Shown piece by piece: positions 1-64,000 of a stretch of 64,000 bases of DNA. Under the pieces are notes generated by a model. That model did not search any database, had not been told where the DNA came from, and saw only the letters and a program-made list of their open reading frames with translations. How positions within the stretch are numbered: position 1 is the stretch's first letter; each line of letters starts with the position of its first letter. The stretch comes from Symmachiella macrocystis (lineage in GTDB: Bacteria; Planctomycetota; Planctomycetia; Planctomycetales; Planctomycetaceae): NCBI RefSeq assembly GCF_007860075.1, contig NZ_SJPP01000002.1:1-64000 (forward strand), written 5' to 3'. The position numbers and the translations under genes were made by a program.

Positions 1-22
1 CCCCGGTGCCGGAGACGAAACT

Positions 23-67
23 GTTCTGTTCGCCGGCTTCCGCTACGCTCCAGCAGGCGAACAGAAC
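23..67. repeat. Inverted repeat / hairpin
   Basis: Perfect 12-bp arms GTTCTGTTCGCC (23-34) and GGCGAACAGAAC (56-67) surround a 21-bp loop. It lies just upstream of the first gene and could be an extragenic palindrome or the terminator of a gene left of the window. There is no T-run after it on the plus strand. Confidence 0.6.
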
Positions 68-97
68 AACCCGTGATACAATTGAACACTAAGTCAT

Positions 98-1924
98 GTG
101 ACTGGTGTCATCCATGGGGGCAGGTCAGATCGCGCTGGAAACGACCTGGAGCCCTGCTGGTCTCCTGACGGCGACACGATCGCCTGCACCGTGCAAGGCT
201 CCGGGCGCCGTGACGTACTTGCGGTGAATGCACGGGCCGTGGTTCCAGAGCGCGGGAAGGCGTTGACCGGCGCCGGCCGATTCATGAACGTGAGCGGCAT
301 TCGCTGGTCACCAGACGGCCAATGGATCGCCGGGACGTTTGAGAAGCACCTCCGCGACGTCGGCTCGGGATGCTTCGTCGTGCGCACGGACGGTGCCGGC
401 CTCGATGAGCTCGTAACGGCGCCGCCGCTCAAGCCGCATCCCGGCGGCGAGTTGCGCGGCCACCAACTGATCGGCGGCTGGTATCTGGGCGGCGATGCCT
501 CGGACCCCTTCATCCTGCGAACCTTCAAAGATCTCTCGTGGTCTCCGGACGGCCAGACAGTTGCCTTCCGCTCGAACATGGACCCCAGCGGGTACGACTT
601 CTTCTACACCGTTCCTGTGGCGGGCGGCGAAGCGACACGACTGGACCATACCCTCAGCCCGATGGGCATCAAGAACGAGCCAATCCCGCTGAACCCGGAC
701 GGCGGACCGCAGGAGACCCAAGAGGCCGTCCCGGCGCAGAAACTGCCGACGGGAACGGATCTCCTTGCCCGGGCCCCGGAATTCTGGATGTTCCGCACCG
801 ATCCGGACAAGATTGGAGAGACGGAGAAGTGGTTCGAACAGTCAATGAAGAAGTCTCCTTGGACCGCTATCTCGACTCACGACTTCTGGGACAAAGCCTT
901 AGGAACGAAAGAAGACCCGCACTACATCGGTGACGGCTGGTACGCAGTTGATTTGATCATTCCGCCCGCACAAGGAAAGAAGGTCTGGCTGCACTTCGGC
1001 GCGGTGGATGAGAACTACACGTTCTGGATCAACGGCAGTTACATCGGAGATAACCTCGCCGCGGGCACGTCCATGTGGGACCGGCCGGTGAGCGTGGAAA
1101 TCACTGACAGGTACAACGAGGGGCAGCCCAATCACGTTGTCGTCCGCGTCAGGAACACGCTCTCGGCAGGCGGCATCTGGAAGCCGGTATCGCTGCTGGT
1201 CGCAGCACCTACGTTCTACGAAGGTTTTGATTACACTGCGGGCAGGTCCAACCTGAATGGACAGGGCCGTTGGGTGGCCCATCCGGATGATCATGCTAGT
1301 TTGAACGTGCCTTCTGGCAGTTATGCATACACGGATAAGAATGCCAAGACTCTTGTCACTCGCGGCAACAGGACGGACGGTGGGCCGGCCCGTTGCGGGA
1401 ACCAAAGGCCACTCAACGCGGCAACCACGGAGCTGTTCGGAGTGACGCAGACCATCTACGCGTCGGTTCTCTGGCAGAACTTAGGCAACCTGATCCTCAA
1501 AGGCAGTGGTGCGGGTGGGTTGAACTTAAGTGCGGGTGCGAATGCAGCCAGCGCTGCGATGAGGGCCAGCCTGGCAGATATCGACGGCAGCAGCAGTGAG
1601 ACTGTGTACGGCCCGGCCGTACCCTACGGCACGCCCGTGTTTCTCGGCATCAAGATCGACAACGTCGCGGGAGGCACGGAGACGGTTACGGTCGCCGTGA
1701 ACCCCGATCTGAGCGACCCCAATTGGGCCGCTGCGGGAACATGGTCGGTAAGCGGTAAGGACATTGGCGTCCCGACCGTCGTTGAGGTGAACACCATGGG
1801 AGATCAGATCTCTCTCAAGGGCCTTGGATTGGGTATTGATGAGATCCGCATAGGCGCTACATGGGCAGATGTCGCCCCGATCGTTCCCCAATCGAGGGTC
1901 ATTCCTGGACAGACTTCGAAGTAG
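98..1924 (+). CDS. PD40/WD40-like propeller protein with C-terminal beta-sandwich region
   Basis: 608 residues from a GTG start. Two clear PD40 motifs of the form WSPDGxxIA/VA occur in the first ~160 residues (near residues 24-30, 68-75 and 148-154), as in TolB-like propellers. The middle (about 270-370) reads like the sugar-binding beta-sandwich of glycoside hydrolase family 2: FWINGSYIG, then HVVVRVRNTLSAGGIW. The C-terminal ~230 residues resemble the secreted LamG-like or PEP-CTERM-associated sandwiches common in planctomycetes. There is no signal peptide and the first propeller blade is missing, so the gene probably lost its true 5' end; the frame opens only a few codons before the GTG. 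Likely a secreted carbohydrate-related protein. The exact function cannot be named. Confidence 0.6.
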   Translation: MTGVIHGGRSDRAGNDLEPCWSPDGDTIACTVQGSGRRDVLAVNARAVVPERGKALTGAGRFMNVSGIRWSPDGQWIAGTFEKHLRDVGSGCFVVRTDGAGLDELVTAPPLKPHPGGELRGHQLIGGWYLGGDASDPFILRTFKDLSWSPDGQTVAFRSNMDPSGYDFFYTVPVAGGEATRLDHTLSPMGIKNEPIPLNPDGGPQETQEAVPAQKLPTGTDLLARAPEFWMFRTDPDKIGETEKWFEQSMKKSPWTAISTHDFWDKALGTKEDPHYIGDGWYAVDLIIPPAQGKKVWLHFGAVDENYTFWINGSYIGDNLAAGTSMWDRPVSVEITDRYNEGQPNHVVVRVRNTLSAGGIWKPVSLLVAAPTFYEGFDYTAGRSNLNGQGRWVAHPDDHASLNVPSGSYAYTDKNAKTLVTRGNRTDGGPARCGNQRPLNAATTELFGVTQTIYASVLWQNLGNLILKGSGAGGLNLSAGANAASAAMRASLADIDGSSSETVYGPAVPYGTPVFLGIKIDNVAGGTETVTVAVNPDLSDPNWAAAGTWSVSGKDIGVPTVVEVNTMGDQISLKGLGLGIDEIRIGATWADVAPIVPQSRVIPGQTSK

Positions 1925-1950
1925 CGTGGCGTTGGATTCCGGTCTCGCCC

Positions 1951-1979
1951 TCCGTTCATCATTGTTTTTGGACCGCTCG
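1951..1979 (-). repeat. Dispersed CCGCGCGG-type boundary motif, copy 1
   Basis: On the minus strand it reads CGAGCGGTCC, then AAAAACAATGATGAACGGA, closely resembling the sequence at 52979-53008 (CCGCGCGGTC, TAAAAACAATGATGGACGGA). It lies 27 bp after the stop of the preceding gene. Four more copies lie at the borders of the Rhs cassettes and IS copies. Confidence 0.55.
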
Positions 1980-2264
1980 ATCTTGAGATATTACTACCGC
2001 CGCGCTGCTTGAAGCGAGTGCCCAACAGTTCAAGCTCTGTGATGAGGCCACGCTGACGGTTCGCAATCAGCTGGAGTTGCCTCGCATTTTAGTCCACAAC
2101 GCTCGTCGATCAATCTGTTCCCGGATCAAAGCCAGGCCAAGATTCAGACAATCCAGCTTGCCAAAGTCTCAGTTGTCAAAGAGCTTGAAGGTCGTCTGAA
2201 TACTTTGCCTTTACGATCACGAACAATCAGGTTCGCGTTGGTCCGCATCCACGGTTGCCTGGCG
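1980..2264. other. Gene-poor stretch
   Basis: About 285 bp between two convergent genes. A short plus-frame stretch (about 1990-2200) reads without stops but matches nothing I recognise. No RNA gene or clear terminator seen. Confidence 0.4.
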
Positions 2265-4682
2265 CTATTCGACAATAAAGCCGTGATACAGCCCCATGTA
2301 GTAGGGCAGCAGGAACGAAGCGCCGTCGCATAGCGTTTTTCCGTCTCCGGCTTCGTCGAGTGACCACACGTCCTTGTTCCAGAATTCCAAGAAATGCTCG
2401 TCGATCGGTACCGTGTAGCCCGAACGAAGCAGGCCCTTCTTCTGCCCCCACTTCTTCCACCACATCTCGTACCAGCCTCCCTCCAAGGGGACAATGTCTT
2501 TGCGATGGCTGTTCCGAAAGCCCCAACCCACGCGGTCGCGGGGGTATCTCCGTAAGGTGAACAGAGCCTCCTCCAGAGCCGACTTCGGTGCCTTTCGTCG
2601 ATACGTCCCTGACTCAATCGTGTCGAAACAGGAGGCGAAAATGTAGTTGAACAACGGGTTGCGTTCCGCTTCAACGAGCTTCCAGTACGGCATGAGCGAA
2701 ATTAGGTAGTGCATCCGCAGCTCAGGATCATCTTCATAGTTGATCAGTCCGTAATACGACATGAAGGCCATTTCGTCGTCGGATTGATTGCCGGTCCCAA
2801 TTCCCATTTGGCGTTTGGCGAGCAGCGTGTTGGTGGCGTAGAGATGCTCTTTCACCAGCGTCTGGTACGCCTGCTGATATTTGTTATCGCCTGTCACATG
2901 TACGGCAACTTTGAGGAATGACAGCATGCTCAAAGAGTTTATCCCACGCAGTCCGGTCGAGAAATTCAGGTCACGATTCAACTCCTTGGGGCTAAATCGC
3001 CCCCATCGTGTCGGCTTTCCGTCGTGATCGACCAGCTGAAAGTCGTGGTCGATCAAATGATCGGTGACGCGGGCCACGACCTCGCGGACCATCGCTTTCT
3101 CCTCCTCGTTCTCGGCGACCAGATCGTAGTACAGCCCGTAGAGGAAATAGTGCCCGTCCAATTCGTCGGAACTGGTGTCGGTCTTCCAGTACCACTTTCC
3201 GTCCGCGCTCACCGGCCATCGTGGCTCGATGACTTTCCACAAGGGATCTTCGTCGCGCTGCTTGGCGACGTCCCGTTCTCGGTTGTCGTGATCGTTGGGG
3301 TTCCGTCCCTCAATCGGCAGCACCGTTCTTGCGGGGAAGCCATGAGGTGCGGGATGTTCTCCTCCTTGTGTGACGTCGCTGAGGAACTTCATCGCCAACA
3401 TGGCCTTGGTGGCACGCTGTTTGGCGAGAGGGTCCTTCGTCGCGGCATACGCAAAACACTCACCCGCCCCGTACATGGAAGTCCATAGGCCATCGTTGTC
3501 ACTATCGTGCGGCTTGATGTGCGACTTGTCCCCCGGTTCGTCCAGGCCTACCGACATCACGAATCCAAACGGAGTCCGACGGTGATATTTGTCGATCTCG
3601 TCCTCGAAGAAGCGAGCCTTCTCGGCCAGGGAAGTCACTTGCTGTTGAATGCGCCCCACCCCCTTCGCGGTTGCAAACCACGTATCCCCATTGGCGGAAA
3701 CCGCAATGTCACGGATGACGTCATCGGGAACCCAGCGAAGTCCCCGACGATAAGACCATTCCCCTTCGTGATAGCGAATTGCTCCAATCGTCGTTCCCAA
3801 CCACGTTTCCGTCTTGCCGGTCGCCAGCGAAGTGAAGTCGTCATACGGCAGCCCTTCGACTCCCGTGAACAGTTGCCATTCGCCACCCGTCCGCACGCCC
3901 ATTCCTTGCGGGCAGGCAAACCAGAGTCGTCCCTGATCGTCATAAGCGACGCCACGCACATTGATGGGAGCCCAACTGTAGCTTCCGGCTCCAGGATGCA
4001 GTCTCTCCCAGCTCTCTTGCCGTTTCCGTTCAAACAATCCGGTCGATGTGCCCAGCACCAGATCTCCGTGATTGTTGACAGCAATTGCGAATACCTGTGA
4101 CTCATCTGTTGCAATATCACGGAAACGTCCAAATCGCTTGATTTCTGTCCCGTCTCGGAAGTAGAGCCCCCGCGTTGTGCCCAGCAACAGACTCTTCCCC
4201 CCCCCGAGGCAAGTCACCTCAACGTCGTCTTTCCAACCGGGAGGCAGGCTGATGACTGTCGCGAGATCACCGTCTTTGTAACTCATGATGGAATCACCCA
4301 TGAGGAAAACGACTCCACCACCCCAGGCGGTGAGATGGGTCACTGCCTGGAAGGCGGCTGCGATTGGCTCGAAGCGATCACCAGAGAACTGGGCCAATCC
4401 TGCTTCGGTTCCTGCCCAAACCGTGCCGTCTGTCGTGACGGCAATGCTGCTGACCACATCGGAGGGAAGACCGTCATCCGTCGTGAAGAACTGACGTTCG
4501 TCATTAAGAAACCGACCGGACTTGACGCCCCCCAAACCCTTGTTGCCGTTGTGCCCCGCATGGCTGGTGACGGCGATAGTTGTCGTGACGATCAAGCAGG
4601 TGGCCACACTCAGCAGAGGGAAGCGAGTCTGCCGTTGATCATCACGTCGCTTGAAGATCGGTCGTGTTCTGTTGTCGTGCAT
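2265..4682 (-). CDS. Secreted Reg_prop propeller protein with alpha/alpha C-terminal domain
   Basis: 805 residues. The N-terminus has an arginine-rich stretch followed by a hydrophobic segment (residues ~22-40, ending TSHAG), so it is exported. Residues ~65-330 carry repeated two-component-regulator propeller blades: FFTTDDGLPSDVVSSIAV, TVWAGTEAGLAQF, LWFACPQGMGV, TWFATAKGVGRI. Unlike hybrid two-component systems, no kinase or DNA-binding domain follows. The C-terminal ~450 residues are rich in W, Y and helices (WKVIEPRWP, DELDGHYFLYGLYYDL) and look like an alpha/alpha-toroid similar to lyases and glycoside hydrolases of polysaccharide use. It heads a same-strand group with sialidase-like and nitrilase-like genes. 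A role in sensing or degrading an extracellular glycan is inferred. Confidence 0.65.
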   Translation of the reverse strand: MHDNRTRPIFKRRDDQRQTRFPLLSVATCLIVTTTIAVTSHAGHNGNKGLGGVKSGRFLNDERQFFTTDDGLPSDVVSSIAVTTDGTVWAGTEAGLAQFSGDRFEPIAAAFQAVTHLTAWGGGVVFLMGDSIMSYKDGDLATVISLPPGWKDDVEVTCLGGGKSLLLGTTRGLYFRDGTEIKRFGRFRDIATDESQVFAIAVNNHGDLVLGTSTGLFERKRQESWERLHPGAGSYSWAPINVRGVAYDDQGRLWFACPQGMGVRTGGEWQLFTGVEGLPYDDFTSLATGKTETWLGTTIGAIRYHEGEWSYRRGLRWVPDDVIRDIAVSANGDTWFATAKGVGRIQQQVTSLAEKARFFEDEIDKYHRRTPFGFVMSVGLDEPGDKSHIKPHDSDNDGLWTSMYGAGECFAYAATKDPLAKQRATKAMLAMKFLSDVTQGGEHPAPHGFPARTVLPIEGRNPNDHDNRERDVAKQRDEDPLWKVIEPRWPVSADGKWYWKTDTSSDELDGHYFLYGLYYDLVAENEEEKAMVREVVARVTDHLIDHDFQLVDHDGKPTRWGRFSPKELNRDLNFSTGLRGINSLSMLSFLKVAVHVTGDNKYQQAYQTLVKEHLYATNTLLAKRQMGIGTGNQSDDEMAFMSYYGLINYEDDPELRMHYLISLMPYWKLVEAERNPLFNYIFASCFDTIESGTYRRKAPKSALEEALFTLRRYPRDRVGWGFRNSHRKDIVPLEGGWYEMWWKKWGQKKGLLRSGYTVPIDEHFLEFWNKDVWSLDEAGDGKTLCDGASFLLPYYMGLYHGFIVE

Positions 4683-4936
4683 GATTCCTGGCGTCTCCCA
4701 ATTCCTGGATGTTGTCGACGATGTTGTGAATTCCTGAGCTTCCGGTTGTTTTCTCGGAACTCGCCCGATGCGCTGTGGAATGATCGATCGAGTCGCAACG
4801 ATCGTCTATCGAAAAACTAACGTCCATTCGCATAGAGCTTTTCACTCCTGCGATTCTCCTCTGCCGATTAGTCGCCGCTGGAAAGGTAGAGATCACCTTT
4901 ATGCTTTGCCAATGCCTCGTCGCAAGACGGGGGAGG

Positions 4937-6127
4937 TCATTTCGCTTTCGTGACCCACTCAACATTGAAGGCCGCATGTTGAATTGTAGCTCCTTCGCCG
5001 GTGCGCTTGTGCGAATAGGTCACGTGCAAATGTCCATCGCTAGCCTGAATGAGAGACGGGTAGGAAAAGCCACCCTCTCCCCGTCTCGCGCGCTCAATGT
5101 GCCTTTTCCATTTCCAGGTCTGCCCTTCATCGTCCGAAACTGCAACGGCGAAGCGATGCCGACCACGTTCGGTATCGTTGAAGGCCATGGCCCACCGTCC
5201 GTCGGTCAACACAATCACTTCCAAACTTGACCCAGGGTTGGGGATGTCGGTGTCGCGCGCAACAGACCAGGTCAAACCGCCATCATCAGAGGTGCTCGAC
5301 TGCGCACGCTTGGGCAGCGCTCCGTCGTCGCGGTGAAACGTCTTCAACTGTCCGGATTTCAACTGGACGATCGTCGGCTGGCTCGCCCCCAGTCCCACGA
5401 TGGGGCGACTCGCATTCCACGTCTTTCCATCGTCATCGGAAACAGCCATCAGACACTGGACGAAGCCATCAGAATAAAGCGGGACCAAGATACGCCCACT
5501 TGGTAGTTGAACTGGATGAATACGCGTCATCCAACCGACCTGTCGTTTCACGGGATCCTCAGCGGCCGCCACGATCAACTTCTGAAACGGTAGTGCGTAT
5601 TCCCCCCAGACTCCATCATCCACCTGCAGCTCCCGAAAGCCTTTTCTCAGATTCTCCGCGAAATTCTTGCCTGGCTTGAGGATGATTATGTCTTGCCACG
5701 ACCAGTTTGGTGCGCCATTTCCTGCGTAATCGTGAGCCACTCGATACTTGAGGATTGACCGCTCCCAGCGATTGGCGCGGACGACAACCCAGAACAACCA
5801 CAAACGCTTTTGGCGATCAACGAACAATACGGGATTGCAATCCGGCAAGTTGGGTGTGTCAGCCATCAGAAAAGGCTCACTCCAAGCCCTTGTATCACGC
5901 TTGAGTCGCGCCCCTTGAATTACGACGTCGTTCGCATTGCGCTCCCCAGAACCGTGATACCAACACGCCAACAAGTCGCCGTTGGGACACTCGACCAGGC
6001 TGCTTCCATGAGTGTGTTTCCCTTGCGCGGGAAAAATCGGCGCAGTGTGGAAAGTCGGCTCGGCGGAAAGAACAACATTCGTCTCAAAAACAGTAATAAA
6101 AAGAGGGATCAGAACCAGCCATTTCAT
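4937..6127 (-). CDS. Secreted BNR/Asp-box sialidase-like protein
   Basis: 396 residues. I start at the ATG at 6127 (MKWLVLIPLF) because AAGGAAA lies 8-9 bp upstream and a signal peptide ending VLSAEP follows; a longer frame exists upstream but looks non-coding. Three Asp boxes are visible: SDDDGKTW, SDDGGLTW and SDDEGQTW. The motif RIHPVQLPSGRILVPLYSDG matches the exo-alpha-sialidase-like planctomycete family (six-bladed propeller). Such proteins remove terminal sugars from glycans, though the substrate of this subfamily is unproven. It lies between the Reg_prop gene and the nitrilase gene, all on the minus strand. Confidence 0.8.
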   Translation of the reverse strand: MKWLVLIPLFITVFETNVVLSAEPTFHTAPIFPAQGKHTHGSSLVECPNGDLLACWYHGSGERNANDVVIQGARLKRDTRAWSEPFLMADTPNLPDCNPVLFVDRQKRLWLFWVVVRANRWERSILKYRVAHDYAGNGAPNWSWQDIIILKPGKNFAENLRKGFRELQVDDGVWGEYALPFQKLIVAAAEDPVKRQVGWMTRIHPVQLPSGRILVPLYSDGFVQCLMAVSDDDGKTWNASRPIVGLGASQPTIVQLKSGQLKTFHRDDGALPKRAQSSTSDDGGLTWSVARDTDIPNPGSSLEVIVLTDGRWAMAFNDTERGRHRFAVAVSDDEGQTWKWKRHIERARRGEGGFSYPSLIQASDGHLHVTYSHKRTGEGATIQHAAFNVEWVTKAK

Positions 6128-6225
6128 GGAACAGTTTCCTTTACGGCATCTTGTGTTCGAATGCGGTGAGGTCAACTGTCGGGAACGAATCATTTCACCC
6201 GTCTTGGAGAATTCCAGATGTGATT

Positions 6226-7092
6226 TCAGTTCAAATTGATGGTGTACACGACCACCTGTTCGCCAATGTTTTTTGCCTGCGCAGCCCAGTTCCCATCGGG
6301 TTGAATCACTCCCGAGGGAGCAGAGCAAGGGATGGTCGTCGGGGCACAATTGTCTGCACTGACAACCCAGACCTTACCAGCAGAGGCCCGCATCCGCATG
6401 TTGTTTTCGTGGTAAGGCCAATAGACTTCCTTGGACCAGGATTTCCCATCCCGCCCGCCATTGATGGCCACAAAGATAATTTCTGCACCCTTCTCTGAAA
6501 GTTTTTGACTGAGATGTGGATCAGGCATGGAGGTGCATTGAGGATTTCCCCACATGTCGTTGCAGATCAATCCGCCCACTCGAACCCCCTTGATCTCGAA
6601 CGTCCGCAGTGGGCGGGTGCCGTAATCGTTGATCTCACCCTTATAAGGTTTCGTGAGTGAACTGCAGAGCAAGGTCTTGGTATGAAATCCCAGAAGTTTT
6701 CCATGTTCGTCATAGAAGCGGATTTCGTTGTAGACCTTGTGGTCGTCCGGTTCAACAAAACAGGTTCCCAACGCCAGGGCGATTTTGGCTTCGCGCGTCC
6801 GTTTGAGGATCTTCTCAAGTTGCTCGTCGACCGCCACTTGGTCAAATTTCGGCGTATAACCGCTCAAGGAACCTTCGGGCGTGAGCAAAATTTCCGCACC
6901 TTCGTCGATGGCGATGTCCAAGGCACGGTGTATCGCAGCTGCATTGGCGGAGACATCACGCGTGACGGGCAATTGAGCAGTCGCCACCCGCAATTGCTTG
7001 GCCGGTTCTGCATGCACGATCTTGAGAGCCACGGGACCGAGGATGATGCTCGCTGCTACCGTCAAACCAAAGACAATAAATACCCGCTTCAT
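6226..7092 (-). CDS. Exported carbon-nitrogen hydrolase (nitrilase fold)
   Basis: 288 residues. The catalytic triad is recognisable: Glu73 in LLTPEGSLSGY, Lys139 in GFHTKTLL and Cys177 in GGLICNDMWGNP. An N-terminal hydrophobic segment (residues 4-27, ending VHAEP) indicates export, which is uncommon because most nitrilase-fold amidases are cytoplasmic. The length fits the family. It begins about 100 bp upstream of the sialidase-like gene and is probably co-transcribed with it. The substrate is an amide or nitrile; the neighbourhood suggests an amide on a sugar or peptide, which is inference. Confidence 0.85.
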   Translation of the reverse strand: MKRVFIVFGLTVAASIILGPVALKIVHAEPAKQLRVATAQLPVTRDVSANAAAIHRALDIAIDEGAEILLTPEGSLSGYTPKFDQVAVDEQLEKILKRTREAKIALALGTCFVEPDDHKVYNEIRFYDEHGKLLGFHTKTLLCSSLTKPYKGEINDYGTRPLRTFEIKGVRVGGLICNDMWGNPQCTSMPDPHLSQKLSEKGAEIIFVAINGGRDGKSWSKEVYWPYHENNMRMRASAGKVWVVSADNCAPTTIPCSAPSGVIQPDGNWAAQAKNIGEQVVVYTINLN

Positions 7093-7343
7093 AAGGATCT
7101 CCTCCCAAAATATGCGAAGTGATTCCGACGCTACCGAATGATTGATTGAGGTTGAAACAATGATCGTATCCTGATTGGGGAAATGGCGATAGGGTTTAGC
7201 CGGGATGTCCTATTTACGGGACGTATACCTCCGTGGGAACAGATCACGTCGTCATGCAGTTTCCGAGCAGAGCTTAGCTTCTCGGGTCTTAAGCACTGCT
7301 GGGAACAGGTTTCATGAGACCCGGATCTAAATCCGGGCAATAG

Positions 7344-9095
7344 TCACTTCTCCGACCGCCCGACCGTATCAATGGAACTTGTGAACCCTGGGCCGCCGGC
7401 GGCAACGTAGCCATGACTTGCGCCGGATCGATCAGGTGAAACCCAGAACGAGTACAACTGCCCGTTCTTCAAGTGGAAACGAAACCTCACCGGCTCATTT
7501 GTTTTAGTCAGCGCCGACAGGTCGTCTACTCCTTGCCAACGAACTGCCTGCAGCGTTTTATCCGCAACGACCGGTCGACAACGATCTTTGGAAAATGATG
7601 GAATGACCTTTCCCGCTCGATCGAGAACTTCGACTCGTAACTCGTCGGCGGCGGCCACGTTGACAAACAAATATTTACCTTTGAATCGAATGGGGCGCGT
7701 GGTCAGCACGCCTTCCGCCTCACCGGCATCCATCGAGGCAAAACCGTCTCGACGGATAGTTGCCAGCCCGGTGCTGCAGAATTGATGGTTCCCGGCGAAA
7801 AGCCTGCGACCGCTCACGTAGATGTAGAGTTCGTCCCCGACGACAAGGCAACAGCCACCCGCGGATTGAATGTTGCCGGCATTCCAGGCACTTATCTCCT
7901 TGGAGATTCCAATAATCGGCTCGCGGTAGGGGCGATGCCAGTGAAATCCGTCCCGGCTAAAACCAACCACAAGCTCTTTGATCTTTGGACGACCATCGTG
8001 TCCTCGCCCGTTTCTCGGCCCTCGCAACATGCTAAACATGCCAAGCATCACGCTTTCGTAGGCTACTGCGTCGAGATTGTAGAGTTCCGGCCGAAAATTT
8101 AGCCCGGGATAGCTCGTGTCACACTTGTCGGCACAGATCCAGAGAGGCAACCTCATCGGGTCTTTTTCCACTTTTGGCCCGACCATTGGCCGAGTGAAGT
8201 GCTTCCAATCGATATCGACAGTGGGATCCTGGGTCTCCCAGTAGCGGCGATAACGTCCAATCGAAGGGTGGCTGGACCTCACACTATGTACCCAGACGTT
8301 GCGGAAGGGATTGTAGAAGAAGGTGGTCGGGCTGGCAGCAGGTCCCGTCCGTGCGATTTCAACACCCCAGTGAATTCCGTCTGCTGAATCGAAGATGCCC
8401 CATCCCGATTTGCCTTGTTCTTCTCGCCAAATTTTGAATCGCTTTTTCGAGTTTTTCTCGTCGAGGTCCAGCCAGACAGTCGTGGTATCACCGACTCCCG
8501 GGGAAACGATATTCGTCCCCGGCACCACGTCCAAGTTCGGCTTTTCCCAGCGAATTCCATCGTGGGAGGTGGCGTAACACCGGTTGAGAAGGTACCCGCC
8601 CATGTACCACATTTTGAAAAGCTTGTCCTGCGGGTCGTACCAGACTCCATCACTGAAAGGCATTGCCGTTGGCCCCCCTTCACTGGTACCCGGAGCCGAT
8701 CCCTGTTCCTAAGGTTGATCCGGTACGAGCACTGGACTAGCGGGGTGATACTTTGCTTTGTGATACGTTCTCTTCAACGTCGTTGTCTCAATCAGAAAAT
8801 CATCGATGAATAACTGCCGTCCCAGATGAATGGGAATCACGTCCGGAGGAGTCTCCAGATAGGGCACGCTCATCGGTTCATTGCGAGTGAGTTCACGAAA
8901 CTCCGGGGGCCAGGGGGATGTCAGGCGAATTCCGTTGTACAGAGTCCTACCGTTTCTGGCGGCAGGCCGCGCGGATGTGGATTTTGGATCACCCGCATAT
9001 CCAGAAGTGACGCAAAAGACAGCCGCTATACAAAAAAGCGTTGAGCAGATCCAAAGCGTCACAGCTCGTGTCAACAAAGACTTTCGGCAGGTCAT
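7344..9095 (-). pseudogene. Secreted glycosidase-like propeller protein interrupted by one amber codon
   Basis: Read as one frame from ATG 9095 (signal peptide MTCRKSLLTR...SGYAG) to 7344 this gives a 583-residue protein of the same family as the genes at 9332, 16975 and 18816. The only interruption is a TAG at 8709-8711. The sequence around it is VLVPDQP-stop-EQGSAPG, while paralogs read IIPDQKWETT and IKPDRPWEMD, so TAG replaces the conserved Trp (TGG). The frame is intact on both sides, including LGRQLFIDDFLIE before the stop and WYMGGYLLN, DGIRWEKP and GFHWHRPYREP after it. It is either a very recent pseudogene or a read-through gene. An internal restart at ATG 8663 would lack the signal peptide. 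Confidence 0.8.
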
Positions 9096-9331
9096 TTCAT
9101 TTCCATTCGTTTAGTCACGTGTACGGACAACGCATGGCGGTTCGGGACAACGACCCGCAGCAGTTGCTCGACGTAAATCAAAAATGGCTCATTTGCTCAG
9201 AATCCCGCATTTTGCATGTATAAGTAGTTGATACCTTCCACGAGTCAATCGCCGCTCTGAACATTGATTGGCCGATGCTGCTTCGCCGAGACCAACCTTA
9301 GACGCTCCCATGGTGTTTGGAGATGGGCCCC

Positions 9332-10864
9332 TCATTCCAGCCAATACGAATAGAACTGCGTGTTGCGGAGCCTGAATCGCAGGCTCACACTTTGGGCCTT
9401 CAGCTTGGCGATGTTTCCGTCGGCCCACGTCACCCGCTCACGCATCAGATCGCCGCTGAGCGGCTCTGATTGGGCGACGACATTGCCGGCTCCATCCAAC
9501 ACATCCACACGAAGCTCGCCCTGCCGTGCGTCAAGGTTGACGAAAAGCTTGGAGCCGGTCGGCTCGAAGGGTTCCGTCTGGATCATGCCTTCGGTATCAC
9601 CTGAATCCAGCGAGATGAACCCATCCCGGCGTAGCACGGCCAAGCAAATCGCACCAGCGTTGCGTTCGACGTCTTTCGGCTGGGCACGGTATTGGATTCC
9701 CGTGTAATAGAACCACAACTCGTCGCCGCGAATCACCGGGGAACTCGGTCCAATGAGTTGCGTCAGATCGTAGGCGCTTTTGCCAATCGGTGATGGCCCG
9801 ATAAACGTCTTGCGGTTGCCAAGTCGTTTGAACGTCTTGAGATCTCGACTGCACACGAGTTGGATTAGGTGGAAGCCGTCTTTGTTCCAGCGATTGTCAT
9901 TGGAGTGGAACATGGCCGGGGTTCCGATGTAGAGGCCTTCATAGCGAAACAACCCTATGTTGTACACATCCACTTTGTGTTCCGCGATATGGCCTTTGTA
10001 TGAGTCGTGAATGTCCCACAGGGGCCCCTGGATTTGAAGCTTGGGGTCAGCCCGGCGAGCCTTGATGTTTTCTCGGCCGCGTTGCTGATCGAATTCGTCG
10101 GCATGGAACAGCACGCCGGTGTCTTTCCAATTCGTGAAATCTTGGCTGGTCCAGATACCATGCGAACGGCCAAACGGCCCGCCCCGCTTTAGCGTAGCGA
10201 TGAACGTCTTGTGCTCACGGTCGTAGCTAAGGTTGGATTCATCTGATGAAGGAAGCACGGCTGCGTCCAAAAGCTTCCAGCGGATACCATCGGCGCTGAC
10301 CATCGGCTTGCGGTTGATAACTCCGTAAAAACCTTTGAAGCGTCGGTTGTGATCGGGGTCATCGGGATCATAGACAACATTTTCAATGCCGTTTTCGGGC
10401 CACGCATGGCCGGGAACGACGGAGATGAAATTGTTCTCCAGCGAACCTTTGATGTTCATCTGCCCCAGCACAGGCTTGGTCCAACGCAGGCCGTCCTTGC
10501 TTTCCGCGTAAGTCGTCCCTGCTAAGCCGGGAATGTTCGTGGAGGTGATCATCCAGATTTTGTACACGCCCCGTTCTTCATCCCAAACCGGCGCGCAGCG
10601 GGTTTGCAGCGTGGTCTCCCACTTTTGGTCCGGAATGATGACCGCTCCACGCTTGGCCGGCCGGTGCATCGTGCGTTTGAGGTTATCGATCTTTGCGATG
10701 CCGACATCGTCAAGGAACAGCTGCCGCTCGCCCGACGGCACTTGGAAGGCCTTCTCATCATCCGCCGCAGCCAATACGGACATCTGTGACACGATCATAA
10801 CGACCGCGGCACCGCCCCACAGAACCTTTGAGATCCAGTTTGCCATTTGCATGATTCGGTCCAT
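9332..10864 (-). CDS. Secreted glycosidase-like five-bladed propeller protein
   Basis: About 510 residues from ATG 10864, chosen because the following MQMANWISKVLWGG forms the start of a signal peptide; a TTG at 10930 gives 532 residues without support. The conserved family start RQLFLDDVGIAKIDNLKRT is present, followed by PDQKWE and repeated blade motifs ESKDGLRWTKP, SADGIRWKLLD and SQDFTNWKDTG. The C-terminal module (LRVDVLDGAGNVV ... VSLRFRLRNTQFYSYWLE) is a beta-sandwich shared by all four paralogs here. The fold resembles GH43/GH32 propellers, but I cannot confirm catalytic acids. It is adjacent to its amber-interrupted paralog and the acyltransferase gene, on the same strand. Confidence 0.75.
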   Translation of the reverse strand: MDRIMQMANWISKVLWGGAAVVMIVSQMSVLAAADDEKAFQVPSGERQLFLDDVGIAKIDNLKRTMHRPAKRGAVIIPDQKWETTLQTRCAPVWDEERGVYKIWMITSTNIPGLAGTTYAESKDGLRWTKPVLGQMNIKGSLENNFISVVPGHAWPENGIENVVYDPDDPDHNRRFKGFYGVINRKPMVSADGIRWKLLDAAVLPSSDESNLSYDREHKTFIATLKRGGPFGRSHGIWTSQDFTNWKDTGVLFHADEFDQQRGRENIKARRADPKLQIQGPLWDIHDSYKGHIAEHKVDVYNIGLFRYEGLYIGTPAMFHSNDNRWNKDGFHLIQLVCSRDLKTFKRLGNRKTFIGPSPIGKSAYDLTQLIGPSSPVIRGDELWFYYTGIQYRAQPKDVERNAGAICLAVLRRDGFISLDSGDTEGMIQTEPFEPTGSKLFVNLDARQGELRVDVLDGAGNVVAQSEPLSGDLMRERVTWADGNIAKLKAQSVSLRFRLRNTQFYSYWLE

Positions 10865-10951
10865 TGTCAGCACAGATTGGTTCGAATACGCCTCGTCTTT
10901 CAAACACTCCACAATTGACAAGCTCTTCAATAATCGACGACCGGTATTTTT

Positions 10952-12061
10952 CTAGACACGCCAGAATATTCGCTTGCGGTAGAGATAGTAAAGAATCCCC
11001 CACTTCATCGAAAACATGATGACTTCAATGAACAGCGGATGTAGCTTACTTTGCTCGTCATGTAGTAACAAATGGGCGATGTCTCGGAAGGCTATGAATT
11101 GTTGAGCGACGTAGATGAGCAAGGGATTCATTCCAATGACAACAAACACGAATGCCCAGGCTCGGATTTTCCAGACATCGATGATCAAGTAGAACAAAGC
11201 AAGGGACATCAGACTCCAGCCGATCGTCACCATTACGAAAGAACTGGACCACAGATTTTTGTTGATCGGGAATTGGCTGTCCCAAGACTGACCGATCAGC
11301 CAGGACACGATTCCGATCAGGAACATGATCCCCACTTTTTCATAGCCCGACCTGTCAGTTTTCCGAATCAGATCGCCTGTCATGATTCCGGCCAATACAT
11401 TCACCACGGATGGAATTGTTGCCAAGAGACCGTTGGGGTCGCGATCCGTCGCGTATAATCGCCCTGGCATAAACATGCGGTCGATGTAACTGGCCAGAGT
11501 ATGTCCCGGTGTCAAATCGCCTGCTCCATACCCTGGCACGGGAATCAGCGTCATCACTGCCCAATACCCGAGCAAGATGGAAGCACAGCAAACCAGGCGC
11601 CCTGCCCAGTTCTTGATATGCATCGCCAGAAGCGCACCAACCATGTAACCTAAGCCGATACGACCGAGCACGCTGCAATAGATGACGTTATCGAATTCGA
11701 GAGACAACAGGCCGTTGCAGATGGCCCCCAGCAAAATCAACGAGCATCCTCGCGTGAAAACGTGAACATGCAAGGTCCATAACCCCTCGCCCCGTTCGAT
11801 CCGCTTGTTGAGCGAGAACGTAAACGACACGCCTGCAAGAAACATGAAGAGCGGGAATATCAAATCGAAGAATGTGAATCCGTTCCATTGGGGATGATGG
11901 AATTCGGTCTCGATTCTCTTCAAAAACTCCCAGTCAGTATATTCCGCCGAAAGGCGAGTCATATTCTCTGCGCCAGCGATCAAGAACATGTCAAACCCGC
12001 GCAATGCGTCGAGGGACATCAATCGCTGCGGAGTCGTGAGAAGTTTTTGTTGTGTTGTCAT
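10952..12061 (-). CDS. Multispanning acyltransferase, heparan-alpha-glucosaminide N-acetyltransferase-like (DUF5009/COG4299)
   Basis: 369 residues starting RLMSLDALRGFDMFLIAGAE, the hallmark N-terminus of this family, followed by FTFFDLIFPLFMFLAGVSF with the FDLIFP motif. About ten hydrophobic segments follow, consistent with an inner-membrane protein. The family transfers acetyl groups across the membrane to sugar amines. It is the first gene of the minus-strand group that continues with two secreted propeller enzymes, so it probably helps process the same amino-sugar-containing polymer (inference). Length matches the family. Confidence 0.85.
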   Translation of the reverse strand: MTTQQKLLTTPQRLMSLDALRGFDMFLIAGAENMTRLSAEYTDWEFLKRIETEFHHPQWNGFTFFDLIFPLFMFLAGVSFTFSLNKRIERGEGLWTLHVHVFTRGCSLILLGAICNGLLSLEFDNVIYCSVLGRIGLGYMVGALLAMHIKNWAGRLVCCASILLGYWAVMTLIPVPGYGAGDLTPGHTLASYIDRMFMPGRLYATDRDPNGLLATIPSVVNVLAGIMTGDLIRKTDRSGYEKVGIMFLIGIVSWLIGQSWDSQFPINKNLWSSSFVMVTIGWSLMSLALFYLIIDVWKIRAWAFVFVVIGMNPLLIYVAQQFIAFRDIAHLLLHDEQSKLHPLFIEVIMFSMKWGILYYLYRKRIFWRV

Positions 12062-12384
12062 GCTGAGTTTCTCAACCGCTGATTGCCTCTACGCTGGTTC
12101 AAGGACAGGACGTTAATCTTACTCTTAATCGCAATCTCAATCTTGCCCGACGAGGACGAAGACTATGTGTCTGATTGATTTTATTCGCAAGTTGCTCATT
12201 CGTTACGGCTTTTAATGTGTGATAGGCTGTTTCGGCCTAGCGCTCCTGCGGCCGATGCCTCAACGTATCGGCCGGACTGCGAACGCCCCCGCCGCATTTG
12301 TGTCTTTTCGCAGAAGGAGGTGTTTTTGCGCGCTGTGTTCAAGTTGCGACGCCCGTGCCGGTCATTCAGAGATTCTCTCTCTTT

Positions 12385-12609
12385 GTGTTAACCAAACGTG
12401 GGTACCAAAACATTTTCACCGACCGGTTATGCCCCAAATGTGGTGCCGACCACGTGGCCGAGATTCTCTATGGACTTCCCAACGACACTGAGGACCTGCA
12501 ACGGGAATTGAACGCGGGACGAATTGTTCTTGGGGGCTGCGTAGTAACTGGCGATGATCCAGAGTGGCACTGCAATGAATGCCAGCACGACTGGCGATCG
12601 GACTCGTAA
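12385..12609 (+). CDS. Small zinc-ribbon protein
   Basis: 74 residues from GTG 12385; the start is uncertain because the frame is open upstream to a TTG at 12298. Two Cys pairs, CPKCGADH and CNECQHDW, flank the conserved body EILYGLPND and IVLGGCVVTGDDPEWHC. This is a widespread family of short zinc-ribbon proteins of unknown role. There is no convincing ribosome site. The 18 bases at the GTG (TCTCTCTTTGTGTTAACC) also occur in the leader of IS copy A. Confidence 0.65.
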   Translation: MLTKRGYQNIFTDRLCPKCGADHVAEILYGLPNDTEDLQRELNAGRIVLGGCVVTGDDPEWHCNECQHDWRSDS

Positions 12610-12693
12610 TACAAACTCTGGCGTATACGGCGGCTGTTCCCGCTGGCCATTTCGTAAAGTTGAATTTTCCAGAAGTACCTACGAGGCAACATC

Positions 12694-12960
12694 TTACGGT
12701 GACTTGGCGTGGCGGACTGTTATCTCACGGCACATTGCCACAAACTCCTCGACGGTCAACGTGCTTTTTGCCGCGTTAACCTGTTGATCGACGACCCATA
12801 GATTGCTGATCTCGTGCGTTCCACCGCGGGAGAGCGGGACAATGTGGTCGAGCGAAGCATTCTCTGGAGTGAGTTCGCGTCCGCTGAGAGCACAGCGGAA
12901 ACGTTGGCGTTCAATCAGTTCCATGATCATCTTGGCGGTGACAGTCGCGGGTGTTGGCAT
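12694..12960 (-). CDS. HNH endonuclease
   Basis: 88 residues. The start at ATG 12960 is fixed by AAAGGAGG six bases upstream. The HNH core is clear: CALSGREL, LDHIVPLSRGGTHEISNLW (His39 and the paired Asn-Leu-Trp) and VNAAKSTLTVEEF. Only one Cys is seen (CALSG), so the structural zinc site is probably absent. It is the last gene of a minus-strand module with a DUF2924 gene and a truncated recombinase, which points to a mobile origin. It may be a free-standing nuclease or a packaging/homing-type enzyme. Confidence 0.85.
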   Translation of the reverse strand: MPTPATVTAKMIMELIERQRFRCALSGRELTPENASLDHIVPLSRGGTHEISNLWVVDQQVNAAKSTLTVEEFVAMCREITVRHAKSP

Positions 12961-13423
12961 ATCGGCCTCCTTTCCTCTTGTTGTGGTTGTTGGATACAGT
13001 GTGCGCCCAGCGAATCCATCCACTGCGGCTGTGGCGGCGAAAGCGGTTGTTGCCTTGCTCCCAGAGACGTGTTTTGGCATCACTCCAGGTACGGGTTGAG
13101 TAGCACTGGAATCGCTGTCTCCCACGGGCTTTGGTGGGAGAGAATCGACGCCGCAATCGGAGTGATGCGGCTAGGCTTTGCACTTTTCTCTTCCAGGGAG
13201 TCATTCGGCGCCTACCGGATCGCCTGGACAATTGGCTCTTCATGCGTTGGACAGCCAATCGCCATTCCCACGCTCGGAGTACGGGGGAGTCAAGAACGCC
13301 TTCGAGATCCGACAGTCGCTTCTTGCTGGACAGCGGGCGTCCGTGCCGGTCGACAAGAATGACGACATCTCCCAGGTCGATCGCGTTGACGGTTACTTGT
13401 TGCACATTGATTTCATGGTTCAC
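12911..13423 (-). CDS. Hypothetical basic protein upstream of the HNH gene
   Basis: 170 residues from a GTG at 13423, supported by GGAGG nine bases upstream. The first ~45 residues (VNAIDLGDVVILVDRHGRPLSSKKRLSDLEGVL; shown only in part) look structured. The remainder is very Arg-rich and includes WSDAKTRLWEQGNNRFRRHS, a pattern I associate with small phage or mobile-element proteins. Its 3' end overlaps the HNH start by 50 bp in another frame. No function assigned. Confidence 0.5.
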   Translation of the reverse strand: MNHEINVQQVTVNAIDLGDVVILVDRHGRPLSSKKRLSDLEGVLDSPVLRAWEWRLAVQRMKSQLSRRSGRRRMTPWKRKVQSLAASLRLRRRFSPTKARGRQRFQCYSTRTWSDAKTRLWEQGNNRFRRHSRSGWIRWAHTVSNNHNKRKGGRYANTRDCHRQDDHGTD

Positions 13424-13663
13424 TTCGTCATTCCTCCGTGCGGGATGTCCGCATTTGCCACGTGACGCAACTCTTGCCCGCGTGTTATGGAGGGTGGTGA
13501 AGCAGGACCGTCGCTACATCCAGAGTTAGATCCTTCGCCGTGGGCGAACGCTTGGCCACGGGAGGGTTGCGTCCGCCACTTTTCGGGTGGCTCGTCACTT
13601 CTGAATGGTTGCCGCGATGGGTGGAGGTTTGTGGACGTCACATTCATGTTGATTTCTGTCGTT

Positions 13664-13689
13664 GCGAGGTTACGAGGTTATGCGGGTTA
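13664..13689. repeat. Three tandem GCGAGGTTA-like units
   Basis: GCGAGGTTA, CGAGGTTA and GCGGGTTA follow each other at 9-bp steps. They are the same unit as in the array at 13819-13890; one inverted copy (TAACCTCGC) lies at 13772-13780. Confidence 0.6.
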
Positions 13690-13807
13690 TTTTCCCGCTA
13701 CTTTTATGTGCGCGGTTTTTGTTCCTGCGCGTGCGCGCCTGCGCACATGCGAAGGGAGAGAAATCGGGGCGTAACCTCGCAAAATCGCCGTAAGTCCTTA
13801 TGCCCCT

Positions 13808-13987
13808 TCAAAAGGCATGCGAGGTTACGGTCTGAAAGTGCGAGGTTATGGGCTCCAAAAGCGAGGTTACGTGCCCAATTTGCGAGGTTAGTCCTTCCTC
13901 GGTGGACTTGCGCGTGTAGATCGCACAACGAACCACTGTGGCGGGTTGGCTGCGGGCACCGTTGGAGCGTGTAGCTATGTTGGTCAT
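13808..13987 (-). pseudogene. Serine recombinase, N-terminal remnant
   Basis: The ATG at 13987 overlaps the stop of the DUF2924 gene (ATGA), with AAGGAGG upstream. The first 33 residues end in VVRCAIYTRKSTEEGL, the N-terminus of large serine recombinases with the catalytic Ser28. The expected continuation (EQxFNSLDAQRE in relatives) is absent. Instead the frame runs into the 21-bp repeats (TSQIGHV, TSLLEPI, TSHFQTV, TSHAF) and stops at 59 residues. The DUF2924-recombinase order is a known mobile-element arrangement, so this is the remnant of its integrase. Confidence 0.75.
13819..13890. repeat. Four GCGAGGTTA repeats at exact 21-bp spacing
   Basis: Exact copies start at 13819, 13840, 13861 and 13882, each 21 bp apart, with unrelated 12-bp spacers. 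Twenty-one bp is both seven codons and two helical turns. The array starts just where homology of the truncated recombinase ends. Iteron-like protein-binding sites or a heptad-coding repeat are both possible. Confidence 0.75.
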
Positions 13988-14481
13988 CGGCGCGCCTCCT
14001 TTCGCAACCGAAAGAAGAGGTAACCGTTGGTATGCGTGCCGGTGATTGCTTTGGCCACAGCAATCAAAGATCGGTAGACTTGGCCATCGTGCTCAAAACC
14101 ATGTTCCAAGACACGGACTTGTACGGTTTGTCCTTTGTACTCGCGGGTCAGCACCGTCCCTGGCAACGGCAGACGCTGATCGCGGGAGAACGTCACTGTG
14201 GATGTGGTGGTCAACTCTGACGGCGACGGGGATTCCGGCGTCAACTTCGGCGGTGACATTCGCAGATCGGCTTCATTCGCCAATTCGTCCGCCCGCTGGC
14301 GGGCGCGCTTCGACAAGCCGCCTTCCGCCTGAGCCTGCATTCGCCAAGCGATCCGCTTGATCAGCCAAGCCTTGTTACCTGTGCGGGTTTCGTCATCGAA
14401 GAGTTCCGCGTATTTCACACGGAGCTCCTTGACGGTCATCTTTCTCAGTGTGGCAACTTCTTGACCAATGCTCAACGACAT
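13984..14481 (-). CDS. DUF2924 family protein
   Basis: 165 residues from ATG 14481 (MSLSIGQEVA), chosen because AAGGAG lies five bases upstream. Recognised by the family pattern: LRVKYAELFDDETRTGNKAWLIKRIAWRMQ at residues ~20-50 (partly quoted), then PGTVLTREYKGQTVQVRVLEHGFE and YRSLIAVAKAITGTHTNGYLFF. DUF2924 proteins normally sit directly before a large serine recombinase and may assist or regulate it. Here the recombinase start overlaps the stop but is truncated. Confidence 0.85.
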   Translation of the reverse strand: MSLSIGQEVATLRKMTVKELRVKYAELFDDETRTGNKAWLIKRIAWRMQAQAEGGLSKRARQRADELANEADLRMSPPKLTPESPSPSELTTTSTVTFSRDQRLPLPGTVLTREYKGQTVQVRVLEHGFEHDGQVYRSLIAVAKAITGTHTNGYLFFRLRKEARR

Positions 14482-14514
14482 GCGTTTCTCCTTGTCTGGA
14501 GTTCTCAAAAACCG

Positions 14515-14700
14515 TTAACCGTGGTGGTCACTGAGCACGGTTTCTGGAGGAACCTCAAGGCATGTCGGGGAATTGGTTTGTGAAATTTCGCCAGATAGTG
14601 CCGCACGGGTGCTGAGTCTGAGAATGGCGGCGGCGAAGATGCGTGCGAGTTCGGGGCGAAAGTCATCGGGATCTGGACAAGTACCGTTGTGCCGGGGCAT
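14515..14700 (-). CDS. Small hypothetical protein of the DUF2924-recombinase module
   Basis: 61 residues from ATG 14700 with GGAGACACT before the start. It contains DDFRPELARIFAAAILRLSTRAAL and a Pro/Glu-rich tail ending LSDHHG. Short proteins of this kind often precede DUF2924 genes in recombinase modules, from my knowledge of such loci. It ends 34 bp before the DUF2924 start on the same strand. Confidence 0.6.
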   Translation of the reverse strand: MPRHNGTCPDPDDFRPELARIFAAAILRLSTRAALSGEISQTNSPTCLEVPPETVLSDHHG

Positions 14701-15123
14701 AGTGTCTCCAGGGGATTGTGTAGAAGAGCGGCAAGACGACAGTCCAACCGCAACAGCCCGATCGACGGGCTCTACTTGGAGAACTACCCGGTGGTGGTTG
14801 GATGTGACGAACCGCGATGCATCAACATCCCAACGTCGTGCCGAGCAAACTGACACAGAAATTGAGATCGCGGACGAATCAGACCGAATTGACGACGCGT
14901 CAAAGCAACGTTTCTTCGGACAGATAGGCCGTGGGACCGTGAGCAAATTGCGGGTGCCGCACCGCGCGGCTACGATATGCTCTCCGGGTTCATGCTGATC
15001 GGCAAGGTGAGGAAAACCTTTTCAGCCTGATCATGGAACGCCCAGAGTGGCGAGAACTCGCGCAGAAATGTCCAGAATGTTGTGACACACAGCACCACTC
15101 GCCACCCCAATTCAAACTCTGCA

Positions 15124-16638
15124 ATGAACAGTTACGCCCGTTATCAGACATTCTTCGGCGATATCCACAATCATTGTGGCATTTCATACGCGCACGGTTC
15201 GCTCGAAGACGCACTCAACAATGCTCGGCAGCGGCTGGACTTTGTGAGTGTGACGGGACACGCGCACTGGCCGGACATGCCTGAGCCTGATGAGGAGATT
15301 CAATACATCATCGACTTCCATGAGAAAGGTTTTGCGAAACTCAAGGCCGGCTGGAATGAGATGATGGAAACCCTGCGTTCCTTCGATCAGCAAGGTTCGT
15401 TTGTCGTGTTTCCGGGATTTGAAGTGCACTTCACGGCGACCGGCGACCGAAACATCGTCTACCGCGATCTGTCCGGCGAGATACTGTATCCGACTGATCT
15501 CGATGACCTTCATGCACAGCTGCGTCGATTGCGTGAACAGGGCATCGATTCAATTGCACAGCCGCACCACGTTGGATATCGGACCGGTACGCGCGGTATC
15601 GACTGGGGTTCGTTCAGCGACGGGTTCGCCCCGTTTGTTGAAATGCTGTCGATGCACGGTTGCTCCGAATCGAATGAAAACACCCGTCCGTTTCTGCATT
15701 CCATGGGCCCCAGCGACTTTGAGAGTACCATCCAAAGAGGGCTCGAGCGTGGCCTGGTTTTCGGATTCTCAGGCGGTACCGACCATCACAGTGCCCATCC
15801 CGGCAGCTATGGCCACGGGCTCACCGGCGTCTGGGCAGAGCAACTGACGCGTGACGGCATCTGGGACGCGTTGACGAATCGTCGCATGTATGCGCTCACG
15901 GGCGACAAGATGGACGTTCGCTTTACTGTCAACGACGCCCCCATGGGTGCGGTTACGTCCGCAAGTCAAAAACGGAAAGTCGCTTTCGACGTCGAAGCCG
16001 GAGCCGCTATCGACTGTGTGGACATCCTTCGCGATGGACAACTGGTGCGGCGATTTTCACAGTATGAGATCGACAGCTCGTTAGCCGCCGACACGATTCG
16101 AACAAAGCTGTTTCTCGAAGTTGGCTGGGGAGTGCGACACAAATCCACCGACTGGCTGATTGAATTCGGAATCAGCGACGGAACCATCACTTCCGTCGAG
16201 CCGCGTTTCCGGGGCTTCGAGGTCGTGTCGCCGACGGAAGCCACCGAAGTGGATACCTGTTTCCACAGCCGTGTCGTGGAGGCGTCTGAGCGCTCCGTTG
16301 TGTTTCAAACACGAACATCCGGCAATCCGAATAACTCAACTCCGGCCATGCAGGGTTTGTGTCTGCTGGTCGCAGTCCCGCGCACGGCTGTTGTTAAGGC
16401 TGTCTTGAACGGAAACTACGTGGAATGGCCGATTGAAGCGCTTACCGCAGGTGCTCGCACGGGACACCTGGGCAGCATCGATTCCGCTGCATGGCGATTT
16501 CACCGAGCTCCGCTCGAGCACGAATGGCGTTGGGCCGGAGAATGGGTCGACGAACGTGATGGCGATTCGAGCTACTACCTGCGTATACGCCAGCGCAACG
16601 ATCAATGGGCATGGACGTCACCGGTGTTTCTGCGCTAA
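15124..16638 (+). CDS. PHP-domain / DUF3604-like metal-dependent protein
   Basis: 504 residues from ATG 15124; a GTG at 15082 would add 14 residues, and neither has a strong ribosome site. The start of the mature protein shows FFGDIHNHCGISYAHGSLEDAL, the metal-binding HxHC motif of PHP/DUF3604 proteins. Further metal-ligand motifs follow: VSVTGHAHW, IAQPHHVGY and FGFSGGTDHHSAHPG. The C-terminal ~230 residues form a beta-rich domain. There is no signal peptide. Probably a metal-dependent phosphoesterase or hydrolase. It stands alone, pointing away from the mobile module. Confidence 0.75.
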   Translation: MNSYARYQTFFGDIHNHCGISYAHGSLEDALNNARQRLDFVSVTGHAHWPDMPEPDEEIQYIIDFHEKGFAKLKAGWNEMMETLRSFDQQGSFVVFPGFEVHFTATGDRNIVYRDLSGEILYPTDLDDLHAQLRRLREQGIDSIAQPHHVGYRTGTRGIDWGSFSDGFAPFVEMLSMHGCSESNENTRPFLHSMGPSDFESTIQRGLERGLVFGFSGGTDHHSAHPGSYGHGLTGVWAEQLTRDGIWDALTNRRMYALTGDKMDVRFTVNDAPMGAVTSASQKRKVAFDVEAGAAIDCVDILRDGQLVRRFSQYEIDSSLAADTIRTKLFLEVGWGVRHKSTDWLIEFGISDGTITSVEPRFRGFEVVSPTEATEVDTCFHSRVVEASERSVVFQTRTSGNPNNSTPAMQGLCLLVAVPRTAVVKAVLNGNYVEWPIEALTAGARTGHLGSIDSAAWRFHRAPLEHEWRWAGEWVDERDGDSSYYLRIRQRNDQWAWTSPVFLR

Positions 16639-16974
16639 CAGCGCTTCTTATTGACGAAGGGGCTGTAGAATCGATGAAACTGAGGATAGTGTTCAGCCAC
16701 ATGTCTGTGCGGATATGGATGGGTGATGTGTTGCAACACCATCCATTACCGGAAATGTCGCAGCCGTGTACCTGTTGACCTCCATCGGCGATTTGGTCGA
16801 TTGATTTCTTCTTGGTGAAACGAAGTCGAGTTCCGATGGGAAACATCTGAACTGTGATGTGTGCAGGACAAAGAAAACGGTCGGAAAGATTATTTCTCGT
16901 CGAACCGGCTTGAAACTACGAATACTGACTGAATTAACTCATATCGACCAAACTCAACTCAATTGAGGCACCGA
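16639..16974. other. Intergenic, no gene seen
   Basis: About 335 bp upstream of a secreted propeller gene. I see no open frame with coding character, RNA gene or clear hairpin; it may contain the promoter of the downstream gene. Confidence 0.4.
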
Positions 16975-18549
16975 ATGCGACGAACATGCTTATCAGCCTG
17001 CCGTGACGCGATGGGACAAAAATATTTAGTGGTTTTTCTGGCTGCGGTTGCGTTTTTTCCGTGTGTAGTTAATGCGGAATTGAAGCAGCCGAATGTTGTC
17101 GATGTCGGTGCCAAGAAGCAGATATTTCTAGACGGATTGTTTCTCGATTCACAAAACCACGTCCGTCTCACCATGCATAAACCTTATCGCGATGGTCAGA
17201 TCCTCATCAAACCAGACCGTCCCTGGGAAATGGATCCCAAAGGCAGCGAACAGCGAATCAGCCTCTACAGTTGCGTTCTCAAGCAGGACGGTCGTGTCCG
17301 TGTTTGGTACGGCATGGGGCGGGGAGTTGGCAGCCCGGAAATCCGCGTCCTCTATGCGGAATCCAAGGACGGGATCCATTTTACGAAGCCGGAACTCGGC
17401 CTGCACGAAGTCGATGGGTCGAAGGCAAACAACATTGTGCTGCCCGGGCCGCGCATTGCAGGTGCCGCGGTTTGGGTGGATCCCAAAGCCCCGCCGGAGC
17501 ACCGCTACAAGACGCAGACCAAGGTGTATCCCCCGGGCCAGCGGGAGAAATTGGAGATGCACAGTTCGCCGGACGGCATTCACTGGAATCTTTTCGCCGA
17601 GCCGAAAGTTGGCCATATCGACACGCAAAACATCATTTTCTGGGAACCGAGTGTCGGACGCTACCTGTTTTTCACGCGCTTCTGGGAGAAGAATCTGGAT
17701 TTAAACAAACGCTACCGTACGGTACGGCGACTGGAGTCCGACGATTTAGTCACGTGGGAGAACGAGAAGCCGATCATGGTGCCGGACGATCGGGACTGGA
17801 GCATTCACCCGCGTTCCGGTGTATCCGGAAGGCCTCCCGCAGATTTCTATGGGGGCGCTGTCTTCAAGTACGAGGAGGCGGACCAGGCCTATCTAATGTT
17901 CACGCAATCGTACTGGCACTGGATGGACTGGGGAGAAGCGGGATTGGGCCCGGCGACGATTGACGTGCAACTGGCGGTCAGCAGAGACGCGGAGCAATTT
18001 GAGCGTGTTGGCGGGCGGCGACCGTTTTTAAGCCTTGGACCGGAAGGACGATATGACTCGCGGTTCATCTGGGCGATGCCGAATCCGATTCGCATGGGGG
18101 ACGAGCTTTGGATCTACTATGTCGCTTCGAACCGAGACCACTCTCGTATCAGCAAGATCGACCCGCTGGCAGGAAGAGAACTGTCTGGAATCGGTCGTGC
18201 CGTCTTGCGGCTGGATGGTTTCGTCTCGGTTGACGCCGGTTATCGTCCCGGCCGTTTTACGACGCCACCACTGCGTTTTCAGGGAAATCACTTGGAACTC
18301 AATGTCGATGCTGCCGGTGGTGGATCGGTCCGAGTCGAGTTGCTCGATGAGAACAGAGAGCCAATCAAAGGATTTGGAAAGGATGAGGCCATTCCAATTG
18401 CGCGCAATTCCGTGCGCATGCCGGTAGTCTGGAAGCGTAATCCCGACTTGAGTGCTCTAGCCGGGCGCACGGTGCGTATGCGATTTCACATGACAAACGC
18501 CAGCCTGTACGCTTTTCAATTCAAAAAGATTGATACGGCAGAGAATTGA
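16975..18549 (+). CDS. Secreted glycosidase-like propeller protein
   Basis: 524 residues. ATG 16975 is preferred over TTG 16963 because GAGG lies seven bases before it; a signal peptide follows (MGQKYLVVFLAAVAFFPCVV, cleavage after NAE). Family hallmarks: KKQIFLDGLFLDSQNHVRLT, IKPDRPWE, AESKDGIHFTKPELGL, SPDGIHWNLF and a C-terminal sandwich LRFQGNHLELNVDA ... FHMTNASLYAFQF. The Trp that is an amber codon in the paralog at 7344 is intact here. Likely acts on an extracellular polysaccharide; substrate unknown. Confidence 0.75.
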   Translation: MRRTCLSACRDAMGQKYLVVFLAAVAFFPCVVNAELKQPNVVDVGAKKQIFLDGLFLDSQNHVRLTMHKPYRDGQILIKPDRPWEMDPKGSEQRISLYSCVLKQDGRVRVWYGMGRGVGSPEIRVLYAESKDGIHFTKPELGLHEVDGSKANNIVLPGPRIAGAAVWVDPKAPPEHRYKTQTKVYPPGQREKLEMHSSPDGIHWNLFAEPKVGHIDTQNIIFWEPSVGRYLFFTRFWEKNLDLNKRYRTVRRLESDDLVTWENEKPIMVPDDRDWSIHPRSGVSGRPPADFYGGAVFKYEEADQAYLMFTQSYWHWMDWGEAGLGPATIDVQLAVSRDAEQFERVGGRRPFLSLGPEGRYDSRFIWAMPNPIRMGDELWIYYVASNRDHSRISKIDPLAGRELSGIGRAVLRLDGFVSVDAGYRPGRFTTPPLRFQGNHLELNVDAAGGGSVRVELLDENREPIKGFGKDEAIPIARNSVRMPVVWKRNPDLSALAGRTVRMRFHMTNASLYAFQFKKIDTAEN

Positions 18550-18815
18550 TTTGCGGCTGGTGTGACGCGGGCTGCCAGCACGCGAGGCGATCCAGCCCTG
18601 GTCAGAAACGGCCAAACAGAGCTTGCCGAGGGAGAATCCCCTCAAGAAGAATGATAGGCTGACACTAACATAAAGAGTGATGCCGTCCGTGGGGGCAGGT
18701 CAGGACCACGCTTGTTGAGACCGTGCAGCGTTCCTGCTAGGATCTGTGATCGAAAGCCAAGAACACGGCCAAGCGACTTCAACAACCCATCGAACACCGA
18801 ACCGGCCAACACAAA

Positions 18816-20240
18816 ATGAAACATCGATTCGCGATCGCAGCGGTTATCTGCCTGTTCGGGCTCAACACAACTCGTTCTGACGACAGCTATCGCGTTCAGG
18901 CAGTGAAGGGCCCCTATTTCCTCTGCGACGAACGAGTCACGGAAGATCGCTGGCTCTCAGAGCGATTCATCGTGCCACTCCAAAAACACAGCGACGAACC
19001 GCTCATCGTTAAGGAGCACGAATGGGAAGGATCGGGGCCGTATCTGAATGGCTCAGTCCTCCACGATCCAGAAGCCTCGCTGTACCGGATGTGGTACAGC
19101 GTCTGGAACAGCCACAATTACTTCAACAAACTGCCGTTCTCGTACAACGTCTGTTATGCAGAGTCGGACGATGGCATTCATTGGCGGAAACCCGCACTGG
19201 GTGTGTTCAAAGGCGAGCCCAACCCCAAGAACAATTGCATCCGACTCGGCACTGACAAAACCCAAGCGATCGACGTCTGCATAAACCCGCGTCCCGACAA
19301 GTACCCGGGACAATTTCTTGCCATTCATAATCAGAAGGGAGGCGTGTTCGCGTCGACCTCCGAGAATGGCAAGACATTCACATTTCTCGATGAAACACCC
19401 GAGATTGCGTATCACAGCGACACGCACAACAACTTCGCGTATGACGAAGTTCGAGATCGATGGCTATTGTTCTGTCGACCGCGTGCATACGCCGGTGACC
19501 ACAAACGGCGCGTCTCGATGCAGACGAGTTCGGACCTTAAAAACTGGACGCATGAGCGAACCATCCTCGTCCCAACTGAGACGGAGCCACCAGAGTTCTA
19601 CGGGATGACTGTGTTCCGGCGCGGAGATCTCTTTTGGGGAATCATCAAGGTCTATGATCGAGGCCCGGGGTTCATGCACGGAGAGATTGCCTGGAGCAGT
19701 GACGGAGAACACTGGAACCAGATCCCCACACATCCCGTGTTCCTCGAACGCGGACCGAGTGGTTCGTGGGATCACGGCATGGTAATCACCGCCGACGAAC
19801 CAGTAGTTGTCGAGAACGAAATGCGCTTCTACTACAGCGGGGCTAAGGCATCCCACCATGAGACGCGCAATCAGCACGCGATCGGGCTGGCGACCGCACA
19901 ACGCGACCGGCTCGTTGGTCTTCGTCCGTCGGGCGACAAATCCGGTTATGTGCTAACACGACCATTCCCACGTCAGCAGGACGATGATCTTACCGTCAAC
20001 GCGATCATCTCGAAAAATAATGGCGTCCTCCGAGCCGAACTCCGGGATGACGGCAACCACGTGCTTGAGGGATTCGCACTCGAAGACTGCGACGCCGTCA
20101 CCACTTCCGGATACGCAAAACGAATCACTTGGAAAGGAAGAATTCTCGGCAAAGCCCCCCTCTCGGAAGTCCGCATTCGCTTCGAACTCACCAGCGCTCA
20201 GCTCTTTACGTTTGACATTGCGAAGCCAGTATCGAATTAG
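18816..20240 (+). CDS. Secreted glycosidase-like propeller protein
   Basis: 474 residues with a short signal peptide (MKHRFAIAAVICLFGL). It is the shortest and most divergent of the four paralogs: the family start is GPYFLCDERVTEDRWLSERF, with blades YRMWYSVWN, AESDDGIHWRKPALG, SSDGEHWNQIPTHPVF and MRFYYSGAKASHH. The C-terminal module VNAIISKNNGVLRAELRDD ... IRFELTSAQLFTFDI aligns with the sandwich of its relatives. It lies 266 bp after the previous paralog, on the same strand. Confidence 0.75.
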   Translation: MKHRFAIAAVICLFGLNTTRSDDSYRVQAVKGPYFLCDERVTEDRWLSERFIVPLQKHSDEPLIVKEHEWEGSGPYLNGSVLHDPEASLYRMWYSVWNSHNYFNKLPFSYNVCYAESDDGIHWRKPALGVFKGEPNPKNNCIRLGTDKTQAIDVCINPRPDKYPGQFLAIHNQKGGVFASTSENGKTFTFLDETPEIAYHSDTHNNFAYDEVRDRWLLFCRPRAYAGDHKRRVSMQTSSDLKNWTHERTILVPTETEPPEFYGMTVFRRGDLFWGIIKVYDRGPGFMHGEIAWSSDGEHWNQIPTHPVFLERGPSGSWDHGMVITADEPVVVENEMRFYYSGAKASHHETRNQHAIGLATAQRDRLVGLRPSGDKSGYVLTRPFPRQQDDDLTVNAIISKNNGVLRAELRDDGNHVLEGFALEDCDAVTTSGYAKRITWKGRILGKAPLSEVRIRFELTSAQLFTFDIAKPVSN

Positions 20241-20423
20241 ATTGAATAAGAGCAACGTAGGCTCCACTGTCAGGTTGTGATTTTGTCCCGCTTAACTACC
20301 GTTTCGAACTGGATTAGGTTCCTTCGCGGCGTCGGTGGAATTCTTTCCCGCTACATTGCTCCTTTTCTCGGGCTTCCGCCCGCCGCTTTAGGTAACGAGC
20401 GCGGGCTTGCGGCCCGCTGGCAC

Positions 20424-20603
20424 TCATTCCTTCCGCATTACAAACAATGCCAGTCCAGCTTTCCTTCGCAATGCCAACGTCCGTTGAAAATTGTGAGCCA
20501 ACGCTTGCAACAAACTCACCGACTTGGCTTTGACTAACCCGCGAACATAAAATTGTTCCAAGTTCCGATCGCGACAAGTCGCATTGGGAAACTCAGCCTT
20601 CAC
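20424..20603 (-). pseudogene. Transposase C-terminal remnant
   Basis: A minus-strand fragment reads VKAEFPNATCRDRNLEQF, then YVRGLVKAKSVSLLQALAHN and FQRTLAL. This is the typical C-terminus of IS1182/IS4-type DDE transposases (rGLeqfxVRGLxK). No N-terminal part is seen nearby, so this is a dead IS end. Confidence 0.65.
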
Positions 20604-20669
20604 ACTTTTCCTCGTACTATGTCTGATTCTCGACGGTAAAAAACGCAAACTTTTCCCCGAGCAGGTCCG

Positions 20670-21482
20670 ATGACAGACAGTGACATCTCAGCCATCGACG
20701 TCCACGCCCACTACGGCAAATTTTTTCGCGCTAACAACAGCGCGCTGAGCAATGCCTTTGCCTCGGGCGATGCTGCCACAGTGGTGCGGCGGGCGAAGCA
20801 GTGCGGCACCGAAATCACAATCGTCTCGCCGCTATTGGGATTGATGCCGCGCGGCGAGAGTGATGCGGTTGCAGGAAACAGCGAAGCTGCCCGAATCGTC
20901 CCGGCAACGCCCGGCCTCAGACAATGGGTCATCATCGACCCCTCCAACCCTGCTACATTTGAACAGGCGGAGCAGATGTTGCCGCTGCCGCATTGCGTCG
21001 GCATTAAGATTCATCCCGAAGAGCACCTCTATCCCATTCGCGAGCATGGAAGACGCATTTTCGAATTCGCCGCAGCCCACAAAGCGGTGGTACTCACCCA
21101 TAGCGGAGAAGAGAACAGCCTGCCCGCGGATTTTTTGCCGCTGGCCAACGAATTCCCAGAAGTGACTTTGATCCTGGCCCATATTGGCTGCGGCTACGAC
21201 GGGGACCGGACACATCAAATCCGGGCGATCAGCCAATCCCGCCACGGTAACATCTATGCTGACACATCCAGCTCCAACAGCATTCTGCCCAATCTGATTG
21301 AATGGGCGGTCGGTGAAGTCGGTCCCGACCAGATCCTTTACGGCACGGATACGCCACTCTACTTTGCCCCGATGCAACGCGCCCGCATCGACCACGCAGA
21401 CCTACCGGACGACGCCAAACAAATGATCTTCCGCGACAACGCCCTGCGGCTCCTTGATTTGAACCTAGTTTTACCAGATTGA
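20670..21482 (+). CDS. Amidohydrolase-family TIM-barrel hydrolase
   Basis: 270 residues. Metal-site motifs of the amidohydrolase-2 family appear in order: DVHAHYG (His12, His14), VGIKIHPEEHLYP, VLTHSGEE, LILAHIGCGYDG and LYGTDTPLYF with the catalytic Asp. There is no signal peptide, so it is cytoplasmic. Such enzymes are decarboxylases or C-N/C-C hydrolases; the exact substrate cannot be read. It is isolated between two IS-type remnants. Confidence 0.85.
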   Translation: MTDSDISAIDVHAHYGKFFRANNSALSNAFASGDAATVVRRAKQCGTEITIVSPLLGLMPRGESDAVAGNSEAARIVPATPGLRQWVIIDPSNPATFEQAEQMLPLPHCVGIKIHPEEHLYPIREHGRRIFEFAAAHKAVVLTHSGEENSLPADFLPLANEFPEVTLILAHIGCGYDGDRTHQIRAISQSRHGNIYADTSSSNSILPNLIEWAVGEVGPDQILYGTDTPLYFAPMQRARIDHADLPDDAKQMIFRDNALRLLDLNLVLPD

Positions 21483-21659
21483 AGGGCCTGGCGGCAAAGA
21501 GGTCTACGAACCCGGCTGGTGAGAAAAGTGTTTCAAATTAGGGCCGAACCCTAATCACGCAACACCGCGAACGACTCGATCACGATTGCTTCACTTCGCC
21601 GCTTCAATCCCCTACGCGCCGCCCGCTGAGTTGGCAGTTCGGTGGCAACACCGGAATGA

Positions 21660-22077
21660 GCGCCTGCCGATTACCGGTCTCGTTCAACGTTCGCAGAATT
21701 CTGGAATGCCGCGATCGCAACGAAGCGATCGAATACCTGAGAGGCATTCACGCAGGCACCGCCATGAACTATATGTTGTGCGATCGGGAAATGGCGGTTT
21801 CCGTCGAGACCTGGGAAGACAACGCAAAGACTGTCGATGTATACGAAGGGAATTACGCGGTTCACTCCAACCATGCACTCCACAAAGGCGCACCGGTTAC
21901 GTTTAAGATGAATGCCAGTTCTGGCGGAGGCTCGTATGGTTTCACCCACCAACGCTTGGAGTTAGGTTTGAAAATCATGAAGGAGAAGGCCGCCATGATG
22001 ACCTTTGCAGGCGTACGAGCAATGAAGTCGACACGACCCATTCTCGTCTACCCCGGAAAGGCAACGGGGCGAACTCC
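21660..22077 (+). pseudogene. C45 acyltransferase/hydrolase, C-terminal fragment truncated by IS copy A
   Basis: An in-frame stretch reads LPVSFNVRRILECRDRNEAI, then AMNYMLCDREMAVSVETW and YAVHSNHALHKG. This is the C-terminal half of peptidase-family-C45 (isopenicillin-N acyltransferase-like) proteins. The N-terminal nucleophile half is missing upstream and the frame runs into IS copy A at 22078. Another C45-type gene is intact at 58003. Confidence 0.7.
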
Positions 22078-22464
22078 TCCCCGTTCAAAACCCTCTTCGA
22101 ACCAAATGTCTCTTTGCACAAAGAGATATTGGGGCTGTTAACCGCCCTAAGGCATGAAACGATCGCACGTTATGGCGTGAGCGGGGCAGGGGAGGCGACG
22201 CGAAATCGGCTTTGCGCGACAAAATCGAATGTCGCGCGCGCGATTTTTGGTTAACAGAAATGTCTCTCTTTGTGTTAACCGGAGGGAAGTGCCAAAACCT
22301 TTGCCCCATTGGTTAACAGCTTGCGCGACAAAGAGAGGTTTTTCAGCGTTCGACACCCCCAGTTTTCGGCGCCGACATGTTGCGACACGTATCCCAGCGG
22401 GGTACAAAAACAATGCTATCTCTCGCTTCGACAACACGTTATCGCAATCACAGACAGGCACAGG

Positions 22465-23523
22465 ATGTCCCGGCTGTTTCACCCGCTGTTGCTGCTGATC
22501 GCCAATGCCTCTGAACACAGATTGGCCAAACACGTCCAATACTTGAAGGAAGAACTGTCGATCCTTCGCGCACGCATCCCCGGCGAAATCCACACCAAGC
22601 CAGAGGAGCGCGCCCGGTTGCTGAAATTCGGCAAACCGCTCGGCAAGGACATTGACCGGTTGATCAGCATCGTCACGCCCAGCACATTCCATCGCTGGGT
22701 CCGGGAAGAGCGACGTGGCTACAAGCCGGCCAAGCCGGGACGCCCCCGCAAACGGCAAGTATTGCGTGAGTTGGTCCGTAAGATCGCTCGTGAGACCGGT
22801 GTCGGTTACACACGCATCCTCGGCGAATTGCGGCGGCTCGGCATCAACCGTATCTGCCGGCAAACGGTTCGCAACATCCTCAAAGAGGAGGGGATCGATA
22901 CGTCGCCGAAACGGTCCCAAGGTTCGTGGGAACAGTTCATCAAGATCCACGCCAAGACGCTCTGGGCCTGTGACTTTTTCACACAGCGCGTCATCACGCC
23001 GCGGGGAATCATGAACTATTTCCTGTTGGTCTTCATCAACGTTGAGACCCGCGAGATCTTCGTCAGCAACTCCATGGCGCATCCCGATTCCGCGTGGGTG
23101 ACGCAGCAGGCACGCAACTTTTTGATGCACACCTCGGATGGCGACGACAAACCGGCCTGCCTCATCCGTGACCGCGACACGAAATTCACGGTACAGTTCG
23201 ACGATGTGCTCAAAGCCGAAGGGGTAAAGGTCAAGGTTCTGCCGATACAAAGCCCAAACTTGAATTCGCGCTGCGAACGGGTCATTCAGAGCATCAAGCA
23301 AGAATGCCTGGACAACTTTCTGGTGTTTGGCGAACAGCACCTCAACTACCTCGTCCGTGAATACGTTGGCTATTACAACAATCAGCGAGCCCATTCGGCT
23401 TGCGGGCACCTACCGCCGTCATGCGCAGATCCGCCCGCGGAGAACAATAGGATCGTACTCGATCAGATCGTTCGCCGCGAACGTCTCGGCGGACTGATTC
23501 AGTGGTACGAACGCGCCGCGTGA
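22465..23523 (+). CDS. Integrase-core transposase (copy A)
   Basis: 352 residues from ATG 22465 (MSRLFHPLLLLIANASEHRL), the start seen in planctomycete relatives; the frame is open to 22309. Residues ~70-150 form a helix-turn-helix region (TFHRWVREERRG, PGRPRK, GYTRILGELRRLG). The rve catalytic core follows, with Asp170 (LWACDFF), Asp236 (LIRDRDTKF) and Glu271 (SRCERVIQSIKQE), spacing DD(34)E. The C-terminal YNNQRAHSACGHLPP is typical. Intact and probably active. It cuts the C45 fragment on its left and an Rhs toxin cassette on its right. Confidence 0.9.
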   Translation: MSRLFHPLLLLIANASEHRLAKHVQYLKEELSILRARIPGEIHTKPEERARLLKFGKPLGKDIDRLISIVTPSTFHRWVREERRGYKPAKPGRPRKRQVLRELVRKIARETGVGYTRILGELRRLGINRICRQTVRNILKEEGIDTSPKRSQGSWEQFIKIHAKTLWACDFFTQRVITPRGIMNYFLLVFINVETREIFVSNSMAHPDSAWVTQQARNFLMHTSDGDDKPACLIRDRDTKFTVQFDDVLKAEGVKVKVLPIQSPNLNSRCERVIQSIKQECLDNFLVFGEQHLNYLVREYVGYYNNQRAHSACGHLPPSCADPPAENNRIVLDQIVRRERLGGLIQWYERAA

Positions 23524-23650
23524 GGTTTTTAGTCGCTTCCGTTCTCGACGTTTGCGTTCTCCGTGCGCACGTTCCCGGAAAGCATCCGATTTGAAATCGC
23601 CTTTGTCGGCTGTTACCATCATTTTCGCCGACAGTTTTACTATGCGATTT

Positions 23651-24397
23651 TCACACGAACTTCTTTTCGTCGTTTGACTTTCGTCCGTCATAGTTTTTGA
23701 ACCGCGCGGGCAAAAACACCGCACCTTTGACTCCGGCCTTCCACCAATCATCTTCGACCGGTAGCCCCAATGCGCCGTTTCTTAAACCATTTGTGCTGAC
23801 GCCGATCGCAAATCCTGTCCCCATCACGGTCAAGACGCCCATCACGTCTCCGTATGTCATCAACCCCGTCGGGTCAATCCCATTCACCGGGTCGCCATGT
23901 GTATACAAATACTTATGCAACGACTGCGGGTCACGTAAATTGCCAGAGAACGGGTCGAGGCGATTAAATCGCCCGAAATTCGGATCATACCATCTTGCCC
24001 GTAGGTATTGCAGGCCCACGCGGCTGTCGAAGGCTTCGCCGCTGTAGAGCAGGGCCGTCAATGCCTGGGCTTCGTCGAAACCGATGGCGATTCCGTACGC
24101 CGTGTAGGCGTAGTGCTGCACAAACGCCGCTGTCGTGTCGAGGACGGTGCGGGGGCATTCCAGTGGGGTTGCGTGAGTGGGCTGGGGGTTGGGGTGAGCG
24201 TGGTGTGTGCGGTGCGGTGGGGGACACGAGGCTCTGGGGCGGCTTTCGTTACATTCCAGCTCACGGGAAACACAGGGGCCAGTGGCTCGTTGTCTGCATT
24301 GCGGGCGAACCTGTCCTCGCGGGTGGCCCAGGTCGATTCTCGCTGGGCCGACGAAGTCGGTGGGTGGTCTTGCCGTAACGTTGCTGGCTATTTGCAA
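23651..24397 (-). pseudogene. Orphan Rhs core + toxin tip cassette 1, truncated
   Basis: From 24148 to 23866 the frame carries the Rhs core also present in the giant gene: VLDTTAAFVQHYAYTAYG, YSGEAFDSRVGLQYLRARW, YDP...GRFNRLDPFSGN and NGIDPTG. The variable tip that follows (LMTYGDVMGVLTVMG ... DDWWKAGVKGAVF) is only ~50 residues and ends at the CCGCGCGG end of IS copy A, so the toxin domain and any immunity gene were removed. There is no export signal; the upstream ~80 codons are the conserved leader translated by chance. A silent donor cassette or relic. Confidence 0.75.
23682..23709 (-). repeat. CCGCGCGG boundary motif, copy 2
   Basis: Minus strand: CCGCGCGGTTCAAAAACTAT followed by GACGGACGA. 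It forms the right end of IS copy A and abuts the cut toxin tip. Confidence 0.6.
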
Positions 24398-24479
24398 ATC
24401 TCTCTTGCGGGTGCGCCGCCCCGAAAGCAGAATCTTTCGGGGGCCACCCTGCGGTCGTCATTGTTATTAGACCGCGCGG
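24149..24479 (-). repeat. Conserved leader of orphan cassette 1
   Basis: About 330 bp that can be aligned with the leader of cassette 2 (26292-26656). Shared blocks include a CCGAAAG/CTTTCGG hairpin, GGCAAGACCACCCACCG, CCCAGCGAGAATCGACCT and GCAGACAACGAGCC. It is not present in the giant gene, where the same core is preceded by YD repeats. Boundary motif copy 3 (CCGCGCGGTCTAATAACAAT) lies at 24453-24479 and contains the stop codon of the immunity gene. Confidence 0.7.
24419..24442 (-). terminator. Hairpin after immunity gene 2
   Basis: CCCCGAAAG (24419-24427), loop CAGAAT, CTTTCGGGG (24434-24442): a perfect 9-bp stem 25 bp after the immunity stop. No strong U-run follows, so terminator activity is uncertain. 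Confidence 0.5.
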
Positions 24480-25234
24480 CCCACATCAAGCCTTTCGGAT
24501 AAATATTTTGGCAACTCCCCGACTAAGTCCACTCTGGAGCTATTCTCGAATTCCCAATCAATTAGTCGAAATCCTTCGATGGAGCGTGCAATACGCTCGG
24601 CTAGTGATTTACAACAGGATTTGGCAACCGAACGCGCAAAGCCATCTTTTTTCGTCCAGTCCTCGACATTGGGGTCAATTGTCGATGAAAAATAAGATAA
24701 GGCGAAAGTACGAATGAATAGGTTCACCATTATGGGCAAATCACTTTCTGGCTCATAATCAATCGAGACGTCTATCAAATGTCCCCATGAATCTGACGCT
24801 TCATGCCTTTCTCGAAACGCCCAACATTCGCTAACCTTGCCATCCATGCTTGTAATAATGTGTGTTGGCCCCCACAACTTAAGCCACGTCCACGATTTAC
24901 AGTCACGCGCCATGTCGATATACGAATCCAATACTGTCACAATGTGGTCTTTGTGGTTTTCCCACACGCTTTCTGTAACACTACCTACAAAACGTGAATA
25001 AATGGGATTTGAATATGGAACTTCGAAGTCACGGAGAGTCTGGTAATTATGATCGGTCTCTTTGTCGACACCCCAAGGGTCAATGATCTCAAAACATTGG
25101 CTGTTCGGGACCGCAGCGCGAATTACAAGCGGCTGAACAAACCCGGAGCTTATTCGGTCAACTATGTGTGCGAACGTACTACCGGTCATTTCACCTGCCA
25201 ACGAAAACGTAACACTGGAATAAGGAAGTCCCAC
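24467..25234 (-). CDS. Putative immunity protein for orphan cassette 2
   Basis: 255 residues from GTG 25234, with AAGGA about seven bases upstream. The start is 10 bp after the stop of the orphan Rhs tip, which is the normal toxin-immunity spacing. No signal peptide or membrane segment; acidic and Trp/Asp-rich in places (DMARDCKSWTWLKLWGPTH, VDVSIDYEPESD-like region). The length and pattern somewhat resemble SUKH/Imm-type immunity proteins but I cannot name a family. Its stop TAA lies inside boundary motif copy 3. Role is inferred from position. Confidence 0.6.
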   Translation of the reverse strand: MGLPYSSVTFSLAGEMTGSTFAHIVDRISSGFVQPLVIRAAVPNSQCFEIIDPWGVDKETDHNYQTLRDFEVPYSNPIYSRFVGSVTESVWENHKDHIVTVLDSYIDMARDCKSWTWLKLWGPTHIITSMDGKVSECWAFRERHEASDSWGHLIDVSIDYEPESDLPIMVNLFIRTFALSYFSSTIDPNVEDWTKKDGFARSVAKSCCKSLAERIARSIEGFRLIDWEFENSSRVDLVGELPKYLSERLDVGRAV

Positions 25235-25244
25235 GCGATTGTCC

Positions 25245-26264
25245 TTAATGAAACGGAAAGATTTGGTTACCAGCGGAATCGAGTATAATTACCTGGAAAT
25301 TGGGTTTCATGGGTTTGTCAAATAGGTGGATGAGGTCATGAGTTGCTGACGCCGCCCTTTCTCGATAGTAGTCAACACTAGCAACGCTCTCTGCCTGTTT
25401 GCCAAGTTGAATGAGCACGGATTGATATTCGGCGTTCGGATTGTGCTCTAACACTTGGGCCGCTTCTTCAGTAATAACCTGGTAAAGCTTCCTTGGATTT
25501 CCTGTGCCATTATAGGAGGCCACTTCGCGCGCTAGTTCGACTGATTCGCGACGGCCGGGTTTCCACACTTTGGCCACAATGTCGGCTCCTCGCACACCGT
25601 CCCCAAATGATTCTACACTTCCTTCCACAATATCTTCGGCAAATTCAAAGGCCCGAGCCGCTCCTTTTCCCGTCACGTTATCGTGCTGACGGACTTGATT
25701 GCTGACAAGGTCCCAAAGGTGATGGAAGTCAATATATTTCGGCCGAAGTCTCTTTAAGATCTTCCCTCCAGGCAAGACATCAAAAAACAAGAAGGCGCCG
25801 GCGAGAGCCCTTGCATAGGGCCCAACCGGTTCACCATTTTCGTCAATACCAAATACAGCCGCTCGTGAATCTGCCCATACGTCGAACAGTGAGATCGCAA
25901 CATATGCCTCGAAACCGACTCCGCCAGTTACAACAGCATTATGTGCTCTCATCCCCACGTCTACAGCAAATGTAGTAAGCAACCCTACGAGGCCACCCCA
26001 AAACATCCCGGTCGGATCAATCCCATTCACCGGATCGCCGTGCGTGTACAGATACTTGTGAAGCGACTGCGGATCGCGCAAATTGCCAGAGAACGGGTCG
26101 AGGCGGTTGAAGCGGCCGGAATTCGGATCATACCATCTGGCTCGCAGGTATTGCAGGCCGACGCGGCTGTCGAAGGCTTCGCCGCTGTAGAGTCGGGTTG
26201 TCAGGGCGGCTGCTTCGACGAAACCGATCGCCCTGCCGTAGGCGGTGTCGACGTAGTGCTGCAC
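25245..26264 (-). CDS. Orphan Rhs core + complete toxin tip (cassette 2)
   Basis: 339 residues from a GTG inside the core; the homologous core actually begins at 26291. Core motifs: LYSGEAFDSRVGLQYLRARW, YDPNSGRFNRLDPFSGNLRD and NGIDPTG (ends 26008). The tip that follows starts with a hydrophobic stretch (MFWGGLVGLLTTFAVDVGM), then IDFHHLWDLVSNQVRQHD, and ends in a region GVRGADIVAKVWKPGRRESV and VDYYRERAASATHDLIHLF. The GADIV block resembles the core of restriction-endonuclease-like folds, though the usual ExK is not clear. No export signal, so it is probably silent until recombined into the giant gene. Confidence 0.75.
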   Translation of the reverse strand: MQHYVDTAYGRAIGFVEAAALTTRLYSGEAFDSRVGLQYLRARWYDPNSGRFNRLDPFSGNLRDPQSLHKYLYTHGDPVNGIDPTGMFWGGLVGLLTTFAVDVGMRAHNAVVTGGVGFEAYVAISLFDVWADSRAAVFGIDENGEPVGPYARALAGAFLFFDVLPGGKILKRLRPKYIDFHHLWDLVSNQVRQHDNVTGKGAARAFEFAEDIVEGSVESFGDGVRGADIVAKVWKPGRRESVELAREVASYNGTGNPRKLYQVITEEAAQVLEHNPNAEYQSVLIQLGKQAESVASVDYYRERAASATHDLIHLFDKPMKPNFQVIILDSAGNQIFPFH

Positions 26265-26291
26265 GAACGCCGCTGTTGTGTCGAGGACGGT

Positions 26292-26656
26292 GTGGGGGTT
26301 GTCGTGGGTGTTGGGGCGGAGCGTGCGCGGGCTGGTTGTTGGGGGGACGTCATACGTGTGATGCTGTGGGGAAAACGAACCTCTGGATCGACTTCAGTCA
26401 CATTCCATCTCACCGGACGTCACAACAGGGTCCAGAGGCTCGTTGTCTGCAGGGCGGGCGAACTTGTCATCGCGGGTGGGCTAGGTCGATTCTCGCTGGG
26501 GCGACGAAGGCGGTGGGTGGTCTTGCTGTGATGTTGCAAGCTATCCGTAAACCTCTCCCGCGGGTGGTCCCGAAAGCAGAATCTTTTGGGACCACCCGCG
26601 AATGTCCTTCCTTTGCAGGTGCAAGTAACGTCCGGCATTTTTATTGAACTGCGCGG
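26292..26656 (-). repeat. Conserved leader of orphan cassette 2
   Basis: Homologous to the leader at 24149-24479 and in the same position before the Rhs core. Boundary motif copy 4 (CCGCGCAGTTCAATAAAAAT then GCCGGACG) is at 26629-26656, 32 bp after the stop of the immunity gene at 26688. Confidence 0.7.
26559..26600 (-). terminator. Strong hairpin after immunity gene 1
   Basis: CGCGGGTGGTCCCGAAAG (26559-26576), loop CAGAAT, CTTTTGGGACCACCCGCG (26583-26600): 18-bp stem with one wobble pair. It has the same loop and inner stem as the hairpin at 24419. Position downstream of an immunity gene fits a terminator, although no U-run follows. Confidence 0.6.
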
Positions 26657-26687
26657 CAAACGCATTTCATTTGACTTTATTGAACAT

Positions 26688-27122
26688 TCACAACATATCG
26701 TCTACGAGAGAATGTTCGACTAAGTCGCGAAATTTTTTTAAAAAACCGAGCATTTGTACTACAGGTTTATTGGCCGTGTAACCTGAGTATTCAGTAAGAC
26801 CAACATGTCTATTCATCTCTTCCGGAGGAATGTACTCCCCGTAAGCTGTGATCTTCGCATGGACTTCATCAAGCAGCAATATGAGCTGCATTTTTGTTTT
26901 CGAATCATCCAGAAAGTCATCCAGCTGTAGATCAGTGCATCCAGGTCCCGGAAAAGCCTCATCTGTTGTCCAGTACTCAAAGAGATTATCGAGTTTATCG
27001 CTCTCCATCTTCCCAGCCGAGTGCTCCTTATGGGCCTCGAATAAGAACGCACATAGCCACTCAATGTCACTGTCTTTGGCCAGAATATCATTGCCCGATA
27101 ACTCTACGTATGAATGTGCCAT
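26688..27122 (-). CDS. Putative immunity protein of the giant Rhs toxin
   Basis: 144 residues from ATG 27122 with AGGAGG five bases upstream. Small, acidic, soluble and without a signal: MAHSYVELSGNDILAKDSD, LCAFLFEAHKEHSAG, PGCTDLQLDDFLDDSKTKM, ending VEHSLVDDML. I do not recognise a family. It is the first intact minus-strand gene after the toxin tip of the giant gene, the usual position of the cognate immunity gene, but a dead IS5-family copy now separates them by about 600 bp. The good ribosome site suggests it can still be translated. Confidence 0.55.
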   Translation of the reverse strand: MAHSYVELSGNDILAKDSDIEWLCAFLFEAHKEHSAGKMESDKLDNLFEYWTTDEAFPGPGCTDLQLDDFLDDSKTKMQLILLLDEVHAKITAYGEYIPPEEMNRHVGLTEYSGYTANKPVVQMLGFLKKFRDLVEHSLVDDML

Positions 27123-27212
27123 TCATGCCTCCTCTCATAGCGTATATTTCGATTGACTGAATCATTGAAAAAAGGTAGCGTTTCCTTTTTCGGAAACAAC
27201 CAAGGGGGGAAT

Positions 27213-27700
27213 AGTGCCAATTACAACGACTCGCACAAAGTATGACACGGATCTGACCGACGAACAATGGTAATTGATTCAAAAACATCTGCCGACAGCT
27301 TGCAAATGCTGGCTGCCCCGAACCGTCTTTCGGCGAAAATCATCAACGCGATTCTGTAAAACAATCGCACTGGTTGAGCGTGGCGTTTGTTGCCACATGA
27401 TTTTTCCAAATGGCGGACCTTGCACATACTGTTTTTGTGACGGCGAAACAATGCAACATGGGAACGTATTCACGATACGTTGCGTAAACAATTCATTCTG
27501 CATAACTGCCGGTGAAAAGCACTTACCGACGGCTGCGGTCATCGATAGTCGAACGGTCAAGACGAGCGATGTCCGCGGTTTTTCTGCGGGGAAAAAGATT
27601 CCCGGCGGTAAACGACATATTGTGGTCGACACAGAAGGGATGGTGCTGGCGGTCGTTGTGCAAGCTACTGATGATCAGCACGGCGGTTGGTAAAGGGTAG
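27213..27700 (+). pseudogene. Decayed IS5-family transposase
   Basis: Plus-strand pieces match IS5-group transposases: PITTTRTKYDTDLTDEQW followed by a stop, then LIQKHLPTA, LVERGVCCHMIFPN, and in the C-terminal half KHLPTAAVIDSRTVKTSDV, GKKIPGGKRHIVVDTEGMVL and VVVQATDDQHGG. Several stops, frameshifts and deletions make it inactive. It is inserted between the giant toxin gene and its putative immunity gene, antisense to both. Confidence 0.75.
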
Positions 27701-27723
27701 GATTGGATTGTGAAAACTCGCTC

Positions 27724-30700
27724 TTATGGAATTATCATTACAGGTTTTGATCCTGGCGTAAGTCCCGCAGTAATAAGTTTCACCAATGTGCTGTATTGAG
27801 TTGGTGAAAGGTTAAGTGAATCTACAACCACCCTTTTTGTAAATGTGTTAGAGTTGACGTCTCTCAGGACAGATCGAGCTAACTTTTCCACCATTATATC
27901 GGTTACTGGAATCCGTTCACCCGTTTTTCCTTTTATCCCTAACGGTCCTTTTAGTTGAACGAAACCCTTGCGTGGATCTAAGATGTCAGCCCCTTCAACA
28001 AGTGAGCGAGTGACGCGGTATCCAACTACGTTTTCGTATCTAGCGGCCGCAAGGCCTTCCATATAATTTGGTGCCCCACCGTGCTCTGCATAATCGGGTG
28101 CGAGTTCAAGTTGACGCGCGCGCAAGTGGATTTTCGAGGCAATTCCCCCTTGCGTCTCTAGCAACTCCGCCGATATTCGTGCGTTGTGCGCATTTCCTAG
28201 TTGCTGCGTTTGCGTAATCACAGCTTTGCCAACGCTCAGAGTAAAGAACATTTTTCCAGTCACGCCTGTCACAATGCGAAATGTAGCTTGATAATTAGCT
28301 CCACGCTTAAAAGAATCATCTATTGAGCTTGCGGACAAATAACCGATTAATGCACTCATTCCTGAAAATGCGTAGGCCCACACAATAGCTTTTGTAGTAC
28401 CAGCGATTCCCCCTGCCGCTATCCAGCCTGGTAGAAGTGGTGCCGTTGCTATAAATGCACCAGCGGCAAGTCCCAAAGCGGCACCAGCTATTGCGCCGTC
28501 TATCATCCCATCAATAATTGATACATCTGGATTTGGGTCTAAAGCAGCATCAATCCCGCCAAGTACTGTTCCAGCCACTGCTCCTAAAACTGTTGTTGTG
28601 GTAAGCATTCCGCCAAGGGTAAATTCACGTCCGCTGGGATCGATTCCATTGATCGGATTCCCGTGCACGTACAAATACTTATGCAGCGACTGGGGATCCC
28701 TTAAATTGCCAGAGAACGGGTCGAGGCGATTAAACCGCCCGGAATTCGGATCATACCACCTCGCCCGCAGGTATTGCAGCCCCACGCGGCTGTCGAAGGC
28801 TTCGCCGCTGTAGAGTAGGGTTGTCAATGCCTGCGCTTCGTCAAAGCCGATGGCGAGTCCGTAGGCGGTGTAGGCGTAGTGCTGCACGAATGCGGCAGAA
28901 CTATCCAACACGGCGCGGGTGCTGCCGTGGCCGTCGTAGAGTAGCGTGAGCGGGCTACCGGCCTCGGTGCCGCCCGGCGTGAAGGTCGTTTGGTCGATCA
29001 CGTCGTGGCCCAGCGTGAAGACTTTGGCATCGGTCACAGTCGCCGTGCCGGCTTCGCGGACGATTTTCTCGATGACCTGGGCATACCCGGTCGGGTTCAT
29101 GTCGTCGACGAGGTAGGACGTCTCCTCGTGCTTCGTTACGACTAGATCGGTCGCCGGGTTTTGATCGTCGTCCTCTTCCACCTTGTACGTCGAACCGACA
29201 CGGATGCCTCTGCCGTCGTAGACGTAAGTCGTCGTCTCCTTCTTGACGATGTCGCTATTACTGTCGTAGGTGTCGATGACCACTTCGGACATGCGGCCCT
29301 GCAAGTCGTAGCTGTAATCGACCACGCTCAGTGTCTGCGTGCTATAAGTCTCCTCGACGGTTTTTGAGGTTTGCAACGTACCGGTGTAGCCGTAGGTCGT
29401 GGTCGTGTCATCGGTTTCGAGATTCACGCCGTCGTCGACGTCGCCGATGACTTTCCAGCTGGTCAGCAGACGGTCGTTGTCGTCGTATTCATAGGTCAAC
29501 GTCTTATCAACGACCCCGTCGATGACTTTGGAAAGGCGGTTGCCGACGAGGTCGTAGGTAAACGTCGTCGTGTAATCCAGACTGTTGTTGTGGCTGTCGT
29601 AGTCTTCTTCGACCAAGCGGCCGAGGTTGTCGTAGGTCCAGGCGATGTCGGTGGTGTAAGCCGTGCTGCTCTCCCAGTAGGTCTCGGTGACAGCGGTGCG
29701 GCGGCCGTCGGCGCGGACGGTGTAATCGTACTCGGCCAGTTTGTCGTTGTCGGCCAGGTTCTGCGGCGTTTCATCGGGCGAGTAATGCGTCATCACGTCC
29801 AGCCGATTGAGCGCGTCGTACTCGTACGTGGTGATCATGCCGTTGGCATAATCGACGCGGGACAGGTTGCCGACCAGGTCGTAGCTGTAGGTCGTCACCT
29901 CCGCCGTGGTCAGGTCGACGCCGTTGCGGCGGACGGTGCTGACGGTTTTTAAGCGGCCCAGCGCATCGTAGCTGTAGGTCCAATCGTGCGTCGGGTCGGC
30001 CGGGTTACCAATCGATTTGCGGACCTGCCGGCCGTAGTTGTCGTATTCATAATTCAGCACACCCTCAGGCGTGTCGATTTGTGACAGGCGGTCGAATTCA
30101 TCGTAGGTGTAATCCGTGTCGCCGCGTTCATCGGTGATTTGCTCGCGCTGGTCGAGGCTGTTGTAGGTATACTCGACTGTCTCATCAGCGGGATCGGTCT
30201 CCGGATCGCTGCCCGGCGCGAAGTACTGCAATTCGTCGAGGAATCCCAGGTCGCTGTAGACCGACTCGGTGATGTTCCCCTCAAAATCGGTATGCTGAAT
30301 CAGCCGCAGCGTCTCTTCGTCGTACTCGAAGGACTCGGTTTGGCCCATCGGCAATTCGCGGGTGAGCTGGTGACCGAAATCGTCGTAGGTGAACAGCGTC
30401 TCGCGGTAATCGTCGCCGTTCCCGCTGTTACCGTCGTGGTCGTAGGTCTTCGTGCCGTTAATCCAAACCACGTTGTCGCGGATGGCGGTGCGGTTGCCCT
30501 GTTCATCGTAGAAGTATTCATAACCGGGCCGCACAGTCACCTGCGTGTCGGGATGTGTAACGGCCGGCAGGATCACGGCGGTCAACCGGCCCTGGTCGTC
30601 ATATTCGTAGTTTTTGGTGTTGCCCAATGCATCGGTTTCGCTCAAGACCCGGCCGAAATCGTCGTAGGTCGAGGTGATGTAGCTGTCGTCGTCGAACGTG

Positions 30701-33700
30701 GTTTTGATCACGTTGCCGTATTCGTCGTAGTCGTAGCTGGTCTCGCGTCCCAGGGCATCGCGAACCAGGACTTGGCGGCCGAACTGGTCGTATTCGTATT
30801 CGGTGCGGGCGGTGACGTTGTCGGCGGTGACTTCCATGGCGGTCTGTTGGCCGTAGTAGTCGTATTCGTACTCGGAGACGACTCCGGCACTGGTTTCGGT
30901 TTTGACTAGGCGGCCAACGGTGCCGTCGTAGGTGTTGGTCCGCGTATTGCCGAAGCGGTCAGTGGTGGTGGCGACGCGGCCGAAGCTGTCGTAGGTCGTT
31001 TCGGAAAAGGTGCTGTCGTGATAAACGGTGCGTTTCACGCGGCCGTATTCGTCGTAGAAGGTAGCGGTTTCGCGTCCATAGGAGTCTTCGACCCATTCCT
31101 GACGGCCAAATTCGTCGTAGGCGTAGTTGGTTTCGCGGGAGGAACTGCCGATGGTCTGGGTGATTTTCTTGGTGCGACCGAAATCATCGTATTCGTAAGT
31201 CGTCGTCGACCCGCTGCTGCTGGTGCTGCTGAGCAGCCAACCGCTGACAGCATCGTAGGTGCTACTGCTGCTGGAAAGTTCGTCCCCTTTGCTGGTATAG
31301 GCCGAGGTGAAGTCGCCGTTATTGTCGGTGATCGTAATCACAAGGTCTTTATGGCGCCGTGTTTCGATTACCCGGTCGAGGGCATCGTAGATGTAGTACG
31401 TGCCGTTGGTGTCATCAGCCGGCAAGTGGCGGTCGGTTGTGTAGACTGCCCGCCCTTTTGCGTCGTAGACCGTCCGGGTAATCGTGCCGTCGCTGTAGGT
31501 CGTCTGGATATTCTGACCGCGGGGGTCGTAGAGCATCGTGGTGGTTTGGTCGTCGGTTTCGGCCGAGATGTTGTCGTCTTGACCGATGATGCGGGTGGTG
31601 GCGATCACTTGGCCGGCAGCGTCGTAGGTGGTGGTGGACGTGTGGCCGTAGGCGTCGGTGTGGCTGATGAGGCGGTTGTTATCGTCGTAGCTGCTGCTGG
31701 TGGTGAGGGTGACGGTATTTTCGGCATCATTGGGGTCTTGCCAGAGTCGGCTGGTGCCGATTTGGTTGCCGTAGTCGTCGTAGGTGAAGCGGTTGGTCTG
31801 ATAGTTGCCATCGCCGGCGTTGGCGGGGGTGGACCATTGGTCCCAGTTGGTGGTGGAGATTAGGTTGCCTTCTTCGTCGTATTCGAAGGAGACGGCTGTG
31901 TTGTGTGAGGGACCGTGGTAGTCGTCGGTTTTCCAGGGGGAGACGATGTAGCGAACTTGTCCGTTGTCGGCTGCATTGGTGCCGACGCCGTAGTAGAGCA
32001 GTTGGGTTCGGTTTTCGAGGGCGTCGATGAGGTAGAGCGGGCGGCCATATTCGTCGACGACGGTTTGGGTGGTGTTGCCGAGCGGATCGGTGACGGTCAG
32101 CGGCGTGCCGGTTTCGTGGTTGTTGTAGGTTGTCTCCAGGTTGTCGGGGGTGATGACGGAAGCGACGAAGCCGTTGGTGTCATAGGTGTAGGTGGTCAGC
32201 AGGTCGTTGGTTTCGCTGCTGACGGTGTCCTCCAGACCGATGACCATGATCTCGGTGAGCAGGTTGTCATCGTCGTCGAAGGTCCGTTTGGTGATGCCGC
32301 CGAGCGGATCTTCCTCGCGGGTGATATTGCCACGGGAATCGAAGGTGACGGTGCTGGTGTTATCCAGTTGATCGGTGATCGTCTGGGTTTTATTGCCGCT
32401 GTCGTAGGTGTAGCTGATGGTTTGGCCATCGGCATCGGTGACGGTGTCGACGCGGCCCTGTTCATCGTAAGTGGTCGTGGCAGCACTGCGTCCGAGCGGG
32501 TCAATGATTTCGTCGAGGTAATGCTCGGGATCGTTGGGGCCATCGAGATAGGTGAACTGCGTGGTGGCATCGGTGCGGTCGGTGACGGCGATTAAGTTGC
32601 CGGTCTCTTGGTCATAGTCGTACCTCAAGAAATTCCCGACGTGGTCGGTGATCTTGGTAATGCGGCCCGCGTAGTCGCGCGTGAAATCGACACCGCGACC
32701 ATTGGAGCTTTCGATACCATCGCCGGTGAAGTAGAGCGCGTTGCCGTAGCGGTCGTGAATGCTGGCCAGTTCGCCGGTCGTGGCATTGATCGTCAATTCC
32801 ACGCCGGTCCGCAAGCGGAGGACATAGGCGTTGCCGAATTCCTCCAGCGCGGGATTGTAGGCAAGTCCCTGCTTGCTGTGGTCGACCCACTCATCGCCAG
32901 CCTGCTGGAGGTGGACGTCGGCTTCATTGACGAACAGTTCGCTATCGACACCAGCATCGGCGACAAATTTGGGTTTGTAGTCATAGGCAATGATGCCGTA
33001 GGAAAAGGCGGGTTCGGTGTAAAAAGTGAAGCCCTCAGTACTGCCGTCGGGAAGCGTAATGACGACGCGGTCGCCGTTTTTGAAGGGGGTGTACGGTCCG
33101 TGATTGGAAAGCCCTGAGTCGGCGTGTTCGACGTTGACGGACGTGTTGGCGATGTCGAGGCTCCAGCCGTAGCCGAAGTCGCCCTGTTCACCAGCGTCCA
33201 GCGTGCTGTAGCTGCGGGTGATGGTGATCGGGAAGCCCGGGGCGGGGACTTGCATGTCGAGGAACGAAATCGAGAAGGCGCCCAGTTTCAAATTGCCTTC
33301 CACGGTGACCAGTTTGTTGTCGGTCGCGGTATTGCCACCGGCATCAACAGCGGTCAGCGTCAACCGGTACAAGCCATTGGCAACGGCGGTGGTGTCGAAA
33401 TTGCCAAGCAGGGCAGGCGTGGTGATTTCGTTCCCACCTGTGGCGAGCGTAAATTCACGACCGGAATCAATTGCCGTGGCAATCAGCGTCCAGTAGACAA
33501 GGTTGTCATCCAGATCGTCGACGGTGCCCAGGATATCGGTTGGCTCGGTCAGTTCCTCACCACCGGTGATCGAAGTAATAGTGACCATCGGAGCGGTGAC
33601 ATCACCGGGATCGATGACCGTGAGGTTGTCGACAACGACCGTTTCGTTATCGACAGTGTCGGTGGCGGTGACCGTCACGACCAACGGATCAAGAGACACG

Positions 33701-36700
33701 ACGTCGTACACCGCGTTCCCATTGGCATCGACCGCCACGTCCACGCCGTTGATGTCGAGCGTGATTTCGTCGACTCCGACGTCGTCGACGGCTTGGATGT
33801 AAATCGACAGCGGAGTACCCAACCGGGCGGGATCGTGTGAGTAGGTGACGTCCACCACTGGCGGTGTATCGTCAGCAGCAACCGTCACATCAAACGTGTC
33901 GGTACTGTACAGTCCGAACTCATCGGTGACAGTGACCGTGATGTTCGTATGCGCGCCAATATCGCCGATGGCCGTCTGCCATTCAATACGGCCCGTGTCC
34001 GCATCGATCGTCATTCCGGTTGGCTCACCGGAGATCGAATACGTCAGCGCATCCCCGTCCGCATCGGAGGCCAAGACGTCGTACTGATACCCATTTCCGG
34101 CGGTGACGGTCGCGTCGGGGATCGTGGTGATCGTTGGGGCCGTGTTGTCTCGGATTGAGATTCCCAAGTATTGGGTGTCAGTGTCGTTGCCGTCGGAGAC
34201 AATCACCTCGAAGGTATTCAAGCCGGTCTGCCCCGAACCCGGTGTCCAGGAGAGCAGGCCGCTGCTGGAGTTGATCGACATCCCAGTCGGTGGGGTGCCG
34301 CCCAGCGAGTAAGTCAGGGTGTCGTCTTCCGGATCGGTGGCGGTGACCTGATAGCTGTAAGCCGTGCCGACCATGCCGGTTAATACAGCTGTGGAGGTGA
34401 TCTGCGGCGGCAGATTGGCGGCGGGTGCGAAGATTGTCAGGTCGTAATCTTGATGGACCGCGTAGCCCGAGGTATCGGCGACGGTCACGATCACGTCGAA
34501 CATCCCCACGCCGGTGGGGGTCCAGGAAAGGACTCCCGTGTCCGGGTCAATCGTCATGCCCGTCGGTCCGTCGCTCAGTGAAAAGGTCAGCGTCTCGTCT
34601 TCAGGATCGGTGGCTGTGACGTTGTACGTGTAGTCCTCGTCTGAATGCCCGGAGGCGGGGGGTGTTGACGTGAACTGCGGTGGGAGATTGTTATCCACTA
34701 CAGCGACATGGATTTCCTGCATAGACCAGGCACCATGCGGATCGCTGACGAGAATCCAGACCGACACAGTGCCGATTTGACTCGCATCAGGCGTCCATAG
34801 CAATTCGCCGGTCGTGGGGTTGATCTCCATGTTGGCGACATCGGTTTCCAGCGACCACAGTAGCGTGTCGCCGTCGGGATCGGTGGCGGTCGCCTGATAG
34901 GTGTACTGTTCGTCGACGATCGCCAGACCGCCGGCCGTGGAAGTGATGAGTGGTCCGCCATTTTGGTTCGAATCGCCATTATGGTTCGAACCGCCACCGC
35001 TCGTCGGAGGAGCAATGATTTCGAGGTCGAAGGTTTCGCTCGCCGAGAGGCCGTAGGGATCGGTGACGGTGACGGTGATGTCGGCGTACGTGCCGATGTC
35101 ATCGATGGTTGTGAGCCATTCGATGTAGCCGGAGACGGGGTTAATCATCATCCCGGCAGGTTCGCCAGATAATTCGTACGTCAATGCATCGCCGTCTGTA
35201 TCGCTACCATAGGCCGTGAATTGATACTTTTCACCAGCTGCGCGGGTCAGGTCGGGGATTGGCGCAATCGTGGGTGCAGCATTGTCGCGGACGAATAGGT
35301 CAAAGTTCTGGCCGATGCCGAGGCTCCCGTCGGAGGCAATCACTTCCACGGAATGAATCCCGGCCTGTCCCCCACTAGGCGTCCAAGTGAGGAGTCCCGT
35401 GTCGGTGTCGATGGACATTCCGCTCGGCGGCGTGCCTCCCAGAGAATACTCCAGCGTATCGTCGTCTGGGTCGGTGGCAGTAACTTGATAGGTATATTCG
35501 CTGCCGACCAGCGCGATCCAATCCGGCGTGGAAGTGATTTCCGGTCGCCCATTGGTGGCAGCAGCGGTGATCACCAATTGATACGTCTGTTCGGCCGCCA
35601 AGCCGGAGGGATCGGTGGCGGTGACAGTCACGTCTGAGGTCCCCGTTGCTCCCGGTGTCCAGGAGATCACACCGGTGCCCGGATCGATGGTCATCCCGGT
35701 CGGCGCCTCGAGCAGCGCGTACGTCAGGGGATCGCCGTCGGGATCTATCGCGTTGGCGGCATAACTATAGTTGTCCCCCACACGGCCGGAGGTGATCGGA
35801 TCCGTCGTAAACAGCGGCATCTGATTCGTTCCGACGACAGAAATCACAAACGTTTGCCGCGACCAGGCACCAAACGGATCTCTCGCGCGGACCATAACTT
35901 CCGTGTCGCCGATTTGATCTTCATCGGGAGTCCAGAACAACTGGCCGGTGTCTCGGTCGAGATGCATGTTGCGGACTGAGGTATCCAGCAACCATTCCAG
36001 TGGATCGTTGTCGGGATCTGTGGCGGTCGCTTGGTAGGAGTACAAGTTGCCGACGATCACGGTCTCGCCAGGAGTGGACGTAATGAAAGGCTGCGAGTTG
36101 ATGGCCGGCCCGCCGCCATCACCGCTGTTACCGTCCCCACCATCGTCCGCTGTCGGCGGGACAACGTCCAGGTCGAACATGTGCGTATCGTACAGACCAA
36201 ACGGATCGGTGACGGCAACGGTGATATTCGGATGCAAGTTGATATCATCCAGAGTTGTCTGCCAACGAATGCGGCCTGTGCCAGCGTCGATTGTCATGTT
36301 GCTCGGCGCGCCGAGCAGTGAATAGGTCAATGTGTCGCCATCAGTATCGGTCGCTGAGACGTCAAACTCGTACAACTGCCCGGCGGTCAGCGTTCCATCG
36401 GGGATGGCCGTGAGCACCGGTGCAGCGTTGTCGCGGACGGAAATCTCAAAGGTTTGATCGTCAGAGTCGGTGCCGTCGGAAACGATGACTTGCACCGAGT
36501 GCACGCCGGTCTGTCCTGTACCGGGAGTCCAGGTGAGCAGCCCTGTGTCGGGGTCAATCGACATACCGATCGGCGGCGTGCCCCCCAGCGAATAGTCCAG
36601 CTCGTCTTCATCCGGGTCGGTGGCGATGACCTGATAGCTGTACGCGGTGCCCACCATTCCGGTCTGTTCGGGATTCGAATTGATTTGCGGCGGTAGGTTC

Positions 36701-39700
36701 GAGGCCGGTGCATAGATCGTCAGGTCGTAAGTCTGATAGGCGTACCAACCAGACGGATCGGTGGCGGTGACGGTGACGCTGTAGCTGCCCTCTGAGGAAG
36801 GAGTCCAGGAGATGACACCCGTGTTGGGATTGATCGACATCCCGGTTGGCGGATTATCCAATGCAAAAACGAGCGTGTCCTCGTCCGGATCGGTCGCTTC
36901 AACGTTATAAGTGTAAGCCTCACCCGAACGGCCGGATTGGGGAGGATCGGATGTGATTTCCGGCGGGTGGTTGGAATCGGACACTGATATCACAAACGAC
37001 TGCGTCGCCAAGCCGCCGAACGGATCGATCACACGGATCGTCACTTCCGTGTTACCGATATGACTCGCATCGGGCAGCCATAGCAATTCACCGGTCGCCG
37101 GATCGATCTCCATATTCGCCACGTCGCTGTCCAGCGACCACAGCAATTGGTCACCGTCGACATCGGTGGCGGTCGCCTGGTAACGGTATAACCGGTCCAC
37201 GATCCACACCTTATCCGGCGTCGACGTGATCTCCGGCGAATGATTGAGCGATGTTCCATCATCGCCGATCAGTGGTGCCACGACGTGCAGGTCGAAGGTC
37301 TGCTCATCATAGAGGCCCCGGGCATCGGTCGCACGGACCGTGTATTGATGTGGTGCGGAGACGGCATTGACGTCCTCTAGTCCCGGCAACCACTGCACCA
37401 TTCCGGTTGCCGCGTTGATTGTCATCGTGCTCGGGCCATCGATCAACGAATACGTAATCACTTCCCCTTCGGGGTCGCTGGCTGTGATCCGTGTCAGGAA
37501 AGTCTGATCGGCGATAGTTTGCGTGCGGGGTGTAGAAAGGATCGTGGGGGCGGTGTTTGACCCGGTATCGATCACCGGCAATAAGAACATCTGCTGATAG
37601 CCGTGCCCGGCCAGGTCATACACCGTTACTACAAATAATTTGATACCCGTTGCAGTGGGAGTCCAACTGAGCAGACCATCGGACGCACCGATTGTGGCGC
37701 CGTCCGGCCCATAAGTCAGTTCATACTCCAACACATCGTTCGGCAAATCGGGGTCACTGGCTGTGAGTTGGTAGGTCCATTCGGTACCAACCGTCGCGGA
37801 GAGATTCGGAGAGGACGTAATAATAGGTAGCCCTGATTGCAGATCGACGATAAATTTTTGCAGAGCAATGCCCCCACGACCATCGGTGACACGCACGGCC
37901 ACATGATGCTGGCCGGCAATCGTATCATCGAGATCGCTAAAACTGGGGACCCACGAGATCAGTCCGGTTACCGGATCAATCGCCATGCCCTCAGGGGCTA
38001 AGGCCAACTCGTAAAGGAGCGGATCAAGGTCCGCGTCGGTTGCCTGGACGTCGTAGGTGTATTGGATACCGAGCATTGCCGATGTGACGGGCGTGGAAAC
38101 GATGACAGGGTGAGCGTTGTCCAGAGTTTCAACAATCGTGGGAACGACCACCGTGATCGAGACGGTGGTTGAATCTATCCCACCTCGACCGTCGGCAGCG
38201 CGGATTACAATGTCATACTCGCCCGCCTGGAGGACATCGGGCGTCCAACTCACCACTCCGGTCAGCGGATCGATCGTCATTCCGGCTGGTTTGGCGTTGG
38301 CCGATCCCGGAATATCCAGAATCTGATACTGCAATGCATCGCCGTCGACGTCGCTCGCCACCGCCATGAACTCAAACGGACGTCCGGATTGAATCGTGAA
38401 TGGTCCGGCTGATGCAAGTACCGGCGCAGTGTTACCACTGGTCGTATCGCCTACGGTGACGGTCCAGGTCTGTAGATCGCTGCCGCCTCGCCCATCCTCG
38501 ACGAGCGCCGTGAATTCATATTCACCCGTCACTGTCGGCGCCCAGCGCAATAGCCCGGTCTCGTTATCGAACGTCGCGCCATGCGTCTCGCCCACGAGCG
38601 TGTAGGTCAGCTCATCGTTGTCGGGATCGATGGCATCGACGTCGTAGAAGTAATCCACCCAGATTTCGGTGGGAATCGTCCCCACGACCACCCCGGGATT
38701 GTTTTCCCGGACGAACTGCAGATCGAACGCGTGGGGATTGCCGTCACCGGTAATTCGGACGTCAAAATCGAACGACGTCCCGTTGTAGGTTTTAGTGAGG
38801 ATTTCGAATTGAACATTCGGATCGGAAGCAGTTAACGTGACATCCAAATCCTCACTCACATCGCCGCGAATCACATCGGCCAGCGCCGCAATGAAGGAAT
38901 TGACTTCATCTGGTACGCCCCATTCCAACGTCAACCCATCCCAGACGGTGCCGTCTGCATCAAAGGTGAGGTCAATGTATTCTGTCTCGATCGCCCAAGA
39001 CGTCGAGAAGTTGGGAGCGGTACCGCTCGTGACCGTGTAGTCGCCACCGGTTCCGATCCAGTACATATTGTCGGCAGCGGTGTCACCGTCGACACCGAGC
39101 GCGTAAGTGCCGCTGCCAGGGACTTGGTTCAGTGTCACGTCGAGCAACGAGTGCAATGAAGCATCGTGCTCATCGAGTTCGTCCAAAATCGTGTTGTAAG
39201 TCAGGTTCGAATCAGGGGAATCGCGATCTTCATCGGTGATCAACACCAATTGTCGTGAAACATGATCACGGAAATTCAGGCCGTTGAGCGCTGTATGAAT
39301 TGCCTCGTATCCGTCTTCAACCGCACCTTCCGTCTTCAGTCTTGCGGTCATCTCATCGACATCGTCCGCATCCGCCCAGGCGTCCAGCCGCAACACCATC
39401 TTCTGGCCAGCCGTCCCGTTGAAACGATAGAGGCGATCTTCATTCGTGGTAGTAAACACTGCCGACGTTTCATCGCTCAACACCAACTGCGACTGCGTCG
39501 CTTTATCCAACACGCGGAAGCTGTAAGCCCCGGTTCCCCCCGCTGCATCGCCGACCAAGAGCGTATATGTCCCAGTCGTGGCCAACGTGACCAGCGGGAA
39601 CTTCGTGTAGTCCGACTCTTCACTGCGCGATTCGGTCAGCAACAAATTCCCGTCAGCGTCACGCAGCCAAAGCGTCATGTCGGTGGTGGCGCCACTGAGC

Positions 39701-42700
39701 CAATCGAGGAACAACTCTTGTCCGGCCGTCCCGCTGATCGAGTAGACGTCGAACGTGTCGGCCGAGCTGATTGTGCCGCTGGTCGTTGAGCCCAAAGTCA
39801 GCGCCGTCGGCGTCCCGCCTTGCGATAACGTAGCGTCCAGCGTGTAGCTTTGCGAGGAGGCGATATCGCTAATGTCTCCCTCGATCAACAGGTAGTATTC
39901 GCCATGCGCAGTGATCGAGACTGTATCTTGTGACGCGGAGATCAGGTCGCTGTCTACCACAGTTCCATCCGAATCGACCACCCGCCACTGCGAGCCGGAC
40001 GGACCGCTGTAGGAACTGACATCGATCGTCAGTGTGTCGCCTGGAATCGCCTGGAAATGATAGACATCGGTCGAATTCCCAGCGGAAAGAGCATCACTCG
40101 TTGTGCCCAAAAAGTCGCTGACAGCGACGTCAGCCAAATTCACCAGCCGCAGATCATAGTCACCCGTCGCGGAATTCAGGCTGAGAACGTCGAGGACGTA
40201 TGTCCCTGCACTCAGATCCAAAACCGCATTGGCGTCGGATACATCATCCCCGTCAGATGCCGTGAACAGTCGCTGCGAGACGACCGTGGTGCCGCTGCTG
40301 TCAAGCAATTGCCAGGCAAAGTCCGCCTCGTCGGTCAAGGCGTCGAAGTACAGGAGTGCGTCCTCGTCGAGCGTGAACCCGTAGCGGTGCGTTTCATCGG
40401 CAGCCAGCGTCCCATCGGTCAGACTTCCCACGGTCGCTAAGTTGAGCGACTGCACTTCAAAGCTGTAGGTACGGCTGGTGGAACTGTCATCGGTCCCGCC
40501 TTCGATCAACAACGCATAATCGCCAGTTTGGGTGATCACGTGCACTGGCAAATCGGTCAAGAGTCCGTTGGTCGAGAGCACGCTGCCATCGGGGCCAATC
40601 AGCCGCCAGCGGGCACTACTTTGCGCCGCGGATGTCAGTGCATCAAACGCCAGTACATCTCCCGCAGTAGCGGAGAAGGTGTAGGAGTGTGTCTCCCGCG
40701 AAGAGCTGAGTGTCCCGTTGACGACCGTGTCGAGCGTCAGACTGGAAACGTCGGAGAGTGAGGTGCTATGAATGTCGACGACACGGAATTCGTAATCATT
40801 TTGGCTGGAATTGTCGATCGTGAGGTTGTAACCGCCTGCCGATAAGTCAAACACCAGCGGGTCGGGATCACTACTGCTGTAGCCACCGGCGTTTGACTCT
40901 TCCAACCAGCGCGAAGAGATAAACGTGCCATCGGCCCCTTCCAACGTCCACGACATGGTCTGGGCTGTACCGCCGGAAATCTCTTCCGTGACGTCGAAAT
41001 AAACTAACGCATCGGCCGAGAGCGTGAAATTGTATTGCCCGCTGGCAAGGTTGTCCGAGACGGTTTGATCCAGCGAAATTGCCGTTCCGGAGAGCGAATA
41101 GGTCCCCGTATCCACATTGAACTGATACTGCGGTTGCGTGGCGGTATCGTCGACATCCCCGTCAATGATCAATAAGTAGTCGCCGACCGCCAAATTGACC
41201 AAAGACTGTGACTCGCTGAGCAAGGCATCAAACAGTTCGGCCCCGCTATCGTCGACCAGCCGCCACCTTGCTGCGGCCGATCCGTTCCAAGACTCAGATG
41301 TGAAGTCATAGCGCGCGGCCGTACTAATTGTCACCTCGTATCCGACCGACTCGCCGACCGGATCCAATGTACCTGAAGTTGAACTCCCCAGCGTCACCGA
41401 CGAGGCGGCCGACAGGTCAACTAAACGGAACTGATAATCCTCGCTGCGAAAACCGACGGCCGCTATCGCCAGCGTATAGGAACCGCTGTCGAGGGATAGC
41501 ACCAAGTCCTCTTGGTCGAGCAGACGATCGGTCACCACCTCGCCACCAGGACCGGTCAGCGACCACTGCAGTTGGTCGTTGTGCTCCAGTGCGTCAAACA
41601 GCACCAGCGTGTCGTCCGCCGCAATCGAAAATGTGTATTCATCCTGCGCGGCATAGGTCTCGATTGTACCGGAGTAGCTGGTGCCCAGCGTCAGACTTTG
41701 CGTGCTGACGACCTCTTCGACTGACTCCAGTACGAAACTGTATTCCGTCGCGGTCGAACCGTCTGTGTTCTCCACAACGACGGTGTATTCGCCGCTGCTT
41801 GGCAGTTCCCAGCCCGCCAGCGCGGATGAGAACAATTCCCTTTCAGGAACCCAGACCGACTTCACCAACACGTCATCCGGGCCGTAAACCGAGACGCGGA
41901 ATGGATCGTCGACTGTGGAGAAGACAGCGGAATCAGCCGTAAAGCCGACGATGGCGAAGCGGTTTTCAAAATAACCGGCCGCTTCCAGCTCGGCATTCAG
42001 CGCCTCCGCGATCTCGTCCAACCACGCTTGCCCACCCGTCATCGACACAGATTCATCCACGATCAACACAATATCGGCTGAAAAGTTCCCGTCATACTCG
42101 TAATCCAGCGAAACAATCTGCTCCGATACCTCGCCAGCCGACAGGTGCAATTCCAATTCCGTCGGGGTCACGTCGCCGGTCGCCGTGTTGCCGCTGAAGC
42201 CGGGCAATTCGAAGGTCAACTGCGGATCACTGATGATAATTGGATCGTGATTGCCAATCGCCTCGTGCACGGCGATCAGGTATTCCTGCGTCGCCTCATG
42301 CCCCGCGCCGCTTTCGCCCGTTTCCGTCACTTTCAATGTGACCGAAACCAATGTCCCCACCAACGAGACGTCAGTCACGTCCCAACTGATCGCGCCGGTG
42401 TCCGTATCAATTGCCATTCCCAGCGGCCCGTCAACGAGTGAATACGTCAAGTCGTCGCCGTCGGGGTCGCTGGCATCCGAATCATAGAAATATGTCGTAT
42501 GCAAATACGCATCGACGATCGGAATCGTCGTGAAAAGCGGCGGACGGTTGGGAATGTTCTCACTGACCGACAGCGTATACGTCTGCAAGTCGTAGCTGCC
42601 CAACGGATCGGTCGCCTGCACGATGACCACATGCCCGCCCACGTCGCCGGACGTGGGACTCCAGGTGATCATGCCGGTCTCGGCATCAATCGCCATCGTG

Positions 42701-45700
42701 CCTGGTCCGGAAAGAATCGAATACGTCACCGCATCGCCGTCCGGGTCGACTGCCGCTGCGCCGTATTCGTACGACTCGCCGGCGACGACTTCCGTTACCG
42801 GGTCACTGACAAATTCCGGCGACCGATTGAAATCGGCCAGGATCTGTAGTTCGTAGTTGAATTGCACCTGCTGCGGATTGTGGAAACGCAGTGCCAAACC
42901 CGACAGCGCGGCGGCCGGATCTAGCATTCCGTCTTCCATGAGGTGCGTGACATCGAAGTACGCGTACCCATCGGGCGTCAATCCGTCATAACCGGTGGCC
43001 TGCACGCGGGGATTATCGACGTGATGCACGGCCACCAGCAGCGGCCCGCGGATCGGCGAAATTCCGTCATTTGTCAGCGTCAGACCGGTAAACAGCGTGT
43101 CGCTCGATTCGTCAAACGACGTCGCCTGATACTCCCACGACACCGCCGCCGTTACGTCGATCATATGGTCGAAATCGATCGTGTTTGGGGCGTGACCGTC
43201 GCCGGATGGGGACGTCAGACTTGGATTGGTAACCGGTGATGTCGTGAGAATTGTGGGATGCACGTCGACCGAAACCGTCGATGTGGAATCGGCGTCATTA
43301 TTCACCAACCGCACTGCCAGCGTGGCTGCCAGACCTTCCGGCAAATGCGAAATGTCGAGCGTCACCGTCCCGGCTTCAGCGTCATAAACAACCCCGCCTC
43401 CGAGTAAAGGATCTTCACCTTCGGTCATATTGAAGAATGCGTCCCGCCCGCCGCCGATCGTGCCCGCCAGCGGATTGCCGTCGCTATCCAAGAGCGCTAT
43501 TTCGAAGGCGTCGTTGATTGCAGCACCGTCGGCCGTATCGAATTGCAGGTCGAAGAACCGCAGCTCCAGTGCTTCAGCATCAGCGGGGATCGTCAACGCA
43601 TCTTCATAGAGCGTCTGGAAATTATTGTTCTCAGTGAGTTGAACGTAATGCGTCCTTAACGTGACCGGAATCGTCCCTAAGACCGTATCGGTGCCGTTCT
43701 GGTCCCGCACAAATTGCAGATCGAACACATACTGCGTCCCGTCGCCTGTGAAGCGAATGTCGTATGAAATGTCGTCTTCTGTGAGTGTCTCGCTGAGGAC
43801 CTCAAACGTCACATTGGGATCGGTCGAGACCAAATCCATTTGATCAGCTGTGATCTTGTTGGTGAGGATGTCCACGAACGCCGCGGTGAACGATTCCGTG
43901 GCCAACACTTGGGCTGCCGTTGCACCTGTCAACCCTCCGGCACGCAGTTGATGCAGATCCCAGGTAGTCCCCTCTAAATCGAATGCTAGATCAATGTAAT
44001 CCGCTTCGGTGGTGATATTATTATTGTAGTCAAACACGGGAGTGGAGTAGCGAGTGAACGCCACTCCCCCGCTGGTCTCCGACGTATAACCGCCCGAACC
44101 ATCCGCGTAATAAGCGCTGTTGCCGGTTCCCGCACCATCGATCCCCAGCGCGTTCTCAGTCTGGTTTGTGGTATCGACCTGCATGTTGACAATACTGTGC
44201 AACGTGTAGCCGGCAGTATCCAGATCGTTGAAGATGTCGTTGTAAGTTAGGTTTGGAGAAGTGTTATCCCGATCTTCATCGGTGATCAAAATAAAGTGTG
44301 TCGCGGCATTGTCACGGAATCGTAAATGCTGCAGTGCCTCGTCGATCGCGTCATAGCCGTCTTCCACGCCACCATTGTCAACGAGACGGCCACTGGCAGC
44401 CGACATTTGCGCCGCTGTCCCCCAGGCATCGATCCGCAAATTGACTTCTCGTCCGGCGGCACCTTCGAAATGAAACACATCCCGCTCACCGCTGGCGGTG
44501 AAATCCCCGGCCGTATCTGCATCAATCGCCGTCAGGTTTGCCTCATCCAACTCGATCAGTCGAAATTCGAAACTGCCGGTCGAACTGTTGTCGGCTCCTA
44601 CGACGACGGTGTACGTTCCGGAATCAGCGACTGTGAAGGTCGACACCGAATTCGGTTGCGCTGCACTGTCGTAAGCAACCCGCGCGACCTCCACTCCCGC
44701 CGCATTACGGATGCTCAAATAGTGATCGGTCGTCGACGCATCGGCAAAATCGATGAAGTAGTTCTCGCCTGCGGTGGCGTTGAACGTGAACGCATGCAGG
44801 TCCCCTGCAGTCGAGATGCTGCCGCTATTTGTTGCTGAGAGGCTCGACGTCGACGACAATTCCAACAACTCAATCTGAAACGCATACGGCCTCGTCACGG
44901 GTGTATCATCCAGAGTTCCTTCGATCAGCAGGCTATAAGTCCCGCCGGCCGTCAATTCGAACAACCCTGTGCTCGCACCCAATTCCCCACTGGTCAGCAC
45001 CGTGCCGGAGGAATTCACCAACCGCCAAGTCGCATCGGCATCACCTGCCCAATTCACCGACTGAAACCCAAATTGATCGCCCGCACCGGCCGTGAATTCG
45101 TAAACTGCCGTTCGATGCGACGCGGCGAGCACTCCCGTCACATCGCTCCCGGCTGTGATCGTCGTTGCCGACGACAGGTCCAAGACCGCGAACGCATAAT
45201 CCCCCGTGATCCCACTGTCGGCATCGATCGTCAGCGTATAAGTCCCCGCCGACAGGCTCAGCACTGAGTTTGCATTACTGACTCCCGACGCGTCCGAAGC
45301 ATCCAACGCGCGGCTGTTGACGATCGTTCCGCCGCCATCGGCCAACGACCAGTACATGTCGCCACGACCGGTCAGCGAATCGAACGATACCAGTGCCGCC
45401 GAGCCTAGCGTGAACGTATATTCGTCTTCTTCCAACGACGCGCTGATTTCGCCACTGACGACTTGATTGAGTGCTAGCGGCGCCGGATCGGACGTGTCGC
45501 TCCCTTCATCCACCACCTCAAACGAAAACGCAGGATTGCTCGTGGCATCATCGATCGCTCCTTCCAGCAACAGCGTATAATCCCCCGCTGCATGAACGTG
45601 CAGGGTCGGCACGTCGTCACCAATCGCAGCACCAAAGAGTTCATTACCGAACGGATCGATCAGCCGCCACTGCGCCGCGGCTGAACCGGCCCAGGAGATT

Positions 45701-48700
45701 GCATCAAACGAATATTTATCCCCCGCTGCCGCTGTGAACTTATAGGTGGCCGTGCTGCTGGCCGGATTGAGGTTGCCACTCTCCGTCGAATCAACCGTTA
45801 ACGACGTCGCTGACGCGAGGTCCAGAATTTGGAAATCGTAAGACCCGGTCGCATCGCCGGGAGGATCGATCGACAGCGTATACGTCCCCGCTCCCAATCG
45901 CAAAACGAGATCGGACGCATCCAGAGGCACGTCCGCAATCACCGTCCCTGCGGTCGCTTCAGTCAGCGTCCAGGCCAAATCGCCATCATCAGTCTGCGAA
46001 TCGAACGCCAATAGTTCGTCGCCGGTCAGCGTGAACGTGTATTCATCCGCCTCACCTGCTTTGGAAATCGAGCTGCTGTAACCCGTGCCGAACGACAATG
46101 CCGTCGAGGAGGTCGCGCCAAGAATTTCGACCGTGAAACTGAACGCCCGTGTCGAAGCTGTATCGGCCACGTCACCGTCGACAACCAGGTAATACGTGCC
46201 GGTCGAGGACGTCGTCAGCGGTTCGTGATCTTCGGAAAGCGATTGCGAAAACAATTCCGTGCCCGAGGGATCGATCAATCTCCACTGCGCTCCGGCGGGC
46301 AGACTGGAGCTCTGGCTGTTGAAGTAATACTGGTCCCCTGCCGATGCCGACAGTTCATACACCAGCGAATCGGTCGCCGGATCGAGTGTCCCGTTGATTT
46401 GTGTCCCGGCCGTGATCGACGAGCCGGACAGATTCAGCAACCGAAACGCATAGGTCCCGGTCGCTTCCGATGGGCCATCAACGGTCAGCGTGTAACTGCC
46501 GCTCTCGCCGACAATCTTCAGGCCGCCTGCATCAAAGTCGCGATCCGTCACGACCGCACCGGACGGCCCTGTCAAAGACCAGCGCAAATCGGTGTCGGTC
46601 GTAAGCGACTCGAAATACAGCGTGTCACTACCGCTGAGGCTGAACGTGTGCTCGTGCGTTTCACTGTCATTATGAATCTCGCCTGTGGTCAATTCATCCA
46701 GAACCAGTGCTGCTGAACCTCCCACGGACGATGCGTCTTCCAGCACGAAACTGTAGTCATAACTGCTCGTACTGCCGGCATGATCGACGACAATCGTGTA
46801 ATCCCCCGACGCGGGCAGCGTAAAGCTCCCTTCTATCAACCCAGTTGTCGTCTCGACCGCCAACTGTTGGCTTTCGAGTTGCGTTCCGTCCGGCCCGTAG
46901 ATCGTCACAATCACCGGCTCAGGAGTCATCGAAAAGAGGGTTCCCTCTCCCAAATAACCAACGAGAGAATAACGATTGCCGGTCACTCCGTTCGCATTGA
47001 GCGACGAATCCAGTGACGTGACCATACCAGCGATCCAAGCATGTTCATCCTCCATTGAACCGGACTCGTCGACAATGAACACGACATCTGCTGTGGGTGC
47101 GTACTCGTCGTCAAACGAAAGCGTCACCGTGTGCTCCGACTGCTCCTGCGGCAGCAGGTTGACTTCGATTGATGTCGGATCGACATCGCCGGTTGCCGGG
47201 TTCGGAGCGGGCAGTTCGCCACCACCGATGATTTGTACACCGTCATCCAATTCGACGTCGTCGTTAATAATCGTCGACGTGACCAGGATTTCGCTGATCG
47301 TCGCACTACCAGAACCGCTGACCTCTGCGTTATGGATTGCGACACTGTATTCTTTGTCCGGTTCGGGATCTGCATCGTTGTCGATCACGACGGTGAAATC
47401 CAAACTTGTGTCGTTCCCCGCCCCACTGCTGAATGTGAGAGTTGACCCGGAAAGAGAAACACCCGTTGCGCCGCTGACCGCCGTCGCCAGCGCCGCGGCC
47501 ACCGTCGTGTCGTAATCGGCTGCATCGGTATGCACGAGAAGGTGCGCCACATCGATACTGGCCGTTTCGCCGCTCGCCAAGGCACCGGTATAGCCCACCG
47601 TGTAGGTGATCGAGTTGCCGTCGCCGTCCGTGGGATCCTCGGTGACCTTCACCGCCGAGGCACTGATCGCGAACTCCACGTCGTTGTTGACAATTGTTGT
47701 GGCAGCCGTTGCCGTCTCGATCGAAGCGGTCCCTGAACCGCTCGTCGCGGCGTTGCTCAATGTGACGCTATACCCTTCTTCCTCTTCCGCAGCCGCATCG
47801 TCGTTGACCTCGATCGTAAAATCGAGACTCTTGGTCTCCGAACCGGCATTGCTGCTGGTGTAAGCGACCTCAATTTGTGCCGAGTAGAGTTCAAAATCAC
47901 CGTCCCGCAGTTGAACAATCAGCCCGAAGTCCGACGCGTTGAGTTCGGCGGCCGTCCAGGTCGTCCCCCACAAGGCGGTGGCATCTCCCAGCACCACTGT
48001 ACCGCTCGACCAGTTGCCCGTCGGTGTAGGTGCCGTACCGGTCGCAGTGGTTCCGTTCTTGGTGATTTTGAGGGCGGAACTGGCGTTATTGGGATTGTCG
48101 CCACCGGTGATCAAGGTCACTTTAATGCCGTCGATCGTCGCCCCGGTGGGGATGTTCAAATCAAAGTCCGTCAACAGCAACTCGTCACTATAGTCGCCCC
48201 CGCCGGTATCGACCGTGGCGGCCGTCCCCGATGTGTTCCCCTCGGCATTGCCGATAGCGCTCCACGCATCGTCGGCGGTGGTCCCCACTGCGGCGTTTCC
48301 AGCATAGCCGGAGCCGGTGGTCGAACTGACCTGCGGCCCCAGAAACGTAAGCGTCGTACCGTCAAAGCTGACATCGGCAACGTTGGCGGCCGCGGTGGTC
48401 AGCGCCTCCACGACGTTCGTCGTATAGTCGGCCGACAAAGTCTCGCTCAGCACATGGCTGACGTCCACGCTGGCCGATTCATTCTCTTCGAGCACGCCGT
48501 CGTAACTGATGGTGTACGTCACTTGATTGCTGTCGCCGTCTGTCGTCTCCTCGGTGACAGATGCGCCCCCAGTAAGCGAAAACGCCACATCTCCGACGAT
48601 CACTTCGTGGTTGACGATCGTGGCATTCGCAGAAGCCGTTGCGATCGTCGCCGTCCCCGAACCGCTTACCACGGCGTTGCTCAAAGACACGCCAAACGCT

Positions 48701-50088
48701 TCGTCATCCTCCGCCTCGATGTCGTCCGCGACGACGACGGTGAAGTCTAGACTAATGTCGTTCCCGCTGCCCCCACTAAACGTCAGCGTCGTACCGTCAA
48801 ACGTTACCCCGGTTGCCGACAACTTGGCACTGTTGATCGCCGCAATCACGGCGGTTTCATAGTCGGCTAAGTCGGATTCGTTCAACACGTGGCTGACATC
48901 CACGCTGGCGATAGCCCCGTCCTCCAGCGTGCCGGTATAACCAATCGTATAAGTGATCGCGTTGCCGTCGCTATCGGCGACATCCTCAGTGACCGTCGAC
49001 GCCGTCGCACTGATCGCAAACTCAACGTCGCTATTGACGATCGTCGTTTCGGCCGACGCTGTAGTGATTGCGGCGCTTCCCGCACCGCTGGCAGCGGCGT
49101 TACTGAGCGTGACACTGAAGTCTTCATCACTTTCGACAACAGAATCATCGTTCACAACGACCGTGAAGTTCAAACTAGAGGTCGGGGAACCGCCGGTGGT
49201 GTATGAGATTTCAATGTTGGCAGTGTAGACGTTGTACTCGTCGCCGTTGCTATCCCCTTCAAGCTGAATCAGCAGACCAAAGCCCGTGGCGTTGAGTTCC
49301 GCGGCTGTCCAGGTTGTGCCCCATAGATTCGTATCGCTGCCGACGGTGAGCGTCCCACCCGACCAACTGCCCGAAGTGATCGTACCAGTCCCGGCAGACG
49401 AGGTACCGTTCTTGGTGATCTTGACCGACGTACTCTCGTTGTCCGGACCATCCGAACCGGTCGTCTTGAGTACAGCGGTGATGCCGTCGATCGTCGCGCC
49501 GGTCGGGATACTGAATCCGAAGTCTGTCAAACGCAGGGTGTGTGAATAATCGTTGCGGCGGGGTTCCACGGTGGTGAATGTTGTCGGAGTATCGTCCTCG
49601 GCATTACCTGGAGTGACCCAAGCTTCGTCCCCGCTAGAATCCTGCGTCACCGATCCGGCAAAGGCGTCGACATCAGCAGAAACGGCCCCCGTCCCCTGGA
49701 ACGTGAGCGTCGTGCCGTCAAAACTGACGTCGGTGTGATTGCCCGCTGCGGTCGTTATGGCGCTGACCACATTTGTCGAGTAATCCGCCGCATCGGTTTC
49801 ATCGAGCAGGTGGCTAACATCCACGCTAGCCGTCTCACCCACATCGATCGTGCCGGTATAGCTGATCGAATAGTCCACTTCGTTGCTATCGCCGTCGGTC
49901 GTATCCTCCGTGACCGACGTGTCCCCAGAGATCGCAAAATTGACCGTCAGCAACGTGCGGTCTTCTAACACCTCGATGGGATTGGACATGTTGCGAAATC
50001 GCCGCATTCGCCGCGATTTCTCGCGCCGTCGATAGCTCTGCTTCATCAACCGCGTCCGTACAGCTTCCAACCACGGCGCAAACAACAT
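27724..50088 (-). CDS. Giant exported Rhs-type polymorphic toxin, 7454 residues
   Basis: The start at ATG 50088 is set by GGAGG eight bases upstream. Approximate layout by residue: 1-55 basic leader with the planctomycete motif EVLEDRTLL; 55-950 four Calx-beta-like repeats (VTEDxTDGDSN, DVSHLL), two with another sandwich inserted; about 1000 VWA first half with MIDAS DESGS; 1050-1880 PPC-like repeats; about 1880-2000 VWA second half (EDGYDAIDEAL, ILITDEDRD); two He_PIG modules near 2400-2600; a second split VWA (DESVS, about 2680; second half about 3560-3650); seventeen more He_PIG modules to about 5410; Rhs/YD repeats about 5600-7060; core about 7058-7152 ending NGIDPSG; then a variable tip of about 300 residues with hydrophobic helices and GADILDPRKGFVQLKGP, which could be a PD-(D/E)xK-like nuclease core. 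No frame break over 22 kb, so it is maintained. Predicted to be a cell-surface contact-dependent toxin. Confidence 0.85.
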   Translation of the reverse strand: MLFAPWLEAVRTRLMKQSYRRREKSRRMRRFRNMSNPIEVLEDRTLLTVNFAISGDTSVTEDTTDGDSNEVDYSISYTGTIDVGETASVDVSHLLDETDAADYSTNVVSAITTAAGNHTDVSFDGTTLTFQGTGAVSADVDAFAGSVTQDSSGDEAWVTPGNAEDDTPTTFTTVEPRRNDYSHTLRLTDFGFSIPTGATIDGITAVLKTTGSDGPDNESTSVKITKNGTSSAGTGTITSGSWSGGTLTVGSDTNLWGTTWTAAELNATGFGLLIQLEGDSNGDEYNVYTANIEISYTTGGSPTSSLNFTVVVNDDSVVESDEDFSVTLSNAAASGAGSAAITTASAETTIVNSDVEFAISATASTVTEDVADSDGNAITYTIGYTGTLEDGAIASVDVSHVLNESDLADYETAVIAAINSAKLSATGVTFDGTTLTFSGGSGNDISLDFTVVVADDIEAEDDEAFGVSLSNAVVSGSGTATIATASANATIVNHEVIVGDVAFSLTGGASVTEETTDGDSNQVTYTISYDGVLEENESASVDVSHVLSETLSADYTTNVVEALTTAAANVADVSFDGTTLTFLGPQVSSTTGSGYAGNAAVGTTADDAWSAIGNAEGNTSGTAATVDTGGGDYSDELLLTDFDLNIPTGATIDGIKVTLITGGDNPNNASSALKITKNGTTATGTAPTPTGNWSSGTVVLGDATALWGTTWTAAELNASDFGLIVQLRDGDFELYSAQIEVAYTSSNAGSETKSLDFTIEVNDDAAAEEEEGYSVTLSNAATSGSGTASIETATAATTIVNNDVEFAISASAVKVTEDPTDGDGNSITYTVGYTGALASGETASIDVAHLLVHTDAADYDTTVAAALATAVSGATGVSLSGSTLTFSSGAGNDTSLDFTVVIDNDADPEPDKEYSVAIHNAEVSGSGSATISEILVTSTIINDDVELDDGVQIIGGGELPAPNPATGDVDPTSIEVNLLPQEQSEHTVTLSFDDEYAPTADVVFIVDESGSMEDEHAWIAGMVTSLDSSLNANGVTGNRYSLVGYLGEGTLFSMTPEPVIVTIYGPDGTQLESQQLAVETTTGLIEGSFTLPASGDYTIVVDHAGSTSSYDYSFVLEDASSVGGSAALVLDELTTGEIHNDSETHEHTFSLSGSDTLYFESLTTDTDLRWSLTGPSGAVVTDRDFDAGGLKIVGESGSYTLTVDGPSEATGTYAFRLLNLSGSSITAGTQINGTLDPATDSLVYELSASAGDQYYFNSQSSSLPAGAQWRLIDPSGTELFSQSLSEDHEPLTTSSTGTYYLVVDGDVADTASTRAFSFTVEILGATSSTALSFGTGYSSSISKAGEADEYTFTLTGDELLAFDSQTDDGDLAWTLTEATAGTVIADVPLDASDLVLRLGAGTYTLSIDPPGDATGSYDFQILDLASATSLTVDSTESGNLNPASSTATYKFTAAAGDKYSFDAISWAGSAAAQWRLIDPFGNELFGAAIGDDVPTLHVHAAGDYTLLLEGAIDDATSNPAFSFEVVDEGSDTSDPAPLALNQVVSGEISASLEEDEYTFTLGSAALVSFDSLTGRGDMYWSLADGGGTIVNSRALDASDASGVSNANSVLSLSAGTYTLTIDADSGITGDYAFAVLDLSSATTITAGSDVTGVLAASHRTAVYEFTAGAGDQFGFQSVNWAGDADATWRLVNSSGTVLTSGELGASTGLFELTAGGTYSLLIEGTLDDTPVTRPYAFQIELLELSSTSSLSATNSGSISTAGDLHAFTFNATAGENYFIDFADASTTDHYLSIRNAAGVEVARVAYDSAAQPNSVSTFTVADSGTYTVVVGADNSSTGSFEFRLIELDEANLTAIDADTAGDFTASGERDVFHFEGAAGREVNLRIDAWGTAAQMSAASGRLVDNGGVEDGYDAIDEALQHLRFRDNAATHFILITDEDRDNTSPNLTYNDIFNDLDTAGYTLHSIVNMQVDTTNQTENALGIDGAGTGNSAYYADGSGGYTSETSGGVAFTRYSTPVFDYNNNITTEADYIDLAFDLEGTTWDLHQLRAGGLTGATAAQVLATESFTAAFVDILTNKITADQMDLVSTDPNVTFEVLSETLTEDDISYDIRFTGDGTQYVFDLQFVRDQNGTDTVLGTIPVTLRTHYVQLTENNNFQTLYEDALTIPADAEALELRFFDLQFDTADGAAINDAFEIALLDSDGNPLAGTIGGGRDAFFNMTEGEDPLLGGGVVYDAEAGTVTLDISHLPEGLAATLAVRLVNNDADSTSTVSVDVHPTILTTSPVTNPSLTSPSGDGHAPNTIDFDHMIDVTAAVSWEYQATSFDESSDTLFTGLTLTNDGISPIRGPLLVAVHHVDNPRVQATGYDGLTPDGYAYFDVTHLMEDGMLDPAAALSGLALRFHNPQQVQFNYELQILADFNRSPEFVSDPVTEVVAGESYEYGAAAVDPDGDAVTYSILSGPGTMAIDAETGMITWSPTSGDVGGHVVIVQATDPLGSYDLQTYTLSVSENIPNRPPLFTTIPIVDAYLHTTYFYDSDASDPDGDDLTYSLVDGPLGMAIDTDTGAISWDVTDVSLVGTLVSVTLKVTETGESGAGHEATQEYLIAVHEAIGNHDPIIISDPQLTFELPGFSGNTATGDVTPTELELHLSAGEVSEQIVSLDYEYDGNFSADIVLIVDESVSMTGGQAWLDEIAEALNAELEAAGYFENRFAIVGFTADSAVFSTVDDPFRVSVYGPDDVLVKSVWVPERELFSSALAGWELPSSGEYTVVVENTDGSTATEYSFVLESVEEVVSTQSLTLGTSYSGTIETYAAQDEYTFSIAADDTLVLFDALEHNDQLQWSLTGPGGEVVTDRLLDQEDLVLSLDSGSYTLAIAAVGFRSEDYQFRLVDLSAASSVTLGSSTSGTLDPVGESVGYEVTISTAARYDFTSESWNGSAAARWRLVDDSGAELFDALLSESQSLVNLAVGDYLLIIDGDVDDTATQPQYQFNVDTGTYSLSGTAISLDQTVSDNLASGQYNFTLSADALVYFDVTEEISGGTAQTMSWTLEGADGTFISSRWLEESNAGGYSSSDPDPLVFDLSAGGYNLTIDNSSQNDYEFRVVDIHSTSLSDVSSLTLDTVVNGTLSSSRETHSYTFSATAGDVLAFDALTSAAQSSARWRLIGPDGSVLSTNGLLTDLPVHVITQTGDYALLIEGGTDDSSTSRTYSFEVQSLNLATVGSLTDGTLAADETHRYGFTLDEDALLYFDALTDEADFAWQLLDSSGTTVVSQRLFTASDGDDVSDANAVLDLSAGTYVLDVLSLNSATGDYDLRLVNLADVAVSDFLGTTSDALSAGNSTDVYHFQAIPGDTLTIDVSSYSGPSGSQWRVVDSDGTVVDSDLISASQDTVSITAHGEYYLLIEGDISDIASSQSYTLDATLSQGGTPTALTLGSTTSGTISSADTFDVYSISGTAGQELFLDWLSGATTDMTLWLRDADGNLLLTESRSEESDYTKFPLVTLATTGTYTLLVGDAAGGTGAYSFRVLDKATQSQLVLSDETSAVFTTTNEDRLYRFNGTAGQKMVLRLDAWADADDVDEMTARLKTEGAVEDGYEAIHTALNGLNFRDHVSRQLVLITDEDRDSPDSNLTYNTILDELDEHDASLHSLLDVTLNQVPGSGTYALGVDGDTAADNMYWIGTGGDYTVTSGTAPNFSTSWAIETEYIDLTFDADGTVWDGLTLEWGVPDEVNSFIAALADVIRGDVSEDLDVTLTASDPNVQFEILTKTYNGTSFDFDVRITGDGNPHAFDLQFVRENNPGVVVGTIPTEIWVDYFYDVDAIDPDNDELTYTLVGETHGATFDNETGLLRWAPTVTGEYEFTALVEDGRGGSDLQTWTVTVGDTTSGNTAPVLASAGPFTIQSGRPFEFMAVASDVDGDALQYQILDIPGSANAKPAGMTIDPLTGVVSWTPDVLQAGEYDIVIRAADGRGGIDSTTVSITVVVPTIVETLDNAHPVIVSTPVTSAMLGIQYTYDVQATDADLDPLLYELALAPEGMAIDPVTGLISWVPSFSDLDDTIAGQHHVAVRVTDGRGGIALQKFIVDLQSGLPIITSSPNLSATVGTEWTYQLTASDPDLPNDVLEYELTYGPDGATIGASDGLLSWTPTATGIKLFVVTVYDLAGHGYQQMFLLPVIDTGSNTAPTILSTPRTQTIADQTFLTRITASDPEGEVITYSLIDGPSTMTINAATGMVQWLPGLEDVNAVSAPHQYTVRATDARGLYDEQTFDLHVVAPLIGDDGTSLNHSPEITSTPDKVWIVDRLYRYQATATDVDGDQLLWSLDSDVANMEIDPATGELLWLPDASHIGNTEVTIRVIDPFGGLATQSFVISVSDSNHPPEITSDPPQSGRSGEAYTYNVEATDPDEDTLVFALDNPPTGMSINPNTGVISWTPSSEGSYSVTVTATDPSGWYAYQTYDLTIYAPASNLPPQINSNPEQTGMVGTAYSYQVIATDPDEDELDYSLGGTPPIGMSIDPDTGLLTWTPGTGQTGVHSVQVIVSDGTDSDDQTFEISVRDNAAPVLTAIPDGTLTAGQLYEFDVSATDTDGDTLTYSLLGAPSNMTIDAGTGRIRWQTTLDDINLHPNITVAVTDPFGLYDTHMFDLDVVPPTADDGGDGNSGDGGGPAINSQPFITSTPGETVIVGNLYSYQATATDPDNDPLEWLLDTSVRNMHLDRDTGQLFWTPDEDQIGDTEVMVRARDPFGAWSRQTFVISVVGTNQMPLFTTDPITSGRVGDNYSYAANAIDPDGDPLTYALLEAPTGMTIDPGTGVISWTPGATGTSDVTVTATDPSGLAAEQTYQLVITAAATNGRPEITSTPDWIALVGSEYTYQVTATDPDDDTLEYSLGGTPPSGMSIDTDTGLLTWTPSGGQAGIHSVEVIASDGSLGIGQNFDLFVRDNAAPTIAPIPDLTRAAGEKYQFTAYGSDTDGDALTYELSGEPAGMMINPVSGYIEWLTTIDDIGTYADITVTVTDPYGLSASETFDLEIIAPPTSGGGSNHNGDSNQNGGPLITSTAGGLAIVDEQYTYQATATDPDGDTLLWSLETDVANMEINPTTGELLWTPDASQIGTVSVWILVSDPHGAWSMQEIHVAVVDNNLPPQFTSTPPASGHSDEDYTYNVTATDPEDETLTFSLSDGPTGMTIDPDTGVLSWTPTGVGMFDVIVTVADTSGYAVHQDYDLTIFAPAANLPPQITSTAVLTGMVGTAYSYQVTATDPEDDTLTYSLGGTPPTGMSINSSSGLLSWTPGSGQTGLNTFEVIVSDGNDTDTQYLGISIRDNTAPTITTIPDATVTAGNGYQYDVLASDADGDALTYSISGEPTGMTIDADTGRIEWQTAIGDIGAHTNITVTVTDEFGLYSTDTFDVTVAADDTPPVVDVTYSHDPARLGTPLSIYIQAVDDVGVDEITLDINGVDVAVDANGNAVYDVVSLDPLVVTVTATDTVDNETVVVDNLTVIDPGDVTAPMVTITSITGGEELTEPTDILGTVDDLDDNLVYWTLIATAIDSGREFTLATGGNEITTPALLGNFDTTAVANGLYRLTLTAVDAGGNTATDNKLVTVEGNLKLGAFSISFLDMQVPAPGFPITITRSYSTLDAGEQGDFGYGWSLDIANTSVNVEHADSGLSNHGPYTPFKNGDRVVITLPDGSTEGFTFYTEPAFSYGIIAYDYKPKFVADAGVDSELFVNEADVHLQQAGDEWVDHSKQGLAYNPALEEFGNAYVLRLRTGVELTINATTGELASIHDRYGNALYFTGDGIESSNGRGVDFTRDYAGRITKITDHVGNFLRYDYDQETGNLIAVTDRTDATTQFTYLDGPNDPEHYLDEIIDPLGRSAATTTYDEQGRVDTVTDADGQTISYTYDSGNKTQTITDQLDNTSTVTFDSRGNITREEDPLGGITKRTFDDDDNLLTEIMVIGLEDTVSSETNDLLTTYTYDTNGFVASVITPDNLETTYNNHETGTPLTVTDPLGNTTQTVVDEYGRPLYLIDALENRTQLLYYGVGTNAADNGQVRYIVSPWKTDDYHGPSHNTAVSFEYDEEGNLISTTNWDQWSTPANAGDGNYQTNRFTYDDYGNQIGTSRLWQDPNDAENTVTLTTSSSYDDNNRLISHTDAYGHTSTTTYDAAGQVIATTRIIGQDDNISAETDDQTTTMLYDPRGQNIQTTYSDGTITRTVYDAKGRAVYTTDRHLPADDTNGTYYIYDALDRVIETRRHKDLVITITDNNGDFTSAYTSKGDELSSSSSTYDAVSGWLLSSTSSSGSTTTYEYDDFGRTKKITQTIGSSSRETNYAYDEFGRQEWVEDSYGRETATFYDEYGRVKRTVYHDSTFSETTYDSFGRVATTTDRFGNTRTNTYDGTVGRLVKTETSAGVVSEYEYDYYGQQTAMEVTADNVTARTEYEYDQFGRQVLVRDALGRETSYDYDEYGNVIKTTFDDDSYITSTYDDFGRVLSETDALGNTKNYEYDDQGRLTAVILPAVTHPDTQVTVRPGYEYFYDEQGNRTAIRDNVVWINGTKTYDHDGNSGNGDDYRETLFTYDDFGHQLTRELPMGQTESFEYDEETLRLIQHTDFEGNITESVYSDLGFLDELQYFAPGSDPETDPADETVEYTYNSLDQREQITDERGDTDYTYDEFDRLSQIDTPEGVLNYEYDNYGRQVRKSIGNPADPTHDWTYSYDALGRLKTVSTVRRNGVDLTTAEVTTYSYDLVGNLSRVDYANGMITTYEYDALNRLDVMTHYSPDETPQNLADNDKLAEYDYTVRADGRRTAVTETYWESSTAYTTDIAWTYDNLGRLVEEDYDSHNNSLDYTTTFTYDLVGNRLSKVIDGVVDKTLTYEYDDNDRLLTSWKVIGDVDDGVNLETDDTTTTYGYTGTLQTSKTVEETYSTQTLSVVDYSYDLQGRMSEVVIDTYDSNSDIVKKETTTYVYDGRGIRVGSTYKVEEDDDQNPATDLVVTKHEETSYLVDDMNPTGYAQVIEKIVREAGTATVTDAKVFTLGHDVIDQTTFTPGGTEAGSPLTLLYDGHGSTRAVLDSSAAFVQHYAYTAYGLAIGFDEAQALTTLLYSGEAFDSRVGLQYLRARWYDPNSGRFNRLDPFSGNLRDPQSLHKYLYVHGNPINGIDPSGREFTLGGMLTTTTVLGAVAGTVLGGIDAALDPNPDVSIIDGMIDGAIAGAALGLAAGAFIATAPLLPGWIAAGGIAGTTKAIVWAYAFSGMSALIGYLSASSIDDSFKRGANYQATFRIVTGVTGKMFFTLSVGKAVITQTQQLGNAHNARISAELLETQGGIASKIHLRARQLELAPDYAEHGGAPNYMEGLAAARYENVVGYRVTRSLVEGADILDPRKGFVQLKGPLGIKGKTGERIPVTDIMVEKLARSVLRDVNSNTFTKRVVVDSLNLSPTQYSTLVKLITAGLTPGSKPVMIIP
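28632..28916 (-). repeat. Rhs core block shared with both orphan cassettes
   Basis: About 285 bp from AVLD to IDPSG in the giant gene. Equivalent blocks lie at 26008-26291 and 23866-24148. The encoded segment RVGLQYLRARWYDPNSGRFN is identical or nearly so in all three. The variable tip starts right after each block. It is the expected crossover site for tip exchange. Confidence 0.8.
33890..37250 (-). repeat. Three tandem ~1.14-kb units of four He_PIG modules
   Basis: Within the giant gene, units start near 37250, 36105 and 34965. Each unit has module types in the same order: ATDxDGDxLLWSLD-like, ATDPDEDTLxFAL-like, YSLGGTPPxGMSI-like and DTDGDxLTYxLxGxP-like, the last ending TLDDI/TIDDIG/AIGDIG and VTDPFGLY-type text. 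This shows expansion by duplication of a four-module block. Confidence 0.7.
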
Positions 50089-51065
50089 AGCGCAATCCTC
50101 CATAAAATGAGCGCGAGCGATAGCAGCGCACAAGCGAATCGTCCCTCGCCACCAGCGGCAAAGCGCAAGCAGAGCGCACACCGAGGCGCAGGGCGGATGG
50201 GTGTTAAGAATTCACAGGCAAAAGAGGCGCGCTACGATCGAACACGCACAGAAGGGTCAAACGCAAACCACTGAGCCGACAGACACCGGCCTAAACTGCG
50301 AACACCCGTCAAACAGCGTTGCCGGGTTAAACATCTCGAACATGGTTGAGCCACCATGGAGTTTCCTCTTCCTGAAAGCGCCAAGAAAAACAGTGAAAGA
50401 TACGAATGGTGAGATGGAATTATTATCGCGTTCAAAAACACAGTCGATTGAAAAGCAGTGAAGCAACTTTACAGCAGTCGATCAAGGAAAAAATTGGATA
50501 AAAAATGCTTTTTGGGAAATTCATTTTGATTTAACAACGCCCATGCATGGCCTGAGGCTAGATTCGAATGACTAAAGGGTCTGCGTTGAATAGAGAGCAT
50601 CCGCCTACAACACCATCGACTTGGTAAGGTCGTCTTGCGAATTGCGTTCGAACGGCCGCCAGCATTAGCGGATGACTTCGCAGTAAAAAACACCGATGTA
50701 CTCAACCATTCCACTCAAAGTTACTCCCCAAAACAGTCTCAAAAACTCCAGCTCATAGCGAAGAACGCGTTGTAAAAATACAATGTCCATAAACAGAATG
50801 CGCGGGCGTGACACAAACTCCACAACCGCAGTTGCCGCCAATATGAGAATATCGCGAGAAGGCAATATAACTTCGGTTGGACAAGCAGGTCGATCTGATC
50901 GGGTGCAATTCGTTTGCCCGACCGGTGGGGGCAACCGAGTGCGCGAACCACAGCGCACTAGTTACCGTGTTCACAGTATTTGATGCCAGTTCGGAGACTT
51001 TCTTCCGCGACTCAGGACGGTTCGACCTTGTGCACGCAAGACCCAACTATACGTACGGTCGCAAC
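50089..51065. other. Upstream region of the giant gene, no gene seen
   Basis: About 980 bp. It must contain the promoter of the giant gene (read leftwards). Frames here are short and lack coding character. AT-rich stretches occur around 50460-50540. No RNA gene or repeat recognised. Confidence 0.4.
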
Positions 51066-51376
51066 CTACCCAAAGCGAATCGCACGTTTCGCGTCCGGCG
51101 TCCGTCCGTCGCCGCCGCCGAAGTCGAACTTGAGCGGCTCCTCGCAGGTGTTTCGGATACACCAGTGCAGCACCACTTTCTCGCCAAGAAAATACGCAGG
51201 CTTGTCGAACTCCAGCGAAATGTCAGCCCGTCCGTTCGAATGATCTGTATTCGAAACCGGAATTTCACTACGCGTTGAAGTTTCGCTATTCTTGGGTAAT
51301 TCGCGCGGAGCATCTGGTTCCTGGACGGGGACTTTTGGGTCCGCTGCTGCATCCTCAGGTGCGAATGTTTCCTCGC
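51066..51376 (-). pseudogene. Truncated protein fragment cut by IS copy B
   Basis: The minus frame from the IS border to a TAG at 51066 reads about 103 residues with clear coding character: ETFAPEDAAADPKVPVQEPD, then SLEFDKPAYFLGEKVVLHW and GGDGRTPDAKRAIRFG. This resembles the beginning of secreted planctomycete proteins with an intracellular-proteinase-inhibitor-like sandwich. Its N-terminus was removed by the IS and the frame stops early, so it is a relic. Confidence 0.6.
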
Positions 51377-51762
51377 TCCCCGTTCAAAACCCTCTTCGAA
51401 CCAATATCTCTTTGTGCAAAGAGATGTTGGAGCCGTTAACCGCCCTAAGGCATGAAACGAGCGAACGTTACGGCGTGAGCGGGGCAGGGGAGGCGACGCG
51501 AAATCAGCTTCGGGCGACAAAATCGAATGTCGCGCGCGCGATTTTTGGTTAACAGAAATCTCTCTCTTTGCGTTAACCGGAGGGAAGCGCCAAAACCTTT
51601 GACCCATTGGTTAACAGCTTGCGCGACAAAGAGAGGTTTTCCAACGTTCGACACCCCCCGTTTTCGGCGCCGATTCGTTGCGATCGGCATCTCAGCGGGG
51701 TACAAAAACAATGCTATCTCCCAACTCAACAACACGTTATCGAAATCACAGGCAGGTACAGG

Positions 51763-52821
51763 ATGTCCCGGCTGTTTCACCCGCTGTTGCTGCTCATCGC
51801 GAATGCTTCCGAGCACAGATTGGCCAAACACGTCCAATACTTGAAGGAAGAACTGTCGATCCTCCGCGCTCGTATCCCCGGCGAAATTCACACCAAGCCG
51901 GAGGAGCGCGCTCGGTTGCTGAAATTCGGGAAACCCCTCGGGAAAGACATTGGCCGCTTGATCAGCATCGTCACCCCCAGCACGTTTCATCGATGGGTCC
52001 GGGAGGAGCGACGTGGCCACAAGCCGGCCAAACCGGGGCGACCCCGAAAACGACAAGTACTCCGCGAACTGGTCCGCAAGATCGCTCGCGAAACCGGCGT
52101 CGGCTACACCCGCATTCTTGGAGAACTGCGGCGACTCGGCATCAATCGGATCTGCCGGCAAACGGTCCGCAACATCCTCAAAGAGGAGGGGATCGACACC
52201 TCGCCCAAGCGGTCTCAAGGTTCTTGGGAGCAGTTCATCAAGATCCACGCTAAAACGTTGTGGGCTTGTGACTTCTTTACGCAGCGCATCATCACACCGA
52301 GGGGTCTTGTAAACTATTTCCTGCTGGTCTTCATCAACGTCGAGACCCGTGAAATCTTCGTAACGAATTCCACGGCGCATCCCGATTCGGCGTGGGTCAC
52401 GCAGCAGGCACGCAATTTTTTGATGCACACCTCGGATTATGACGACAAGCCGGCCTGCCTGATCCGCGATCGCGACACAAAGTTCACGGCAAGTTTCGAC
52501 GATGTGTTCAAAGCCGAGGGAGTGAAGGTCAAGGTTCTGCCGGTGCAAAGCCCCAACCTGAATTCGCGTTGCGAGCGGGTCATTCAGAGCATCAAGCACG
52601 AATGTTTGGACAATTTTCTCGTCTTTGGCGAGCAGCACTTGAACTACCTCATCCGTGAATACGTCCGATACTACAACGACGATCGCGCCCATTCGGCCTG
52701 TGGCCATCTGCCGCCGTCATGCGCAGATCCGCCAACGGAGAACAATACGATCGTACTCAATGACATCGTCCGCTGCGAACGACTCGGCGGATTGATTCAG
52801 TGGTACGAACGCGCCGCGTAA
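51763..52821 (+). CDS. Integrase-core transposase (copy B)
   Basis: 352 residues, same start (MSRLFHPLLLLIANASEHRL) and same DDE residues as copy A (LWACDFF, LIRDRDTKF, SRCERVIQSIKHE). It differs from copy A at roughly 15-20 residues, mostly conservative, for example RIITPRGLVNYF against RVITPRGIMNYF. Intact. The two copies are therefore not a very recent duplication, or they arrived separately. Confidence 0.9.
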   Translation: MSRLFHPLLLLIANASEHRLAKHVQYLKEELSILRARIPGEIHTKPEERARLLKFGKPLGKDIGRLISIVTPSTFHRWVREERRGHKPAKPGRPRKRQVLRELVRKIARETGVGYTRILGELRRLGINRICRQTVRNILKEEGIDTSPKRSQGSWEQFIKIHAKTLWACDFFTQRIITPRGLVNYFLLVFINVETREIFVTNSTAHPDSAWVTQQARNFLMHTSDYDDKPACLIRDRDTKFTASFDDVFKAEGVKVKVLPVQSPNLNSRCERVIQSIKHECLDNFLVFGEQHLNYLIREYVRYYNDDRAHSACGHLPPSCADPPTENNTIVLNDIVRCERLGGLIQWYERAA

Positions 52822-52978
52822 CTTTTATCGTTGTTGCTAATGTTCACCTCTGTGATCTCCGTGCGCGCTTGTCCGAAAAACCAAACGGATTGAAATCCAA
52901 TTAGCCGCTGGTTACGATCATTTCCTACAACAGTTCTTCCACGTGTTTTTCTCGCGAACCTCCTTTTGGTGTTCGACT

Positions 52979-53008
52979 TCCGTCCATCATTGTTTTTAGA
53001 CCGCGCGG
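52979..53008 (-). repeat. CCGCGCGG boundary motif, copy 5
   Basis: Minus strand CCGCGCGGTCTAAAAACAAT then GATGGACGGA. It is the right end of IS copy B and lies 20 bp past the stop of the restriction remnant. Confidence 0.6.
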
Positions 53009-53027
53009 TAAGTCCCATTCTCTGGGC

Positions 53028-53682
53028 TTAACACAATGCGGTCATGTCCCCACTTATCACCTGTTCCAGCGTGTTCAATACTTTCCACTGTTCAAATCGT
53101 CCAATTACCGCCAGTATGTGGGTCAATGATACCCGTATGCTTAATGAAGAGAACTTTTCCGACGTGATTTCCAAACGAAGATGGTCGGAATAAGCAGTAA
53201 CTTCCGGCAGGAATTGACGGCTCCATCGCATCGCCATGTACCTTTGCAACAAACATACCAGTCTCAAATTCCGGTTGCCCGTCCCATTGAATTAAGTCGG
53301 TGGTCCAAGAACCGCCAGCAAGCAATTGCTGCTTGTCGGAATTGGTGGCCATAATACGCAAGCTCGTGAGCGGAACGCACGTCTTCAATGGCTCGGCGTA
53401 AGTCGCATCAACGATCTCAAACGGCAGGCCGGTATCGAGGTCAGCGTGATTCGCCAAGATGGCCCGCAGATCTGCGATCTCGTCGCAGATTTCAAACTCC
53501 CATTTCCCGTACCGGCCAAGATTGCTCACCGCCGCACACCATTTCCGCGCCGCTGCATTCTTGGCGGGAACGAGATCTTCGTTGTACACACGGCCGCCGA
53601 GTCCCTTGGTTTCCAGCATGACGTTGACGCCACCACACAGTCGGACGAGAAAGTCCGGAATGTAGTGCCGGATCCCTAACGC
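53028..53682 (-). pseudogene. Restriction endonuclease C-terminus fused to S24-like peptidase domain, remnant
   Basis: The frame begins after a stop at 53683 and reads IRHYIPDFLVRLCGGVNVML then ETKGLGGRVYNEDLV. PDF followed by ETK is the PD-(D/E)xK nuclease motif at the C-terminus of type III/DEAD-helicase restriction subunits. It continues with VHGDAMEPSIPAGSYCLFRP and KVLFIKHTG, the core of S24/LexA-type peptidases. A one-base shift near 53095 moves the last ~22 residues to another frame, ending at 53028. The helicase part is missing upstream, so this is a dead restriction-system remnant beside the tRNA. Confidence 0.65.
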
Positions 53683-53883
53683 TTAATTTAGGAAGAAATA
53701 AATTTTGTCGCCCACGCTGTTAACCGCAGAGCCACCCAAAACCAGAGAGTTCGAGAGTTTGCAACGGGATCCAATCCAAAAACCCACTTTCCGGAACGGA
53801 CCCCAATCCAGACGTTTCGAACCAGAGAGTTTTGCCCAGTAAGGCCTCGCGCCCCAAACCCTTTGACCACGTAAGGATATACG

Positions 53884-53913
53884 CAAAAACGCCGTAGCTC
53901 TCGCTACGGCGTT
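53884..53913 (-). terminator. Rho-independent terminator of tRNA-Asn
   Basis: Minus strand AACGCCGTAGC, loop GAGA, GCTACGGCGTT, then TTTGCG: an 11-bp perfect stem followed by U-residues, 47 bp after the tRNA 3' end. Confidence 0.8.
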
Positions 53914-53959
53914 CGTCGTTAACCAGTGGGGAGCAAAAGTTCGCTCCCCGAATATTAGC

Positions 53960-54032
53960 TCCCCGACTAGGACTTGAACCTAGAACCTAGCGGTTAACAG
54001 CCGCTCGCTCTACCGATTGAGCTATCGGGGAG
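53960..54032 (-). tRNA. tRNA-Asn (GTT)
   Basis: 73 nt. Acceptor TCCCCGA pairs with TCGGGGA, with G as discriminator; D arm GCTCAATCGGTAGAGC; anticodon stem and loop with GTT in GGCTGTTAACC; T loop GGTTCAAGTCC. CCA is not encoded. The 3' end points to the island. Confidence 0.95.
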
Positions 54033-54244
54033 TATCTGGCAACGTGGTGTGTTGCCGAGACTTGATTTAGATCATACTGGTAGTGAATCTTATCGCGGGA
54101 ATCAAGTGTGGTGCGAGTGATTTTGTGGGATTTCACTCGAATCTGCCCGTTCGATGTCCGAGTGGGGGATTTTAGACGCTTGGTGGCTCAAACGAATCAG
54201 CCTGCTTTGCTGTGTCCCGCCGTGTTGGACGATTGTGTTGCAGC

Positions 54245-54694
54245 TTAGGCTGGGTCTCCCGCCGCTGCTTCGCGCGCTTTTTCTAGGATGACACAATTGC
54301 CTTGCTCGTTGTATTCAATCTTACTCATAAACGCCTGCATCAGCATGATACCACGGCCGCTGGGGCGTTCTAGGTTTTCGTCTGCTGTTGGATCAGGGAC
54401 GTCGTTCACCTGAAAACCCGGCCCTTCGTCTTCGATTTCCACGCGGAGCATCGTCGAGTCGACCCATCCTTCGACGCGGACCTGTTTTGAGAGATCCGAG
54501 CGATTGCCATGTTTGATGGCGTTGACCAATGCCTCTTCCAACGCCAATCGGACGCCAAAGATGTCACGTTCAGAGAATCCGCGCTCCTGCAACTTCTGGA
54601 TGATGGTTTCTTGAACCTTCAATCCAGCGGCAGTCTCGCTGGGAATATTGAACAAAAATTCTTCGGCGCGCGACATGTCGTTTGTGGAGGACAT
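54245..54694 (-). CDS. Anti-sigma-factor kinase-type ATP-binding protein (RsbW-like)
   Basis: 149 residues with the HATPase_c_2 fold. N box ALEEALVNAIKHGN (residues ~51-64), G1 box VEIEDEGPGF, and G2 region RPSGRGIMLMQAFMSKIEY. RsbW/SpoIIAB-type proteins bind a sigma factor or target and phosphorylate a STAS antagonist. The STAS gene lies 140 bp upstream on the same strand, so the two very likely form a partner-switch pair. Its sigma-factor target is not in the window. The first six residues could be dropped in favour of a second ATG. Confidence 0.85.
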   Translation of the reverse strand: MSSTNDMSRAEEFLFNIPSETAAGLKVQETIIQKLQERGFSERDIFGVRLALEEALVNAIKHGNRSDLSKQVRVEGWVDSTMLRVEIEDEGPGFQVNDVPDPTADENLERPSGRGIMLMQAFMSKIEYNEQGNCVILEKAREAAAGDPA

Positions 54695-54834
54695 GGTCTA
54701 GGAGATGCTCAGGTGAAATTGCCGACATCGGCACAGTCGCGACAGTGTAACAGGATGCTTAAGATGGGGTCAAACGCAGTTTTTCCCAGGAAGCAGCCCC
54801 CGGTGAGAATGGGAAACAGGCATGCTAGCTGCCG

Positions 54835-55191
54835 TTATAATCCCGCTAACGCGTCATCCTGCGTATCGCGAATATCAAACAGTTTGTTGAGACGCGTAAT
54901 CTCGAAGACTTCCAGGATTTCCGGTCGAATGCAGCAAAGTCGCAAATGGCCGCGAGCTGCTTTGACCTTCTTGTCCAAGGTAATCAACTTCCCCAAGGCA
55001 GCACTGGAGAGGTATTCGACGTTGGTGAAGTCGAGCACGATGCGTGATCGCCCGTCATCGTCGACGAGATTGAACAATTGATCGCCGATCACCTGGATAT
55101 TGGCCTCGTCGAGAATCTTCTTGTCAGTGAAGCTCGCGACGGTGACCTCACCGATTTCTTCGACGACGATTCTACGTTGTCCAGTTGCCAT
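54835..55191 (-). CDS. STAS-domain anti-sigma factor antagonist
   Basis: 118 residues. ATG 55191 is preferred because GAGGA lies nine bases upstream; an ATG at 55200 directly follows that site and cannot use it. The domain shows RIVLDFTNVEYLSSAALGKL with Ser62/Ser63 at the phosphorylation position of SpoIIAA-type proteins, and LRLCCIRPEILEVFEITRLN. Dephosphorylated antagonist would bind the kinase encoded downstream. Confidence 0.85.
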   Translation of the reverse strand: MATGQRRIVVEEIGEVTVASFTDKKILDEANIQVIGDQLFNLVDDDGRSRIVLDFTNVEYLSSAALGKLITLDKKVKAARGHLRLCCIRPEILEVFEITRLNKLFDIRDTQDDALAGL

Positions 55192-55200
55192 CTGCATCAT

Positions 55201-55541
55201 TCCTCATGAATTCATTAAAAACGCCCGGAGAACGCCATTTTGGCTGCAACGGAAAGTATCACACAACTTCGCCCCCGATACCTCCGAGGCAACACAAATC
55301 TTCAGTCCCAACTACAAAACATAAGCGCCCCGATTCACGAAAACCGAGCCCGTGGGGCGTCTTGCAAAAGGAACCGGTCGTTCAGTTCTACTCGATCATC
55401 CCGGTTCTCGATTCACCTGTCAAGCGTTTTTCGCATTCCACCTCAATTCCCTCGTCGAAATCTGCGCGTCGTAACGACTGGAGAATTCTCGCTTTTCCTC
55501 ATGCCCCACTAAAATGCACCGCTACCAGGGCCAGCTGCTTT
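55201..55541. other. Intergenic, no gene seen
   Basis: About 340 bp between the STAS gene and the DDAH-like gene. Open frames here lack coding character. Probably holds the promoter of the STAS-kinase pair. Confidence 0.4.
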
Positions 55542-56384
55542 TTACTCGTTCACACCAGGCCAAATCGCTGCGTCTTCGCCATCCAGGCGGAGGGTGAGGC
55601 ACTTGGCGCTGCCTCCGGCCTTGATGAACTCCCCCAATTCTGTGTGATGAGGCTCATAACCCCGGTCCTGTAAATCGCGTTCGAGTTCCGGGCAACCGGT
55701 ATTCAAAACCACCTTTCGACCGATGACCACGGCATTGCACGCAAATCGTGCCGCTTCGGACTCGCTGACCGGAATCAAGTTTTCGACATGCGCCGAAATT
55801 GCCGCCTGGGCGTAATCATCAAATGCCGGTGGATAATAGATGGCCTCGTTGGCGCTGAGCGGACAAAAACAGGTATCGAGGTGATAATAGTGCTCGTCCA
55901 GCAATTGTAGCGGAATCACACGGCACCCAATCTGGCCCGCTAACCATTGCATCGCCCCTGCATCGCTCCGAATGAGATATCCGGCAAATAACGTTTGGCC
56001 ACAAAACAGTGCGTCGCCGGCTCCTTCAAAAGACCACGCTCCGGTCATCGGAACCGTCTCGAAGCCGACGGATTGAAACCAAGCCTCGTCCAACGGTGTT
56101 TCCCCTTGCCGCGCCTCATGGCGAAATTGCGAGAGGTAAACGGTATTGTTCCAGACCAATCCCGCATTGGCCGTGAAGACCAAATCGGGCAAGCCCTGCG
56201 CGGGGGGCATTAGTCGGATTTCGGCGCCCACTTCTTCCAACAGGTCGCGCAACGCATGCCATTGTTGCTGTGCTAGCTTGGAATCACTGGCACGACTGCG
56301 GCTCATCCAAGGATTGATCTCGTACTCGATCCCGTAGAAGTCCGGCGGGCACATCAAAATGGTTGGGGCTGAGAATTGGCTCAC
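55542..56384 (-). CDS. Dimethylarginine dimethylaminohydrolase / amidinotransferase-family protein
   Basis: 280 residues from GTG 56384 (MSQFSAPTILMCPPDF); an ATG at 56429 adds 15 unlikely residues. Family motifs: CPPDFYGIEYEINPWM, DLVFTANAGLV, SFEGAGDALF, HLDTCFCPL with the catalytic His, and the nucleophile Cys in GGSAKCLTLRL. The fold hydrolyses or transfers guanidino groups (methylarginines, arginine). Stands alone on the minus strand. The substrate is not certain. Confidence 0.85.
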   Translation of the reverse strand: MSQFSAPTILMCPPDFYGIEYEINPWMSRSRASDSKLAQQQWHALRDLLEEVGAEIRLMPPAQGLPDLVFTANAGLVWNNTVYLSQFRHEARQGETPLDEAWFQSVGFETVPMTGAWSFEGAGDALFCGQTLFAGYLIRSDAGAMQWLAGQIGCRVIPLQLLDEHYYHLDTCFCPLSANEAIYYPPAFDDYAQAAISAHVENLIPVSESEAARFACNAVVIGRKVVLNTGCPELERDLQDRGYEPHHTELGEFIKAGGSAKCLTLRLDGEDAAIWPGVNE

Positions 56385-56671
56385 GAAGAATCCGTTCCTG
56401 AGAAAATGAGGAATGCCAGTAGAGTACATCCTAAGTCGTCCAGCGGAATTGAATCATGTCTACCGGGTGTTGTGCAAGAGGGAGTGCACAGATGGCAGAT
56501 CGCCGCACTCCTAGCTAGCGGCCCGCGTGCTCAGCCCTGTCGACATCAAGCCGTGAGCACACGCCGAGCGATGGACGCCAGTTGTGCTGCGTGTCATAAT
56601 CACAATCATGCGACAGGATGCAGCCCGGTCGACAAATCAGAAGAAACTCTTTGCGTTAGGAATACAAAAAT

Positions 56672-57829
56672 ATGCGTAGCGATTGGATCAAGCACTTCTT
56701 TCTTGTTGCGGCTATCCCGTTGTTGACAGCTTCAGTTTTCGCTGAAGACCCAGACTTCACAGCGCCGGCCGAATATGTCGGTCCCCCGAAACCGCTACAT
56801 GCTGCTACCAACCGGGCATTTCAAGGCATTCCCAGCATGGCTGTCACCCCCGGTGGTCGCTTATGGGCAACGTGGTATGCAAGTAAGACGCCGGGTGAAG
56901 ATGCGAATAACTACGTTGTGCTGAGCACGAGTGGCGATCAGGGTGCGACCTGGCAGGAAGTCTTGGTAGTTGATCCCGATGAAGAAGGTCCCCTGCGCAC
57001 ATTTGATCCCGAATTGTGGATGGCTCCCGACGGCAAACTGCGGCTTGTCTGGGCACAGTCGATCGGTCACGACGGCACGGTCGCTGGGGTGTGGTTTCTG
57101 GAAACCGATGAACCGGAATCCGCCCAACCCACGTGGGAAAAGCCCGTCCGCGTGACCGATGGCGTCATGATGTGCAAACCAACCGTGTTGACATCGGGCG
57201 ATTGGGCCTTACCCGCTTCGACATGGCGAAAAACCGACAACAGCGCAAAGATGGTGGTCTCCGATGACCAAGGAAAAACGTGGTCCATTCGCGGTGGGTG
57301 TAACGTCCCGCCCAAAGTTCGTGCATTTGACGAACATATGTTTGTCGAGCGGACTGATGGATCGCTTTGGTTGCTGGTCCGGACCCGATACGGTATCGGT
57401 GAAAGCGTCTCAACCGATGGCGGCGCAACTTGGCCCGAATTAACCCCCTCAGCCATCGCCCATCCCAGTGCACGGTTTTTTATCTCGCGGCTGAATTCCG
57501 GGAACTTGTTGTTGGTCAAACATGGACCGATCGACCAACCCACTGGCCGCTCCCACTTGACGGCCTTTCTCTCGACCGACGACGGTAAGAGTTGGAGCAA
57601 TGGCTTTCTCCTCGACGAGCGGGCGGGTGTCTCCTACCCGGATGGCCAACAAACTCCCGATGGCCTGATCCGCATCATTTACGACTACAGCCGCACCGGC
57701 GACCGGAATATTCTGATGGCCACCTTCCGCGAAGAAGACGTTGCCGCGGGGAAACCCGTTTCTAAAGACGTAAAATTACGGCAAGTGGTTAGCAAAGCTT
57801 CCGGCGGCATGAAAAAAGCGAAGCCGTAA
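56672..57829 (+). CDS. Secreted sialidase-like BNR protein
   Basis: 385 residues with a signal peptide (FFLVAAIPLLTASVFA, cut before EDPDF). Four Asp boxes: SGDQGATW, SDDQGKTW, STDGGATW and STDDGKSW. The opening AFQGIPSMAVTPGGRLWATW and the closing YPDGQQTPDGLIRIIYDYSR are typical of planctomycete exo-alpha-sialidase-like proteins. Its relative at 4937 has three Asp boxes. Divergent from the DDAH-like gene. Confidence 0.8.
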   Translation: MRSDWIKHFFLVAAIPLLTASVFAEDPDFTAPAEYVGPPKPLHAATNRAFQGIPSMAVTPGGRLWATWYASKTPGEDANNYVVLSTSGDQGATWQEVLVVDPDEEGPLRTFDPELWMAPDGKLRLVWAQSIGHDGTVAGVWFLETDEPESAQPTWEKPVRVTDGVMMCKPTVLTSGDWALPASTWRKTDNSAKMVVSDDQGKTWSIRGGCNVPPKVRAFDEHMFVERTDGSLWLLVRTRYGIGESVSTDGGATWPELTPSAIAHPSARFFISRLNSGNLLLVKHGPIDQPTGRSHLTAFLSTDDGKSWSNGFLLDERAGVSYPDGQQTPDGLIRIIYDYSRTGDRNILMATFREEDVAAGKPVSKDVKLRQVVSKASGGMKKAKP

Positions 57830-58002
57830 CGAAAATGCAGGCTCTCCTGCAGGGTAGGGGAGCCCGACCCATTTTTTGCCACGAAAACCCCACATATTGC
57901 CCCAGCGTGTTATAATCGGCGGAGGTTCAATACCAGGGTATTTTCACTCACGCTTTCTCGGAGCACTTTCCCTCATACGTAAATTCAAGGGACTTGAGGC
58001 TT

Positions 58003-59115
58003 ATGAATAGTCGTTACATTGCAGTCGCACTCGTCACCATTTCTAGTCTGGCCCTCACGGCAGCCGCCCAAGCTGATGGGAAACTGACCTCCGTCGGCCG
58101 CGGCAAGGACAAAATCCCGCTGCTGGTTGTGAAAGGCACGCCGTATGAAATGGGGCGACAGCAAGGCGAATTGATCAAGCCGCAAGCCACAGAATTCATC
58201 TCTCACATCCTCAAGAGCATTCAAGCTGCCGACTCAGAGCGCTTTACTGACCGCGCACTGGACGAAGCCTGGGCCGCCAGTGCCAAACACACCGACCCAC
58301 GGTTTCAAGAAGAACTCAAAGGGCTGGCCGCAGGAAGCGGACTCTCGTTGAAACTCCTGCAACGGGCGCACGCGATTCCGATGATCGCCGATTACTCCTG
58401 CAGCAGCATTTCCGCCTGGGGCAAAGCGACCAAGGACGGACACCTGTACCAGACACGCAACCTGGACTGGGAAATGGGGCTGCGTGCCCAAGAATTCCCG
58501 CTGATCGTCGTCTACATTCCCGACGAGGGGATTCCGCACGTCAACATCACGTTCGCCGGTTGCATCGGTTCCAACACGGGCATGAATGCCGCTGGAATCG
58601 TACTCTCAGAAATGGGCGACTCACCTTCCAGCGACTATCCCTTCGACTTCAATGGCGTCCATTTCACAACGCTGTTTCGCAATGTGCTGTACGACGCGAA
58701 CGGACTGGATGAGGCGGTCGATATTTTCAAGAACGCCAAACGCACCAAGAAATACCACTACGTTGTCGGCGACGGAAAAAATGGTCGCGCAGTGAAAATG
58801 TTGGCCCACGCTCCGAATCTGGTCATTTGGGAAGACAACGATGCCACAGATGAATTGGCGCCGCAGGTTCTCAAGGACATCGTCTATCAAGACGAAGGCC
58901 GCGGCGCATTCCAGCCGTTGAAAAAAGCGTACGGAAAAATCGGCTCACAAGAGATGATTGATCTGGCCTGCAAGATTCCGATCAAAGGGGCCAACGTCCT
59001 CGACGTGGTCTACGATGCCACCGCCTTGGAGTTCTGGGTGGCCTACGCCGAAAAAGACGAAAACGCCTACGAACGGCCATTCGTGCACGTCAAACTCAAA
59101 GACTATTTGGATTGA
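58003..59115 (+). CDS. Exported C45-family acyltransferase/hydrolase
   Basis: 370 residues from ATG 58003 (MNSRYIAVALVTI), preferred over TTG 57994. Signal peptide ends AAAQA. The core LLVVKGTPYEMGRQQGELIK is typical of C45/AAT N-terminal-nucleophile hydrolases, and the expected nucleophile is the first Cys of DYSCSSISAWG, before LYQTRNLDW and FAGCIGSNTGMNAAGI. Such proteins self-cleave before the Cys. The physiological amide or acyl substrate is unknown. A truncated relative is at 21660. Confidence 0.8.
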   Translation: MNSRYIAVALVTISSLALTAAAQADGKLTSVGRGKDKIPLLVVKGTPYEMGRQQGELIKPQATEFISHILKSIQAADSERFTDRALDEAWAASAKHTDPRFQEELKGLAAGSGLSLKLLQRAHAIPMIADYSCSSISAWGKATKDGHLYQTRNLDWEMGLRAQEFPLIVVYIPDEGIPHVNITFAGCIGSNTGMNAAGIVLSEMGDSPSSDYPFDFNGVHFTTLFRNVLYDANGLDEAVDIFKNAKRTKKYHYVVGDGKNGRAVKMLAHAPNLVIWEDNDATDELAPQVLKDIVYQDEGRGAFQPLKKAYGKIGSQEMIDLACKIPIKGANVLDVVYDATALEFWVAYAEKDENAYERPFVHVKLKDYLD

Positions 59116-59190
59116 GGCGTCTTTCAGATTTGAAATCTGCGAGCAAAGCGGATCGCGCGGCGGTCCGTTTTTTTAACGGCGGATCCGCAT

Positions 59191-60075
59191 TTAAAACATG
59201 ATGCGGTCGGCCGGGAAGACCGGGCCTTCGACGCAGGTGCGGCGGTAGTCCCATTCGCCGTCATCCATTCGCACGCGCGTTACGCAACTAAAACAGGCTC
59301 CGAAACCGCACGCCATGGGCGATTCGAGTGAAACGTATCCCGGCACACCGGCAGCGGCGAGGATTTCACTGACCGCATGCATCATCGGCTCTGGGCCGCA
59401 GCAATACACTACCGTTGGCGGATCCTCCCCGGCCAAGGCTTGACTCAAAAGTTCGGTCACCAAACCGTGATGTCCTTGCGACCCATCGTCGGTCGCCACC
59501 CGCACCTCGATGCCGGCCCGTTGGAAATCCTCAAGACCGGCTAGGTATTCAGCTGAACGCGCGCCGTAACACAGCGTAACGGCCGACGGCAATTGTTCTG
59601 GTTGCCGTAGCGGTTGGCCGTAGGTTTTTTGACCCAATGCTTCTTGCCCGACGGCCAAAAACGGTGTCTGGCCGATTCCGCCGGCAACCATCATCAACCG
59701 CCCCTCTGAGGGCAGCGGAAATCCATTGCCCAGCGGCCCCCAGACTTGCAGTTGTTCGCCCGCGGTCCATCCGCTCATCAGCGACGTCATTTTGCCGATG
59801 ACCGCATACACCACATCGATCCCCGCCGGACGACCGGCAGCGTCGAGATACGTGTCATACACCGCAAACGGTCGCCCCAATAACGGGTCGCTGGTTTGCA
59901 GTGCGCGGATCATTAAAAATTGGCCCGGAAAAATCTGCGACGCCAATTCCGGAGCGGCAATGCGCACCAAATACGTGTCGCGGGCCAATTCCCGTTGCTC
60001 GACGACCGTCGCCGTTTCTTGGACGGCGGTCGGCACCATACCGGGTAGCAGATTGTCAGGCGCTTGTTCGATCAT
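59191..60075 (-). CDS. pyrK: Dihydroorotate dehydrogenase electron-transfer subunit
   Basis: 294 residues. FAD-binding part with FPGQFLMIRAL and LLGRPFAVYD, NAD-binding part with MVAGGIGQTPFLAV and VVYCCGPEPMMHAV. The C-terminal [2Fe-2S] site has four Cys in MACGFGACFSCVTRV and RRTCVEGPVF. It transfers electrons from the PyrD catalytic subunit to NAD in pyrimidine synthesis. The start overlaps the stop of the rluB gene by 4 bp (ATGA), showing translational coupling; pyrD is not in the window. Confidence 0.9.
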   Translation of the reverse strand: MIEQAPDNLLPGMVPTAVQETATVVEQRELARDTYLVRIAAPELASQIFPGQFLMIRALQTSDPLLGRPFAVYDTYLDAAGRPAGIDVVYAVIGKMTSLMSGWTAGEQLQVWGPLGNGFPLPSEGRLMMVAGGIGQTPFLAVGQEALGQKTYGQPLRQPEQLPSAVTLCYGARSAEYLAGLEDFQRAGIEVRVATDDGSQGHHGLVTELLSQALAGEDPPTVVYCCGPEPMMHAVSEILAAAGVPGYVSLESPMACGFGACFSCVTRVRMDDGEWDYRRTCVEGPVFPADRIMF

Positions 60076-61052
60076 CGGCGTCGACTTTTCGTAGCCTTTT
60101 GTTGAGGACGTTTTTTCGCAGCTGGGGCGGCTTTCCCTTTCACGGGGGAGGAGCGCTTCCCTTTTGCCGGAGCTGCGCTTTTGCTCTTTGCTGGAGCAGT
60201 CCGTTTGCCCTTCGCTGGGGCGGCATGTTTGCGAGGCGGCCGACCGCTGCGGGTCTCACGTTTTGTTTCCAGCAAAGCTTCGAGTTGTTTGACCTCGTGC
60301 GGCGTCAGCGTTCGGTGTTCACCCAAATTGACTTTGCCGAGTTTGATCGGGCCAAACTGGATCCGCCGTAATTTCATCACCTTGTGCCCCAACCGCGCCA
60401 ACAACCGGCGAATTTCCCGATTGCGGCCTTGGTTGAGCGTCAATTGTAACACCGCCGTCTTGCCCTTAACCCGCACGCGTCGTGCCCGGTCTACGCGAAA
60501 ATATCCTTCGGAGAACCGCAGGCCTTCCCGCATTTGCCGCAAAATATCGGGCGTCGGGATTCCAGCGACTTGAACCTCATAAACACGAGAGACACGATAC
60601 CGTGGATGCGCCAGGCGATTTGCGAATTCGCCGTCGTTGGTCACCAAGATCAGCCCTTCGCTGTTTTCGTCCAAACGGCCAACCGTAAACAGACGTTGCT
60701 TCGCTTTGGGGAACAAATCGATGACCCGCCGCCGTCCCGCCGGGTCGCTATGCGTGCACAAAAACCCAGTCGGTTTGTTCAGCACATAGTAGACCTTTTT
60801 CTCGACACTCACGGTTTCGCCGTCGAGTTGAATCTTCTGCTTGGCTGGGTCAACCCGCTGGCCCAATTCGACCACGGTTTTCCCGTCCACGGTCACCCGG
60901 CCGCTTTGAATAAACTCCTCACAATGCCGCCGCGACCCAAATCCAGCCGAGGCCAACACCTTCTGCAGTCGCACCTGTGAGTCGTCGCCTTGCGGCGTTT
61001 TCAACGTGGGAGTCGTCCGTTGGGTCCGAGTTTTACGCCGAGGAGAGGCCAT
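60072..61052 (-). CDS. rluB: 23S rRNA pseudouridine synthase, RluB-type, with basic Ala/Lys tail
   Basis: 326 residues. S4 RNA-binding domain at ~27-75 (LQKVLASAGFGSRRHCEEFI), catalytic Asp128 in VGRLDENSEGLIL, then NRLAHPRYRVSRVYEV and the closing LNQGRNREIRRLLARLGH. RluB and RluE/RsuA differ in detail; RluB fits best because of the S4 domain and sequence. The last ~65 residues are an unusual tail of AAPAKGKR-type repeats, probably RNA-binding and disordered. Co-transcribed with pyrK. Confidence 0.85.
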   Translation of the reverse strand: MASPRRKTRTQRTTPTLKTPQGDDSQVRLQKVLASAGFGSRRHCEEFIQSGRVTVDGKTVVELGQRVDPAKQKIQLDGETVSVEKKVYYVLNKPTGFLCTHSDPAGRRRVIDLFPKAKQRLFTVGRLDENSEGLILVTNDGEFANRLAHPRYRVSRVYEVQVAGIPTPDILRQMREGLRFSEGYFRVDRARRVRVKGKTAVLQLTLNQGRNREIRRLLARLGHKVMKLRRIQFGPIKLGKVNLGEHRTLTPHEVKQLEALLETKRETRSGRPPRKHAAPAKGKRTAPAKSKSAAPAKGKRSSPVKGKAAPAAKKRPQQKATKSRRR

Positions 61053-61166
61053 TTCACCGCCTTAATACATGTCCGCCCCACAAAACCGAGAGGCCCGTGC
61101 ACAGGTTTACACGCCCAGCGAAGCATTTACAAGGCTGTGTGAGCGATGCGGTGTCACGCTAGTCAA

Positions 61167-61745
61167 TCAAAGCGTCCAACGCAGCTCCAGATCCTCTTCA
61201 TCTCCCATAAACTCAAGTAACAACGCCGTCAATTCAGGTTGATCCGGATACGGACCCAATTCGAGCATAAACTTGTGTAAATAGAAGTCATTACTCGAAT
61301 CAATAAGATCAAGGAAGTCACGAATCAGCGTCTGCAATTGAGGACGCGTTAACGTCCCGAGCAATTCACCCGTCTCGTTATTAAATACCCGAAAACCAGG
61401 ACGGTAGGGCAATTGCTCCGCGGGACATGACAAGGGCGGCTCGCGCAGCAATTCCGGATAGTCCGCCCCATTGACCGCTCGTAATTCGGCCAGTTGACGG
61501 CGACGCCGCTTTGTACGTTTTTCTTGGCAGACATATCCAATATTCCAGAATAAAAATCCAGGAACGAACCAGATCGGTGAGTTCATCCAGACGAAAAGTC
61601 CCATACACAAAGCAAAGCCCGAAAGGCTAATCACCTCCAGAAGAGATCGCCCATCTTCACGCCCCTCGGATATCTCAAGAATGCCGCCAATTGCCGTAAT
61701 AGCCACGAACAAAAAGAAAAATAGGCTGAAGTAAAAGTGCGGCAT
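61167..61745 (-). CDS. Membrane protein of unknown function
   Basis: 192 residues from ATG 61745 with GAGGAG eight bases upstream. Two hydrophobic segments in the first 75 residues (FSLFFFLFVAITAIGGIL and a second around WFVPGFLFWNIGYV). Then a basic loop (KRTKRRRRQ) and a soluble part with PGFRVFNNETGELLGTLTRP, ending LLEFMGDEEDLELRWTL, a C-terminal pattern I know from planctomycete hypothetical proteins. No function can be assigned. Confidence 0.65.
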   Translation of the reverse strand: MPHFYFSLFFFLFVAITAIGGILEISEGREDGRSLLEVISLSGFALCMGLFVWMNSPIWFVPGFLFWNIGYVCQEKRTKRRRRQLAELRAVNGADYPELLREPPLSCPAEQLPYRPGFRVFNNETGELLGTLTRPQLQTLIRDFLDLIDSSNDFYLHKFMLELGPYPDQPELTALLLEFMGDEEDLELRWTL

Positions 61746-62262
61746 GTCTCCATCTCCTCAACAGAGGCTTCGTGTTCCATAATGACACAACGAAGATCTG
61801 CCACTCGTGGATCACGATCCTTGCCGGAAAACGACCACAAATCTGCTTGGGGATAACGTGCAACCATCCGCTAATCAAACGTCCTATTCAGCCTCTGATC
61901 AACGACTCTCTTTCCCACCTAGACATTGGAACATGCAGCTCTTTTTTGATCCGTGTTTGATCGGTGTTCCATCCGTGGCTAAGCAGTCACTAAAGAACCG
62001 CGTTTGCTGTTACAACTGGAAATATCGTTCCATTTGACAATTGCAATCCAGAGAAAACCGCACAGGTGCTACTGCACCACGACTCACAGGCTCGTTCAGT
62101 GCGCATCGACTGGACGTGAGTGGAGTGGTAAGCAAAGGTTTGACACTTTCGTAGACGGAAGTCGATCGAATTGGAATCAGCCGGGACTCCGGTCACCGCC
62201 GGTCGGCCTGCAAATATCACCATTGCTTTCAGATACCTGCCGATTTCCAGGAGCAGTTCCCC
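61746..62262. other. Intergenic, no gene seen
   Basis: About 515 bp between divergent genes. Nothing with coding character or RNA structure seen; it must contain both promoters. Confidence 0.4.
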
Positions 62263-63762
62263 ATGAATTCTTATACAGCAATCCGCGGCTGTTTCTTCGA
62301 CTTCATCGACGATCCTTGGAAGCAACTGGGAAATGACCAAGCAGCCGCTCGGTTTGAACGGGACGGTCTGCTGGTCATTGAAGAGGGTATTATCCGCGAT
62401 TTTGGCCCCTATGCTGATTTGGCCGAGAAGTATTCCGGTGTGCCGCTGACTCATATCCGCGACCGAATGATTCTCCCCGGGTTCATCGACGGGCATATTC
62501 ACTTCCCCCAGACGCGCGTCCTGGGAGCCCACGGAGCGCAGTTGCTCGACTGGCTACAAACTTCGATTTTTCCCGAAGAGGAAAAATACGCAAACCGCGA
62601 TTACGCCGAGGAAGCAGCAGAGCATTTCTTTCACGCATTACTGGCCGGCGGAACGACCACCTGCCAAGCTTTCACCACGAGCAGTCCCGTCTCGACTGAG
62701 GTTTTTTTCGAAGCGGCTGCGCGGCGACAGATGCGTGTGATTGCCGGGCTGACAGGTATTGATAAATTTGCTCCACCGGACACGTTGATCTCCGCCGATG
62801 ACTTTTATCGCGAGAGCAAACGTTTGATCGAGCAATACCACCGCTGCGGTCGAAATCTATACGCCATTACGCCGCGATTTGCCGTGGGCTGCACCGATGC
62901 GATGTTGTCCTACGCCGGACAGTTGAAGCGGGAGCACGAAGACTGCTGGATCAATACGCACATCAGTGAGAATCCAACCGAAGTCCGTGCCGCCCGGACT
63001 GAGTTCCCTGAATGCTCGGACTACACTGCGGTGCACGAGAAACATGGATTGCTGGGGGCCAAGTTTACGGCCGGACATGGCATCTGGTTATCGAATGACG
63101 AATTCCGCCGATTCTCCCAAGCAGGAGCCGCCTTGGCCTTCTGCCCGATGTCGAATCTGTTTTTGGGGAGCGGGCTGTTTCGACTTGGCCGGGCCTTGGA
63201 TCCGGAACACCCGGTGCGGTTGGCGCTCGGCAGTGACATGGGAGCAGGCAATGCATTCAGTCTGATTCGGGTGCTCGACGAAGCCTACAAGGTCGGGCTC
63301 TGCAATAACACGATGCTTGATGGTTCAGTGAATCCTCTCCAGCAAGATCTTGCCGAGGCTGAACGCAACAAGCTGAATCCATTCCGAGCCTTTTATCTGG
63401 CCACGTTAGGGGGAGCACGGGCGCTTTACCTTGATGATCTACTAGGGAATTTTCAGCTGGGCAAAGAAGCTGATTTCGTCGCCTTAGACTGGACGGCCGG
63501 TCAGCAAGCCATCAGCTGGCGCCAGTCGCTCACCACGAAATCTGGTAGTCCCGCGACGATTGATGAGGCTGCTGAACTTCTGTTTGGTATCATGGCACTG
63601 GGCGACGACCGTTCCGTGGCAGAGACCTGGATCGCCGGCCAATGCGCCTATCGCAAGGAAACAACAAGCACATCGCGAGACGCAACACCTCCACTCCCGT
63701 TGGTGGCGCCGCAGGAGACTTTCGTGAATCCGCAACACTCGCCCGCGAGTGCAAAACTGTAG
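62263..63762 (+). CDS. guaD: Guanine deaminase
   Basis: 499 residues, with AGGAG nine bases before ATG 62263. Amidohydrolase metal sites: His78 and His80 in LPGFIDGHIHFPQTR, then WINTHISENPTEV, AGHGIWLSNDEF and ALGSDMGAGN. The PQ after the HxH motif and the length are typical of guanine deaminase, which converts guanine to xanthine. The C-terminal ~30 residues are Pro/Thr-rich. It is followed after 13 bp by the ABM-like gene, suggesting an operon. Confidence 0.9.
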   Translation: MNSYTAIRGCFFDFIDDPWKQLGNDQAAARFERDGLLVIEEGIIRDFGPYADLAEKYSGVPLTHIRDRMILPGFIDGHIHFPQTRVLGAHGAQLLDWLQTSIFPEEEKYANRDYAEEAAEHFFHALLAGGTTTCQAFTTSSPVSTEVFFEAAARRQMRVIAGLTGIDKFAPPDTLISADDFYRESKRLIEQYHRCGRNLYAITPRFAVGCTDAMLSYAGQLKREHEDCWINTHISENPTEVRAARTEFPECSDYTAVHEKHGLLGAKFTAGHGIWLSNDEFRRFSQAGAALAFCPMSNLFLGSGLFRLGRALDPEHPVRLALGSDMGAGNAFSLIRVLDEAYKVGLCNNTMLDGSVNPLQQDLAEAERNKLNPFRAFYLATLGGARALYLDDLLGNFQLGKEADFVALDWTAGQQAISWRQSLTTKSGSPATIDEAAELLFGIMALGDDRSVAETWIAGQCAYRKETTSTSRDATPPLPLVAPQETFVNPQHSPASAKL

Positions 63763-63775
63763 AAAGAACCCAGCC

Positions 63776-64000
63776 ATGAGTACCGTCTGTACTTCCGACA
63801 TCGACGTACGGCCTGCAGAAGCCTCGATGGTGATTGTGCATCAAGTTCCGCCGCAGTTGGCCGATCGGTTTGTGGAACTGCAAGAGGAAATCACAGTTGC
63901 CGCCAAACAGGCGCCTGGTTACGTGAAAACCCAGGTTTATCCGCCTGCCGCTACGGATTCCAACCAGTGGGTCGCCGTGATGACCTTTGCGGATCAGGAC
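63776..64000 (+). CDS. Antibiotic-biosynthesis-monooxygenase-like protein, cut by window end
   Basis: 75 residues up to the end of the window. EASMVIVHQVPPQLADRFVE, then LQEEITVAAKQAPGYVKTQV and QWVAVMTFADQD fit the ferredoxin-like ABM fold. It starts 13 bp after guaD. The remainder and the function are outside the window. Confidence 0.65.
   Translation, partial: MSTVCTSDIDVRPAEASMVIVHQVPPQLADRFVELQEEITVAAKQAPGYVKTQVYPPAATDSNQWVAVMTFADQD

Follow-up and report, generated by a model that had tools for sequence, protein, structure and literature searches.

Why does a planctomycete gene for a protein of 7,454 residues end in an Rhs core and a tip, and what are the copies of that core, each with another tip, that lie just downstream? 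The gene is part of a stretch of 64,000 nucleotides from Symmachiella macrocystis (the window; its genome is G000). An initial annotation of the window described a polymorphic Rhs locus whose downstream cassettes are silent donors for replacing the tip of the main gene.

A giant Rhs gene and two orphan cassettes

The gene sits in a minus-strand open frame that runs from 50181 to 27724, which gives 7,485 codons from GTG 50181, or 7,454 amino acids from ATG 50088, with the stop at 27724. We favour ATG 50088 as the probable start codon, because the corresponding frame in G001, another genome of the genus, begins just 13 residues ahead of the aligned methionine. As in polymorphic Rhs toxins, RHS/YD repeats and an Rhs-associated core lie near the C terminus. 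Rhs_assc_core scores 62.3 bits (NCBIfam cut-off, 32.5 bits), and all nine of the genome's matches to RHS_repeat fall within this one gene. The Rhs region also matches solved Rhs cages, such as Tse5. As the initial annotation had it, the 7454-residue gene ends in an Rhs core and then a tip: the frame is open, and 301 residues follow the DPSG at the end of the core.

The annotation also called the rest of the protein a cadherin/VWA/PPC shell. An adhesin-like shell is there, in that He_PIG, Big_9 and Calx-beta domains exceed their Pfam cut-offs, but for VWA (both matches) and for a cadherin-type domain (PF25374) the scores stay below the cut-off, and Pfam reported no PPC domain at E ≤ 0.001. No FHA-type repeats were reported by Pfam for this protein either. 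The basic segment at the N terminus contains the motif LEDRTLL, as seen by eye; LE(D/E/P)R motifs at the N termini were likewise recognized by eye only, and none of six N termini scored above the cut-off for the LEPR-XLL domain, NF012209 (just one of the six, from G020, gave so much as a sub-threshold match, at 11.8 vs. 17 bits).

Downstream of the giant gene and on the same strand, there are two more copies of the 300-nt core with differing tips, as had been noted (Table 1). Compared to the reference copy at 26008, the main-gene copy at 28631 is 81% identical in nucleotides and the copy at 23865 is 83% identical. These copies are not due to chance, because they extend over 300 nt at above 80% identity, are in frame, and share the DPxG end. 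At the amino acid level, the orphan cores are 83-90% identical to the main core. The tips after DPSG, DPTG and DPTG (main gene, first orphan, second orphan) have 301, 253 and 70 residues.

Both orphans also share a further block of 142 nt upstream of the core, for which the repeat comparison showed no counterpart in the main gene. The block belongs to a leader that is also present, in part, at two other sites in G000 and ahead of the orphan cores in G001. The leader of the two orphan cassettes opens with a rare hairpin with an ATTCTG loop (24420-24441 and 26569-26590), and this hairpin is seen at a few further sites too, such as G000:C2:130449 and G000:C1:1974337. We considered whether this hairpin is a general terminator and rejected the idea: with up to 2 mismatches allowed, there are 4 copies in G000, 7 in G001 and 0 in G002, a third genome of the genus. 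A solitary, partial fourth core lies far from the main locus (L060 7293-8444, on G000:C1), with a 313-residue tip that has no family match.

As had also been reported, an ORF begins 10 bp beyond the stop of one orphan tip: it is the 255-residue ORF (ORF 2) after tip 2, with GTG 25234 as its start. Next to the main tip there is a remnant of a DDE transposase; the 144-residue ORF (ORF 1) lies behind this remnant, about 600 bp from that tip and ahead of the first orphan. The tips and ORFs 1 and 2 have a GC content of 0.44-0.52, as compared to 0.58-0.62 for the shell and cores. GC content and position together suggest that the tips and ORFs are foreign modules.

Table 1. Features of the locus (positions in the window)
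Feature	Position	Strand	Evidence or remark
Giant Rhs gene (start ATG 50088; 7,454 aa)	27724..50088	-	Open frame, Rhs domains
Conserved part of giant gene	31382..50088	-	90-93% amino acid identity to same-genus G001
Main-gene Rhs region, 3' part	28630..31382	-	Replaced in G001 (about 67-73% nucleotide identity there)
Main-gene core repeat, ends with DPSG	28631..28930	-	Repeat comparison, Rhs_assc_core
Tip 1, a predicted toxin of 301 aa without a family match	27724..28629	-	GC 0.47 vs. 0.58 for shell
DDE transposase remnant between tip 1 and 144-aa ORF	27274..27693	+	
Candidate immunity gene 1, 144-aa ORF, no family match	26688..27122	-	
Orphan-cassette leader, starts with hairpin ~26569-26590	26310..26594	-	
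Orphan core copy 1, ends with DPTG, without a clear start of its own	26007..26306	-	
Tip 2, a predicted toxin of 253 aa without a family match	25245..26006	-	
Candidate immunity gene 2, 255-aa ORF (GTG 25234), no family match	24467..25234	-	
Orphan leader, second copy, hairpin 24420-24441	24160..24441	-	
Orphan core copy 2, ends with DPTG	23864..24151	-	
Tip 3, 70 aa, short	23651..23863	-	IS copy 22147-23523 just downstream

The end of the gene was replaced between two species

In G001, the shell of the protein is 92.96% identical in amino acids over residues 22-1711 and 90.2% identical over residues 1732-6568, and the nucleotide sequence is 90-92% identical over 30972-50397 of the window. The conserved part includes the basic N-terminal segment, Calx-beta, the sub-threshold VWA-like matches, the He_PIG and Big_9 repeats, and the beginning of the Rhs region. 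In 500-residue bins, dN/dS between G000 and G001 (NG86) is 0.06-0.24, or 0.385 in the bin that spans a sharp break. The break is at 31382, which is 2.75 kb ahead of the tip: nucleotide identity falls from 91.8% (over 2,019 nt) to 68.5% (over 410 nt). The chi-square statistic is 173.8, which none of 500 shuffles reached (the largest gave 21.8).

Past the break, the main gene of G001 has a different Rhs end (72.8% nucleotide identity over the last 1.28 kb), a tip of 222 residues, and then a 140-residue ORF that overlaps the stop of the tip. About 42 nt past that ORF, the G000-type core resumes, in a downstream ORF (L044 9235-11616) that matches 28620-30108 of the window at 90.7% nucleotide identity. 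In other words, the incoming tip and the 140-residue ORF stand between the end of the G001 main gene and an orphan core of the G000 type. This orphan has a lipase tip of 287 residues, with an ankyrin-repeat ORF 26 nt later, and next comes a leader-type orphan with a 104-residue tip. (That last tip, L044 7623-7934, is just short of the threshold for a Gly-zipper, at 28.0 vs. 28.9 bits, and might be membrane-active.) For 1.27 kb of the window's Rhs region (30108-31382), there is no close copy in the G001 loci that we examined.

Because a new Rhs end follows the break and the old, G000-type core is kept downstream, we conclude that an incoming end replaced the old end in G001, and that the old end stayed behind as an orphan. 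This displacement between two species is our strongest single result. It only partly fits the initial annotation, which expected a swap of the tip with conservation upstream of the DP(S/T)G site: the shell is conserved and the end was replaced, but the piece that was exchanged is 2.75 kb of the Rhs region plus the tip, not the tip alone.

The part of the gene that is available from G002 shows 68.9% identity across residues 5629-7278, and the tip diverges again beyond its first ~60-95 residues. Thus close relatives differ at the C terminus and are conserved upstream of it, and in some of them the beginning of the tip can still be aligned in part. As a side observation, the giant gene as assembled in G001 is split into two overlapping frames (at L045 14627-14678) where G000 has just one.

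What, then, are the orphans? They are at least partly displaced ends, and not only donors. The idea that they are silent donors, from which the main gene is reloaded by recombination via the ~300-nt core, is at best half the story, because the orphan in the sister species is the former end of the main gene. Reloading of this kind is one of the models in the text available from Poole 2011 (PMC3150448). Also, there are perfect matches of 33 and 35 nt between the core copies and the main gene, and orphan and main cores fall within the same genus group of a tree (see below). But the core copies in G000 are just 81-83% identical in nucleotides, so they have not been freshly homogenised, and the sole exchange that could be mapped took in 2.75 kb of the Rhs region, far more than the 300 nt of the core, and the former end stayed on downstream. 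As an account of this locus, we consider reloading from the orphans to be doubtful, and we prefer displacement.

The window's own tips

In comparisons to Pfam and NCBIfam, which covered the end of the main gene, the two cassettes and the two ORFs, the Rhs core was the sole match. There were no relatives among solved structures for the last 180 residues of tip 1 or for tip 2, none on plasmids for the same part of tip 1, tip 2 or ORF 1, and none in viral contigs for ORF 1. In 392 planctomycete genomes, the last 180 residues of tip 1, tip 2 and ORF 2 matched only their own genome, among the matches listed. (G001 and G002 do not appear in the rows listed for that search; for tip 1, they are covered by a search of 59 genomes.) PADLOC gave a single weak match, of DpdH to the tip 2 frame (E = 0.0076), which we took to be chance.

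In the search of 59 genomes with the core plus tip 1, 37 genomes had matches, including G000 itself (36 of the 58 others). None of the matches listed extends past residue 226 of the 402-residue query, which leaves the final 176 residues of tip 1 without a match. Because the tips and the candidate immunity proteins had no relatives in the searches we made, we describe the window's tips as putative toxins.

Toxin-family tips on related cores

Related cores elsewhere do carry tips from toxin families. Stop-to-stop frames of at least 4,000 codons contain a core match in 7 of the 59 genomes (G000, G001, G020, G026, G039, G044 and G057), and for G039 the match in the giant frame is weak (E = 2.9e-7). 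Among named genomes, 12 loci match the core. Eight of these are in MAGs of planctomycetes (2 of the 8 we presume to be planctomycetes from their taxon names) and the rest are from other phyla. We built a tree of 23 cores, which represent 20 of the 27 core rows (partial, split and distant cores were left out) and 3 of the 12 loci from named genomes. Cores from the three genomes of the genus, orphan cores included, group together, and so do 5 of the 6 cores from G020; several of the forks have weak support. The DPxG is kept in 22 of these 23 cores.

Besides the window's three tips, we compared 18 further tips to Pfam, a set that leaves out the main tip of G020. Three have matches above the cut-off: Lipase_3 in the giant gene of G026, NTP_transf_2 in G039, and a Tle1-like phospholipase in G020 (84.5 bits vs. 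a cut-off of 27); the core ahead of the last of these is more distant (43% amino acid identity). Sub-threshold matches include three further lipases, colicin-DNase/WHH, eCIS_core and Gly-zipper, and the other tips had no meaningful match.

A profile of four lipase tips from the relatives matches the structures 7ubz and 9cys (E = 5.3e-29), in which the lipase domain of a Tle from Enterobacter cloacae is in complex with the ankyrin protein that confers immunity to it (PMC11470151, as described in the text available). An ankyrin ORF directly follows the lipase tip in G001, G022 and G026; at a second lipase locus in G001, it is about 1.1 kb downstream, past another ORF. By eye, all four of these founding ankyrin partners have a lipobox-like cysteine near their start.

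The lipase profile matches 6 of 372 planctomycete genomes, of which 5 are new. An ankyrin ORF lies downstream of the lipase in G347 and G075 and upstream in G238; there is none in G397, and none in G290, where the contig ends. In just two of the five new loci (G347 and G397), an Rhs core is in the same frame as the lipase. The frame in G397, which belongs to another family of the phylum, has 7,756 codons, and there is no ankyrin partner in the stretch that we saw. Overall, an ankyrin ORF is near 5 of the 6 lipase tips that are fused to this family of cores. Across 29 core loci, 3 have the lipase, the same 3 have the ankyrin ORF, and none of the 26 lipase-free loci has one; but those 29 include 3 of the 4 loci that the lipase and ankyrin profiles were built from, so the independent test is the five new genomes.

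Toxin-family tips with the expected ankyrin partners thus sit on related cores in other genomes, and the combination of a Tle6-like lipase with an ankyrin-repeat immunity protein is found for several of the relatives' lipase tips. The lipase profile has no match in G000.

Between the replacement of the end with conservation of the shell, and the toxin-family tips with partners on related cores, the initial annotation's description of a polymorphic Rhs locus is supported. We believe that the giant gene is probably a polymorphic Rhs toxin gene on an adhesin-like carrier, whose end is exchanged as a unit, with the old end left as an orphan.

Insertion sequences and decay

Two insertion sequence (IS) copies flank the locus (22147-23523 and 51445-52819); they are on the same strand and are 88% identical to each other. 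The copy at 22147-23523 encodes an IS481/IS3-like transposase. At least 34 pieces across the genome match this IS, including the query itself (40 of 73 candidates were scored). Given their shared strand, their 88% identity and these many other pieces, we rejected the idea that a composite transposon formed by the two copies is the cause of the locus.

Could the locus instead be decaying, as an adhesin with an Rhs tail, degenerate repeats and IS litter that has no present role as a toxin? A transposase remnant lies directly past tip 1, IS copies stand on both flanks amid the many other pieces in the genome, tip 3 is short, and the shell frame is split in G001. Against this, more than 7,400 codons are free of stops, dN/dS between the two species is low across the shell, and tips from toxin families remain open on related cores elsewhere. 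We consider decay to be improbable, and return to the polymorphic toxin.

Delivery

The sheath gene of the type VI secretion system (T6SS), PF05943, was not found in G000, which is 96.6% complete, or in 6 of 9 other related genomes, including G001, which is a single contig; the E. coli control matched. The other 3 of the 9 do have sheath genes. In one of these, G039, they are at G039:C1:4259981-4265878, about 36 kb from the Rhs gene, unlike in G000.

The resemblance of the Rhs region to T6SS Rhs cages, together with these three genomes and the proximity in G039, would fit an ordinary Rhs-type T6SS effector. Yet besides the missing sheath gene in G000 and most of the others, no PAAR or VgrG domain, as expected at the N terminus of such effectors, was reported in the giant protein at E ≤ 0.001 (Pfam), and the Rhs region comes only after Ig/cadherin-like repeats that take up thousands of residues. 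It seems very unlikely that this is an ordinary T6SS effector. With CdiA-type two-partner secretion in mind, we also searched for the ShlB-type transporter (PF03865), which had no match in G000, but the control genomes gave no match either.

More tentatively, and with somewhat less than even confidence, we suggest that planctomycetes have a T6SS-independent form of antagonism, in which one surface-tethered adhesin of roughly 5,000-9,000 amino acids would both bind the target and carry an Rhs cage whose toxin can be exchanged. Lipases of the Tle6 type, paired with ankyrin immunity proteins in the periplasm, would be among these toxins.

Discussion

We propose that purifying selection maintains the first ~6,250 residues of the protein, from an N-terminal export-type segment through Calx-beta, VWA-like and Ig/cadherin-like repeats to the start of the Rhs region. 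What follows (the remaining Rhs region, the DPxG junction, the tip and the immunity gene) would be exchanged together when recombination takes place inside the Rhs region, and the old end could remain downstream as an orphan. By homology, the Rhs region probably forms a closed cage around the tip, and the tip may be cut near the DPxG and then released into a neighbouring cell. Immunity genes would protect siblings. The carrier is presumably on the cell surface and would act upon contact.

Much of this resembles the rhs genes of enterobacteria. In the text available from Jackson 2009 (PMC2935791), C-terminal displacement and displaced tips are described, and an identity of 91.6% is quoted for an orphan core in Serratia. 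Judging by the available parts of that paper and PMC3150448, the common features are a variable tip past the DPxG, a low GC content of the tips, old ends that have been displaced, downstream orphans in which core fragments of various lengths carry unrelated tips, and small ORFs that are candidate immunity genes. The differences are the carrier of 7,454 residues with Ig/cadherin-like repeats, the orphan leader with its hairpin, and that no T6SS sheath gene was found.

Polymorphic toxins with Rhs repeats and ankyrin immunity proteins have been described in planctomycetes by Zhang 2012 (PMC3482391). Those are also like this locus and its relatives in having toxin/immunity cassettes and hydrolase or nuclease tips. 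However, in the portion of that paper that was available, there is no giant cadherin-like carrier, and the word "cadherin" does not occur. The relatives' lipase tips are similar to the Tle6/Tli pair of Enterobacter cloacae (PMC11470151 and PMC10294624, in the text available), in that they match the solved Tle and usually have an ankyrin partner nearby. They differ from Tle6/Tli in being fused to Rhs proteins, one of which is in a frame of 7,964 codons, and some of their host genomes lack a T6SS sheath gene. The window itself has no tip of the Tle6 kind.

The initial annotation's statement that this architecture has not been described was too strong. Table 2 of PMC7717043 includes Pla52n_68570 from Stieleria varia, a planctomycete protein of 6,872 amino acids with cadherin-like adhesion and a "toxin system"; it resembles the giant Rhs protein in size and annotation, a likeness that is drawn from the description in that table alone. 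In a paper about huge proteins (PMC11573180), "rhs" is absent from the available text. Among the matches listed in our literature search for planctomycete Rhs toxins and giant Rhs genes, which mostly did not cover subscription papers, the architecture is not mentioned in any title or the start of any abstract.

The working principle is already known from other bacteria, and the new part is the giant adhesin-like carrier without a detected T6SS sheath gene. How are Rhs toxins exported and delivered in genomes of that kind? Beyond raising this question, the locus provides a case from two species, outside of the Enterobacteria, of one Rhs end giving way to another, with the old end left behind and the border of the exchange mapped. 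And via tips that are homologous to a structurally solved toxin, it ties the giant proteins of planctomycetes, which are often called adhesins, to interbacterial toxins.
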